From: Ascochyta rabiei | Taxonomy: Eukaryota; Ascomycota; Dothideomycetes; Pleosporales; Didymellaceae | Direction: 5' to 3' | NCBI RefSeq assembly: GCF_004011695.2 | Contig: NC_082405.1 | Span: 3,310,211-3,374,210, forward strand | DNA: 64,000 nt | Shown: positions 1 through 64,000 of the stretch, piece after piece | Layout: each line of letters opens with the position of its first letter | Numbering within the stretch: position 1 is the first letter of the stretch | Position numbers and translations under genes: made by a program | The notes under the pieces: model-generated | What the model was told of the DNA's origin: nothing | Database searches by the model: none | Seen by the model: the letters and a program-made list of their open reading frames with translations, nothing else

Positions 1-1640
1 GAACTAACCCTAGTAACTAAAGCATTACAATTGTTAAGAGCTAGTTAGTAGGCTAGAAGGCAGTTAGGCTAGTTATTCTGTTTAAAGTTAACTATAACCT
101 ATAGGACTGCCTACACCTCTTAGTTAGCCTACTCTGTCCCTCTGTCTGTCTAGAGGTAATAGGCTGTAGAGAGTAGCTGGTCTACCCCTATAAGGCTACA
201 CAGCGTTATCTAAAAATATCCTAGCTAGTCTAAGCTGCAGTCTAAGATTATAGAGCTAGGAAAGCCTTAGAACTGCTACTACGTGTTGTAGAAGACCTTA
301 GCGTAATATTCTGCAGTTATAGAAGTTATTACCTTAAGCTGCATATACTTAGAGAGGTAATCTGTAATAACTAAGAGATAGCGCAGTGCGTTCTTATTAG
401 CCTAAGGGAGGTTAACTATAAAGTCTATTAAAATCTAGGACTAAAAATAGTTAGTAATAGGTAATAGCTAGAGTAAGCCCTGCTGTTAGCGCTGTAACAC
501 GTGCGTGCTAAAATAGTAGCAGTTATAGACATAACACTAAACGTCCTATAACATCTCCTTCTAGTAGAAATTGCGTCTAATAATGTAGAATGTGGTGTTA
601 GTACCTAGATAGCCTGTTAGGTTAGATTTGTATGCCCTTTAGATTATTGTAGTTATAAGTAGCTTCTAATACAGAACCTATATAACTCTACGCTATAGTA
701 GTGTGCTATAAGCACTAAGCGTATAATCTGCAATTTTCGAAGTAGTCTTAGCCTTAGGAGGGAACTAGCAGGCCCTATTATAGATAGTAGACAGGCGCGC
801 TATATGCCCTGCGTCCTATTAAATGCCTTTATCCTACAGTAATTGCATATACGTGTCTATAAAAAGTAGGGGTGTACTAGGGCCTAGTGTAATAATTACT
901 AATACTAAAACTAGGGTTATTATCCTATAGGCCCCTCCTAACCTCCTATTATAGTCCTGTTCCTAGCAGCTTAGCACATCTAGTTAGGCTGCTTGGCGCC
1001 CTAGGCAGAAGCAAAGGTAGAAACAGAACTTTAACAGCTCCTCTGCCTATTAGTGCTGCTGCTTACTTAGCCTACGCGCTGTAGTAAAGTACTAGAGGTT
1101 CTTGTAGTTAGTTAGGATAGTAAACGGCCTAGCGACAGACCCTAATTTAGCTACCTAGACCCCTAGGCACTTTATAACAGCAGTTAACTCCTTATTATAG
1201 ATAGTGTAGTTCTATTATTCTGTTATAAGTGTAGTAGAGTAATATACTACTAGGCAAAGCACCTTCCTATACTATTAAGAAAGGCAGCCGCCTAGCGCCT
1301 TACTAGAGCAGTCTGCCTCTAATAGTGTTTCTTACTTAGGGTCCTACTAGGCTAGGACTAGTTCTGTTATAAATGCGTTCTTTAGCTAGTAGAACGCTGC
1401 GTCCTCCTCCTGCCCCTACCTAAACAGGATATCCTTCCCTGTAAGTTAATTAAGTAGGGTAGTAATATTAGAGAAGGCTAGGATAAAGTCCTAGTAGAAG
1501 TTAGTAAACTCTAGGAAACTGCAGACCCTACGTAAAGACTATAGGGCTTCCTAATTACAGATAGCCGTTAGGTAGACTATAGGGCGAGTTAGGTACTAAA
1601 AGGAAGAGGCACAGCTTAGTTAACAACAGAAAGCCTCCTA
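1..1640 (-). mobile_element. RIP-degraded Ty3/Gypsy retrotransposon pol (RT, RNase H, integrase)
   Basis: Read on the minus strand, pieces of a Gypsy polyprotein appear in the right order. Around 1540-1440 is the end of reverse transcriptase (SLRRVCSFLEFTNFY, then DFILAFSNITT after a stop), the usual 'V-x-SFLGF-x-NFYRRFI' block. Around 1115-960 is RNase H (NYKNL, YFTTARRLSKQQH, then a degraded RPG block ending LDVLSC), which matches the family's TDHKNLEYF...RPG...ADALSR. Around 540-390 is the start of the integrase core (IDFIVNLPLG). In-frame stops sit where the family has Trp, Arg, Lys or Gln, as expected from CpA-to-TpA mutation on both strands. The element runs off the left edge. I found no LTRs. 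It cannot be functional. Confidence 0.8.
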
Positions 1641-2380
1641 AAAAGCATGCTGACAGCACAAAGGTGCAAACTCTTATTACTAAGGACAAAGAGGACAGTA
1701 GTAATAGATATACTAATGCCTTTATACCGAGGATAAGAGACTAAAAACACATAGGCAAGGAATAAAAAGCCCTTAGATGTTACTTAGTTACTAGGTAAGG
1801 CGTAACTACTGTTGTTGTAGTGTTATATAGCCGGCGCTTTTTATGCTTTAGAGCTGTACACTAGATATTACTACATCTCTATTAAGCTATACTAGATACT
1901 TACTAGAGTACTAGATATATAAGACTTATAGGACCTATAGAGGATATAGACATTCCTAGAATCTACTAAAGTACCTTAAACACAGAACTCTTTTTACAGC
2001 GCTTATATCTTGTAGAAGCTATACCTTTGTAGAATTTATATAGTAAGCCTACGCACCCTATAAGCATACGTGTTTACAGACTAATATACTAGATAGATCC
2101 TAATTAGACCTACCTAGCAACGCGTTAAGCAGGCTAGAGCTTAGTAACGCGTTAAGAGCCTATATACAGACCACTACAGCGTATATAAACAACTCTCGCA
2201 CTTACGTTAAACACTCTATTGCAAATCTTTACGCGTATACACATACACACACACACACACAACAATAATTTTATTATTAGTAACTATAGTTAGTCTAATA
2301 CACGCAATAAATCTTAAGCATACAGAGATTAGAGTAAGTTAGTAGGTCCTAAGCTTAGTAGTTGAATTAGGTCTAACATA
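1641..2380. other. AT-rich RIP DNA without recognisable genes
   Basis: TA-rich sequence full of stop codons in all frames. It holds a short (CA)n microsatellite at about 2244-2262 and an imperfect palindrome at 2090-2117 followed by two AACGCGTT words. No coding signal was recognised. Confidence 0.6.
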
Positions 2381-3560
2381 ACACACAGATGCAACGTAGT
2401 CTTATAGAGATAGCACAGTTCTACAGCTCTAACATGCATAAACTAGTTCTGTAGCTCCTTAAGTAGGGTAAGACAAGCCTAATCTATATATTAACAAGGC
2501 ATACGCTTACTAATTTAGTTATTAATATAAAAGAAGATAAGCTATAAGGCAGCTACTATAGTGTAAAGATAAAGAAGGTATATAATAAGTTTAGCTACCC
2601 GTAAGCTATAGATATAGACGCTGCTATCTAGAATATACGCTATAGCTTACTTACATACAGTATAAGTACTTACTTTATTAGATAAGAATTGTCCTTACTG
2701 CCTAGCTTAAGTACCTCTTGCCTAAAGTTAATGCTTAGAAGACACTAGTTGTAATTTGTAAGCAGGGTTAGTATACACTTCTAGGCTTAACGCATATACA
2801 CTAACAGAAAGCTAGTTATTAAACAGAACTAGTCTATTATTAGCAACTGTGCTGCAGAGGTTAAAGACCACCACTTAGTAACTAGAAACAATAGCGACAG
2901 CAATACTAAGGGTACTAACAACAACAGTAATAACTTATTCTAAGTAAACAACAATAACAACAGTAATAAAAGTAACAGCAAAGAAGTTAAGGTAGAAGAA
3001 GAGCTAGTGCAGAACGTGCCTACTTAGGTAAAGCTAGTTGTTAGCGCACCTAACACCCTAAGGTTGTTTAAGAACTCTACCACCTATAATAGCATGTCGC
3101 CTAGTAACAAGCTAGCCTTCTTAGCAGCTATGAACACTAGTTATCGCTTATTGTCTCCTAGTCTTACTTGCCCTGCACTGCTAACTACTATTAGAGAGGC
3201 TATGCGCAACGTGCTTACAAACACAACACTACCTAAGGCTGCTACTCTTACTTAGCAGTTAACGCCTTTACGTACTTCTAGGGCTACTACTACTACCTAG
3301 CAGGTTACGCCTTTACGTTCTATTAAGGGAGCTACTTCTGCTTAGCAGGCTACTATCCCTTCTTAGCTAACAACCCCTTTAGCTTGTGCTAAGCGTGTCT
3401 GCAGTAATAGTACGCCCACATTAAGTAACAAGAAGCAGAAGCAAGCAAATATATCTAAGCGTTTAGTTAAGTTATTATCTACTACAGCTAATTAGGGTAC
3501 CTAGCGCATCCTAACAGCACGTAACCTTCTCTAACGCTAGGCTTAGAAGGTATAGCCTAG
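2380..3560 (+). pseudogene. RIP-mutated protein-coding relic, unknown family
   Basis: One plus-strand frame stays readable for about 390 codons if TAG and TAA are read as mutated Gln or Trp codons. The middle (about 2850-3010) is rich in Asn, Ser and Lys, and the following 200 bp (3064-3255) is open and Ser/Thr/Leu-rich. The C-terminal part has a basic patch (SNKKQKQ, ISKRLVK). I recognise no domain. It may be a retroelement ORF or a repeated host gene hit by RIP; the consistent frame is the only evidence for coding origin. Confidence 0.4.
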
Positions 3561-6500
3561 TACATGTGTTAGGTATTAATTAATTAGGCAAGTATCTGCT
3601 TAGGGTTTAATAAGACATGTCTTTAATATGCACATTTATGTAAGGTCTGTTTTAAATAAGTAGATAACTGCTGTAACTATAGTTATTTAAAATAAAATCT
3701 TATATAACACTCTTCTATAACTACTTTATTTAAATGCAGTAATATCTTTATTAGTTAACGCAATTAAAGCATTCTTAACACACTAGGTTGTAAAGGCCAC
3801 TTAAAAAGCCACCTTATTGCCACAATTTAGATTATTACTGTCCTTGTAAGGCCTTCTTAAGCTTACGTACAATAGCTAATACCTTAGTAGTGTTTTCTTC
3901 CTTAAAGTATAACTGCAATCCTTCTGTATTAACTAACTTTTTATCTGCGCTGTTGCACACAGAGGCAGCGCAAGCACTACTTAATAACTGTTTCCTAGGG
4001 TTTAAGCTTGCAATCTGCATAGGAGATAGAGTAGCTTCCTTTGCTGCGCTGTTTTCTACTAACTCTGCTGTAGAGAAACTAAGGGACCCTGTGTACTCTT
4101 AGTAAATAATCTATATCTGTGTTGTTACTAATAGTTTAACTTACGCTTTTAAAGCTCTAGAAGAGTATCTATTTGCTGATTTTGTATTATCTTATTAAAC
4201 TGTGTCTAGAAACTCTGCAATTAAAGTTAGTCTACTGTATTTGTAGTAGCGCTACCTACTAGACATATGTACCTTACTAGACATATCCTTTATCTATTAG
4301 TAATTTACACCTTATAGCAATAGAGTATCTTACCTTTTACGCTATGTTACTAGAAGCTCTTTTTGTGTAGATAGAAAGCGTAAGGTTAAGCGCGCAGTAG
4401 TAAAACAAGAGCATACAGATTTAATGCTAAGACTTAGTAGGCAGGTGCTGGTACTAGTAAAACTTAGGCGCTCCTAACTATAACCTCTCTATTAAACCTG
4501 TATACAGCACTACTATGTCTTACGCATTTATCCTATATAACAGCAAAGATGCTAACGCAGATATACAGCGCCTGTAATCTACCCTACTCTATAGTAGACG
4601 TGTTATTAGTGTTATTAGGGCTAGTGCGTTAGCGTTATGCGGTAGTAAGTAGAACCTACAGGCACTAGCATGTCTAGTTCTAGCTGTTAACTTAATCTTT
4701 ACAGTTAGCACTTTTTAAGGTCTAGAATTAACTATATTTTAATTAGAAGGATAACCTATAATGTCTAAAGCTGTCTACTATAACAGGGACTAGCTTAAGT
4801 AACACTACTAACTAATACGCAACATCTGCACTGCATTAGCGTTAGCGCGCCTATCGCTCTTCTATTAAATGTTTAATAGACTAGCTAAACAAGAGAGGCT
4901 TCTTTATCTATTTATATAAAACATTAATAGTCTTAAAGATTACCTAGCGTTCCTTTACACTAACTAACCCTTAAGAAACTACATTAAGACTATACTAAAC
5001 TTTTCTAAGCTGCATAGTAATGCTAACTAGGAGTATTACGTTAATTATTAGCAAATGTTAAATATTTGTTTAGGCCGCTACGTTAGTAGTTATCTTCCTG
5101 CCTGCCTAGACTACAAGGACAGAATTAAGCAGGAGGTAAGAGAGGAGAATAAGAGGAAGAACTAGACGCTAGGTATACTTAGACTATAGGTGCTACTATA
5201 TAACAATATACAGAAGAACAGACTATAGTTATCTAAGCTTAGGGAAGTACAGGTACGCATGTTAAATTTATATCTAGATCTGTTAATTATAGGAGGAATA
5301 TTGTTAAGTAAAGACGTCTTAGGCGCGCTAGAGCTTATAAGGTCTCTATCTAAAGTTGTCTAAGAGCACAGTGGATTAACAGTATAGGTAAACAAGGAGG
5401 TACTAAGGCAAAAGTGTTAGTCTTTCTTTAATATTGTTATTAAAGGTACATGCAACTAATTTGTAATAGAAACAGGTCTTATATAGATTTTTAGAATGTG
5501 TAGATATAGATTAGTGTGCTAGTTACGTATATAAGATATTAATGCGCTAGTAACTAACATAGTAAACATTTAAGCCTATATTACGCAGAGTTGCTTAATT
5601 AATTAGAAAAAAAGAAACGCTAGTGATCTAGTGACTGTTTGTATGAACTGTGGAGTTAAGTAAGCTAGATAGGTCTTAATCAGATCTATCTAGACGCCTA
5701 CCTTAATGTGCTATGTAAACTAAACTTAGTAGCTGCACTTAACTTCTACCTAACGTGTCTGCATTTCAACTATACAATCTTTAATCTATGTTATGCTGGA
5801 ACTTAAGCTAATATAAAGACTGTTAAGACTAAGAGTGTTACGCAGCTTCCTGCGGATATCTATAGTGTAGACAGCAGCATCTAAATCTAACCTAAAGTGC
5901 GTGTCTAATACGTGTTCTGTAAGAACTTCTATGCTTAGGAACTAGAGCACTATCTAGTAGCTAAGGTTCTAATAGGGCTCTATAAAGTCAGCGCATGTCT
6001 CTATAAATTTAGAATATAGGTATGTTGTACACGCAACGCCTATGTTCTAGGCAATCCTACGTTAAATGTTAGTACTAGGACTATGTACCCTTATAATATA
6101 CTTACTAATTAATATTAGTATCTGTAAACATAAACACAGCAATCTAGCCTAGATACTAGACTAGGACCTACAGGCAATATGCCCTTACTTGCTGTTTCTT
6201 AATGTAGGCAAGGACCTTAACTAAGTTGCTGTCGTCTACACCTTAGATGCTCTTTACTTTACAGGAGTCTCTCTTACAACCCTAAATGTTATTAAGTACG
6301 CGTGTTGCAACCTACTTACCTCTAGGAGGTAGACCCTTCTTTGTTAGTTAGTATATTTACTGCTCTTGTGTACAAAGCTCTTAATATGTATCCTAGCACA
6401 CTACACTACTAATATTGTAGAACACTGCATAATACAGATTAGTATTACTGTCTGTAGACTCTTAAGCTATGTGCATAAAAGAGTACGCGTACAACCTAGT

Positions 6501-7528
6501 AGCAGTATTGTTGTTATAAGACATAACTGCCTTAGCATACCTATCTAGGTTTACTAAAGGCTGCGTAAGGACAGTTAGCCTATTGTTCTACTTAAGTAGT
6601 AACCTGTTAACTCGCTGTACTCTATAAGACAAGAATGCTCTCTATAGTAACTTTACGTCTTATAGTATACTGTGCTTAACAAGTAGGCCTAGGGTGTACT
6701 GCTTGTTGTCTTCTATAACATATGCTTGAATAGTAACGCCTATTAGAAGAATAATGTTGTCCTTAAACTTGGCAGCAACCTTATTTCACTAATTAACATT
6801 ACGCTTGTAGTTAATTCCTATAGTAAAGGGAGGGAATATTTAATAAGTTAGCATGCTATAGATCTCTATACTTATATAGCTAGTGTTTACAAACTTACTA
6901 TAGATTAACTAGCAACTACGTTCCTCTTCTGCGTTATTATCTTTAAAGTTAACTAAATTTGTAAGCATTAAATCTTAGTTAAGATACATAAGGGAACCTA
7001 CTCCTAGGCAGAGTGCCTGTACTAGCCATTAGCAGGATGTCTAGATTAGGTAGTAGTGCTTACACCTCCTAAGCCTAGGTAAAGCTAAATAAGAGAAGAT
7101 ATAAAGCTAGCACACGCTACTACTCTGCTGTGTAGGATTAGACCTACTTACTTAGATCTTTAAGAGTCTTAATATTAATTAGCGTGTAACTAGAGAGTAA
7201 TAGAGGTAAGCATGCTTACTAAAATCTACTATGCAGTAAGGTAAGCAGGAAGAGTGTCCTAGCTAGTTAACAGTAGTGCAAAGTATATTACCTACTACTG
7301 CCTAGGCCTATCTCTAATATCTATTATATAAGCATTATTAGTAGTTAATACACTAAGAGTGGTTGTGTCTGTAGGCGTAACACAAGCTAGTAACTCTAGT
7401 TAGGTAAGCTTGTGCTTTCTGCGTCCTACAATTTAATAATTATAACGCTTCTTTAATAGTAATCTTAACTTAGAAGGTTTATTTATTAAGCTTAATTTAC
7501 GTACTATATTTTAAGAAATTGCAAAGTA
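3561..7528. other. AT-rich RIP DNA, no identifiable gene
   Basis: Continuous TA-rich sequence with stops every few codons in every frame and strong over-use of CTA, TAG, TTA and TAA. Short readable stretches exist (for example 3890-4102 and 6366-6548) but have no recognisable motif. A palindrome of the recurrent type lies at 5666-5692. Probably several old transposons beyond recognition by eye. Confidence 0.6.
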
Positions 7529-7962
7529 ACGTACTCTACGGTCGAGCGGATTACACAGTCGAGCGGATCACTTAAAACCCTACCAAAATTGTCCAAAACC
7601 ACAACGCTTTATTTCAACAACCACGCAATAAAATCTTTTTAAAATCTCAGAATAGTATTGCATAGCTACTAGTAATTACATACCTAGGTTTCAGCTTTAT
7701 AGCTATAATAGTTATAGAAATAGCCTGCAAATTGTGCTGAACACCCCTTTTAAACAGTAATCGCTTAATAACTTCTGTGTTATAGATTCTAGCAATCTAA
7801 AACTTTTAAATACTATTATTTATATTAGTGCAGCCCTGTCCTGAATATTGTAGAAGATTTTATTGCGTGGTTGTTGAGATAAAGGGTTCTGGTTTTAGGC
7901 AATTTTGGTAGGGTTTTAAGTGATCCGCTCGACCGTGTAATCCGCTCGACCGTGGAGTACGT
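7529..7962. mobile_element. 434-bp non-autonomous TIR element (MITE) with TA duplication
   Basis: Terminal inverted repeats of about 115 bp (7529-7645 and 7846-7962) begin with ACGTACTC and are followed by a GTCGAGCGGAT word that occurs twice within each arm. TA lies immediately outside on both sides (7527-7528 and 7963-7964). The interior is about 200 bp and codes for nothing. TA duplications and long TIRs fit the Tc1/mariner-pogo (Fot1-like) superfamily. The arms keep many GC bases while the flanks are RIP-degraded, so the insertion may be younger than the surrounding decay, or a single copy escaped RIP. Confidence 0.85.
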
Positions 7963-8178
7963 TATATAATTGTACAACAATAGTAGGGCTAGTCCCTTAA
8001 TGTTAGCGACAACATAAAGCCTGCACGTACTACTTATGCTAAATAGGTCTAGCACAGACCTAACTAGGTAACGCGTTGCACAATTTGCGCTAGCAAGGCA
8101 GAAATAAGAAACAATAACTAAGCAGCTTACCTAACTCTTGCCTTTTCTATCCTACACTACTACAGTTGTTCTACCTAC
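7963..8178. other. AT-rich spacer
   Basis: No gene seen. It contains the inverted pair TAGGTCT/AGACCTA near 8044-8062 followed by AACGCGTT, like the sequence near 2100. Confidence 0.5.
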
Positions 8179-9500
8179 ATGTCTTCCTCTAAGCCTACTA
8201 TAGATAGTAGCGTTTTCCTTAGAGATAATGCTGAGCGTGTCTTATTTGACAACAACAGCTAGCTAGACTCTACTAAGCTTGTTATGAACAAGCAGGCATA
8301 GCTCTAGAAGGCTGTAGACTAGGAAGTACGTAAGTACACCCCTAAGTAAACAAAGGCTATTATTAACAAGATAGCAGAAGTACGCATAATTATAACTAAG
8401 CCTCTGTTACTACACTAATATTTACACAGCTCCTTATTTATATGCGCGTGTTAATTAAGGCCCTTACTAAGAAGCATAGTCTTCTAATCTACTTAGTTGC
8501 TATGTTGCACCTTATTACGTGCAAATTAATTATAATAGGTAATAAGAATAATTACTTTACCTATAAGAACACGCAGATAAAGGCTGCATAGATGCTAGTA
8601 GACTAGATTATTACCTAGGCTACCGCTGACAACCTTGTAAGGCTCTTAAGTAGCCCTAGTAACTTAGCCCTCTTCTAGGAGACACTTGCAAACTTAAAGC
8701 CTACCTTAAGTCTTACTAATACTGTCTAGGAGATAATTAACAACAAAGAAGAAGGTGACTTTTCTAACTATAACCTGGACAACGTCTATTAATCTTCTGT
8801 AAGGGTAACTATTAGCTTAGGTATTAAGACGCCGGTTATAGCGTACAGTAATAAGATTACTACTACTAACATGTTTAAGTATAAGAAGCGTGTTTTTAAA
8901 CTACTAACTACAATACAGTATATTAAACTAGCTAGCAACGTTAAAGTTAAGGTTTCTGCAACTAAGGCTACCTCTATTACTAACTTTATGTTCTCTATAT
9001 TAGACGTGTCTAGTGCAAGACAGATACGTAATATTATTAACACCTTTAACAGAGATAGATCTAAGCATTACTACTAGATTAAGGCACTTTAGATAAGCAA
9101 GTTGTAGGTAAAGAACAAACCTGTTAACAGAGCAATTAAGCAATTCTACATTACCTTCTCTAAAGTTAGTAACCTAACAGCCCTAAAGATGCGCACTGCC
9201 CTATTAGAGTACATCTTTGTTAAAAACGCACTTAACCACCACATTGCTATTAAGGCTATTAAGTTAATTGTCCTTACTAAAAACAGGAATCTAGAGGCTA
9301 TTAAAAAGAGGTTCAATCTAATAACGTTAAGCAGCTGTGGCAATAATCTGCTCTTTAAGTAGGTTGCTGCTGCACTTAAGCTACGCTTATTAGTGTAGTA
9401 GGCAAAGAAGCATATAAAGCTCGCTAACTACTACTACAAGTTTGCTACTGCCTTTCCTGCCCTTCTGCTCCTCTAGCCTCTTAGTTTGCACAACAAGTAA
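8179..9500 (+). pseudogene. RIP-mutated coding relic, unknown family
   Basis: A methionine at 8179 opens about 75 codons (MSSSKPTIDSSVFLRDNAER...). After a frame change near 8400 a second plus-strand frame continues from about 8442 to 9500, around 350 codons. Almost all its interruptions are TAG. It is rich in Lys, Asn, Ile and Leu, and the residues near 9150-9350 look helical and basic. The frame change could be an old intron or an indel. I recognise no catalytic motif. Confidence 0.4.
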
Positions 9501-10269
9501 GTAAACCCCTCTGTTACCTTAAAGTTTCTATTACTAATACTGTAATAGAATAGCTAAGATTAACAGTATGTACCTTATTGCTGGCATAGACACATTTATA
9601 AGAAACATCCCTTAGGAACTAGATGCGCCTATAAAAAACATAGCTACTTACCTCTGTACAGACTTAGATAACAGTATACTTACTCTTAATAGTTACAGCC
9701 TTAGGATTAAAATTATTACTATTAATTGTGTAGCAGGCAGTGCTGCTTACGTCCCCTTTAAGAACATTCTAACATAAGTTAAGGGCGTGTACAGTACTAG
9801 AGATGCCAACAGTATTAATAAAGAGATAGAAGATACAGACAATGCCTAGGGTATAAGTAATTATAGTAGGTATAGCAGGGCATATAGAATTACTAAACAC
9901 TAGTTTAACTAACGTACAGTATAACTATAGTTACAGTTACTTTATATACAGTAATAAGAGTTAGATACTATTACTACTAAATAGTAAAATAGTTACTATT
10001 GTTTTACAAAATTTTAGTATATATAAACGCTAATATATCTACGTATTAATTTTAGCTTTGTTGTAATAAAAAGCTAGAAGGGTCTGTGTAAGACCTATAT
10101 ATCGTGTTCTCGCCTACGCGTTATAGCAGCGCCTTAATTTACATCCCCTTAACCCCTCTACACTATACGCCTTCCCTTTATAAACACTTCTAGCGTAACT
10201 ACTTATATTTAACTAAGTTTTAGTATACCTACACTATAATACACTCTAATTAATTCTGTTTTATTATAT
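9501..10269. other. AT-rich spacer
   Basis: TA-rich, stop-dense sequence; no recognisable coding or structural feature. Confidence 0.5.
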
Positions 10270-10630
10270 AAGGCACCTGTTGCGTAGCTTACACCAGCAA
10301 TACAACTGTTAGCGTTTACTGCCTAGTCTGCCTTAAGAACCTACACCTAGTTAAGAATGTTAATAAGGATAATACTAAGTAAGAAGTGCTGTAGATTATT
10401 AACTGTAGGTATCTAGTTTGCTTAGGCTGCTTAAATACCTATGTTAAGACTTATAACTACTGCCCTATCTGCAGGTCTGTCCTTTTTAAAGCTAACAGCA
10501 AACATAACAAAGATAACACTAATGCAATAGAGATACTGGTATTGCTTGTTTCTACTACTCCTATTGCTGAGCTTGCTACTGCTATACAAGATAGGGTCTC
10601 TAGTGCTAAGAAGCTTATAAGATTTAAATG
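10270..10630 (+). pseudogene. RING-finger (C3HC4-like) gene relic
   Basis: One frame contains YCLVCLKN near 10318, then after two TAG interruptions INCRYLVCLGCLNTYV, then YNYCPICRSVLF near 10480. This is the spacing of a RING domain: C-x2-C, C-x-H-x3-C-x2-C, C-P-x-C. The expected zinc-binding His reads Tyr, which is CAC-to-TAT-type decay in line with RIP. RING domains bind E2 enzymes in ubiquitin transfer. The flanking protein is too damaged to identify, so whether this was a host gene or transposon cargo is unknown. Confidence 0.6.
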
Positions 10631-13600
10631 CTAACTCTTATAGAGCTAGTATTAGGGCATGTAGCTAGTTTAAAGCTTATAAAGACCTTTACAAAATATT
10701 AGTAAAATACTTAGCTAGGTACAATGTTTATATGTAGTTAGTGCTTATATTAGCTAATAATTATTCCCTAGTATATAAACTTAGAAAGAAGACTAACCTC
10801 TATATCTATAGTGTACTACAAATTAAGTTTGCATAAGGACAAGCCCGCTCCTTACTTCCCTACCTGCTTGCTGTCCTGTACAGCAGGGCGTCTAGTAATA
10901 AGAGTTAGAGGGCATAATACTAGAGCAGCGTGTACGCTAGAAGGTAACATATAGTTTGTAATAATAAGTAGTGTTAGTCTATAGCACATATGTTCCTATC
11001 TTAATAAAGAACGTAGCACATAGTATATACACTCTAATAATCTTTAAGTATATTATACATCTTACCTATATCTAATACTTAAGACTACCTATTACAGGCA
11101 CTAGACAGTTTAACGCTGAACTTTCTGCTGTGTAGGACGCTACTTCTCTACACTCTACACAGCCCTGTTTGTTAAGCACACTACTACTCTAACTACGTTT
11201 AACTTGCTACTATACTCTGTGTTAGGTAGTCTATATAATACTGCCCTAGGCGCCTACCTAGGGTCCTAGACAAACTATAAGCCTGCACCTAATTTACTAC
11301 ACTAACTAACCCTACCTACTAGCAGTGCGATATGCGCCCTAGCTGCACATTAAGCTACCTGTCTCTGTCTACCACCTTACATTTATACTGTAGCTGCTGC
11401 AGCTACTACGCTATAAGCGCGCCTACTGCTACAACCTTAAGCTTGTCTACGTGTAGGTTAATAATATAATAAATATCCTTCTATATACAGTAATGTGTTA
11501 TAAAAGAGATTCTTACATAGACTACAATTTAAATTTTAGAAGAGAGGGTAAGAAGGGTTAGTTGTTAGCAGTTAATTGCGTAGATTTTGTAGCAGACATT
11601 TATTAAAATAATAAGAAAGTTTATTATAGCTGAATTGCAGTAGCACTAGTTAGGTTTGCGCTGGAATATTTACGTTGTTAAGGGTCTAAAGGTTGGCGCG
11701 CGTAGACCTGTGACTTTAGCACTACTTTATAGCTAGATAGATCTACGCAGGACCTATCTAAACCGCGCCTGCGCATAACTATTGCCAGACCCCTACTAAC
11801 AACATTTTTACTAGGCGCAGGCCTATACAACACATCCTTATAACTGCTAGGGCATCTACAATAGTGTAGTCTTAGTTTTTTTCTAGGCGCGCATCTATAT
11901 AACTGCCTTGTTGTACAGTTATAATATAAACTTAGTAGCTTACAGTTACGTATAGTAAGTACGCGTTTACTATAAAACTAACGCACGCTAATCTTAATAG
12001 GAAACAATCTACTTACTGTGCGTAAATCTAAGACATTATAAGTATGTTAGATACCTACCCTTAAAAGCCAGCTACAAAATGTAGTTAATGTAAACCTATT
12101 AACAGGTACACGCCTCTTACGCCAGGGCAAGTGTAGAACAACCTAGGCATTCTACCACAGCACTATAATTACAGTAGCAACACTAACTACAAATTTAATA
12201 ACTTCCTACATAATGCAAAGAAGGCATTAATTACTCTACATAAAGATAAACCTTATAGTAACACGTTTTATAAGAACAAAGAGATCCCTATAGCTAGTAT
12301 AGATGTTTAGCTGTTAAACAATCTATAAACAGAGGTAAAGAATTAGGATAATAATTAAGAGGCTTATAGTTAGATAATCTTGAAATTTATAAAGTCTATT
12401 ACTAGCTAACTTTTAAGTAATAGTTTAGACATGAATTACAGAGTGTGCAACTAGAGTTGTTTTAACATTAATACTTAGCTAGTTAAGAACAGCTAATAAG
12501 GAATCTTCGGGCAGACGCTCCTATTGCTGCTAGCTGTTGCCCTACAGCAAACACAGACCTTACTAGTCTCTATCCCTCTGCTCTATTAGAGTACACACGC
12601 GCGCTGTTCGCCTATCTAATTAACAACGCTAACAATACTGTTGCTAAACAGCCTGTTAGGAGTAAGAGCGTTAGCTACTGCTTAAGCTAGATTAACTGCT
12701 AACTGTATTGCTTGTAGTTATAGCTACAATGTCTTTATACACGTGCAGAATCCACTAACACTAGCTTCCTCTTCTTAGCCTAGAGAGTCTGGTGTTAAGC
12801 ATACTGATACTGGCAGCAGAGAAGAGTTAAGCACAAACAAAAGCAAGTAGACCAGCAAAACCCTATATTGTAAGCAGAATAATATGCAAAAGGAGTTATA
12901 CACAGTTAGGGAATTAGCTTCTTAGTTATTAAGTAAGTCGCACTCTAGGAAAAGACACTAACACGCTGATTTGTTATGCTCTTTACCTAAAGCACTATTG
13001 TAGTTACGCTCCTTAACACGTACAAGTCCTACGTTACACATACTAGGTAATAACAACAATAGTAGCTAGTACTACTTAAGCAGCAGTAATAAGAGGTCTT
13101 TATTCTATGCACTAAGCAACAACAATAAAAACAATTATAACAGTAATTCTTTAACATAAGGAACTGCAACTCTGTTGCATTTAGTTGTTTCACCTCTTTA
13201 AGAACTAGAGCTACCTTTTAACACGTCCCTTCTATTAACAGGGAGTCTAATAGTTACGCAAGTTGCAGTATAGAAGCCTAGTAACCTTCTACTAAACAAC
13301 GTAGTAGAGGGTAATTAACTGCAACTACTCTACAGTAATGTACTAGAAGGTAAAACAGTTAAGATATTCTACTACAAACGCAGCGTCCTCTACCTTTGCG
13401 CACTTAGTATTTAGCTCTTAAAGAATAAGACGCGGAGTAATATAGTAGTTAGAGTTGTTTGCTTAAAGCTTATCCTATACAGTATATTATTCCCTAAGTA
13501 GGTTGTTATAGCTGTCTATAGAACTAACTTAAACTTCTACGTTTACCCCTATAATATAGAAGGCCGACGCATAGAAGGGAACTAGGCTTCAAGCGCAAAT

Positions 13601-16600
13601 AAAGCAGCTATTACCCTAGAAGCAGTTTATGCTACTGGCTATCTCTTTCCTCTATTTAATTGCCTGTGTAAGATTGATATTGGAGCGTACTTAAGGTACC
13701 TCTACTACCACAATTAATAACTGCCTACAAATAAGATGCTAGCTTACTTATAATAGGATGTGAAACGCACTAAGCTACAGGAAGTAGGCCTTTAGATGTT
13801 TGTTGCTTACACTATTTTTAGTAAGCTAAAGGCTCAGCGTATAGTTAGTTAACTAAAGAACAGCCCTTAGTAATAGATACAAAAAGTTAGGTATAGATAC
13901 ACGTTACTTTGCTATTTAAAGTGTTAGACAGTTTCTAATATAAGGACTGTAGTCTCTAAACACACTACTAGTACTATACCCTCTTAACTACTCTATATAA
14001 TAATATATAAGTGTTTCCCACACTAACTAAATATTAAAATTAAATTAACCTTAAATTTCACGTGTAAAATCCAAAGGATAAAACACTAATATAGATCTTA
14101 TATATCTTAGTTGTTAAAGAAGCATTTGTCTAAAGGAATGTAATTAATAATAGTAGGCTATAAACTTTTAACTAACAACTGTAGAGGGCTGCAGTACTAA
14201 AGCAAAATTTGCTAGTCTATATAGACTTGCTAGTAACCCTTGTTATAAAGATTGTAATAATCTTAGTAGACTGCCTCTTAAGCCCACTTAGCTATCTACT
14301 GCTAACGTTAGACTACCTGCCTTTAACCTGCATACTATTATGTTCTTTAAACACGTGTTTGTTACTAATTAAAGTCTGCCTTCTAGTAACAAAGTAGTTG
14401 CTGTTTAGGTAGAAAATAATAGCCCTTAGCTTATATTCTACTGTCTGCTCTACACTATCTATCCTTAGCACAGTAAATAACATTCTACCTAGGGGTTTAC
14501 GCGTAGTAACCTCCTTTTAAGTAATATTAATTCTGCTGCTAATGTATAGAATTATATAACTAGGGAGCAAATTTACATACATGTAGCGCAATATAATAAG
14601 CTACTTACAGCTAGCTCCCTTTTTACAACAAGAGCAGAGTAAGACTAGCTATCTACTATTAGCTGTATTAGAAGCGTATATATCTTTTGTATTAAAGAAT
14701 GTCTTATTAATAGCATCTTGTATACTCTTACCCTTAAAGATAACTATATTGTTTTTAATATTAAACAACAGATAAAACAAGGCTTGTAACAGAGGGGGAC
14801 GGCTAAGCTCTGTTACGTTAACTTGTGCCTAAGTAGAGTTACAGCAAGTGTAAGCTGTGTAAGATAATATAGTAGTAGTCGTTGCCTATCTAAAACATGA
14901 CTTAACGTAGTTGTTTCGATTAACTTGTTTACTATAATTATAAGAGTTACTGCTTATGTATATAGCCTGCATTATAAAATCTTTTAACCTGTTATTATGC
15001 TGTTTAAGGGTGCTGTTCCTTAAATGCATTAACAGTAAATAGAAGAATGCTAATAGGAGTGGCTCTATAAGTAAGGTCTTTAAAGTAACAAGGTTACTAC
15101 GCTGCAACCTAATTCTAAGAGTTAGGGCGGCTGCAGTAAGGGCTTTAAACGCGCACAAGTTAGAGCTCTAGCTAGTAGAATTGCCTAATCTAACTATATT
15201 ATATAGTCTATAAGAGATTTTAGTGTATACGTAGTTAAATTTGTCCTAATTATCTAAGAGTTCTATTAGTTGTAAGAGGGGATAGGTAAAGCTAGTGTTA
15301 GTTATTATAATCTTAAAGCCCTTTGTCTGTTATACTGTGCTATTTGTAATTATATAGTCTCTATAAGCCTAAATTGTCTAAATAGAGTGCTAGGCTAGAT
15401 TAAGGTGTTAGGTAATGCGATTAATTGTAGACTTGTTCTGCTAAATGCGATTAATGTTAATTTTGTCTTTGCAGATGTTATAAAAAGCGGCACTAACTTG
15501 TATTAGCGCATTTTTTTAAGATGTTGTTGTTAGACAATAATATACTTGTTTTTCTTTAAGAGCTTTAGTATTATATAGAGAGTGCTAATTGTAACAGCGC
15601 TATAATTATGCGCAGAGTAGGCTATAATAGCAAATATTAACAGGATCTAAAATCTGCTACTCTATTGCGCAATAAGTGTTGTAGTTAAATTAGGGTGTGC
15701 TAAGGTTACCTTAATGTTAGTTATAATATAAAGGTTCTTACATAAGCTGTACACGTAATATATAGACTACTTTCTTCCTAAGTAGCTCTAGAGCAGACCT
15801 ATTCTGCCAGCAACAGCTATAACAAACTGCGCTTTACTAACACAGCTTTTCTTTAGTATACATATTTTTACACATTTTTGTTTAGTTAACACGTGCAGCC
15901 TGCTTGCACTACTTACTAGAAACATGTTGTCTTTAACTAGCATTACTTACCTATTAGAATCTTGTAATAGTATCTCTGTATACACGCATCTTAGCACAGA
16001 GGGTTAGCTGCCTAAGAACCTAACCTTTAAGGTTGCGCAAGATTCTTTTAATCCTTGCCTTTAGGAGTACTATGTGTAGGTCCTAGTAGAGGGTCCTTGT
16101 TAACGCTATACTATCCTTATTTAAGGCACTAGCACAGTAAGTACTTAGAAAGAGGCTAAAAAGGCAGCATTCTCTTCTGTCCTGCGCTTAATAGGTAAGA
16201 TTTCCAACTTTGCGCTCCTAACTCTTTGCTACTATATTCTGTATTGCTTACTAGTCTTATTAACAGCCTTACGTGAATTTAATAATATTAAGAAGATTAG
16301 TGTCTGTAGCTATAAAGACTTAGTTATAGCACGTAAAGCAGCTAAATACACACCTTAGTAACTAAATACAAATCCTACTACTAACAAGACTACTATTATT
16401 ACTACTGTAGTAAAAGACTTAAAATAGCTAAAGAGTCTAGTAGAAGAATAGATTGCGCCTACACAGCTAATTGTTCTAGACGTTAAGCGCTTTGCTAGTC
16501 TAGGTTCTAATAAGCTATTGTTGGAGCTTAGTCTTGTAAGAGTAAATATAGGCAGTAGAACAACGTCTACTTAACACTTCTGTATAGCAGAGTACACATA

Positions 16601-18521
16601 CTTAGACAATACAACTTACCTTACTAACGTACCTATATCTAACGCCTTTGCATATAGCAAAACTAATATTCTACTAAAAGCTAAAGTGCTAGACTATTTA
16701 ATAACTGCGCTTAACACCACCTATACGTAAGGAAAAGTTATAGTAGTTAGATATACTATACAGCATAATCGCGCTTAGTTAGAGAAGGAGAGTGTCTTAT
16801 TTAAAGACGTTAATTTCCTTAACCTTTCAAATATTAAAAAGGCTATTGTTAGAACACACTAAGCTTAGAAACTGTTTATATTAACTGTATAATACAATGT
16901 CCCTATAAAGGGAGATCCTTATAACGCAGGTAATAATGCAGTTACTACTACAATGCTTCTAGCAGCCTAGTTAAAAGTCTGCACTTGTTTAGAGTAAGAT
17001 TAGATAATTAAGCAATTAGACGACATGTACACCAGTGCCCCCCTAACCCTATTACTCTTACTATCTGTTAGCTTAGTTTCCTTATTTCCCTCTAATTCTT
17101 CGTCTAATTGCAGGAAGCTAGGAATGCTTTAAACATATGCCTAGACGCTGGTATGCAAATATTACAGAGTAAGGTAGGGAACATAAAAGCAAAGGTTAGC
17201 TTAGATAGGAACAACATTGCTACGCTTTAGAGAATACTGTATAATATATAAGGTAATTTAAAATAGAACACTACATAAGCCTACCTGTATTAATTAATTC
17301 TGATCTTTATTTGCATTAATTTTTATTTTACCTAAATTACACAAAAAGACTTAATATGCTAGGTACAGCATTAGCACACTATACTAAACTAAATCTTGTT
17401 TTGTTCTGCTGTAGATAGCTATACGTTTAAACTTATTCTCTAAATACGTGCTTATATAATACGTCTAAAGACTTCTATTTAGTATTATGCTAACCTTAAG
17501 AAAAAAAAAGTTCTACTATAAGCATCTGTTTAATGCTGCTTTTTACTAGTAATTACTTAATAGTTAGCTGTATCCTTTATCTTATTACATTGTAGATATA
17601 ACTAGTCTGTCTTAATATTAGCACCCTTTTACTACTGTGTACCCTTTTACTGCTGTATATGTTAACTATTAAGTCTACACTAAATCCTATACTTAACCTT
17701 ACCACTCTTCCCTTAATATAGACACTTAACTCTAGATCCTTAATTCCCTAGTTTACAGCATTAAGGTTATACACAGAGAAGAGTGTATCTCCTTAACTAA
17801 ACTTTAGTACAGCTTAGTAAGTTTTAACATATTCTATTAAGATAAAGATCCTATTGCTAACGCACTATAGGATAGTGGATTTAAGCTACCTACTTTGTAC
17901 AAACTACGCCACCTTCTACCTTAGCTTTGCAATCTAACTACTCTTAGCGCTGCTACTTACAACAGTGTACTATAGTTTGCAAGTTTTAACATAAAGACGT
18001 TGCCTAGACAAGGCATCCTGGTCTAACCCCTTATTAATGCTGGTATTAAGATTAACATGTATAAGAACCTTATAGTTAGCGTAGACATTCTAGGTTAAGA
18101 CGTGTAGGCAGCCCTAGTTTAATGTTCTATTAGAGACTATTTTGTTAGTACAGGAGACACAGCTTTAGTTGTCTTCTAGGCTGTTAATAACGCGTTTAAC
18201 GCCTTAGGTTTTGCCTACATTACTAATGTTACAGATCTTACTAAGGTTAACTTCTTAGACAGTATTAAGGGCAATATACTAGAGAAGAAGTTTACAGTTA
18301 TCTATAATACCTTACTCTAGTTATATAACAAGTCCTTACACGTCTAGATATTAAGGGTGCTAAATAGACAAATACACTAAAGGAGGATATGCAAGATATT
18401 AGACCTTAGGAACTTAAATAAGTACTAAAACAATAACTCTTCTTGTGCTTAGCTAGCCATGTATTTATATAAAGCTAGTTAACAAACATTTACATTAATG
18501 TAACTAGAGTAAGTATATTTG
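10631..18521. other. Long AT-rich RIP tract without identifiable genes
   Basis: About 7.9 kb of TA-rich sequence with stops in all frames. Short open pieces (14209-14397 plus, 14886-15158 minus) lack motifs. A palindrome of the recurrent type lies at 11734-11760. Probably overlapping transposons degraded past visual recognition. Confidence 0.55.
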
Positions 18522-18698
18522 CTAATCTAGAAGTGCTGCATTAGTCTAATAAGGCTTACTTAGCAAAAGCTTTTCTGGCCTGCAACGCAAGATAATGTGT
18601 GTTTGTTTACTAATCTTAAAGTGCTACATTAGTCTAATAAGGCTTACATAGTAAAAGCTTTTCTAGCCTACAACGTAAGATGTTGTGTGTTTGTTTAC
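18522..18698. repeat. 88-bp tandem duplication
   Basis: The block starting GTGCTGCATTAGTC at 18533 is repeated from 18621 with a period of 88 bp. Differences between copies are mostly C/T or G/A (TGCA/TACA, GGCC/AGCC, ACGCAA/ACGTAA), so RIP-type mutation continued after the duplication, more heavily in the second copy. Confidence 0.8.
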
Positions 18699-18911
18699 CT
18701 TACAGCGCGCAGCTTGCAGATCTACTACTAGATTCTGTTTCTACCCTGTTAGCTACCGCTCCTCTCTTCTACAACAAGACTACACTACCTTTACAGTCTA
18801 ATATCCCACTAAAATACTCTAAACATAAGCCTAGCTTAACTATATAACGTTATAGTACAATACAAAATATTAACACGTCTACTAATATGCGCTAACAAGT
18901 TTTATAGAACT
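18699..18911. other. Spacer between the tandem duplication and an ORF relic
   Basis: AT-rich sequence with no gene recognised. Confidence 0.4.
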
Positions 18912-19430
18912 ACTGTAATGCTACCTAGCGTGTTAAGTACGGCACTACTAAGGACAGTTAGGTTCTCTAGGTTAATTTCCAGGTTACTGTTAAGGACACT
19001 GCTGACAGTCTAAAGTGGTTCTTTACTGCTAAGTACTTTACGTACCCTATCTACTACAATAAGTGCAATGCTTCTAATATTAATAAGAACTTAGGATTAT
19101 TTATTGCCTAGAAGCGACTCTTCTATTGGTACAAAGCCCTAGCTAGCACTGTTAAGAACGATGGTAGCATTAACAGCAACACTAATAGCTTGGCTGGTGA
19201 CTGTGAGCTTTACAAGGGTTAGGCTAATTAGAACAACGCTGTAGTAGGAGTATTTAGAGATAGCCTACATAACTAGCATTAGAGGACAATTTAGATGCTT
19301 ACTATCTAGGGTTCTAATTTTAAAATGTGTAGTTAGAAGCAATACTTAGACTACGTTGCGTTAATATAGAGGGAGAATATTATAGGACACGCACCCTACT
19401 TAGTAGAAGGATAGTAAAGGTAGGCTTATA
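18912..19430 (+). pseudogene. RIP-mutated ORF relic, unknown family
   Basis: About 170 codons are readable in one plus frame with stops that are almost all TAG. The most intact part (about 18970-19210) reads VNFQVTVKDTADSLKWFF, later RLFYWYKALASTVKNDGS. It has many aromatic and Lys residues and no motif I can assign. It is less mutated than the surrounding DNA. Confidence 0.4.
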
Positions 19431-20010
19431 ATCTTTAACTCTAGAAATTGCTTATACTATTAAACGTAATAAACTTTATAATAGGTAATCTTTTAGTAAA
19501 AGGATGTTCTTTTTTCTTTTTACTATGTTTCCCTAAAGATTTACCTAATGTATGTTAAAACATAAGCCATTATTAAAGGTTTAGAATAAAACAGGGCAAC
19601 GTCCTGTTCTGTTAGAGGCTAATGTTAAGTTGTGTGTTGTAACCTGCGCCTACTAGATAGGTCTTTTGCAGACCTATCTGGCTAGCATAGCTTGTTTAAA
19701 AGTTAACACCTTAAAGTAAAATTTAAGCTAACTAGGCTAAATCTACAGTATCTCCTTACAAACATGCTGCTTCTAATCTAAGTAATAATAGAGTAGAAGA
19801 TTAGTGGCTAGAAAGTGTTGTATAGGCGAAACGTAAGCACAATTAGCGTTGTAAGTGTCTACTATTTACTTCTAAGATAGTAGGATATCTATCTAGTATA
19901 TCTAGCTTTTGTTTTTAAGTATCCTTAACGCCCTAAGAGATGTACCTATAGTATTAAATTAGTACTGCTAAGACATTAGATTAGGTATAGCGTGATACCT
20001 AATGTCTAAC

Positions 20011-20290
20011 CCTGTTAAGCTGCTGTCTACGCTGCCTAAGCAGCTTACAGAGCCTGCGCTTAAGAATAAGTTAACGCCCGCAAACCAGCGCAAGAGCTAC
20101 TAGAAGAAGAACTGCTGTAGCTCTAGCATCCTGCCTATAAACTTTAACAACTCAGACAACGTCTACTTATTAAGCCCCCTAAGCAGCAACTATGCTTCTA
20201 AGAGCAAGTCTAAGGACAACAAAGCTACTGCAAATATTAATACTACGCCTAATACAGAGGATAGCTTACAGAGTAGCGCGTAATTAGCTA
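20011..20290 (+). pseudogene. Short Ser/Asn/Lys-rich ORF relic
   Basis: One frame is open for about 90 codons apart from a TAG (PVKLLSTLPKQLTEPALKN..., later NYASKSKSKDNKATANINTT). Composition resembles a low-complexity gag-like or linker region. Function unknown. Confidence 0.3.
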
Positions 20291-20399
20291 CAGCGTACGC
20301 TATACGTTTGCCTAGGCTGGAACACAGCAACTAGATCTAGATAAGGACAACAAGATAACTATAGAGATGGCTAACAACAAGATTACAGCCTCTAACCAA

Positions 20400-20771
20400 G
20401 ATGGGTAGGCCAACCATTCTAATGGTTGATTTAGGGGTACGGATTTGTTAGGGACCAGGGCTACAGATTTTGCGCGGATATCTTATCATGGGTACAGTTG
20501 GTTTTTCTCCCAACTACGGTCGTTCTGCAACAACAGATTAGATCTGCTTTAAACTTAGACATATATTTTGCGTTAATAACCTATATTACCTATATAAGTT
20601 ATAGCAAAATCAGCTTTATAAATTATAGGGGTAGGGTTTGTTATTGTAGTTAGGGTTGCGCTAGCGCGCAGACAATAACTGCATTAACGTAGCAGAACAT
20701 TAACACTATAAATACTAATATAAGAAAGTAATATACTAAATACACAGTACAGAGCAATTAATTATAGCACA
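20400..20771. other. Boundary between RIP DNA and the subtelomeric gene block
   Basis: Base composition becomes balanced at about 20400. A perfect 7-bp stem, AACCATT/AATGGTT with a 2-nt loop, lies near 20413-20428, and GTTGG...CCAAC near 20498-20515. From about 20540 the sequence turns AT-rich again until P1. No gene. Confidence 0.5.
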
Positions 20772-22562
20772 CTACGTGCCTGCAAAAGGCTTACAGAGCT
20801 TAATTAAGGTAAGCTGGCGCATTGCACAGGCGGCCGCAGGGCTGTTTGTAGTCCTTCGGGAGGGCGCTGGCTCGACGCTGTAGTCGTCACCATCTTCGCC
20901 GTCTTCCAGCTCGCTGTCTTTAATCTCCTCTACTTGCGTCGCCAGTGTCAGCGTGTCTGCCTTAATTGACAGCGTTGCCTTCTCGCTGATAGATCCGCTA
21001 GAGATGCCTTCTAAGCCTAGCCAGGCGTCTAAGGCCATGCTTGCTTTGTAGGCCTCCAGATTCACCTCTACAACCAACTTAAGCCAGATATGCCAGAAGG
21101 GGACGCAGAGATTATTCTCTACCTACAAGTTAGAGATAATGTCGTACAGCATTAGGTAGAGCATGCCCCAGCCTAGCTGCTTGGCTGCTTTGTACCAGCG
21201 GAGCGCTTAGTGCAGCTGCTTCTTAAATCGCTGACGCTGCTAAGGCCCTGACATGGCAGTGGCGGACAGCAGCAGGGCGTCCATGGCCTCGGAGCTGACT
21301 TTGCCCCTGCCGCCTCGGTTCTTAGCATCCCTGCTGCGGGCAACGTCTTGCTCCTTGATCTGGTCTATCCTCTTAGTGTAGGCCTTGCTAAGGAAAGCTA
21401 TAGCCCAGCGGTACTTAATATAGATAATATCTAACTCCTGCTCGTAGCAATCGCACAGGCTCTAGGCGGAGGCGAGCGCGCTCTTCGGCACAGTCGAGGA
21501 GCTATTCTTCTGCGACAGCGACTAGCGGGTGCGCGAGGAAGCGGGCGGGCGATCCTTAACAGACTCCTGCGTAAAGGGTGAGCCTTGTGTGCGCCAGCTC
21601 CGCAGAAACGCAGCTGCAGAGGCCTGGGAGGTAGTGTTGCTGATAGAGTCGGCCTTTTTAAGCATGCCAGAAGCTGTTAGGTAAGGCGTTGCGGTACTGC
21701 TGTACAGGTTGTTGTCGTCAACCAGCTGCTTAAGGATCTAAGAGATGAACAGCTTATCCTGCCGCGAGATAGAGGCATAGGCACCGTGTTCCCTGCGGGA
21801 TGCCGACTCAGGCAGCAGCACTAACCTAAGGTCCTGTTTCTTCTGCGCTCGCATGAGCTCCAGCTTCCTGGCGCGCTCCCGCTCAGCACGGCGGTTTTTG
21901 TTAGAGACGCTTGTAATCTGGGCAGGTTCCTCCTGTCTAACCTGTCCATGGACGGGCTCTTTAGGGTCCTCGGCCGCCTCAGGTTCGCAGGGCGGCGCAA
22001 GCTGCTCAGATTCCTCTGCTTCGTCCTCTGCTTCTAGCGGCGTCGCAGGGCTAGGAGGCTCAGTGGCTTGTCAGAGGCGCTTCAACAGCTGCGCTGAGCT
22101 GGATGCAGCAGCACGCTTTGTTAATAGTGGTAGGGAATTACAGGGCCGCTGCGCTAAAGGGGGTTCCTTCTGGAAGCCGTCGCTTGGGCTGCTGGCAAGA
22201 TCCTGCGCTGCAGAGACCAACCAGGCCTAAGCATCAGCAGGCAGCGCGTCCTTGTTGAGCGTCTCCCTTAACAGCCATATCGCCGACAGCACCAAGTAGG
22301 CAACAAAGACAGGCTTGCAGACACTTGTCTTGTCTAGAACCAGCCAGCCTGCGCTGTGCGGGTGCAATAGAGCATCACGCTGCAAGTCTAAGACAGTGGC
22401 CTTGTTCTAAAACAGCTTTTAGTAGTCTAGGTTCGGCGGGTCGTATGCGAGCCTGTGGGCAAAGCTTAACTTGCTGGCTAGCGGGAAGCTCCGGGGCCCG
22501 CCATCGAATTGCTCGGCGGCATCTTCCAACGCAGAGATCTAGGGTAGATTAGATGGTGACAT
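20772..22562 (-). pseudogene. P1: divergent partner gene of TLH1, RIP-interrupted
   Basis: A single minus-strand frame from the ATG at 22562 to 20772 (about 597 codons) is homologous to P5 and P4: DAAEQFDGGPRSFPLASKL near the N-terminus, HSAGWLVLDKTSVCKPVFVAYLVLSAIWLLRETL, a polar central linker, SNKNRRAER, YASISRQDK, GRGKVSSEAMDALL, and C-terminal MRQLTLIKLCKP. There are no frameshifts; about ten stops fall at codons that are mostly Gln or Trp in P5. The C-terminal motif that reads QLTLLELF in P5 is altered here (QLTLIKLC). The family is unknown to me. The ATG lies 217 bp from the TLH1 ATG on the opposite strand, so the two probably shared a promoter region. Confidence 0.8.
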
Positions 22563-22779
22563 AACTGTTTGTTTGTTAATATAGGAGATACAGCAGAAGA
22601 AGAAGGATATTTGTTAGGTTTAGCCCCTGACTAGGGTAACAGACTAAACAGAGATCAGCCTGTACAACATAAGCGGGCGCACAAGCTAGGGTACAAAACT
22701 TAACACAATTTAGAGATAAGAGCAGTCGCCTTAAGGAAAAAAAAAACACACACACAGAGGCTCGCAGAGGACCACTAAC
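22563..22779. promoter_or_regulatory. Divergent intergenic region P1/TLH1
   Basis: 217 bp between two head-to-head start codons. It contains an A-rich run followed by (CA)n at about 22736-22757 just upstream of TLH1. I see no convincing TATA box. The conserved AAAGTCAG word of the P4 and P5 intergenic regions was not found here. Confidence 0.5.
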
Positions 22780-25700
22780 ATGTCAGAAGCCACTGTTAAG
22801 CATCAGTACTTTAAGCACTTGGCTGAGTACCAGGTAGCAGTGTGTAAGGAGTGCCGGTACGCAGTATGGCTGGACCAGATTGAGAGCCACTTGCAGAAGC
22901 AACACAAGAGGCTGCTAAAGAATGTTAGAGCTGTAGGGGATGCCGTCCGTTAGTAGGCGGGCTTGCTACAGTACCCTAGCGAGTGGACAGTACCAGACAA
23001 CAACATGCAGCCTATCCCCCAGCTGCCAGTATACAACAACGGCTTACTATGCCAACTTAAGCCTAAAAAATACCAGCACATTGCAAGAACTGTTAACTTG
23101 ATTAAAAAGCACTAGCGCAAAGACCACAACGGCTGGTTGCTGGGAAAAAGGCAAGGACGTCCTAGCTGAACTTGGGCAGGGACGTTACAAGCCTAGATAG
23201 AAGACGGCTGCAAGCGCGTACACTGCTAGCGGCTTTTTAGCAGCTGGCACAGATTACAGTACTTTAAAGTGCGTCACACCCCAGACAGCGGCCCGCAGCC
23301 CATCCCCACGGAGGGCGAGGCAGCGTGGGCGCGCGTTGGCGAAGAGATGGCCAAGACGTAGGCCAACGTCAAGAACCGGGCAAAGACAACAATTAAAGAC
23401 AGGAAGAAGGACAAGGCAGCCCTATGGCTGGAGCGGACTGGGTGGCTGCCGTACTTGAACAAACTGGATTATCCTAAATTGCTGGCGAGCATCAAGGAGC
23501 CTAATATAGACCTAGAGAAAGATAAGGAGCCTGTTAAGGCTGCAATTTGGAGCGTAATAGATGGACTGGCCTACGTGAGCCAGACGTCTGTTATTAAGCA
23601 GACAGGCATATTTGTGCGCATAGAGGCCATTTGTACAAAGAAGCACCAGACTAGGTACACGCTGCTGCAGGCGTACATAGACAAGAAGTCGATCAAAGAG
23701 CAGTCACGCCTGTAGAAGCAGATACTAATGTTTTTTGCAAGGACGCAGAGGAAGCACTGTTGGAACAGCCCCAAGTACCGCTTCACACAGCAGCAGCGCG
23801 AGGCATGGGAGGCATTAATTGAGCAGGCAGAGAGAGACGTAGGCGGGGCAGAGATGGAGGTAGCGGACAAGGACCAGGATGAGGACGAGGAGGAAGAGGA
23901 GGAGGAGGACGAGATAATGATCGATGAACTCGACGACGAGCAGGACCCGTCCGAGTGCGACAACAAGCCCAAGAACAAGCCCAAGAACGAGCCTAAGCAC
24001 GCAAAGCTAACACTGATTAAGAAAGCGTGCTTAATGTTTTGCATTACGCTGCTTAACCAGCGCATCTGCTACAAGGAGTACAACTGCGCGTTAGTGTGTG
24101 CGTTAGCTGTGCTCGGCGTTAAAGAGGACGGCTGGAAGGACGCTGAGCTGTACCTGCCAATATTGTTATTAGTAATTAAAATTACCCGTTTCATAGTTGT
24201 ACAACACGCACTCGAGCTGTCTAAGCCGTTTAAAGAGGAGGTGTTTGACGACGACAGCGCGTACAGGGGGAGCGACAGCAGCAGCAGTAACCCTAGGCTG
24301 CGTTAACCAAAAGGCTGCTTGGAGTTTGTGCAGCAGATAATGGACAGGTTTATGGTACAAGGCAGCTACAGCCTAATGCAGTAGATGCTTGACTTACGTA
24401 CGTACAGGCTGAAGGTGCATTTTAACACTACTGCGCAAGGGAACGTTAAGTGGATAGGTAGGGACAAGCTGCTGTACAAGAACGTGCACTTTACTATAGC
24501 CCAGTTCCGCAGCATGGTGCACGGGATACAAGCAGAGAACAAGCAGATGCTGGTTAAGAAGCTGCTGTTTTGCAACGGGCAGACGGCAGATCAAGTCCCC
24601 CAGATTCCGTGGGAGCAGCTGCGCGACAACCCAACCAACAATCGACCTGGGTGGAACTTTTTAAAAGACCAGCGCACCCGCATGCCTGTGGACAGAGAGA
24701 GCTGGTTGTTTGAACAAGTAGGGCAAGACGCCACAATGCGGGAGCGGTTCATTAAGCCAGCCACCCGTTCCAGGATCGACAGGAACGAAGTGGAGCAGTA
24801 CATAGACTGTGTGGTTGCGTTTAGGGAGAAGCTGCTCGCGCTCATACACATGACGGCAGGACAACCCGCGCAGGCAACAGAGATATTGAGCGTCCAACAC
24901 AGCAACACGATCAAGGGCGGGCACCGTAACATATTCATTAAGGACGGCATAGTTGTTTTTGTTACGCAATACCACAAGGGGTACGCCGTCAGCAGCGACG
25001 TCAAGATCATCTATTGGTACTTGCCGCGTGAGGTGGGTGAGCTGCTGGTGTGGTACGTATGGTTGGTGTTGCCGTTCTAGCAGCAATTAGAGGCGATGGT
25101 GTGGGAGAAGGAGACGATGTCATCCCACTTGTGGCCCGCCGACCCGAACGGGCGCAAATGGACTTCAGAGCGTGTGCGGGAGACGTTGAAGCGCAAGAGC
25201 CGAATCGGGCTTAAACAAGAGTTAACAATTGCAGCGTACCGTGAGATCGCCATTGGCATTAGCTGGCGATTTTTGCGCGGCTCGACAGCGTTCGCCGCTA
25301 AGGAAGGCGAGGAAAACGAGGAGTGGAAGGAGAAGAACATGGCGGCCATTATTTAAGACAAGCAGTCCAGACACACGTCGCACGTAGCAGGTATGGTGTA
25401 CGCACGCGGCATCATAGAGATAGCAGGTGTCACAGCCAACAGAAGGCAGCTGTTCCGCAACTCGAGCACTGATTGGCACCGGTTTTTGGGTTTTTAGTCG
25501 GCCGTAGACGCATCAGCAGACGTGAAGAAGCGCAAGCAGGCGCCGTTCAAGAGCGAGGCCGACAAGGCGAGGATCGAGAGGCTGGAGCGGCTGAGGAAGA
25601 TGGACCCGGCAGCGCAACTCAAGCGAATGAAGGGCAAGAAAGCCAAGTTCAGAGGCGTGCAGAAGGAGGCCATCAAGGCGATCGTTGCTGGCGAGAGCCC

Positions 25701-27465
25701 CGTCGTGGCCGTAATGCCAACCGGCGCAGGCAAGAGCATGTTGTTCATGTTGCCGGCGTGGGCAGAGCAAGGCGGGACGACGGTGGTTGTTGTGCCGTTG
25801 ATTTCGCTGCGTAGTAACATGATGCGACAGTGCAAGGAGCTGGGGATATCGTGTGCCGAATGGGCAAGTCGCTGCCCGCCTGACGCAGCAGCTATCGTGT
25901 TTGTAACGCCTGAATCGGCCGTAGGAGAAGCGTTCGCGACGTTTTTAAACCGGCTGCGAGCAACGCGGCAGCTGGACCGTATTGTGATCGACAAGTGTTA
26001 CATTGTGTTGAACCGTTAATACACATTCCGCAAGCAGATGCAACAGCTCAGCAGGCTGGCAGCAGCCGAGACGCAGATGGTGCTGTTAACAGCAACGTTG
26101 CTGCTGACAGAAGAGGACGAGCTGTATCGACGAATGCATTACGAGCGGAAGCAGGTTAGGATGTTCAGACAACTGACTACTAGGACGAACGTGGCGTATC
26201 AGACCATCAAGATCAGCCAGTCCGCGAAGAAGAAGGACGTTGAGTTAATGGTTGTTAAGACAGTGCGGCAGAAGATGCGGAAGTATAAGACAGGTAAGCT
26301 TATTGTATATAGCAATTCGAAACCAAAGGTAAAGGCGTTAGCAGAGCAGTTGGATTGTCACGCGTATCACGCGGATGCCGTAGGCAAGCCAACCATGTTG
26401 GCGGACTTTATGGCAGGCAAGCAGCGCGTGATCGTAGCAACGAGCGCGTTAGGGATGGGCGTGGACATACCGGATGTACGGTGCATTATTCATATTAATT
26501 GGCTGTTCACTATGTTAGATTACGCACAAGAGAGCGGCAGGGCAGGCCAGGACAGGTTGCGAAGCGAGGCGGTTTTGATTGTTTAGGATAGGAAACAACG
26601 CACTAATAACAACAGGACAGAAGCTGAGCGGCAGATGGTGAGGGAGTATGTGGAAGGTGGCGAGAGTGGGGCGGTTGGCTGCAGGAGGGAAGTGTTGGAC
26701 GGGTATTTGGATGGGAGGAAGGATCGAGCAGGGTGTAGAGAGGAGGACAACAAGGAGATGTGCGACGTGTGCCGAGGGATAGACGGGCAGCTGGAGGAGG
26801 TGGTAGAGGAAGAAACAGAAGAAGAGAGCGAGCCAGAGAACAACGATCGGGACGAGATAGACGTTGTTAAAGCTGAGCGAGAAGAGGTACAGCAGGTGTT
26901 TCGGCAGCAGGAGCAGGCGCGTCGGGGGCCGTGGCAGACGTTAACGGAGCATCGACAGCAAGAGTTTGCCGATATAGAGTGGGTACGCAGGCAGTTAGTG
27001 TGGTAGGCGAATCGATGCGGGATATGTGAGGGAGCGGGCAACGCGCAGAGCGGACACAACATACGGCAGTGTTAGAGGGCAGAAAGTAAAAAAGTAAAAG
27101 AGATGGTACAGAGGATGGATGATCAAGTTCGGTTTGACATGTTTTTAGGCTGTTTCCTGTGCGGTGGCGTGCCGCAGGAGATTTGCAATAGCTGGGAACT
27201 GAACGGGGAGGGGCGATATTAACGAGTAGAGGACAGAACTTGTCAGTACACTAGGGTATTAAGCGCAGGGTTAATAGGCATAGTATTTGGTTACACAGAG
27301 GCAAATGCCTAATAGCAGGTCCGATTAGCGGAGCTTGGGGTGGACGATGCAGGACCGGGTAGGATGTTAATCGAATATTTGGGGAAGAAGCAGCCGCTGG
27401 ACAACGTGGAGAGCAACAATTTAGTTAAGGAATTTTGTTAGATTATGCGGTTGTTAGCTGAGTAG
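22780..27465 (+). pseudogene. TLH1: telomere-linked RecQ helicase with recombinase-like middle domain, RIP-interrupted
   Basis: One frame runs for about 1,560 codons with no frameshift, broken only by stops that are mostly TAG where TLH3 has Gln or Trp. Order: OrsD-type zinc finger (VCKECRYAVW...HLQKQH), second finger region, helical part, acidic stretch (about 23870-23960), then the recombinase-like domain. There the first Arg is changed to Gln (GQPAQATEIL, codon 24871), Lys is in QYHKG, Arg is in AAYREIA (25240), and His 25372 and Tyr 25399 are nine residues apart. The RecQ core follows: FRGVQKEAI, MPTGAGKS (25714), DECH decayed to DKCY, LLTATL, YAQESGRAGQD, then a RecQ zinc subdomain (CRREVL...CDVC) and a Cys-rich tail (NRCGIC, CFLCGG). 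TLH proteins are 3'-5' helicases encoded beside fungal telomeres; this copy is dead. Confidence 0.9.
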
Positions 27466-27868
27466 ACGCAGTAGATGCAGTAGTAGCAAATGAAAGAATT
27501 TCCGCTCACGATTCATAGAAGCGGTGCAGCCGAGTTGGGTTCAGGCTGGGACGGAAGTCAGGGTAGTGGAGTTGCGGTCGGGCCCGGACGCAAGTTAGCA
27601 TTAGGGTTGAGTTCCAGTCTAGACGCAAATTAAGGTAGAGTTACCAGCGTTTACAGCAAGCAGATTATTAATAAGACAGACAAAGGAGCAGAAGCGCACA
27701 CAAGCGCAGAGAGCATAAGTAAAGAGGGCAGTAGAGACAAGTAGAGATGTTGGAGCTGCGGTGGGGGCTAGAACGCATGTCAGGATAGGGTTAGGGTTAT
27801 ACGTGGTTTGGTTGAGCAAGCAACAGCATGTAGAAGAACACAGACGCCCGCAAGAGACAGCCACTAAC
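27466..27868. repeat. TAS-like sequence downstream of TLH1
   Basis: Contains three degenerate versions of the module seen around interstitial telomeric repeats (GGACGGAAGTCAGGGTAG near 27550, GGACGCAAGTTAGCATTAGG near 27590, then GAGTTACCAGCGTTTACAGC near 27637). No gene: the open frames here are repeat shadows. Confidence 0.6.
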
Positions 27869-28240
27869 CTGAGTAGTTCCCCCCAACCTATGCGGATCCC
27901 CTAACCTAAGTAAAGCCCCTAACCCAAGTAAAGCCCCCCAACCCAAGTAGAGCCCCCAACCCATGCGGATCCCCCAACCCATGTAGAGCCCCCCCGACCC
28001 AAGTAGAGCCCCCAACCCATGCGGATCCCCCAACCCACGTAGTTAGCACCAACCCGCATAGTCAGCATTAACCTGCGTAGTAAGCATCAACCTGCGTAGT
28101 AAGCATTAACCTGCGTAGTAAGCATCAACCCGCGTAGTATCCCAAGTGGTTCCCAAAGTGGTCCGCCAACCCAAGTGGTTGCCCAGTAGTCCCCCAGCCC
28201 GAGTGGGTCCACAAGTGGTTTCCTCGACAATATGACACGA
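27869..28240. repeat. Minisatellite array MS1 (18-bp GC-rich units)
   Basis: Starts with 18-bp units AACCCAAGTAGAGCCCCC and AACCCATGCGGATCCCCC, passes to units of the type ACCCGCGTAGTAAGCATTA, and ends in CCCAAGTGGTTCCC-type units. The same order of unit types is found in MS5 after TLH5, and its later part in MS4 after TLH4. Because 18 is a multiple of three, long open frames occur by chance here (repeats of SRAPNP on plus, GLGALL on minus); I do not regard them as genes. Confidence 0.9.
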
Positions 28241-28470
28241 CGAACTGGGCCCGATACACGCACACACTAACTTAGGATTGCTTAGCGTTAGGGTTTAGGG
28301 TTAGGGTATAAGGGCCGATTCGTAGGGCTCAATTTGCGAGGAATAATAACATGAATCTTTTTAAAACTACAGCGCAATTATCGCACGCACTTGCGCATCT
28401 CTCCGCACAGCTTTAACGGGCTACAGACTATTGTTGTAGTTGTATTAGGGTATCAGGGTTAGGGTTCGCG
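28241..28470. other. Spacer upstream of TLH2 with interstitial telomeric repeats
   Basis: Contains GTTAGGGTTTAGGGTTAGGG at 28287-28306 and a shorter copy (CAGGGTTAGGG) at about 28455-28465, six bases before the TLH2 start codon. The rest is featureless. Confidence 0.75.
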
Positions 28471-31400
28471 ATGGATCAGGCCCGGCAAAACCACACGACA
28501 GCTCTGCAACAGCGCAGCAACAACAAACAACAACAACGCAGCTAACACAGTCGCAAAACCGGTGCGCAGGTATCGCTTAACAACTGCAACAATATTCTCT
28601 GCTTTTTAGAAGAATACGGCGTGTTGGTATGCAAAGACCACCAAACAGGCGTTGTTAATCTTAACACCCATCTCTTGCAGCACCACCACGTGCCTGCTGC
28701 AACTCGAAGAGAGATTGTTAAGCGCTTCCGTCACTACACGTTGACCGAACCTAACAACGTTGAACTTCTAGACGAGCCAGCAATGCCGATCGAAGAGCTT
28801 AGGGCGCCAGTAGACGCGCTGCAGTGCAGGACGTGTGCACTTGTTACTGTCAGCAAGGACAAACTCCGCCAGCACTGCAAAAAAGATCACCAGCAAGCTT
28901 GGACAGGAGAGAAAAGCTCGCTGTACAAGACTGTTAAAGTTCAGAGTTTTTTCCGCACAGCGGGGATGCAGAAATATTTCATCGTTAAAATAGATGATGT
29001 TGGGAATCCCGAAAACGCCAACGTTGAAGTTGCTGTTTAGGAAGAGCTGGCCGCGTACAGCTTGACACAACAACAGATTTAAGAAGAGCTGCAGATACTA
29101 GAAGCAGCAGCAAAGACTAACAAGACAGGCTGGTTTAAGCGCACAGGATGGTTGGAGTTCTTTAAGGGCCGAAATCTCAAGCATCTCGTCCACTAAGCCC
29201 GCGCGCCCGATCGCGGTAAAGACAAGATAAAGCTTGCCACCAAGCTGACAGAGCAACTGGTTGAGAGAAGCGTTAGGGGGCTGGCTACGCTTCCGCACAA
29301 GCTAAGGCGCTGGTTACGTAGTGCAAAACAGAGTAAGGCAGACACCCGGCCGCTGGCGCGACTGCAGAACCTGGAGAGTTAGGCTTGGTACGCAAGCTAC
29401 ATGGTGAAGTTTGTCTGCTTCTATCTGCAGGTGCTGGCCAACGAAGAGCAGCGGATCATCTGCGTAAGAGAAGGACGATTTGACTGTGACAGTAAAGAGA
29501 CGGCAAGCAGCGAGGAGGATAGCGAAGAGGGCGAGGAAAGCGAAGACAAGAGCGACGCCCCGCGGCCCCCCCGCAGGTCACGCAGACTGACGCCAACACG
29601 CGCAAAGGTATCGCAAGACAAAATAAAGGACGCTCGCGAGTTGTTCACGTGGACAGTTGAACAGAAGGCGTGTGCAATCAGGCTGTAGGATGCGCTTAAC
29701 GGCAGCAAGCGAGCAACGCAGATGGACGCACTTCTGAAGTCTATTGGCTCGTTCATCTTTACAAAGTATCACCCTAAGGCGCTGTCTACCAGCTTAATGC
29801 AGTTTCTTACTGTGCTTGGCATTAACCCAGACACAGGCTGCTTACGGACCGCAAAGCACTATTTGTACATGCTAGCAGGCATAGTGTACTGCGTGCGAGT
29901 AATTAGAGCTAAAAAGCTGCTTCCAGGCGGGCAGCGCAACACACAGACAGAGCAGGACCGCAATTGCTTTATTGAGATGCGGCACAAGTATCTGGCAGAC
30001 GGCACGTTTACTCCAATAAGCGCGATAATCAGCATGCTTGCGTACAGGAAGCACGTTGCGTTAATAGCCAGCAATTTAGGCAACGTATACTAGTCGGCAG
30101 ACAAGCAGATATTCTATCTAACTAGTTAGCGGATTAAGGTCAGCCGCTTCTGCAAGATGGCGCAGGACTTAGCAACAGAGACGTCTGAGATGCTGTAGGA
30201 GCTGTGCTAGGTGGACGACAAAGAAGAGCGCTTTGTGATTAATCTTAAGCAGGTTGTTAACAACGTTACGTTCACAAAGCAGGGCACGTCTTTCGTTAAC
30301 GTACCAAGCAACAAGCTAGAGAACAGGCTTGCTTAGATGCTGACGAGGGCGAGGACTACAAACGGCGGTCTGCGACTGAAGCGCGCTAACAGACAGTGGA
30401 GCGTTAAGGCAGTGCGGCGGTACATAAGGCAGATGGACTGCTTCTTAGAGCTGCTGCTGTGCAGCGTGCACGTCACGTCAGGGCAGCCAGGAAGGGGGTC
30501 AGAGATCACGACGATTTGACACCGCAACAGCATGCTGCAGGATCGCAATATCTTCGTCGCCGACGGGCAGATCATAACGGTGGTCTGCTATTACAAGTCG
30601 CAGTCGCAGTAGGACAAGCCAAAGATCGTGCCGCGCTTCTTGCTGCTGCAGCTTAGGCAGATTATAGCGCTCTACTTGGCGTATATACAGCCGTTCCGCA
30701 AGTATCTAACGCTGCAGGTGCTCGGCAGTAGCTACAGCAACTACGTCTGGCACAATGCACAGGGCGCGTGGAACACTGATTGACTAACGAGAGTTCTTAA
30801 GCAAGAAACACAGAAGAGACTGGGTGTTACGCTGCACACGCTTGACTACCGGCATACTGCCGTAGGACTTGGCCGAGTCTACGTTGGAGAGTCGTTCAGC
30901 AAGGGCTACCAGGACGACATTGGCGAAGTAGACGAGGCAGAAGTGGAAGACGACAGCAAGGATATTATTAAGCTGCAGAACTTACGCACAACTGCAATAG
31001 GCGTAGGTAACTACAGCGTGCCAATCAATATTGTTAAGCATCTCAGCGTGCGCTCGATCGACGCATTCCGGCCGCTCAGCGCAGCGTGGCACAAGTTTTT
31101 AGGTGTTGATGGCACAGGCAAGGTACGTCGAACAGCTGTTGCAAGCAGCACGCAGAGGAAAAGGCCAATGCAGGCAAGCATGTCTGGGCTGGCGCTGCTG
31201 CCGCGGGACAAGGAGGTGAGGGTAGAAGACCCGCGCAAAGACAAGATCCGTACAGCGCTGCAGCAGGTGCTAGGCACGCAGGAGGTAGGGTTCCGCTCGG
31301 TGGAGCAGGAGCAGGCGATGCATGCCGTTCTCGACGGACAGAATCCGCTGGTCGTCGTGCTCCCGACAGGAGGCGGCAAGAGTCTGCTGTTCACAGTGCT

Positions 31401-33000
31401 GGCGGTTGTAGAGCAGACAGGGGTTACAGTTGTTGTTGTGCTGTACCAGGCGCTAATTAACAATCTGGTAGAACGCATTTAGAGCAGCGGCGTGGAGTGT
31501 ATAGAGTGGAAGCATGGTAAGAACAACCCAGCATCTGTCGTTGTGGTCAGCGCAGACAACGCTGGTAACATTCTTAACATAAGTAACTTCTTAGCGTACG
31601 CAGGGTTGCTGCTTCAGAAGGGGCTGCTGCGACGGGTGGTGGTGGATGAGTGTCATCTCGTCTTCTCAGCACACAGCTGGCGGCCGAAGCTGGCGCTGCT
31701 GAAGAACTTGCGGCTGCTTAGCTGCCTGATCGTGCTTATAACAGCGACGTTGCCACCAGTGTAGGAGCACGCGCTGGAGTTGAGCATGCTTATACAAAAC
31801 GTAACGTATATACAGGCAAGCACTATACAGCTAAACACGCGCTACTATGTCTTGTGGTGCGAGCCAGAGCAGAAGGAAGAGATGGCTGTGACGATTGGCT
31901 TGCGGCGTTAGGCACAGCTGCGGGAGCGTGGGCTGAAGGGGGTTGTGTACTGCCGGAGCAAGACGCTGTGCAAGGACATAGCAGCCGCGCTTGGCTGTGC
32001 GTTTTATCACGCAGGTGTTAAGGACAAGGAAAAAGCGGAGAAGCTGGAGAGGTGGGAGCAAGAGGGCGGGCTAATAGTAGCAACATCCGCGCTAGGCACT
32101 GGCGTAGACTACCTGGGGATTGTGTACATCTTGCACGTGGGCATGCTGTGGAGCATGATCGACTACGCGCAGGAGAGCGGGCAAGGCAGGAGAGCGGGCA
32201 AGGCAGGAGAGCAGGCGAGGCGGTGGATTCGGTGATACTGGTGGGGCACGGCAAGGTGGAGCAGACGCTGGCCGTGCAGCCGGACAACATTAACGTGTCA
32301 GCAATAGGGCTTTTTATTGTTAGTAGCGGCTGTTAGCGGCTGCTAATGAGTCGGTACATAGATCGGATCGGGGTAAGCTGCAGCGACTTGGAGGGAGCGG
32401 CTGGCTGTGACCGGTGCGGAGACGGGGTCCGGCCGTGGCTGGACAAGCAGCAGAGGCACAGGCGCGAATGGGGGCAGGTAGAGCAGCTGTTTAACGAGCT
32501 GCGGGCTGGGTGCGTGGCGTGCTGCATAATAGACGAGGCGGGCAGCGAAGAGTGGCGTCAGCACAGGACAATGCAGTGCGCAGCGCACCAGGGCGTGACA
32601 GGGAGAGAGCTGGACGACTTCCGGATAGCGATGACCCGAGCGAGAGGCGCGAGCAGGAACAAGACGGTCAAGAACAACTGCTGGAGGTGCTGGGTTAGTC
32701 AGAAGTACTGCGCGACAGGGGAGGACAAGGAGGCGAGGTGTCAATGGCCGAACGTGGTGGTGCTGTTGGCAAGAGCAGCAGGGCAGGTAGAGAAGGGGGT
32801 AGAGATTATCTGACAGTGCGGGTACAGCGGAGAGATAGGAGGGGATTGGAAGGCGTATGCGGCGTGGCTAGGCAAGTAACACACTGTCAGGGTGTAGGAT
32901 AAGCGCGAGTTGTTCAGTAACGCAATGGTAGTTGCGGTTTAGGTAGCGTTGTTTATAACAGAGAACTGCGAGGCATAGGTAGAGATAGAATAGGATTAAT
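28471..33000 (+). pseudogene. TLH2: divergent telomere-linked RecQ helicase, RIP stops and one frameshift
   Basis: The chosen ATG (28471, MDQARQN...) is in frame with the zinc-finger region (LVCKDHQTGVV, CRTCALVTVSKDKLRQHCKKDH). One frame continues to about 32200 with TAG stops; a 17-bp tandem duplication at 32172-32205 then shifts the frame, and the reading resumes in the shifted frame to about 33000. The recombinase-like set is well kept: SGQPGRGSEI (Arg near 30490), HTLDYRHTAVG (Arg 30850), and Tyr 31012, but the residue nine before Tyr is Arg, not His. RecQ core: FRSVEQEQAM, LPTGGGKS, VVDECHLV intact, LITATLPP, YAQESG. The partner gene is absent. The sequence is clearly more distant from TLH1/TLH3 and TLH4/TLH5 than those are within each pair. 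Confidence 0.88.
32172..32205 (+). repeat. 17-bp tandem duplication causing the TLH2 frameshift
   Basis: The unit GGAGAGCGGGCAAGGCA occurs twice in a row (32172-32188, 32189-32205), inside helicase motif VI (QESG...). Removing one unit restores the frame from the helicase core to the C-terminal Cys-rich part (CDRCGDG...), so this is the single indel that broke the frame. Confidence 0.9.
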
Positions 33001-33360
33001 GTTAAATTAAGGTTCAATGTCTAGCTGATACAGATTTGGCACTGCAACTATGTAGAACTAGAGCAATGTGCACTTTGCAGTTGGTGCTAAGAGAAGAAGA
33101 GGGGGGCGGGGGGCCCGTGGATGTGCCCCCCCCGGAGCGAAGCGACAGAGAGGTTAGGGTAGAAAGAAAAGGGGTGGGCGGGGGGCCTGTGGATGTGCCC
33201 CCCGAAGCGCAGCGTTCGAGAGTAAAGGAGGGGAGGTGGTTGAGACCGCGGAGCGGGACTGGAGGAGAGTAGCAGGTAAGCAGGGTGAAGAAGAGGGAGT
33301 AGGTAGGCGGTGGGCCCGTTAGATGTTACATAAGAGCGAAGAGGCAGTAGAGGCAGATGT
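33001..33360. repeat. TAS block with GGGGGGCCCGTGGATGTGCCCCC modules
   Basis: Holds two copies of a GTGGATGTGCCCCC-containing module (about 33105-33140 and 33175-33205). The same words recur near 34375, 35550, 36600, 49175, 50540 and 60030. No gene is supported. Confidence 0.7.
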
Positions 33361-33680
33361 AGAGATAGATAAGCGGTACAGAAAGCGGATTTAGGGCGAA
33401 TTTTTCAGCAACGCAATAGTAGTAGTGATTAGAGTGGTGTTGTTTATGCAGCAGTACAACAGTGCGCAGGTAGTAGAGATAGACTGGCGTTAGCGTTAAG
33501 GTTGAGTTAAGGTTGCGTATCTCGGAGATGCTCAGCTGACTTGCGCGCGCGCATTATGTAAGAGTTAGGGAAGTTAAAATCAATAAACAGTAACACAAAC
33601 AGTGCAGACGTGCAGAAAAAGAAGACAGAATAGACGTTTTAGCTATAAGATAGCAGTAAGCAGGTTGGCGTTAAGGCAGA
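33361..33680 (+). repeat. TAS repeat r1, fossil TLH 3' end
   Basis: About 320 bp homologous to 34541-34865 (r2), 49296-49620 (r3) and, truncated, 60191-60309 (r4). The core (TTTTTCAGCAACGCAATAG...) translates as FSNAIVVVIRVVLFMQQYNSAQVVEID and aligns with the C-terminal tail of TLH2 (LFSNAMVVAV, VALFITENCEA, VEIE at 32910-32990). The TAS repeats therefore contain copies of a TLH gene's 3' end. Confidence 0.75.
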
Positions 33681-34360
33681 AAAAAAATAAAAAATAAAAA
33701 AATAGTAGAGTTAGGTCCGGGCTGGTACGCAAGTTAGAGTATGGTTAGGGTTAGTTGTATCAGCAGAGCGTAAGTAGAAGCCTGTAGGAAGGCTCTGGAC
33801 CCTGTAGAGAGTGTAATGTAGGCCCGTTTAAGAGTGCAGAGAGAAGCGCAGTAGGAGGAAAAGAGGGGCGTAGACTACAATAGAGGGTAACAAGCAGGTA
33901 AAAGAGGCTGCAAGCCCAAGAAGATTAGCTGTTAACAGTAGAGATTACAACATTAAGCCGTAAGGGAGTGCAAGGGGAGATAAAAGAGGAAGAGGGTAGA
34001 TAGAAGGCCCGTAAGGTGTCAGGCAGGAGCGAAGAGGCAGGTGCAGAGTTGGGTGAGGGGGCGGACGCAAGTCAGGGTTAGGGTTACCGGTATTTGGGGC
34101 AAGCAGACAATAAACAGGGGCAACAAACAGCAGAAGAAAGTAAGAAGGGCTAACAAGGAGCACATACAGTAAGGGTAGAAGACAAGCAGATATTAGAGGG
34201 GTGGTTAGAGGAGGAGTTAGGTTCCGGACCGGACGCAAGTCAGGGTTAGGGTTACTGGTATTTGGGGCAAGGTAATTATCAACAAGAGCGACAAAGCAGG
34301 GCAAGGTGGTGCAGAGCAAAGATAAGAAGCGCTGGGGCGCAGAGAGCAGCAGAGACAAGA
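33681..34360. repeat. TAS with three interstitial TTAGGG modules
   Basis: GGTTAGGGTTAG at about 33743-33754, CAGGGTTAGGGTTACC near 34073-34085 and CAGGGTTAGGGTTACT near 34241-34254. Each sits in the same context: GACGCAAGTCAGGG before and TACCGGTATTTGGGGCAAG after. Minus-strand open frames over this region are low-complexity shadows. Confidence 0.75.
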
Positions 34361-34540
34361 GAAGAGGGGGGCGGGGGGCCCGTGGATATGCCCCCGGAGC
34401 AGAGCGGTTGAGAGTGAAGGAGGGGAGGTGGTTAAGACCGCGGAGCGGAATAGAGGAGAGTAGCAGGTAAGCAGGATGAAGAAGAGAAGGTGGGTGGGCA
34501 GTAGGCCCGTCAAGTGTCACATAATAGTGAAGAGGCAGTT
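34361..34540. repeat. TAS block between r1 and r2
   Basis: GGCGGGGGGCCCGTGGATATG module plus GGTAGGCCCGTCAAGTGTCAC, both found again near 49160-49280 and 60000-60175. No gene. Confidence 0.65.
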
Positions 34541-34865
34541 ATAAAGATAGATAAGCGGTACAGAGAGCAGGTTAAAGGCGAATTTTTTTTAGCAACGCAA
34601 TGGTAGTAGCAATTAGAGTGGTGTTGTTTATGCAGCAGTATAACAGCGCGCAGGTAGCAGAGACAGAATCAGGTTAGCGTTGGGGCTGAATTAAGGTTGC
34701 GCATTTTTAGAGATGCTTAGCTGACTTGCATGCGAGAGCATCACGCAAAAATCAAGGAAGTTAAAATAAATAAACAGTGACACAAACAGTGCAAACGTGC
34801 AGAGGAGAAGACAGAATAGACATTTGGCTGTAAGATGGCAGCAAGCAGGTTGGTGTTGAGGCAGA
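34541..34865 (+). repeat. TAS repeat r2, fossil TLH 3' end
   Basis: Second copy of the r repeat (AGCAACGCAATGGTAGTAGC...), about 90 percent alike to r1 and r3 by eye, followed by the same AATAAACAGTGACACAAACAG tail. Confidence 0.75.
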
Positions 34866-35500
34866 GATAGATTCAGGAGGGAGACGCAGGTTAGAGTTAA
34901 GGTAACCCGTATTTAAGGGGAGCAGTCGACAGCACAAGAAAGGAAGCAGATGCCCTGTCAGAGAGTGCAGCAGTAGGCATGAGGAGGAAATGTATTTAGA
35001 GAGAAGGGAGTAGGTACAAGGCCTGTAAGGTGGGTGTCACGGAATGGTTACACGCAGATAGAAAGCAGGACAAGCAGAAGAAGCGGTCGAGCCGGCAGAG
35101 CGGAACGAAAAGGAGAAGCGGAACGGGAAGGAGAAGCGGAACAGGAGGGGAGAAGAGGGAGGAGAGAAGAAGAGAGAGAAGCGCAGCGATGAAGTTAGGT
35201 TTTAGGTCTGGACGTAAGTTAGGGTTAGGGTTATCTGTATTCGGGGAGAGTAGACATCAAGACATCAGCAAACGCGGAGGCCGTTGGCTGTTAGCTGTTA
35301 TCCGTTACGGCAGTTCGTAACAGAGAATTGTTTCAACAGCCCCGTTGAAGCAGAGAAGTTCAAGAAGAGTTGAATTGAGAAGTTAATTCAGGAAAAGTTG
35401 AGATCAAGGAAAGGTCAATAAAAGAGCGAGACAATTAAAGGAAAGTGGAGAAAGAAGAGAGTTAAGTTGTAAAGAGAAAAAAGGAGAGAAGCAGTAAAGA
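34866..35500. repeat. TAS with interstitial telomeric repeat and GA-rich stretch
   Basis: GTTAGGGTTAGGGTTATC at about 35218-35234 in the usual module context. 35080-35200 is G/A-rich short-repeat DNA, and 35340-35500 is purine-rich. No gene. Confidence 0.6.
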
Positions 35501-36925
35501 ACGTGGTGGGCCCGTGAGAAGGTGTCAAGAGAGAGGAAGGAGGGGAGGGCGGCGGGCCCGTGGATACGCCCCCGGAGCGAAGCAACAGGAAGAGTTAAAA
35601 GTAGAAAGAAGAAGAGGTAGGTAGGCGGTAGGTTCGTTAGGTGTTAAAGAAGGCCCGTTAGGTGTTACAAGGAGCGCAGCAACAGAGGAAAAAAAGGCCC
35701 CGCAAGCCGTGCAGAAAGAAGGAGAGCCCGCAAACTGTTAAGAAAGAAGGGGGGTAGGTGGTGGGCCCGTGGTAGTGCACATGAAGCGCAGCGGTCAAGG
35801 TGAGAGAAGGATCAGGCGGTGGGCCCGTCAGGTGTTACAGAGAAGCCGAGCGCAGCGGTGAAGTAGAAGGGTTGGGCGGTAGGCCCATGGGGAGGCACAA
35901 GAAGCGCAGCGGTTAAGAAAAGAGAAGACGTGGGTGACAGAGCCGTGATGAGGTATCATTAAGAGGTTAACATAGCAAAGCAGTAGAGAGGTAAGCCGTG
36001 ATAATGTATTACAAGGACGCCGAACGAAGTAGTTGACAATAGCACAGGGCAAGAAGAGGCCGACAGTAAGGCGTACAACCTGTAGAGGTGCCCCCGAGCC
36101 CGTAGAGAGGTCCGTAACCCGTGAAGAGACCCCCGTAACCGGTGCGTTAGTGACGCGTAACAGGGGTGTAGCAGATACCCGCCGAGAGTGCAGCAAGCGT
36201 CAACGGAAGCGTGGTTGAGACTGGTAAGAGACGACAGCAAACAGCCCGTAAAAGGCCCTGTAACCCGCAAGAAGGTTAACAGAGCAAGCAGATCAGTTGT
36301 TAAAAGCAGAAGAGCACAGCATCAAACTGTGGAAATGATCGAGACAGCGTTTAGGGGAGAAGAACCGATAGGGGGTCCGTAAGGCGTCACAAGAGAGTAA
36401 GCGTAACAAAGACGTCAGATAAGTGAAGTTAGGTTCAGGACCAGACACAGGTCAAGGTTAGGGTTAGGGTTACCCGCATTTGCAGGCCGGCAACCGGTAG
36501 AGGGTATAACGGAAATCTGTCCGAGAGTGCACAGGGCATATTGAGCGGTAGAGAGACGCGCCCGTAAACCGAAAAGGCCGTGACGCGCAAGAGAGGGGTG
36601 GGCGGAGGGCCCGTGGATGTGCCCCCGAACCCGTAGAAAGACAGGTAACAGGCAGGAAACAGCTGTAACCCGAGAACAGACCCGTAATTTGAGCGTAAGA
36701 GAGAGAAGGGGTAGGCAGTAGGCAGTAGGCGCGTCAGGTGTCACAGAGAAGCCGAACGCAGCAGTTAAAGAGAGAGAAGTAAGCGCACAAAAGACGTGTC
36801 AGAGTATTAGGATGGAGAGGATAAAGGAGTAGGTAGAGTATTAGGGCAGAGAGGATGAACGGGTAGATAGTAGGGTAGAATAGATAACAGCACGTAAGAA
36901 AATGCGGAGGCGTTATACAGTTCCT
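35501..36925. repeat. TAS long repeat R, copy 1
   Basis: From about 35885 to 36925 this is near-identical to 49826-50835, with one extra stretch in each. Landmarks shared by both: TCAGTTGT followed by AAAGCAGAAGAGCACAGC, the ITS GGTTAGGGTTAGGGTTACCC (36455-36473), GCATATTGAGCGGTAGAGAG and AGCACGTAAGAAAATGCGG. Many CCCGTAA/CCCGTGA words recur every 20-40 bp. Open frames are not gene-like. Confidence 0.85.
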
Positions 36926-37460
36926 GTTAGGCCGTTGCCTATCCCAGGGCTGCAACTGGAGGCAGTACTTCCTCCAGTTTTCAACGTACTAGGATATTCA
37001 TTTTCCCTGCGTAGACTATATCACGTATGGCTGACTCCAGAAAACTTAAAGCAATTGGTCCAGTTAGGTTTCTACCAGTCAATTAACCCCAAATTTAAGT
37101 ATGTTAATTAGCGCATTTAGTTATATGCTCCAGCAAAATTATATCCCTACAGCATGCGTGGTTACGTGCGTTAGGGTTTTGTGTTGGAGGTTGGGGTAAG
37201 GTTTGTGAGGTTGGGAGAACCCAAGCGACCAGGTTCGGAGACGTTCTGAGATAACGACCAGCGATTACAAACGTTAACTACGCGCGTAGTTGTATCACAT
37301 ATATAAGAGGTAGGACGCGTCCACAACGCAATATATAACATGTAGACCGTAGTTAAGTATAGTGAAATACAAACAATTACTGGTAACCCACAGTGTGCTA
37401 GCACAACCCCGTGTCGCCAATTGTCATCATTCATCCACAGTTCAACGTTCAGCAGCAATT
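36926..37460. other. Upstream region of TLH3
   Basis: Composition becomes balanced after the TAS. A 69-codon open frame at 36902-37111 starts inside the TAS and has no recognisable motif. No partner gene is present on the minus strand, unlike TLH1, TLH4 and TLH5. This region probably holds the TLH3 promoter and leader. Confidence 0.45.
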
Positions 37461-38525
37461 ATGACAGAGGATAGCGTTGCAGGCGAGTATTTTAAGCATT
37501 TGGTTAAGTACGCGTTGGCAGTTTGCAAAGAGTGTAGACACGGCGTTTTGCCCAGCCAGGTCAGGAGTCATTTGCAGCGTCATCGTGTCAGCCGGAAGCA
37601 AGCCGAGTTAGTAGCAGAAGACGTGAGCAGTTAGGCCAGATTAATTCAATATGCAGGAGAGTTAGAAGTGCTGAGCCAGGCCATTCAGCCTATACATTAG
37701 TTGCTGGTTTACGCAGACAGGTTAATGTGTCAGGTAGACGCAGACCATTGCCGTCAGATATTCCGAAGCGCAGAGGCAATGAGGAAGCATTGGCAGAAGA
37801 CCCACAGTTGGTTAGTAGCAGGAAAAGGAGGTCGTCCGAGCTGGGTAGAGAAGGCAGAGATACAAGAGCGCATCAGCAAGGGTTGTAAGAGAATCCATTG
37901 CCAGCGGTTATTAGTCCAGGGCCTGGGGTCGCAGTATTTTGAGGTTGAGCAGCCCGACGACAATGGCCCAGACGTTGTGCCAGATGGCGACGCGGCATAG
38001 GCGCAGGTAGGCGAGCAGATGGCCAAGGCGTGGGCTAACGTCGAGATGCGGACGCAAAACACCATCCAGGAGGGAGAGAAAGACGAGGTAAACCTGTGGT
38101 TGGAGCGGACGCAGTGGTTGCCGTATTTAGTGGGCATGGAGCGACCCGAGCTGATGGCGTGCATCGAGGAACCCGTGGCAGAGCCCGATCCCAGGCAGGA
38201 GCAGCAGGCCGAGCCCGTAGAGGCAGCAATGTGGGCAGCGATGGAGGGATTGGCGCGGTTCAGTCAAGCGTCCGTCATCCACCGCATCGGCGTGTTCGTG
38301 CAGCTGGAGGCGATCTGGACAGAGAAGCACCAGACGCGATTCCAGCCGTTGCAGCCGTACATGGACGAGAAGTCGATTAGCAACCACACGCGGCCGTGGC
38401 AGCAGATATTAATGTTTTTCGCACAAACGCAACAGGAGCACGCGTGGAAGAGTCCAGCGTATCGTTTCACCCGCCAGCAGCGAGAGGCATGGGAGGCGTT
38501 GGTCGAGGCGGCGGAGAGAAGCGTC

Positions 38526-38557
<32 letters not shown>

Positions 38558-40838
38558 GGAAGAGGTGGAGGACGAAGACGAAGAAGACAAGACCATGGCA
38601 GACGTCGACGAAGCCATCGACGAGATGGAGACAGACACAGCCGAGCCCACCACCAACGCCATTAGTGAGCCAGAGAGGTTGTTGAGCATCCAGAAGGCGT
38701 GTTTGGAGTTTTGCATTGCGTTGTTAAGCCAGTTAATCACGCGCAAGGAGTACGACAGCCTGTTAGTGTGCGCATTAGCCGTGTTGGGCGTAAAGGAGAA
38801 TAGATAGAAAGGTGCCAAGCAGTATCCGCCCGTTTTGTCGGCTGTTATTAAGGTGGCGCGGTTCATGGTTGTGCAGCAGGCGTTGGAGTTGTTAGGCCTG
38901 TTGGATAATAAAGACGAGTTCGACAGTGACAGCGCGTACAAGAGCGACGACAGCAGCAACCTGCCCTGACGCTGGCGCAAAGGATGTTTACAGTTCGTGC
39001 AGGAGATAATAGACTGGTTTATGGTGCGCGGCAGCCACAGCCTGATGCAGTAGATGTTGGATTTGCGGACGTACAGGTTGAAGATCTATTACAACACTAC
39101 GTTACGCAGCCACGTTAAGTAGGTTGGCTGGGACAAGTTGTTGTACAAGAGTTTGCAGTTCAGCATAGCGCAGTTCTGCGGCATGGTGCATGGATTGGCG
39201 ACAGAGAGTTAACGGTTGTTAATGGACGAGTTGTTGTTTGGCAACAGCAAGGTCGCCGAGCCCATCCCCAGTGTGCCGTGGGACGGTTTGCGCGACAACC
39301 TGACCGACGAGCAGCCCAGGTGGAATTTTTTAAAGGACCACCGCACGCGCATGCCCGTTGATAGAGAGAGGTGGTTGTTCCAGCGGGTAGGGCAGGACGC
39401 CGCCATCAGGGACCGATTTATGCAGCGGGGCACCTGTTCGGGCATTAACACGCAGGAGGTGGAGCGGTACATAGATCGAGTAGTTGCGTTCCGGGAGAAG
39501 TTGATTGTGTTGATGCACATGGCGGGCGGACAGCCAGCAAGAGCCCTAGAGATCATAAGCATCCGGCACAGCAACACAGTCAAGGGCGGGCACCGCAACA
39601 TATTCATTAAGGACGGCATAGTTGTGTTTGTGACGCGGTACCACAAGGGATACAGCGTGAGCGGCGACGTTAAGATCATCTACCAGTATTTGCCGCGCAA
39701 GGTGGGCGAGCTGTTGGTGTATTACATGTGGTTGGTGTTGCCGTTCCAGCAGCAGTTGGAGGTGATGGTGTGGGAGAAGGAGGTGATATCGTCGCACATG
39801 TGGCCGGCAGACCCAAGCGGCCGCAAGTGGACAAGCGACCGGTTCTGAGAGACGTTGAAGCGCGAGAGCAGGATCGGATTAGGATTGGAACTGACGATTC
39901 CAGCGTATCGCGAGATCGCCATTAGCATCAGCCGGCGGTTTTTACGCGGGTCCACCGCGTTTCGAGCAGACGAGGGAGACGAGAACGAGGAGTGGAACGA
40001 GGAGAACACGTGGTCAGCCATTGCGGACATGCAGGCAGGGCACATGGTGCACATCGCAGGGATGATATACGCACGAGGCATCATAGAACAGGCAGGGGCA
40101 GTAGCAGACAAGAGGCAGCAGTTCCGTATGTCGAGCACGGATTAGCACCAGTTTTTGGGGTTCCAAGCAGGCGTAGACGACGACGACGGGTGTAAGAAGC
40201 GCAAGCGGGCCCCATTCGAGAGCGAGGCAGACGAGGCGAGGATCGATCGCTGGGGCCGGTTGAGGAAGATGGACACAGCCGCGCAGATGCAGCAGATAAT
40301 GGGCAAGGCGGCCAAGTTTCGCGGCGTGCAGAAAGAGGCTATTAACGCCATTGTTGCCGGCAAGAGTCACGTCGTGGCAGTGATGCCGACCAGGGCAGGC
40401 AAAAGCATGTTGTTTATGTTACTAGCATGGGCCAAGCAGGGCGGTACAACAGTGGTTGTGGTGCCGTTGATCGCGTTGCGGGGAGACATGATGCGGCAAT
40501 GCAGGAAGTTGGGCATATCGTGCGCCAAGTGGGACAGCTGCCGCCCGCCAGACGCAGCCGCAGTCGTATTGGTGACGCCTGAGTCAGCGGTTGGGGAAGA
40601 GTTCGCGACGTTTTTGAACCGGTTGCGGGCAACGCGACAGCTGGACTGGATTGTAATTAATAAGTGTTACATTGTATTAAACCGCTGGTACAATTTCTGC
40701 AAGGAGATGCAGAAGTTGGGCAAGTTGGCATCTGCCGAGACGCAGATGGTGATGTTGACAGCAACATTGCCGCCGAGCGAGGAAGACGAGTTGTTCCGGC
40801 GGATGTACGTCGAGCGAGATCAGGTCGATTTGTTCTAA
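37461..40838 (+). pseudogene. TLH3: telomere-linked RecQ helicase, RIP-interrupted and 3'-truncated
   Basis: Single frame from ATG 37461, closely related to TLH1 throughout. Zinc fingers: VCKECRHGVLPSQVRSHLQRH, then a second near 37740-37800. An acidic run of Glu/Asp lies at about 38530-38600. Recombinase-like set: GQPARALEI (Arg 39540), RYHKG, PAYREIA (Arg 39909), GHMVHIAGMIYAR with His 40041 and Tyr 40068 nine apart. RecQ: FRGVQKEAI, Walker A damaged (MPTRAGKS), DECH decayed to NKCY, LTATLPP. It stops abruptly after QVDLF at about 40834, where a 26-bp sequence repeated at 43159 begins; helicase domain 2 and the zinc subdomain are missing. Roughly ten stops, nearly all TAG. Confidence 0.9.
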
Positions 40839-41120
40839 CTTCAAGAGGGTGAACAGTAATGGTCTTGCGGATTTCCTAGAGGTCCAAGCGTTCTGAACAA
40901 CAGGGGCATTACTGATTTCAAAATCTTAAAGAAATCAGTTAAGGTTACAGTGAGCGGCAACTTGACGCATAAAGCTGCCAGAGCCTAAACTGTGCCTGCA
41001 GATTTAATTAACATACTCAAATTTAGGGTGCTATGTTGCGTTTACGTAGAAACACTGTGCAACGTTGCTTGCGTAGTTTTGGTGAGGCAGTGGTTTGACC
41101 GTTATTGCACCGAACTAACG
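40835..41120. repeat. Repeat DR-left: copy of the P4/TLH4 intergenic sequence at the TLH3 break
   Basis: The first 26 bp (CTAACTTCAAGAG...ACAGTAAT) are identical to 43159-43184. Further homology lies at AAACACTGTGCAACGTTG followed by GCGTAGTTTTGGTGAGGCAG (about 41052-41090, versus 43246-43284). The left copy has about 150 bp that the right copy lacks. The two copies flank P4 in direct orientation. Confidence 0.85.
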
Positions 41121-41248
41121 TGAAACCAGAATACCTGCAACACGCAACACTACTATGAAAATGTAATACCTGCAGCAAGAATTTTTAATTACAAGAAGCC
41201 TACTAACACTACATGTCTGCACGGTAGGCACCCTACGCTGGAGGAACA

Positions 41249-42934
41249 TTATACTTCGTCTACAGGGTAGAACAACTCTAGCAGCGTTATCTAGCGCAGC
41301 GGCGCATCTGCGATAGAGCTCACTGGGCTTGCGTGTGCCTGTGACAGCTCAACAACGCTGTTGTCGTCCTCTTCGCTGTTAAGAATCTCCTTAATTGCAC
41401 AGCTCGCTGTCGGCGCGTCTGCCTTAATGCCCAGTATCTCTTTTTCGCCGATAGGACATCCAGCAATGCCTTCTGGCCCTAGCCAGTTCTTAAGCGCCTT
41501 GCTCGCAGCGCAGACGTCTAGGCAAATCTTCTTCACCAGCTCAATCTAGGCATCCAGGCCCCAGGCGCGGACTGTGGACTCAATCTAGGAGCTTGCAATC
41601 TTGTTGTGCGGCATGAGCATGAGCGTGCCCCAGCCTAATCCCTCAGCGACCCTGAACCAGCGCGTGGCTACTGTTAGGCGTTTGCGGAAGGCCTCCCTAT
41701 CCTTGGGGGTAGGGTGTGGGTTGACAAGCGCCAGCAGGGCTGCGATGGCCTCAGTGCGGACCTGCCCCTTGCCGTTGCGGCTGCGCGATCTGCTGCTGCT
41801 GCTGGCTTGGTCGCCCTCCTGGATCTGAAGGATCTTGTCGGCGTACGCCTTGCCTAGCAGCGCCTCAGCCCACCTGTACTCAATGTTCACAGCAGCCAGC
41901 ACGCCCGCGTAGCGCCTGCACCTGTCCCAAGCCAGGCAGAACTCTCCATCTGTGGTCCTGGGGTAGGCAGACTGCACTAGGGGCACATTGCGCCCTCGCT
42001 GCGAGTAGCGAAGCACGTTGTGCCGCACAGCGACGCCACCACTAAAGGGCGAACCGCGCTCCCGCCAGGTCTGCAGGAACTGGGCAGCGTGGTGGCGAGA
42101 AGATGGGTTGCCCAGCACGCGCGCCTTCTCTAGAAGCTCGCAAGCCTTGGCATAGGGCGCCTGGGCAGTGCTGTAGAAGTCGGCGTGCTCTGCGACAGGC
42201 TGTTTAATGATCCACGCAACAAGAGCCTTGTCTTGTCGCGAGATGGAAGTATACGCCGCGCGCTCTGCAGAGGACGCCTTGCTGCCCGGCTCTCTTAAGC
42301 CAAGACTGAGCCGGTTCTTGCAGCGAGCATCGTCTAGTTTCCTCGTGCGTGCTTGCTCAGCGCGGCAGTTGTTGTTAGTGATGCTGGTGGTGCGCTGCGC
42401 AAATTGTTCACCGTGCTCTGACTGCTGAGGGCTGCTTAGAGGCGTCTCTGCGGGTTCTGTGCGTGCGCGCTTTGGCGACAACACGCACAAAGAAGGGGTT
42501 GGCCGCTTTCTGCAATCAGCAGAAGGGGCAGACGGCTTTTGCGCGGATGGCGGTGCTTCCCCCGTGCCTTCTGCAAGCGACTGGGCTGCGCAGACGAGGC
42601 GATTCCAGGCCTCGTCAGACAGAGCCCCCTCTGGCAGCGATTCGTGCAGCAACCAGATAGCGGAAAGGAGAGAGTAGGCAACAAAGACCGGCTTGCACAC
42701 GCTGTCGGTGTCCTCGGTTAGGACCAGCCAGCCTGCGCTGTGAGGTCTGTGGTGGCTGCTGCGGCGCTTCAAGCTTAGAACTGTTGCCTGGCAGGAGAAG
42801 AGCTTCGCGTAGTCTTTATTTGGCGGATTGTACCCATATTTGTCTACAATGCTGAGCTCGCTCGCGAAAGGAAAGCTGCGCGCGCCCCTGTTAAACTGCT
42901 CAGCAGCCTCGCATAACGTAGTTGACCAACCCAT
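41249..42934 (-). pseudogene. P4: divergent partner gene of TLH4, three stop codons
   Basis: One minus-strand frame of 561 codons from ATG 42934 (MGWSTTLCEAAEQFNRGARS). The first 449 codons are open. The three stops fall at positions that are Trp, Trp and Gln in P5 (CW-IE, VW-IEL, R-Q-LTLLELF), so reading TGG/CAG as TAG explains all damage: classic RIP. Conserved parts: HSAGWL, SVCKPVFVAYSLLSAIWLL, basic SPKRAR (possible nuclear signal), YTSISRQDKALVAWIIKQP, LLEKARVLGN, AAQFLQTWRERGSPF, NGKGQVRTEAIAALLAL, GWGTLMLMPH, NWLGPEGIAG, and the C-terminal ITLLELFYPVDEV just after the last stop. Function unknown. Confidence 0.88.
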
Positions 42935-43498
42935 AAGGTAGGTAATAATTTAGAAGGCAGGTAACTAATTTAGGAGGTAGGTAACTAACTAAGAAGGTAG
43001 ATAACTAATGTAAGAGGTAACTGATCGATGTATAGGGTAGTAGCCGGTGTGGTAGTGGAACAGTTGAGGGTGGTGGCTGCTGAACTTTCGTACAAATTGC
43101 CGCCAAAAGTCAGTCCGCGCCCAGCGCATCACCACACCACACCACACCAACCAGCCACCTAACTTCAAGAGGGTGAACAGTAATAATCTTTTTTAGGTAA
43201 GGTTTTAGAAATTCAGATATAGTGTTTTAAGTTGCACTCGCACAGAAACACTGTGCAACGTTGTCCGCGTAGTTTTGGTGAGGCAGAACCGTGCAGAGGT
43301 TTGATTGTTATTGCGCAGACTACATAGCATCCACCCATCCAATTAAAGAACATAGGGATATCGGCCAAATATAGAACAGTGATATAACAGAGGAATATGA
43401 AATTAACAAGGTTGGTAAGGAGAGGGGAAGACACAAGTTTAGATAGTAAATAGAGCCCAACTGGAAATCAGAAGATGCACTTGCAACCGCAAAGCACA
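42935..43498. promoter_or_regulatory. Divergent intergenic region P4/TLH4
   Basis: 564 bp between head-to-head starts. Near P4 are tandem GTAGGTAACTAAT-like units (42940-43020). AAAGTCAGTCCGCGC at 43106-43120 matches 14 of 15 bases of 53716-53730 in the P5/TLH5 region, and both are followed by a CACCAACCAGC word. (CACAC)n lies at 43131-43150. From 43159 the region carries the right copy of the direct repeat that flanks P4. Confidence 0.6.
43159..43325. repeat. Repeat DR-right (flanks P4 with DR-left)
   Basis: Begins with the same 26 bp as 40835-40860 and continues with the shared CACTGTGCAACGTTG and GTAGTTTTGGTGAGGCAG blocks. It lies between the P4 start and the TLH4 start. Confidence 0.85.
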
Positions 43499-46400
43499 AT
43501 GGATCAATTTAACACTATATTTGTGCATATCCCCAGCTGCCGCATTGTTGTTTGCAAAGAATGCGGCATAGGCGTCGTCAAGGCCTATGTAGCTACCTAC
43601 TTAAACAGCAAGCATGCGTATGTAACCGTAAGCACACGAACAGACATTGCCCAGGCTGTGTAGGCAATGAACGACTTGGCAGAAAACGAGGACGAAGTCG
43701 TGTATCCAGAGCCAGGATCCGATCCTATTCCCCATTTGAGGATATGGCAAGACAGTTTTAAGTGCGAAGCAAAGGAGAACGATACAACAGTATGCGGCTA
43801 CATCCGCCGGACCGTGCAAGACATGCAGCTACATTGCCGTAACAAACACAACTGGACAAACCTACAGAAGAGAGGGCGGACGTCTAAAGGGTCGCGCAGA
43901 GAGACTAACTGCATGTGGGTAGAGGGCGTATATTGCTAAAAGTTTACGCACGTAGGACAGTTAGGGCGTTTGTTTGAAGTCAGACGCCAGGACAGAGAGG
44001 ACACAAGAGGGGAAAGCGTGATCATCCAGCGGCAGTTGGAGGCAGTGTTCCAAGAGACCACCGCCGTGCTAGACAAGGTCGACAAGAACGCCAACGCCCG
44101 GATCAACCCAGACCACAACCGGCATGTCACACACGCATGGCTGAACCGGACTAGTTAGGCCTGTTATTTAGGCAGCTTAGACCGCGAATGGTTGCTAGCG
44201 TTAACCCAAAAACCCAAGAGGAACGAGAAGGCGTTGAGCAAAGTTTGTTAGGCGGTAAAGATAGTGATTTGGAAGGCCTAGCAGGCGTCACGTCCGAGCA
44301 TTGTTGGTTTCCCAGCAATGAACTATGTCAACCGCCGCGAGATAGGAAGCGAGACCAACAAGAAGCCGTTCAATGCACGCCAGACAGGCAAAACAATAAC
44401 CAAGTATGCCAGTTAGTGGTTGTCCTTTATCTGTTACATTTGGCGGACCTATAAGTTAGAGACTGTTGAAGCATAGGAAACAGAGGCGGATAAGGAAGAG
44501 GATAGGGGTGAGGGAGAGAATAGGGGTGAGGGAGAGAACAGGGAGGGTGGATTGAAGGGAGTTTAGGGATAGAGGCCGCCGTATCGATTGACAGCGAGCC
44601 AGATCTTGTGGCTGTGGAAGATCAAGCAAGTCGTAGGTGAGGACAAGGAAGAAGCCGAAGCTGAAGCCGAAAGCGAGCGCCAACCGACCAAAGGCGGAGA
44701 CAACAACTCAGAGAGTGAAGAGGAAATGGACGAAGAGGAGGAGGCATTGTTGGAGGGTTATGTGTTGGGGCTTTTGCTGTTGTTGTTGGACTATCATTTA
44801 AAGGACAACGAGTACAAGAGTGCGTTCGTTAGCGCTACAGCAGTCATGGGGATAGACAGCGATTGTGGGTGGAAGGACGTGTTAGCATACACGCCCATAA
44901 TTTCTGCTGTTGTTACTGTTGTAAGGATGTTGGTGTTGTACATGGCGGTGAAGACGCGTCAAGACCGCGTGGCCGAGCTGATAGAGAAGGAGGGATTCGC
45001 CCAGCAGGACGCTGAAGAGTTGGCTGTAAGCCATTTTGATTTGGTTTAGGAGAGCGCCAATCGTTTCATAACGCTGACTAGCTACGGCGGCACACCCAGC
45101 CCGATGGATTGGCTGTTATAATTGAGGACGTATGGCATAAAGATTTAGTTTAACACTAACGTGGACGGCGTAATTAAGTAGGTTAGGGACACATTGTTGT
45201 ACGGCCACATTTGGTTTATAATGCCTAGTTTGCGGTTAATAATCTACAGGTTGGTAGAGACGACACAGTTCAAATTGCAAAAGCAGTTGATGTTGCTAGA
45301 CATCAACGAGGATGGTTGGTTAGCGGAAGGGGCTACGCCGTTGCCAGCCATTGATTGGGACAACATTGTTGACAACCCAGCCGAGATAAAGGTTGGGTGG
45401 AATTTTTTCCAGGACAAGCGCAACACGTTCGGAGGCGTTAACAGGAAGAATTGGTTGGCTCATTGCGTGATCCACAAGAAGAGGTTACAAGAGGCATTTG
45501 TAGACGTTTAAGCCACCGATCCATCTGTACCTAAAGGACGCGGGGTAGTGTAGAGAGCGCAGGCGGTAAGAAAATACAAGAAGGCTATACAAGCGTTCTA
45601 AGAGCATTTGTTAGTCTTGGTGCACATGACCAGGGGGCAGCCAGCACGCGGAACAGAAGTGGTGACGGTCCAGCACATGAACAGTCTGAATGGCGAGAGC
45701 TGTGGTGTGTTTATTAAGGACGGGTTGATGGTGTATGTAACCATGTACCACAAAGGCATCAGGGCCAGCGCAAAGGCCAAGATCATCTACTGTTATTTAC
45801 CGCGTAAGGTAGGCAAATTGCTGTTTTATTATTTGTGGATGGTTATGCCGTTTTGGAGGAAGCTAGAGGGTGCTGTTGGGAGAGGGGCAGCTAAGGAAGC
45901 GAGCCCATTCATATGGGAGCCAAAGAAGAAGGAGCCGTAGGCACGGCCGCAACGTGGAAAAAGAGCACAGGAGAGCGACAAGGGTGAGGGTAGGAGGGAT
46001 GGTTGGCGACAGGGCGCGGACGAAGACGACGAAGAAGAGGAGGGACCGTCGTTGCGTGGACCCGAGCAATGGGATACCAACCGGGTTCGGCAGGCGATCC
46101 AGCGCGTATTAATACGGTGGTTAGGCGTAAAATTAAACATTATATTGTAGAGACACAGCACTAAGGCGATATATCGAAGATACATTAACAACAAAGCGGT
46201 GATCAAAGCGGTTGTGGAGGGTGACGAAGATGAGGACGAAGAGGACGAGGCGTTCGACATACAGACAGGGCACAGCTCCAAGATTGGCGGCACAGTTTAC
46301 GGGAGACCCATCACTAAGTCGCCGTTCAGTACCAAGGCCCAGCAAGTGGCATTGCAGCGAGTGAGCATAGAATGGCATCAGTTTTTGTTATTTAAGTCGG

Positions 46401-48373
46401 CGTTAGAGAAGCAGCCTAAGAAAGGAACGCGAGCGGCGGAGGTCAGGAAAGAGGCGATTAAGGAAGAATTTTGGCGTTAGAGGAAGATGCGTATGGTAGA
46501 CATCCAGTGTCAGTTAGAAGATTTGGTGCAGAAGGGGGCCAGGTTCAGGAGCGTGCAACGGCCGGCCATTGAAGCCATTATGCACTAGAAGAGTCCGATC
46601 GTTGTAGTTATAGGCACAGGAGCAGGCAAGAGCATGGCGTTTATGTTGCTGGTGTTGTGTTCCACCAGCGTTACGGTTGTTGTTGTGCCACTGGTTTCGT
46701 TGCGCGGCAACTTGAAAGACAGGTGCGTTTAAGCCGGAATCGAGTGTGTAGAGTAGGACAGTCAGAAACTGCAGGAATGGGCGTCAGTAGTGTTGGTCAC
46801 GCCCGAATCGGCGGTCAGCGAGAGTTTTGGGGGTTTCATTAACCGGCAACGAGCTATAGGGCGGTTGGACCAAATTGTTGTTAATGAATGTCACGTTGTG
46901 TTAGATTCAACAAGCGGATAGAGGACGTAGATGTTAGCGTTGCGGGACTTAGTAAAGGCAGAGACACAGCTGGTGTACTTGACAGCAACCATGCGGCCAA
47001 GAGACGAGGGCGAGTTTATTGCATTAATAGGGTTGCCAGCCAAGGAGCAATGCCAGTGGTTCTGGGGTCCAACGACCTGGAAGAACGTCAAGTACCAGAT
47101 ACAGCGGTACAATTAGAAGAAGGAAGACAAAGACAAGGTGTTGGTACAGTTAGTAGAGGAGAAGAAGCGGCAGTACCTGATGCCTGGCCAGATCATTGTG
47201 TACTGCGACACGGTGGCTAAGACGGTTCAATTGGCCAGGTTGTTGGGTTGTGTTTGTTACCACCGGCAGGTAGGGAGCAGAGGCGAGAAGGCAGAGTTGG
47301 TGCGCCAGTTGACAGAGGGACGACAGCAAGTTTTCACAGCAACTAATGCTTTAGGTTTAGGGGTAGATGCGCCCACCATCCGAGTAGTAATCCACATTGG
47401 GATTGTTAGAAAGTTGCGGGATTATGCGCAAGAAAGCGGGCGAGCAGGACAAGATAGGCAGAAGAGTGAAGCGATTATCGTAAGAGGGGAGAGGTACCGT
47501 CGAGATGGCAGCATGTAAGAAGGAAGTTGGGGTAGGGTAGATAAAGAGATGCAGGAGTTTATTACAACTAACGGATATATAAGAGTCGTGTTGGATAGGG
47601 AGATGGATGGGAGAATAGACAGAGTAGGTTGCGAAGTTAACAAAGAGAAATGTAGCGGGTGTGTTGGGTGTGAGACCGGGAGAGAGGCAGAGCGTGCAAG
47701 AGAAGACGAAAACAGGAGAGAAGACGAAGACAACGGGCAAGAGGCAGGAGGGATTAGGGATGAGGAAGAAAGGGTAGCGTTCGATCAGGAGGGAAGAGCA
47801 CGAAGGTTGGCGGCGCAAAGAGAGATGGAGTTACAGACCGAGGGTTTGGCAGAGATCTAAGGATTAGAAGAGGTGTTAGACGAGTGGAAGGAGGGATGCC
47901 AGCGATGCAGGGCGTGGGGAGAAGGGTGTAAAGGTCATAGGATGGCGGATTGCACGGCAACAGACGCAGAGGAGATTCGCAAAGGAGTAACAATTATTGC
48001 GAGTTCCATTTAGTAGGAGAGGTTTTTGTGTTATTTTAAGTGTAGCATCCTGCAGGCGATATGCAAAAGGTATAAGAGCCAAGCAGATGGCAGATAGATA
48101 AGGAAAGTCGGCGGAAGTTGTCAGTACTGTGGCGTGTTGATCGCGTCGATTGCGTCGATTTAGGCCAGGTGGTCAGATAGTTTCACGGAATGGGCGCAAG
48201 AGCGGATGGTGGAGGAGGGAGCACGATGGCAGGAGCAGGAAGAGCAGGGGGAGGCATTTAAGCGGATTGTTAAGTAGTTTAGGAAGAAGAAGCAGTAGGG
48301 CGGAATTAAAAGCAACAAGATGTGTTAGGTATTTTGGGCGTTTGCAGCATATTATTGTGAGATAGAAGAGTAG
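43499..48373 (+). pseudogene. TLH4: telomere-linked RecQ helicase, RIP-interrupted, full length
   Basis: A single frame of about 1,625 codons without frameshift. I prefer ATG 43499 (MDQFNTIF) over the in-frame 43475 because it aligns with the TLH5 start MELFAQLF. Zinc fingers: VVCKECGIGVV...SKH, then CEAKENDTTVCGYI...HCRNKH. Recombinase-like set: GQPARGTEV (Arg 45647), MYHKG, a stop where Trp is expected followed by RHSTKAI (Arg 46151), TGHSSKIGGTVYGR with His 46271 and Tyr 46298 nine apart. RecQ core: FRSVQRPAIEAI, IGTGAGKS, VVNECHVV (Asp changed to Asn), YLTATM, TNALGLGVD, YAQESGRAGQD, a partly lost zinc subdomain (GCEVNKEKCSGC) and a Cys-rich tail (CQRC, CQYCGVL). About 20 stops, mostly TAG. 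Closest to TLH5. Confidence 0.9.
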
Positions 48374-48414
48374 TATAGGAGAGTTTAGGGAATCTAATCA
48401 TATTATCCAATTGT
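48374..48414. other. Short spacer after TLH4
   Basis: Nothing recognisable; runs directly into MS4. Confidence 0.4.
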
Positions 48415-48790
48415 GGTAGCCCCCCAAAGCCTAAGCAGTATCCCAAGTGGTTCCCCAAGTGGTTCCCTAAGTGGTCCACAATTAGTGCGCTAAGCAATGC
48501 GCCACCCTGAGTAGTTCCCTAAGTAGTGCGCAAAGTAGTGCACCACCCCAAGTAGTCCAAAAGTGGTATCCACCCCAGGTGGTCCGAAAGTAGACCACCA
48601 ACCCAAGTGGTCCAAAAGTGGTCCCCCGCCTAACCAAGGAAGTCCACATTAGTAACCCCAAATTAGTAAGAGCCGATTATTTAAGAAAAGCCAACAGCCC
48701 AGAAAGAGCACGCAACCCAAGAAGAGCCCATGATCCAGGCAGAGCACCCGAAACCAAGTAAGTCCCTGACCTAAAGCACCTGTTTGTATT
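48415..48790. repeat. Minisatellite array MS4
   Basis: CCCAAGTGGTTCCC, GTAGTGCGC and AAAGTGGTCC units, then AGTAAGAGCCGATTATTTAAG and GAAGAGCCC units. It corresponds to the second half of MS5 (about 59060-59400) in the same order; the 18-bp units that open MS1 and MS5 are missing. Confidence 0.85.
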
Positions 48791-49020
48791 AAAAAGAAAG
48801 CGCAGAATCAAGACAACAAGAATTTGGGAAAAGAAAGATGCAGAGAAGAGGAGGAATTTGAAAAGGCCATTAGGGGGTTCAGGCAGATTGATTGGGATAG
48901 GGACAACATGTAAAAAGGTGTTTTGGGGGTTTGGAGAGTGTTGTCACAAGATAGAGCAGTAGTTAGGGAAGTTTAGCAAAACCGATTGTGGTGCCGCAGC
49001 CAGAAAGGCATTCCTGAACC
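48791..49020 (+). repeat. Relic of a TLH 3' end after MS4
   Basis: GGTGTTTTGGGGGTTTGGAGAGTGTTGTCACAAGATAGAGCAGTAG-like sequence at 48920-48970 is homologous to the last coding part of TLH4 (48325-48385) and to 59700-59760. It is followed by GATTGTGGTGCCGCAGCC and GAAAGGCATTCCTGAACC, also found at 59763-59802. Confidence 0.7.
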
Positions 49021-49295
49021 TGTAGATGTTGTAGTGCGTGAGAGAAGGGTGGGCGGTGGGCCCGTCAGGTGTCACAAAGCAGTCGAGCGGGGCGGTAGAG
49101 GGTGAAGGAGAAAGAGGGGAGGTAGGTGGGGCCGTAATAAGGTATCACGGGAGAGGGGGAGTAGAGGGGTGGGCGGGGGGCCCGTGGATGTGCCCCCAGA
49201 GCGGAGCGATTGAGAGTGAAGGAGGAGCAGGGTGAAGAAGAGAAAGTGGGTGGGCGGTAGGCTCGTTAAGTGTCACATAAGAGTGAAGGGGCAGT
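49021..49295. repeat. TAS block of the second module
   Basis: GGTGGGCCCGTCAGGTGTCAC and GGGGCCCGTGGATGTGCC modules, matching 59825-60050 in order and orientation. Open frames here are shadows of the repeat. Confidence 0.7.
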
Positions 49296-49620
49296 TATAA
49301 AGATAGATAAGCGGTACAGAGAGCGGGTTAATAGCAAATTTTTTTTAGCAACGCAATAGTAGTAGCAATTAGAGAAGTGTTGTTCATGCAGCAGTATAAC
49401 AGCGCGCAGGTAGCGGAGATAGAATCGGGTTAGCGTTGAGGCTGAATTAAGGTTGCGCATTTTTGGAGATGCTCGGCTGACTCGCATGCAAGAGCATCAC
49501 GCAAAAATCAAGGAAGTTAAAATTAATAAACAGTAACACAAACAGTGCAAACGTGCGGAGGGGAAGACTAAACAGACGTTTAGCTGTAAGATAGCAGTAA
49601 GCAGGTTAACGTTAAGGCAG
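49296..49620 (+). repeat. TAS repeat r3, fossil TLH 3' end
   Basis: Third copy of the r repeat (see 33361); begins AAGATAGATAAGCGG and ends AGTAAGCAGGTTAACG. Confidence 0.75.
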
Positions 49621-50835
49621 AAATAAAATAAAATATTAGAGTTAGGTTCGGGCTGGTACGCAAGTCAGAGTAGGGTTAGGGTTGCCGGTGTTTGGGGCAA
49701 GCAGACAGAGGAACAGAGGCCCGTAGAAAGACACGCAACAGGTAGAGAACAGCCGCAATCCGTAAAAAGACCCGTAATATAAGCGTAAGAGAGAGAAGAG
49801 GGGTAGGCAGAGGGTCCGTGGGAATGCACAATAAGCGCAGCGGTTAAGAAAGGAGAAGAGGTAGGCGACACAGCTGTGATGAGGTATCATTGAGAGGTTA
49901 ACATAGCAAAGCAGTAGAGAGGTAAGCCGTGATAATGTGTTACAAGGACGCCGAGCGCAGTGGTCGGCAATAGCACAGAAGAAGAAGAGGCCCCTGTAAC
50001 CCGTGCGTTAGTGATGCGTAACAGGGGTGTAGCAGATACCCGTCCGAGAGTGCAGCAAGCGTCAAGGGAAGCGTGGTTAAGACCGTTAGAGAAAGGCGAA
50101 AGGGTGGAGAGGGGGGGAAGGCGGGCAGTTAAGGAGCATGACCTGTGACTAGTAAGAGACAACAGCAAACAGCCCGTAAAAGGCCCCGTAACCCGCAAGA
50201 AGGTTAACAGAGCAAGCAGATCAGTTGTCAAAAGCAGAAGAGCACAGCATTAAACCGTGGAAATGATTGAGACAGCGTTTAGGGGAGAAGAACCGATAGG
50301 GGGCCCGTAAGGCGTCACAAGAGAGTAAGCGTAACAAAGACGTCAGATAAGTGAAGTTGGGTTCGGGACCAGACACAGGTCGAGGTTAGGGTTAGGGTTA
50401 CCCGTATTTGCAGGCCGGCAACCAGTAGAGGGTATGACGGAAACCTGTCTGAGAGTGCACAGGGCATATTGAGCGGTAGAGAGACGCGCCCGTAAACCGA
50501 AAAGGCCGTGACGCGCAAGAGAGGGGTGGGCGGAGGGCCCGTGGATGTGCCCCCGAACCCGTAGAAAGACAGGTAACAGGCAGGAAACAGCCGCAACCCG
50601 AGAACAGACCCGTAATTTGAGCGTAAGAGAGAGAAGGGGTAGGCAGTAGGCAGTAGGCGCGTCAGGTGTTACAGAGAAGCCGAACGCAGCAGTTAAAGAG
50701 AGAGAAGTAAGCGCACAAAAGACGTGTTAGAGTATCAGGACGGAGAGGATGAACGGGTAGATAGTAGGGTAGAATAGATAACAGCACGTAAGAAAATGCG
50801 GAGGCGTTATACAGTTTCCATTAGACCGTTAGCCG
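49621..50835. repeat. TAS with interstitial TTAGGG and long repeat R, copy 2
   Basis: TAGGGTTAGGGTTGCC at 49671-49686 in the usual module. From about 49826 the sequence is homologous to 35885-36925, including GGTTAGGGTTAGGGTTACCC at 50384-50403 and the AGCACGTAAGAAAATGCGG end near 50782-50800. No gene. Confidence 0.85.
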
Positions 50836-51552
50836 TTAGGGCAATTCGTAACAAAGAATTAGAAAGAGAAGAGAAATAAAAAAATTAAAAGTAGTGTAAA
50901 GATTGTTTAGTGGTGTAAAGAGGAGGCGGAGGCGGAGGCGGAAAAGATCAATAGGAGAAGGGTTGTAGTAAAGGGGAAGAAGTTTAGTAGTAAAGAAGGA
51001 ATAAAGAAAAAAGAAATAAAAATAAAAATAAAAAAAGAAAGTAGTTAAGAAACAAGAGAGAAGAAAAAGAATTAGTCGAGGAGAAAGTGACAGTAACAGT
51101 TAGGGTTTTAGTGTGAGAAGAGAGTTTGAGTCTGGAAAAAAAGGTCAGAAGAGTAAAATTTAAAGTTTTAAGAGAAGAAGTGAAAGAAAGAGTAGTAGTT
51201 TAAAGGAAGATTGTTGAAAAGTAGAGAAGATTAGGAGTAGTAGAATAAGGAAAGGAAAGGATAAAAGAAGTAGAAAGGATAAAAGAAGTAGAAAGGATAA
51301 AAGAAGTAGAAAGGATAAAAGAAGTAGAAAGGATAAAAGAAGAAGAAAGGATAGAGAGAAGTAGTGAGGATTAGAGAATAGATGTTAAGAGTAGAAGAGT
51401 AGAGGGAAGAAAAAGATAAGAGAAGAAGAAGTAGGAGCGAGTAGGGTAAAGAGAAGAATAAAGTAAGGAAAATAGCAGAGTAAGGAAGAAGAAGAGGGTA
51501 AGTGTAAGGGTTAGGGTTTTAGAGTAAGAAGAGGGTTAGGGTTTTAGGGTTA
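50836..51552. repeat. Internal purine-rich block, homologous to the telomere-adjacent tract
   Basis: A/G-rich and very C-poor on the plus strand. 51090-51552 aligns with about 61700-62125 in the terminal C-free tract. It contains five 18-bp units AAAGGATAAAAGAAGTAG at about 51256-51345 and three TTAGGGTTTTAG motifs (51110, 51508, 51529). It looks like the former end-proximal block of an older chromosome end. Confidence 0.85.
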
Positions 51553-51880
51553 GAAGAGAGTCTCCCAGTGATTATACGAACAAAGACAGTGTATTTGTTC
51601 GCTTTGCCTATGTAAATTTTAGCGTGAGCACAGACACTCGACTGTATTTGTTCGCTTTTTCAGCGTGAATTTGTTCGCTGTTCCTGAAGTCAAATATTGC
51701 TGCAACGATTGCGGAACGTGTACAAAGTGCGTCCCAATTGTATGTTGAATTTCTAGAAGAATCGAGCATACGGTACGTAAGTGGAATATAGTAGATGTTT
51801 CAATATTAATGTTCGCGATGTTGTAGGGCAGTATCGATAAGGTATGTAGCACAATGTTCAGAGTTAAGCGCAGGTAACAT
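51553..51880. other. Junction between the two telomeric modules
   Basis: The purine block ends sharply at about 51552. Three ATTTGTTCGCT words (51593, 51645, 51668) and one inverted copy (ACGAACAAA, 51577) lie within 100 bp. The rest is probably the 3' flank of P5. No gene is supported. Confidence 0.5.
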
Positions 51881-53713
51881 CTACTCTACAGGATGGAACA
51901 ATTCAAGCAAAGTTAGCTGACGCAACCGCGGAGCTGGCGTAGGACTCTTCGGCGAAGCATGACTTTGCTCTCTGGTGCTGTCGTCAACGCTGTTGTCAGT
52001 TTCGTCGTCTTCGCTGTCTTGAATCTCTTCCACCTCGTAGATGGTTGCTGGCGCCTCCGCCTCAATGCTCAGCGTTTTCTTCTTGTTGATGGGCCCGCCA
52101 GCAATTCCCTCTGGCCCTAACCAGTTCTCAAGTGCCTTGCTAGCTGCACAAATGTCTGGACACTCCTTCTTAAGTAGCTCAATCCAGACATGCAGCTGGC
52201 CTACACGGAGGGTGCGTTCTATCCAGCAATTCGCAATCTCGTCGTGTGGTATCAGGGTCAGAATGCCCCAGCCTAGCTCCTGACTAATGGAGTACCAGCG
52301 CATGGCTTGGCCTAACCGTCGTCTAAACACCTGCTTGTCCTTCTCAGTGGCGTTGGGACTAACTAACTCTACTAGCGCTGCAACTGCCTCTGTGCGGATC
52401 TGTCCCTTTCCGTATCGATTTCGCGTCCTGTCGTTGCTAGATACAAAGTTGTTATGCCGGATCTGCGCTATCTTGTTGGAGTATGCTTGACCTAGGAGAG
52501 CTGACGCCCATCGAGACTCAATATGGACAGCTGCTAGCTCTGCTTCGTAACGTGTGCACATGTTCCAGGCAAAGCAGAAATCCCTGTCAGCATCGTTGCG
52601 CACACTCAGCAGCTGCAAGCGCTTAGCTCCCGCACCGGTCCTGCTCTGGCTGCCAGCGAGCTCGCCGCCACCTCTGAAGGGTGAGCCACGTTCTCGCCAA
52701 GCCTGCAGGAACTGGGCAGCGTGGTACCGAGAGGACTGGTTTCCAAGCACGCGCGCTTTCTCTAGAAGGGTGCAGGCCGTGAGGTAGGGAGTTTGGGTGG
52801 AGCTGTAGAAGTCCGTGTCATCAGAGACCGGCTGCTTAATAATCCAGGCGACGACGGACTCGTCCTTTTGCACAATAGAGGTGTAGGCAGCCTGCTCTGG
52901 AAGAGGAGCCTTGTCGCCAGGTGCTACCAGACCAAGGGCAAGCCGCTTCTTCGCACGCGAAGTGGCGAGTGTCCTGCTGCGTTTTTGCTCCGCACGGCGG
53001 TTGTTGTTGGAGATGGTAGTGATGTGCAGAGGGGAGTCTTTCAGCTGCTCATCCGGTTCGCTAGGCTGTGACAGCTGAGGGCTGGCTGGATGTGTCTCAT
53101 CGGTGGTTGTTCGAGCGCGCTTTGGTGTAGGGGCCGGCGCAGATAGGTGTGGCCGCTTCTTTTGTTGCGGGGGTGGAGCGGAGGCCTGTTGTGAAGGGGA
53201 AGCAAAGGGCTTCTGCGCAGACGGCGGCTCTTCCATCCCGTCCTCCGCAAGCGACTCGGCCGCGCAGACCAGACGATCCCAGATATTGTCAGGCAGGACG
53301 TCGTCGGCGAGCGTCTCGCGCAGAAGCCAGATCGCTGACAAGACGGAGTGGGCAATGAAGACGGGCTTGCAGACGCTGGCATCGTCACGGGTGGGGATCA
53401 GCCATCCTGCGCTGTGCGGACGAGCACCTGGATCACGCTGCGAGCGTGAGATGGTCGCTCGGCAGAAGAAGAGCTTCTCGTAGTCCTCATTCGGCGGCTC
53501 GTACGCGTAGTTGCGAACGAAGTCAGCTTCGCTGGCCAGAGGAAAGCTCCGACGACCGCTATCAAACCGCTCTGCGGCGCTGTCTAATGCTGCCAACCAG
53601 TGCATTATCGACTTGTGTACTGCGAATAAGGTTGCGAGCGGAAGTTCGGACGAAGGTTGTGCGGAAAGGGGGTTGGGTGTTGTTGAGGTTCTGACGCGGT
53701 CACACCGCGGCAC
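51881..53713 (-). CDS. P5: intact divergent partner gene of TLH5, unknown function
   Basis: An uninterrupted minus-strand reading frame of 610 codons from 53713. Homology with P4 and P1 begins only at Met37 (53605, MHWLAALDSAAERFDSG), so 53605 (574 residues) is the more likely start. Parts: N-terminal conserved region (SFPLASE, PNEDYEKLF, HSAGWLIP, CKPVFIAHSVLSAIWLLRETL), a Pro/Ser/Gln-rich linker with KKRP and PKRAR basic clusters that could be a nuclear signal, a second conserved region with RRAEQKRSR, YTSIVQKDE, RWASALLGQAY and GKGQIRTEAVAALVEL, an acidic segment (EEIQDSEDDETD), and C-terminal QLTLLELFHP (from Gln599), which resembles a PCNA-interacting peptide. No signal peptide or membrane segment. 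I do not recognise the family. It is the only member without RIP stops, so it may be the recent or active copy. Confidence 0.85.
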   Translation of the reverse strand: MPRCDRVRTSTTPNPLSAQPSSELPLATLFAVHKSIMHWLAALDSAAERFDSGRRSFPLASEADFVRNYAYEPPNEDYEKLFFCRATISRSQRDPGARPHSAGWLIPTRDDASVCKPVFIAHSVLSAIWLLRETLADDVLPDNIWDRLVCAAESLAEDGMEEPPSAQKPFASPSQQASAPPPQQKKRPHLSAPAPTPKRARTTTDETHPASPQLSQPSEPDEQLKDSPLHITTISNNNRRAEQKRSRTLATSRAKKRLALGLVAPGDKAPLPEQAAYTSIVQKDESVVAWIIKQPVSDDTDFYSSTQTPYLTACTLLEKARVLGNQSSRYHAAQFLQAWRERGSPFRGGGELAGSQSRTGAGAKRLQLLSVRNDADRDFCFAWNMCTRYEAELAAVHIESRWASALLGQAYSNKIAQIRHNNFVSSNDRTRNRYGKGQIRTEAVAALVELVSPNATEKDKQVFRRRLGQAMRWYSISQELGWGILTLIPHDEIANCWIERTLRVGQLHVWIELLKKECPDICAASKALENWLGPEGIAGGPINKKKTLSIEAEAPATIYEVEEIQDSEDDETDNSVDDSTREQSHASPKSPTPAPRLRQLTLLELFHPVE

Positions 53714-53902
53714 TGAAAGTCAGGCCGCGCACGGATGTACCACGACGCCCTCACCAACCAGCGTTAGCGGAGCTGGGAGCGCAATTAAACCAAAAGCAAG
53801 ATTGATACACAGTCTGTCGATTAATATGCTAGGGGATAGCAAACACTAGGCTAACGGACGTGTTGCATAGCGCCCACTTGTGTCCCTTCTGCTCCTTACA
53901 CC
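53714..53902. promoter_or_regulatory. Divergent intergenic region P5/TLH5
   Basis: 189 bp (297 bp if P5 starts at 53605) between head-to-head starts. AAAGTCAGGCCGCGC at 53716-53730 is shared with the P4/TLH4 region (14 of 15). The sequence ATTAATATGC near 53820 is the only AT-rich stretch. Closely spaced divergent starts imply shared control. Confidence 0.55.
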
Positions 53903-56900
53903 ATGGAACTATTTGCGCAGCTGTTTGAACACTGGCCTGAACTTCGAGTCGTAGTTTGTAAACTATGTGCCACCGCTATTCCACCAGCGCAGATCGTTAC
54001 GCACCTCAAAGAGCGCCATCCCAAGGTCACAGTCGCTACGCGCAAGAGCCTGGCGGCAGCTGTACGCGCGCTACCAAACCTTGCGTGGAGTCCAGGAGAC
54101 GTGCGTGTACCAAGGCCGGCTAAGGAGCCCGTCTTTGGTCTGAAAAGCCGAGAAGACGGGCTGGTATGCTTGTCGGAGCGTTGTTGGTATACCTGCATCT
54201 CGCTGCAGGGCATGCAGAAACATTGCAAGGATGAGCATGGCTGGGTGAACGAACAAAAGCGAGGGGAGATATGAGGCAAAAGAGCAAGCACTCGCGCAAC
54301 CAAGTAGGGCGAGACAGCCAATCCTGCCAGCGCTTGTTCAGAGCTGTTGGCTGGCCGGCGTATGTTGCAGTCGAGACGAGCGTTGGAGCTGCGACTCTAG
54401 CAGACATCTCCCAGAGAGTGAAGGCAGATCGCCAGCATCAGCGAGAAGAGCGTGAGGCAGCAGCAGCGCAGGATAAGATTAAAGAGGGCATCCGTTCGCA
54501 GGCTGATCCGTGGCTAGAGCTCACAGAATGGGTCCCGCACCTACAAGGTATCCCAAGGGCGGCACTTCTGCGCGCTAAACAGCTAGCTGGTGGGGAGGTA
54601 GACGCGCGTGGGAAGGAAGAAGTGGCGTTTGACGACACGGGCTTACGCGATGTTTGCAAAGCTATAGAGCGGCTGATACGAAAAGCGTTCGATAGCAGCC
54701 GAGCTGAGGTTGTCGGCAGACTCGCACTGGAGATTATTGAGCGACGTGAGGCGGGCGCAGAATCGAACGAGCGGCCCTTCTACGCTAGGCATCGAGTCGG
54801 TACGATCAAGAAGTACAGCCAGAAGCTGGTGAGCATCCTCTGCTACCTGTGGCGCACATATGACCAGGTCGAGCGGCCGCCATACAAACTTACCAGCACG
54901 CAAGACGCCCTCTTGGTGTCACTCCAGCAAATAGCCCGCTCAGACGACGCTGCGAAGAAAGAGAAACTGGAAGAGCGATGCCTGCGCTTTTGGATCGCCT
55001 TGCTCAACCACAGCCTGACTGGCGACGAGCACGAGAGCGCACTGCTGAGCGGAGTGGCTGTCCTCGGCCTCAAGCCTGATCACCATGGCGGTGGGTGGGT
55101 TCCGGCGCACGAGTTCTCGCCAACGCTGTCTGCTTTGATCACTACCTCGAAAGCGCTCGTAGTGCATCATGCCCGCTGCCAGCGAGATAAAGCGCTTCAG
55201 AAAGACCCTGTACAGCACCTACTGCGTATAAGCTAGTTAAAGACATGTCTGAACGGTTTATGACGCTGTCCGACTTCAAAGGCACACCCAGTCCTATGAA
55301 TCGAATGCTCCGCTTGCGTACGCTAGCTAGAACACAGGCAAAGCGACGTAATACTCCCGGTATCGTGTCGTGGGATGGAGATCGGCTTCTCATTGACAAG
55401 CAGAGCTTTTCGCTAGCCGATCTCCGGTCGATGGTGAAGGGACTCTGCGAGACGGTGCGGTTGCAGCTATTCAAGGACGTCCTACTCTTGGATCTAGACG
55501 AAAGGGGTTGCGTGCGACCCGGGACCACCCGCTTCCAGAGGTGTCCGTGGACAAACTCGTCGATCAGCCAGCCGAGCTGGCTACGGGCTGGAGCTTTCTG
55601 AAGCACCCGACAACCAGCTAGATAGATGGCAAGACTGGCTTCTAGACCGGGTGTTGGACGAGGCTCCGCTAAGGGAGAGATTCATTCGTGGGATAGATAG
55701 CACACAACGGCCGGAACGGACGCTATGGCGCGATGACGCTGTAGCTAGGTACATGAAAGGAGTGCGTCGGTTTAAAGAAGGCCTCTTCACGCTTGTTCAC
55801 ATGTCTGGCGGCGGGCCTGGTCGCGGGACAGAGATTACCTCGATACAGTGCGAGAACAGTGCAGACGGGGTGGGGTATCGGGGGTGTTTGTAGAGGGTGG
55901 CCTGGTATCCTTCACCACTACGTACCACAAGGGGTATAGCTTCAGCAAGCGTGTCAAGACGATCCACCGCTATGTTCCCTGGGAGGTGGGTGAGCTGGTG
56001 GTGTACTTCCTCGGGCTCGGTCGACCGTTCATAGATGATCTCCAGATGCTGCACAATGGCGTTGCCCGCCCTACCGCTTTCATCTGGGAGCCAGAGCCGG
56101 AGGAGCAGTGGGGCGACGAGAGCGATAGCGAAGAGAGCGACGACGGAGACGAGTACGGCGAAGCCGACCGTGAGAAGGCACGATCCGCTAACCCAGACGG
56201 GTACTGGGGCACCGATCGCATACGCCGTGTCCTGCGCGAGCAGACCTTTCAGTACATGAACACCGCTCTCGGCACCCGCGCCTGGCGGCATGCCTACCCA
56301 GCCATCCACCAAGAGCTGGCAAGAGATGGACAAGCACGCGACTGGTTGGAAGTGCTCTACTGGAACAAAGCGCCGGCGAAGAGCAACGCGCAAGCGTTGC
56401 AGTCCGGCCACAGCCTTGAAACAGAGGAGGGCAACTACGGCCGCTCCATGATGGAGTCTCCCTTTCAGACCATGGCCGAGCGGGAGGAGTTCCGGCGGGT
56501 GAGCATGGACTGGCATCGCGTGCTGGAGTTTGCATCCGCCTGGGAGGACGGCCGCATGCACCCCGGTGTTCGCGCGGAGATGGTAGCGCAGCAAGAGAAG
56601 CAGGCGCTCCAGCGCTGGTCGTCGCTCGCGATGGTGGACCTCAAGGCAGAGTTCAGGCGACTCGCTGGACGGCCGGACGCCGAGTATCGTGGCAAGCAAG
56701 AAGAAAGCCTCAAGGCTGTGATGCAGCGACGGCTGCGCGTGCTAGTTGTTATGGCTACCGGCACCGGCAAGAGTATGCTGTTCATGCTGCCCGCGTCCGT
56801 CTCGCCAGGCGGCGTCTCCGTGGTCGTGGCTCCGTTGAATGCCTTGCGAGACGATCTGCAAGATCGCTGCGACCAGCTCGGCATCCCCTGCGCGAAGTGG

Positions 56901-58508
56901 GATGGAAGAAGACCGCCGTACTGGGCTCGTATTGTGCTAGTGACGCCTGAGAGCGCAGTCACAAAGGCGTTCGGCAGGTTCATTGACGAAAAGCGCATGC
57001 TCCATCAGCTAGATCGTATCGTGATAGACGAGTGCCACGTGCTGCTGGAGTCGACACAGGACTGGCGGCCAGACCTCCTCAAGATGGTGGAGATGACGGA
57101 GAAGGGCACACAGGTTGTCTACCTGACTGCAACCTTGCCGCCCACGCTGCAGCCCGCCTTCTTGCACACCGCAGGGCTCGATGCCCAGACCGTAACCATA
57201 TGCCGCGATGAACGCACCACGCGAACGAACATTGCGTACCAGGTGCTAGAGTACACACGTGGCACGCTAGAAAAAGTACTTATTAAGCTCGTGGCTGCGA
57301 AGAGGAGTAGGTACGGACCTAAGGCGCAGATCATCGTCTATTGTCCAACTGTGGACGAGACGAAACGGCTTGCGAAGCTTCTGCAGTGCTCTGCATACTA
57401 CCGTCAGATGGGCTCAGACGAGGAAAAGGCACGCATGGTGCGAAGCTTCACCCTGGGCATAGAGAAGCTTTGTACAGCCACGAACATGCTGGGTCTTAGG
57501 CTCGACGCTGCAGGCGTCCGGGTGGTGATCCACGTTGCCATGTGTCCCCTGCTGCTCCAATATGTGCAAGAGAGCGGCCGGGCGGGACGAACGGGGCTTA
57601 ACAGCGAGTCTATTGTTATGAGAGCGTGCTATGTAACGAAAGAGGGGAGGGTAGAGAAGGCGCTCGGCTACAAGCTGGAGCGACCTGCAAAGGAGTTTAT
57701 GACAGTCGAATCCTGTCGGCGAATCGCGATAGACAAGCACATGGACGGCAGACAGAACAGGCAGCAATGCGAGATAGGAGAGTCGAAGTGTGATCTATGC
57801 GAGCGACACCCCGGTAGTACCAAGCAACAAGCCGTCGAAGAAGAGCAGGAAGAGCCAGAGGAGACGCAGGCCGACACCGCAGCGGTGGCAGCAGAGGAGC
57901 AGCGCAGATGTATAGAGCGAGCTATAGTTGTTAAAGAGCGGAGGGTTGAGATCCAGCAACAGCGAAGGACGGAACAAAAAGTATATGACCTGGAGCGGCT
58001 AGAGCAGCACTTCCAGCGCTGGAGCAATGCGTGCGCCATCTGCATGGCCACTCAGGCTGACCCGGCGCGCCACGACTGAAAGGACTGTTCAAAGGCCAGC
58101 GGAGCGCAGATGACATTAATGGAGTCTAAGGTGAAATCTATGCACCAAGTGAAGTGGGAGAAGTATGCGCAGTGTTTTTACTGCTGGGCGCCCCAAGCCA
58201 TCTGCAACAAGTGGGAGGAAACAAGCATACAGGGTGCGTTTAAGACACAAGGGATGCATGTGCCTTGCCAGTACGATGGAGTGCTCCAGAGAGCAGTAGC
58301 TGCGCTGCTTGCCTGCCAGCCACTGATGTGCACGCCATGGCTGGAGCAGCAGATGCAAGACGCCGCGATTGTGCACGGTAGCGATGAGCTCCGGCTTTAC
58401 AAGTGGCTCGGATTGAAGATCAAGATGGGCCAGAGAGACGCGAGCCAGATGTGTCGTTTCCTATATGCTTGGGAGGAGGGGCATGTGCAGTCGTATTTAG
58501 CAGACTAG
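53903..58508 (+). CDS. TLH5: least-damaged telomere-linked RecQ helicase (recombinase-like domain + RecQ), several frame changes
   Basis: Starts at MELFAQLF. Zinc fingers: VVCKLCATAIPPAQIVTHLKERH and WYTCISLQGMQKHCKDEH. Reading passes through four or five frame changes (near 54270, 55210, 55540, 55622, 55875), then is open from 55848 to a TGA at 58077, after which the same frame continues to 58508. Recombinase-like set: GGGPGRGTEI (Arg 55822), TTYHKG, RAWRHAYPAI (Arg 56286), SGHSLETEEGNYGR with His 56409 and Tyr 56436 nine apart; an acidic insert lies between the Lys and the second Arg. RecQ core: YRGKQEESLKAV, MATGTGKS, VIDECHVL intact, YLTATLPP, altered motif V (LGLRLD), YVQESGRAGR. Zinc subdomain: CRR...C...CDLC. 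C-terminal Cys-rich region: CAIC, CFYCWAPQAIC. Unlike TLH1-TLH4 it has hardly any TAG stops. The changes may be true indels or sequencing errors, since at least one lies in G runs; I saw no convincing introns. Confidence 0.88.
55801..56440 (+). other. Tyrosine-recombinase-like catalytic region within TLH5
   Basis: Spans the candidate Arg (55822, in G-x-P-x-R-x-x-E-I), Lys (about 55929, in YHKG), Arg (56286, in [YW]-R-H), His (56409, in GHS) and Tyr (56436, in YGR). The same order is present in TLH1-TLH4 with H-to-Y spacing of nine in every copy (Arg replaces His in TLH2). The usual box II His three residues before the second Arg is not conserved. Assignment rests on motif order and spacing only. 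Confidence 0.6.
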
Positions 58509-58677
58509 AAAGAATGTGTTTGATATAACCGTAACCCGAAACCTTAGGTCAGGAGAAGTCAGGAGAAACGTGCTGTAGGCTGACTTGCGACTGCACAGTG
58601 ATCACAAGTCAGAAAGTGCAAAACAGCCAAATAGCAACACAGACACTTCAGAGACGTAGAAAGAAACGCCCAGAGAA
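58509..58677. other. 3' flank of TLH5
   Basis: Contains a direct repeat GTCAGGAGAA (58549 and 58559). No poly(A) signal or gene is evident. Confidence 0.4.
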
Positions 58678-59420
58678 GGGCCACCGACCAAAGTAGTCCC
58701 CACAACCCGAGTGATACCCGCCAACCCGAGTGATACCCGCCAACCCAAGTAGAGCCCCCAACCCAAGTAGAGCCCCCAACCCATGCGGATCCCCCAACTC
58801 AAGTAGAACCCCCAACCCAAGTAGAGCCCCCAACCCATGCGGATCCCCCAACCCAAGTAGAGCCCCCGACCCAAGTAGAGCCCCCAACCCAAGTAGAGCC
58901 CCCGACCCAAGTAGAGCCCCCAACCCATGCGGATCCCCCAATCCACGTAGTCAGCACCAACCCGCATAGTCAGCATTAACCCGCGTAGTAAGCATCAACC
59001 CGCGCAGTAAGCATTAATCCACATAGTCACATGGTCAGCATTAAGCCGCGTAGTCAGCACAAACCCGCGTGGTTCCCGAGTAGTTCCACAAGTAGTGCGT
59101 CAACCCAAGTGGTTGCCCCACCCGAGTGGCACGTCCAACCCGAGTGGGTCCCCCAATCCAAGTGGTTCCCAAGTAGTTCCCCACGTGGTTCCCCAAGTAG
59201 CGCGCCAAGTAGTGCGCCACCCCAAGTGGTCCAAAAGTAGTCCCCCAAAGTGGCCCGAAAGTGGTCCCCGCAAGCCAAGGGAGTCCACATCAGTGCCCCC
59301 AAGTAGTAAGAGCCGATCATTTAAGAAGAGCCCCCGATCCAGGAAGAGCCCACAATCCGGAGAGAGCAGACCAAACCAAGTAAGTCCCTATCCGAAAGCA
59401 GCCGTGCGTATTGAAGAAAG
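58678..59420. repeat. Minisatellite array MS5
   Basis: The longest array. 58739-58935 holds about eleven 18-bp units (AACCCAAGTAGAGCCCCC, AACCCATGCGGATCCCCC); then AACCCGCGTAGTAAGCATC units to about 59065; then CCCAAGTGGTTCCC and GTAGTGCGCC units; then GAAGAGCCC units. Long open frames on both strands (such as repeats of SRAPNP) are by-products of the 18-bp period. Confidence 0.9.
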
Positions 59421-59810
59421 TGAGAGTCAGGACAAAGTAAATTTGGATAGATAGTAGAGTAGTTAAGAAAGACATGCGCAATAGGTAGAAGAGCCAGCAG
59501 GATGGTGGATAGGAGAGGTACAAGAAGTTGTTCGTGCAAGAGGGCGTCAATCGCGTTGATCGCGCGAATTTAGATTAGGCAGGGTTGGTTGCTTTGTAAA
59601 TCGGGTATAAGAATAAATAGTAGAGGGAAAGGGCATTTAAACAGGGTATCAGGTAGATTAGAAAGATAGAACGGGATAAAAATGACGTGGAGCAAGGTGT
59701 TTTGGGCGTTTACATAGTATTGTCACAAGATAGAACAGTAGTTAGGGGAAGTTTGGCAAATCCGATTGTGGTGCCGCAGCCCAGAAAGGCATTCCTGAAC
59801 CTGTAGATGC
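59421..59810 (+). repeat. Relic of a TLH4-like 3' end after MS5
   Basis: 59440-59760 is homologous to the last coding part of TLH4 (48070-48390): GCGTTGATCGCGCGAATTTAG versus GCGTCGATTGCGTCGATTTAG, and GTGTTTTGGGCGTTTACATAG versus GTATTTTGGGCGTTTGCAGC. So a second TLH end lies beyond TLH5 and its minisatellite. Confidence 0.7.
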
Positions 59811-60190
59811 CGTAGTGCGTAAGAGAGGGGCGGGCGGAGGGCCCGTCAGGTGTCACAAAGCAGTTGGGCAGGGCGGTAGAGGGTAAAGGAGAAAGAGGGG
59901 AGGTGGGTGGGGCCGTGATAAGGCATCACGAGCAAAGGATGAAGGAGAGAAGAGAGTAGAATAAGGGTGGGCGGTGGGCCCGTGATAAGGTATCACGGGA
60001 GAGGGGGGTAGAGGGTTGGGCGGGGGGGGCCCGTGGATGTGCCCCCGGAGCGATGCGGTTAAGAGTGAAGGAGGGGAGGTGTTTAAGACCGTGAAGCGGG
60101 ATAGAGAAGAGTAGCAGGTAAGCAGGGTGAAGAAGAGAAAGTGGGTGGGCGGTAGGCCCGTCAAGTGTTACACAAGAGTGAAGAGGCAGT
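59811..60190. repeat. Terminal TAS block
   Basis: GGAGGGCCCGTCAGGTGTCAC, GGTGGGCCCGTGATAAGGTATCAC and GGGGGGGCCCGTGGATGTG modules in the same order as 49030-49290. No gene. Confidence 0.7.
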
Positions 60191-60309
60191 TATAGAGATA
60201 GATAAGCGGTACAGAGAGCGGTTTTAAGGCAAATTTTTTTTAGCAACGCAATGGTAGTAGCAATCAGAGTAGCGTTGTTCATGCAGCAGTATAACAGCGC
60301 GCAAGTAGC
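60191..60309 (+). repeat. TAS repeat r4, truncated
   Basis: First about 120 bp of the r repeat. It is cut after GCGCGCAAGTAGCAGAGATAG, and the C-free tract starts at that point: the last plus-strand C is at 60309. Confidence 0.75.
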
Positions 60310-63300
60310 AGAGATAGGGTTAAGAGATGTATAAAAGAAGAAAAGGAAAGAAAAGAGAAATGAAAGAATTGTTAAGAGAAGAGAATAGTAGAGAGGATAA
60401 AGTAAGAAGAGAAGTAGAAAAAGGTAAAAAATTGTTAAAAGAGTGTTAGTAGGATAGAAAAGATAGTTAAATGTAGTATTTAATAAAGAGAGAGTGTAAA
60501 AGTATTAGAAAAGATATTTAAAGTGATTAAGATGTAAAGATAGTAAATGAAGAAAAAAGAGTAGAAAATAGAGAAAGATGAAAAGAAAGAATTAAAAAGA
60601 AGAGAAGAAAGTAGAAGAAGAAGTTAGTTTATTAAAAGATGTATGAAATAAAAGAGTAGTTAAATAGAAGGTGAAAAGAAAAGAAAGATTAGAAAGAGTA
60701 AAAGTTGAGAAAAGAAAGAAGGTTGAAGAGAAAAAGTGTAGAAAGAGGAAGGAAAGGAAAAAGTAAAGTAAAAAGGAAAGTTGTAGTTTGTTAGAAATTT
60801 AAAAAGGTTGAGGAAGAAGTAAATAAGGAGAAAAGAAGAGAAAGGTATAAAAAGAAGTAAAAAGTAGAGAGTATATGTTTAAAGAGTTTATAAAGAGTTT
60901 AGGGAAAGAGATAAGAGATAGAAAGAAGAGAGAGATTGAGAAGAAAATTTAGAAAAGTAGAAAGAATAAGAATAGAGTAAAGAAAGTAAGAGGTAAGGAT
61001 AGAAGAAAGAAGTAGAAGAAAAGGAAAAGAAGTTAAAAGAGGTTAGTTAAGAAGAAAATAATGTTTAAGAAAGAAAGATAAGAGAGTAAAGTAGGTTAAG
61101 AAGAGAGTAAGAATAATAGGTAGGTGTTAGTATAGAAAGAGAGTATAAGTTTAGAAAAGAAAAGTTAGTAGGGTAAGAAGTAAAAGTAGTGTAAATAAAA
61201 GAAAAGAAGAGAGAAGAAGGTTAAAAAGAGAGATAAAAGTAGAAGGTTTTAAAAAATAAAGAAAGTAAGTTGTAAGAAAGAGAGTAAGAATAAAAGAGAA
61301 GAGTAGGGGTTAAGTGTAGGAGAAGAAGTAAGAGTAAGAGAAAGAAGGTGTAAGGATAAAGGTGGGAATATTAGTATAGGAAGAAAGTGTAATTTTAGAG
61401 AGAAAAGTAAAAAAAAATTAAGTTAGTAGAGTAAAAGATAGAGTAAAGAGTAAATATAGGTGTAAAGAGAGAAGGAAGAAAGTTAAGGTGTTAGAAAAGA
61501 GAGTAGTAGAGAAAAGTAAGTGGAAAAGATGAGTAGAAAAGATAAGAAGAAGAGAGTAAGTATTAGGAGTAAAAAATTAGAGAGAGAAGAGAAAGGTAGA
61601 AAGAGAATAAGTAAGATAGAGAGAGGGTAAGTGAGAAAGTAAGTGTATGTGTTAGGAAGAAGGTAAGGAATAGAGTGAGAGAAAGTAGAGAAGAAAGTAA
61701 TAGTAATAGTTAGGTTTTAGTGTGAGAAGAGAGATAGGGTTTGGAGAAAAGTTAGAAGAGTAAAATTTAAAGTTTTAAAAAGAGAGAAGAAGGAGAATAG
61801 GAAAAGAAAGAGTAGTAGTTTAAAGAAAGATTATTAAAAAGTAGAGAAGATTAGGAGTAGTAGAGTAAGGAAAGGAAAGGATAAGGGAAGTAGAAAGGAT
61901 AAGAAAAGTAGAAAGGATAGAGAAAAGTAGTAAGGATTAGAGAATAGGTATTGTGAGTAGAAGAGTAGAGGGAAGAAAAAGATAAGAGAAGAAGAAGTAG
62001 GAGAGAGTAGAATAAAGAGAAGAGTAAAGTAAGGAAGAGAGTAGAGTAAGGAAGAAGGAGAGAATAAGTGTAAGGGTTAGGGTTTTAGAGTAAAAAGAGG
62101 GTTAGGGTTTTAGTGTAAGAAGAGAGGTTAGGGTTAAAGTAGGAGAGAGTGTGGAAAGAGAAGAGGTAGAGGTAAGAGTGTAAGTAAAAGTAAGGAGTAA
62201 GGTTTAAGTGTAAGAGAAGAGTAGAGGTAGGAAAGAGAGAGTAGAGAAGAGGGTGAAAGTAGAAATAAGTAGAAGTAAAGGTAAGGGTGAGGGAGAGAAA
62301 GTAGGAGGAAAGAAGAATTTAAGAGTAAGAGAGGGTAGAGTGTAAGAGGAAGAGTTAAGGAGAGAAGTAGAGAGTAAAGATTAGAAGAAGGAAGAAAGTA
62401 GGGATAAGGAAGAGAAAGTGTAAAGGTTTTAATGTAAGAATAAAGAAGAGTGTAAGAGTAAGTATAAGGGTTTTAGTGTAGGAAGAGGGTTGGGGTTTTA
62501 AGTAAAAGTAGAAGAAAAGAGAAAGATGTAGTAAGTGGTAGAAAAGAGTAGAAGAAAGAGAAGGAAGAAGTAGAATAAGTTAAAGAAAAAGTAGTGTTTA
62601 AGAGTTAAGAAAGTAGGAAAAAGGAGAAGAAAGTAGAGGTAATAAGTAAAAAGAGAAAAGAAGTAGTAGAAGTAGTAGAAGAGGTAGTAGTAGAGAAGGA
62701 GTTTAGATTGTAAAAGGGTTAGGGTTTTAGTGTAGGAAAAGTGTTAGGGTTTTGGTGTAGGAAGAGTAGGTAAAGGTTGAGGAAAAGAAAGGTGAGAAAA
62801 GGAAAAAAGAAGAAAGAGAGTTTTGTAGTAAAGTTTTAGAAAAAGAAGGAGAAGGTGAGTGTAGGTTAAAGAAGAAAGTAAGAGGTGAAAAAAAGTAAGT
62901 AGAAGGAAGTAAGTGTTAGGAGTAAAAAAGTAGAAAGAGAAGGAGAGTTAAGAAGAAGAATTAAGAAGAAGAGAGTAGAAGTGAAGGTGAAAAAGAGGGA
63001 GAAAATGTAGGGGTGAGGGAGAAAGAGAGTAAGAGAGTTAAAGAAGAAGAGTGTAAGGGTAAGGGGTAGGGTTAAGTTAGAAAGAAGAGTTAGAGGAGTT
63101 TAAGGGTTGGGGAAAAAAGGGTAGAAGAGAAGGAGGTGAAAATAGAAGAGAGGAAGAAAAGTAAAGTAGAGTGTGAAGAAAGTAAGAAAAAGAAAGTAAG
63201 AGTAAAAGTAGTAGTAGAAAGAGAAGTAAGGATAGAAGGAAAAGTAGAAGAAAGAATAGAAAAGAGTAGAGGAAAAGAAAAGAAAAGGGAAAAAGGAGTA

Positions 63301-63901
63301 GAGGTAGAAGTAGTAGTAGTAGAGAAAAGGGTTAGGGTTTTAGAGTAAGAAGAGTGTTAGGGTTTTAGTGTTAGAAAAGAGGTTAGTAGAGAGAAGTAAG
63401 TGGAAAGAGTAGGAAAAGAAAAAAAGAAGGAAGGAGGTTTTAGAGTTGTAAAGAAGGAAAAAGAAGGTAAGTGTAAGGTGAAGAAGAGAGTAAGGAGTTA
63501 AAAAGAGGTAGGTAGGAGAAGGTAAGTGTTAAGAGTAAAAAAGAAAAGAGATAAGAAAAAGATAGAGAAAAAGAGTTAAGAAGAAGGAGTTAAGAAAGAG
63601 TAAGAAAAAAAGAGGTTAAGGTGAAAGTAGAAGAGAGTGTAAGTAAGAGTAAGGTTTAGGGTTTTAGTGTATGGAAAGAGGGTAGGGTAAGAGAAAAGAA
63701 GAGAAAGAAGAGAAGAGTAGAGGTAAAAGAGAAAGAGTAGAGATGAGTGTAAAAGGAGTAGTAAGTGTAAGTAAAGGTAAGGAAGAGGAGGTTTAGAAGT
63801 AGGAGAGGGTGTAAGAGTAAGGGTTAGAAGAAGGAAGAAAGAAAGTAGGAGTAAAGAAGAGAAAGTGTAAGAGTAAGTGTTAGGGTTTTAGTGTAGGAAG
63901 A
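60310..63901. repeat. Cytosine-free telomere-adjacent tract
   Basis: 3.6 kb of A, G and some T with no C on the plus strand by my line-by-line reading. It carries many copies of TTAGGGTTTTAG followed by TGTAGGAAGAG or AGTAAGAAGAG (about 61712, 62076, 62102, 62466, 62716, 62740, 63330, 63356, 63661, 63880). 61700-62125 aligns with the internal block at 51090-51552. The open frame at 63136-63348 (Lys/Glu/Val only) is a composition artefact. No genes. Confidence 0.9.
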
Positions 63902-64000
63902 GGGTTAGGGTTAGGGTTAGGGTTAGGGTTAGGGTTAGGGTTAGGGTTAGGGTTAGGGTTAGGGTTAGGGTTAGGGTTAGGGTTAGGGTTAGGGTTAGGG
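63902..64000 (+). repeat. Telomere, (TTAGGG)n
   Basis: About 16 uninterrupted TTAGGG repeats ending at the window edge, with the G-rich strand running 5'-3' to the right, so this is the right chromosome end. The repeat joins directly to a copy of the TTAGGGTTTTAG...GGAAGAG unit. Confidence 0.98.

What the first reader, a model, noticed from the sequence alone, without database searches (positions are those of the whole stretch)
22780..58508. TLH helicases carry a tyrosine-recombinase-like catalytic constellation between the zinc fingers and the RecQ core
Seen: in five TLH copies the same residues recur in order: Arg in G-x-P-x-R-x-x-E, Lys in Y-x-K, [YW]-R-[HE]-x-A, then G-H-x8-Y-[GA]-R. The H-to-Y distance is nine in all five (TLH2 has Arg for His). 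The Arg-to-Arg distance is about 120-123 codons in TLH1, TLH2 and TLH3. Known: tyrosine recombinases use R-K-HxxR-H/W-Y with H/W-to-Y of nine in Cre (W315/Y324), lambda Int (H333/Y342) and XerD (H270/Y279), and 119 between the Arg residues in Cre. Inference: TLH is, or descends from, a recombinase-helicase fusion, which would make these genes mobile or end-recombining elements, not simple helicases. The second Arg to H distance (40-45) is longer than usual and the box II His is not conserved.
Basis: partly seen in the sequence, partly recalled or inferred. Interest (0 to 1): 0.88.

Follow-up and report, generated by a model that had tools for sequence, protein, structure and literature searches.

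The report
Recombinase domain inside telomere-linked helicases
The helicase genes that sit at the chromosome ends of this fungus also encode a domain predicted to fold like Cre/Xer DNA recombinases, and they lie in a 12.4-kb element whose inner end is joined at the same base to many different flanks, so they look like mobile chromosome caps and not plain helicases.

Summary

Beyond the finding: TLH, a divergent partner gene and a telomere-side tract form one element of near-constant length. Its inner end starts at the same position in 30 of 30 loci examined, joined to 27 different flanks, including the inside of an older TLH gene and a nearly eroded telomere. Two older families also have sharp inner ends. 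Best reading: a recombinase-helicase fusion that joins a telomere-bearing element to chromosome ends. Fold is predicted, junctions are seen, catalysis is inferred. My paper searches found no such report.

The parts
51562..64000 (+). Terminal element (unit 5): fixed inner end, partner gene, TLH5, tract, telomere; about 12.4 kb
   Evidence: Inner-end sequence found 37x genome-wide (up to 3 mismatches), reversed control 0; 28 of 37 lie 12,380-12,460 bases from a contig end, all 37 in the same orientation towards the end; same start position in 30 of 30 loci
51562..51681 (+). Inner 120 bases of the element with four copies of TTTGTTCG (one inverted: 51577-51584; direct: 51594, 51647, 51670); candidate recombinase-binding site
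   Evidence: Four copies reached in 5 of 5000 dinucleotide shuffles; an 8-bp inverted repeat alone in 196 of 5000
51884..53719 (-). Partner gene (612 codons open), head-to-head with TLH5; precomputed Pfam PF28402, function unknown
   Evidence: no match in the local Pfam copy; 72 matches in the genome, some of them pieces; 114 relatives
53918..54241 (+). OrsD (PF12013) zinc-finger region of TLH5
   Evidence: hmmscan E 3.1e-22; genome search
55690..56513 (+). Tyrosine-recombinase/TopIB-fold catalytic domain of TLH5 (split over two frames in this copy)
   Evidence: HMM matches E 8.9e-27 and 3.1e-99; fold predicted from sister copy L025
55822..55824 (+). TLH5 Arg I codon (box I, G-P-G-R-G-T-E)
   Evidence: 203/204 relatives
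55929..55931 (+). TLH5 Lys codon (Y-H-K-G, turn between strands 2 and 3)
   Evidence: 202/205; DSSP
56286..56288 (+). TLH5 Arg II codon (W-R-H)
   Evidence: 193/197
56409..56411 (+). TLH5 His codon (S-G-H-S)
   Evidence: 193/195
56436..56438 (+). TLH5 Tyr codon, presumed nucleophile (N-Y-G-R)
   Evidence: 195/196
56697..57596 (+). RecQ-type helicase core of TLH5 (DEAD and Helicase_C)
   Evidence: hmmscan E 2.9e-18 and 5.2e-10
45536..46375 (+). Recombinase-fold domain of TLH4; R, K, R, H, Y all present
   Evidence: E 1.1e-81
40834..51561 (+). Older element (unit 4) with its own sharp inner end at about 40834, joined inside the TLH3 helicase frame
   Evidence: 5 near-full other copies start at query 434-436 and a sixth, partial one at 436; one partial match starts at 462
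39438..40142 (+). Recombinase-fold domain of TLH3 (gene cut off at about 40833)
30382..31089 (+). Recombinase-fold domain of TLH2 (His replaced by Arg)
24763..25476 (+). Recombinase-fold domain of TLH1 (Arg I replaced by Gln)
20391..20391 (+). Sharp inner end of the unit 1 element family (position good to a few bases)
   Evidence: 8 other copies at 92-95% identity start at query 586-593 (7 of them 591-593)
60310..63900 (+). Telomere-side tract of the element, no C on this strand
   Evidence: tract found at most chromosome ends

Best explanation
TLH proteins are three-part enzymes: OrsD-type zinc fingers, a tyrosine-recombinase/TopIB-fold DNA breaking-rejoining domain with an R-K-R-H-Y set, and a RecQ-type helicase. 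They are encoded by a two-gene, chromosome-terminal DNA element (partner gene and TLH head to head, then a telomere-side tract and the telomere). The most likely mechanism is that the recombinase domain recognises the element's inner end (repeats of TTTGTTCG lie within its first 120 bases), cleaves there through the conserved Tyr, and joins the element, which already carries a telomere, to an eroded or broken chromosome end, while the RecQ motor opens or resects DNA. Repeated rounds would stack elements in one orientation, the older ones decaying inwards. Shown by computation: domain fold (predicted model), residue conservation, near-constant length, fixed inner end, varied flanks. Inferred: cleavage at that end, role of the helicase and of the partner, end-capping as the outcome.
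For: Fold. Conservation. Same inner start position in 30 of 30 loci (the best 30 of the 72 partner matches) with 27 distinct flanks. 37 inner ends genome-wide, 28 within 12,380-12,460 bases of a contig end. Sharp ends in two older families. Flanks include the inside of a TLH helicase frame (L039 against window 25088-26265; TLH3 cut at 40833) and, on C2 left, an older terminal tract that runs about 10 bases into its telomere repeat before the new element starts. 12 of 30 flanks are C-poor, tract-like DNA (14 or fewer C in the last 300 bases). Partner and TLH relatives sit on contigs of the same length in other samples (11 contig lengths under 20 kb shared between the tables; indirect).
Against: No catalysis shown. 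Foldseek alone gives no match at E<=0.001; hhalign against a six-member YR profile fails (probability 0.1); Pfam and PHROGs do not see the domain; a PDB sequence search shows only helicases in the 60 rows shown of 309. The His-Tyr part of the model is its weakest (pLDDT about 46-60). The box II His is not conserved. No flank consensus was found. Some matches in the older families start further in. No empty site or new insertion was seen. Many copies in this genome carry stops or frame changes, TLH5 here included.
Confidence: 0.6

Rival explanations
1. The domain has the recombinase fold but works as a type IB topoisomerase: it relieves strain for the RecQ motor at chromosome ends, and the elements spread by ordinary break-induced replication.
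Confidence: 0.15
2. TLH elements spread like yeast Y' elements, by homologous recombination between chromosome ends; the recombinase domain is a relic.
For: Outer parts of terminal copies are 97-100% identical in 32 places and 98-100% in 31 places, which suggests homogenisation; three loci share one junction and two share another.
Against: 27 distinct flanks joined at the same position is not expected from homology-driven exchange with varied breakpoints. Catalytic residues stay near-invariant in 208 relatives, not expected of a relic.
Confidence: 0.15
3. The fixed inner end is made by another enzyme (for example the partner, PF28402) and joined by end-joining; the recombinase domain resolves telomere or fork structures as hairpin telomere resolvases do.
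Against: The partner has no recognisable nuclease or recombinase match, though its fold was not predicted; TelK is the weakest superfamily row.
Confidence: 0.1

Closest known systems
Telomere-linked helicases (Magnaporthe TLH, Ustilago UTAS, Metarhizium RecQ, Colletotrichum DHX repeats)
   Same: Subtelomeric RecQ-like helicases; DUF3505/OrsD domain in Colletotrichum and Ustilago; one orientation relative to the telomere in Colletotrichum (PMC5576322, PMC10532341, PMC11893274, passages read)
   Different: Those passages name no recombinase domain, and PMC11893274 calls the function unclear; here a recombinase-fold domain and a fixed inner end are added
Xer, XerH and Cre tyrosine recombinases
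   Different: No box II His; Arg II to His mostly 41-46 against 23 in XerD and Cre; fused to RecQ and zinc fingers; long variable, acidic insert before Arg II
Type IB topoisomerases
   Different: Rank below recombinases; R-x-x-E box I; here in an element with a fixed end
Starship captains (DUF3435) and Cryptons
   Same: Fungal mobile elements run by a tyrosine recombinase (PMC12134995, passages read)
   Different: No DUF3435 match to six TLH proteins at E<=10; TLH elements are chromosome-terminal, with one fixed end and the telomere at the other; helicase fused
Drosophila HeT-A/TART telomere elements (recalled)
   Same: Stacked in one orientation on chromosome ends, joined by a fixed end to eroded DNA
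   Different: Those are retroelements; no reverse transcriptase among the Pfam matches of the TLH and partner proteins tested
Helitron RepHel (recalled)
   Same: DNA-breaking nuclease fused to a helicase
   Different: HUH nuclease plus Pif1 there; recombinase fold plus RecQ here

Membership tests
Tyrosine recombinase / TopIB superfamily | Catalytic fold | tested here: met
Tyrosine recombinase / TopIB superfamily | Arg I, Lys, Arg II, Tyr conserved | tested here: met
   203/204, 202/205, 193/197, 195/196
Tyrosine recombinase / TopIB superfamily | His or Trp nine residues before Tyr | tested here: met
   191 of 191 at distance 9; His 193/195
Tyrosine recombinase (named families) | His of H-x-x-R in box II | tested here: not met
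   Position -3 is mostly Ser, Arg, Ala or Lys; hence filed at superfamily level only
Tyrosine recombinase (named families) | Match to Phage_integrase (PF00589) or a related profile | tested here: not met
   No match for six proteins at E<=10 in Pfam; PF00589 absent from the genome at E<=0.001; hhalign probability 0.1
Tyrosine recombinase / TopIB superfamily | Covalent 3'-phosphotyrosine cleavage and strand joining | not testable with these tools
   Needs biochemistry
Starship captain (DUF3435) | PF11917 match | tested here: not met
   No match for six proteins at E<=10; DUF3435 relics sit elsewhere in the genome
RecQ helicase | DEAD and Helicase_C core with RecQ relatives | tested here: met
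   best PDB sequence matches are RECQ1, RECQ5 and BLM
RecQ helicase | RQC and HRDC domains | tested here: not met
   None listed for six proteins at E<=10; PMC5576322 reports zinc-binding and RQC domains not detectable in Colletotrichum (passage)
Type IB topoisomerase | R-K-R-H-Y with poxvirus-like spacing | tested here: inconclusive
   Spacing agrees but the fold ranks below recombinases
Crypton | Crypton-type recombinase and ends | not tested
   No Crypton profile was run

The most novel reading that the evidence does not exclude
TLH elements are a new class of mobile DNA: self-contained chromosome caps whose recombinase-RecQ fusion protein cuts the element at a fixed inner end and joins it, with its telomere, to any eroded or broken end. 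Subtelomeres of many ascomycetes would then be stacks of such events, a DNA-based counterpart of the fly telomere retroelements and a telomerase-independent way to heal ends.
Probability: 0.4. Interest if true: 0.96.

Novelty: new variant of a known kind. Interest (0 to 1): 0.88.

Why it matters
Telomere-linked helicases are described in several fungi and their role is called unclear (PMC11893274, passage read). A predicted recombinase-fold domain with an R-K-R-H-Y active site, in elements with a fixed end, turns that question into a direct biochemical test: does the domain cleave and join the element's inner end? If it does, fungi have a DNA-recombinase route for capping chromosome ends, and a fused recombinase-RecQ helicase is an enzyme design I know no precedent for (recalled).

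Tried and rejected
Sequence-only remote homology: hhalign of the TLH domain against a small profile of XerC, XerD, lambda Int, FimB, FimE and Cre gave probability 0.1. Pfam at E<=10, PHROGs at E<=1 and a PDB profile search (60 of 309 rows shown) saw no recombinase, mainly helicase and OrsD parts. I did not take this as refutation, because the fold match is clear, but it is told.

Introns: I first read TLH5 as several exons; sister copies show one long frame (C20 right 1117 codons to its first stop; C5 left 1359 codons open), so the frame changes in this copy are damage.

Partner gene: no function found. A phage search found one chance match (E 5); a PDB profile search gave cytochrome subunits at E 0.02, taken as chance.

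Target consensus: the base before the junction is C 10, T 8, A 6, G 6 of 30; no target motif seen. Inner-end inverted repeats of the two older families are weak (65 and 109 of 5000 shuffles). No shared 9-mer among the three inner ends.

Not in print, as far as searched: 'tyrosine recombinase + RecQ + telomer + fung' (5 papers), 'telomere-linked helicase + recombinase' (1 paper), 'subtelomeric + RecQ helicase + transposable element + tyrosine recombinase' (none), 'Crypton + tyrosine recombinase + helicase + fung' (18 papers). Of the papers found I saw only the listings; by title and start of abstract none is on this. The library lacks most subscription papers and preprints; Rehmeyer 2009 on a TLH-specific motif was seen only as a reference title.

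Full report
What the window is. The window ends in a TTAGGG array and is the right end of contig C1 (3310211-3374210) of a 40.9-Mb, 23-contig genome. A relative whose longest contig has exactly the length of C21 (1223078) is recorded as Ascochyta rabiei EKO05_0010850, so the organism is very probably A. rabiei.

The observation. An HMM of the domain finds five copies in the window. Lys, second Arg and Tyr are present in 5 of 5, box I Arg in 4 of 5 (TLH1 has Gln), His in 4 of 5 (TLH2 has Arg), and the His-Tyr step is 9 in all. TLH5 in this window is broken over several frames. Sister copies have longer single frames.

Conservation. A protein search with the middle domain gave 88 relatives. A second search from a distant Colletotrichum member gave 374, of which 120 were listed, 119 of them new. 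I used all 207 listed proteins plus one copy of this genome: 208 sequences, some of them partial, none dropped. R 203/204, E 200/202, K 202/205, second R 193/197, H 193/195 and Y 195/196 of the rows that have a letter there. Of 191 other proteins with all five columns, H-Y is 9 in 191, R-K is 35 or 36 in 189, and R-H is 35-55, mostly 41-46. In 30 own-genome copies: R 25 and Cys 5, E 30, K 30, R 28 and Gln 2, H 29 and Tyr 1, Y 30.

Recombinase or topoisomerase. The box II His of recombinases is absent: Ser, Arg, Ala or Lys in most rows. In type IB topoisomerases this place is Lys and the later position His (PMC2747268, passages), and the poxvirus enzyme has R130, K167, R223, H265 and Y274 in its pocket (PMC9919579, passages). 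The spacing here (35-36; 41-46; 9) is nearer to that (37; 42; 9) than to Cre (28; 23; 9). The fold ranking favours recombinases. I therefore file the domain in the superfamily and leave the reaction open.

The element. The inner-end sequence occurs 37 times in the genome and its reversed control 0 times. 32 copies lie 10.4-12.5 kb from a contig end, 28 of them at 12,380-12,460; five others lie at 29-45 kb; all 37 point the same way. In all 30 loci that I held (L031-L060, the best 30 of 72 partner matches) the element begins at the same position; the first nine bases are identical in 27 and differ by one base in 3, and in C2 left the first base is T and could belong to the telomere repeat before it. 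These 30 have 27 distinct junctions. One flank lies inside a TLH helicase frame (L039). On C2 left the flank is an older telomere-side tract that runs about 10 bases into its telomere repeat before the new element begins. 12 of 30 flanks are C-poor like that tract. Two further families show sharp inner ends. Unit 4 starts at about 40834 in 5 near-full copies and one partial copy, with one further partial match starting 26 bases further in; it cuts TLH3 short. Unit 1 starts at about 20391 in 8 other copies at 92-95% identity, while more distant relatives (89% and less) match only from further in. The outer kilobase is 98-100% identical in 31 full-length places; in 29 of them it stops 51-112 bases from the contig end (C13 right stops 751 bases away, C4 right could not be measured); the distances are my subtraction from the table.

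Mechanism. A fixed inner base with varied flanks means that the element has a defined DNA end. The resident protein carries a predicted DNA breaking-rejoining fold with conserved active-site residues, and the first 120 bases hold four copies of an 8-base word (5 of 5000 shuffles reach this). The simplest account is that TLH cuts there and joins the telomere-bearing element to eroded ends. Which strand is cut, how the acceptor end is chosen, whether copies are made by replication, and what the helicase and partner do are not shown.

Literature. TLH function is called unclear (PMC11893274, passages). DUF3505 and helicase repeats at all 24 subtelomeres are described in Colletotrichum higginsianum (PMC5576322, passages), and UTAS elements in Ustilago (PMC10532341, passages). 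None of the passages read mentions a recombinase domain in them, and 'recombinase' does not occur in the main text of the last two. My searches found no paper that reports one.

Noticed in passing
window 60310-64000: 3691 consecutive bases without a single C on the + strand, ending in the telomere; shorter C-free stretches (51147-51437, 51477-51561) mark the outer end of the older unit inside.
   Followed up: partly
window 51884-53719 (-), 41258-42958 (-), 20787-22547 (-): Partner gene family (precomputed Pfam PF28402), divergent from the neighbouring TLH, 114 relatives in the database, no function or fold found.
   Followed up: partly
genome-wide: All 99 listed OrsD (PF12013) matches of the genome lie within 41.2 kb of a contig end (the end of C4 was taken from a match).
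   Followed up: yes
C5:2388111-2389991, C14:5918-8134, C20:5912-7282: Aggressiveness-linked SNPs in PMC11893274 (ctg05_2388561, ctg14_6054, ctg20_6490) fall inside terminal TLH copies if contig numbering is the same; with some 30 near-identical copies, short-read calls there may be mis-mapped.
   Followed up: no
protein P0077 (Aspergillus thermomutatus, 1498 aa): OrsD protein with recombinase-domain matches at residues 492-693 and 1168-1446 and no helicase match.
   Followed up: no
C9:455600-456910, C7:1598685-1600008 and others: DUF3435 (Starship captain type) matches, most with stops inside, away from the chromosome ends; no PF00589 match in the genome.
   Followed up: no
window 1-20000: AT-rich stretch (GC 0.32-0.39) just inward of the TLH array, unlike the 44-59% GC of 20-60 kb; looks like repeat-induced point mutation (cause inferred).
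   Followed up: no
window 40834 and 20391: The inner ends of two different element families both begin TCTAAC.
   Followed up: no
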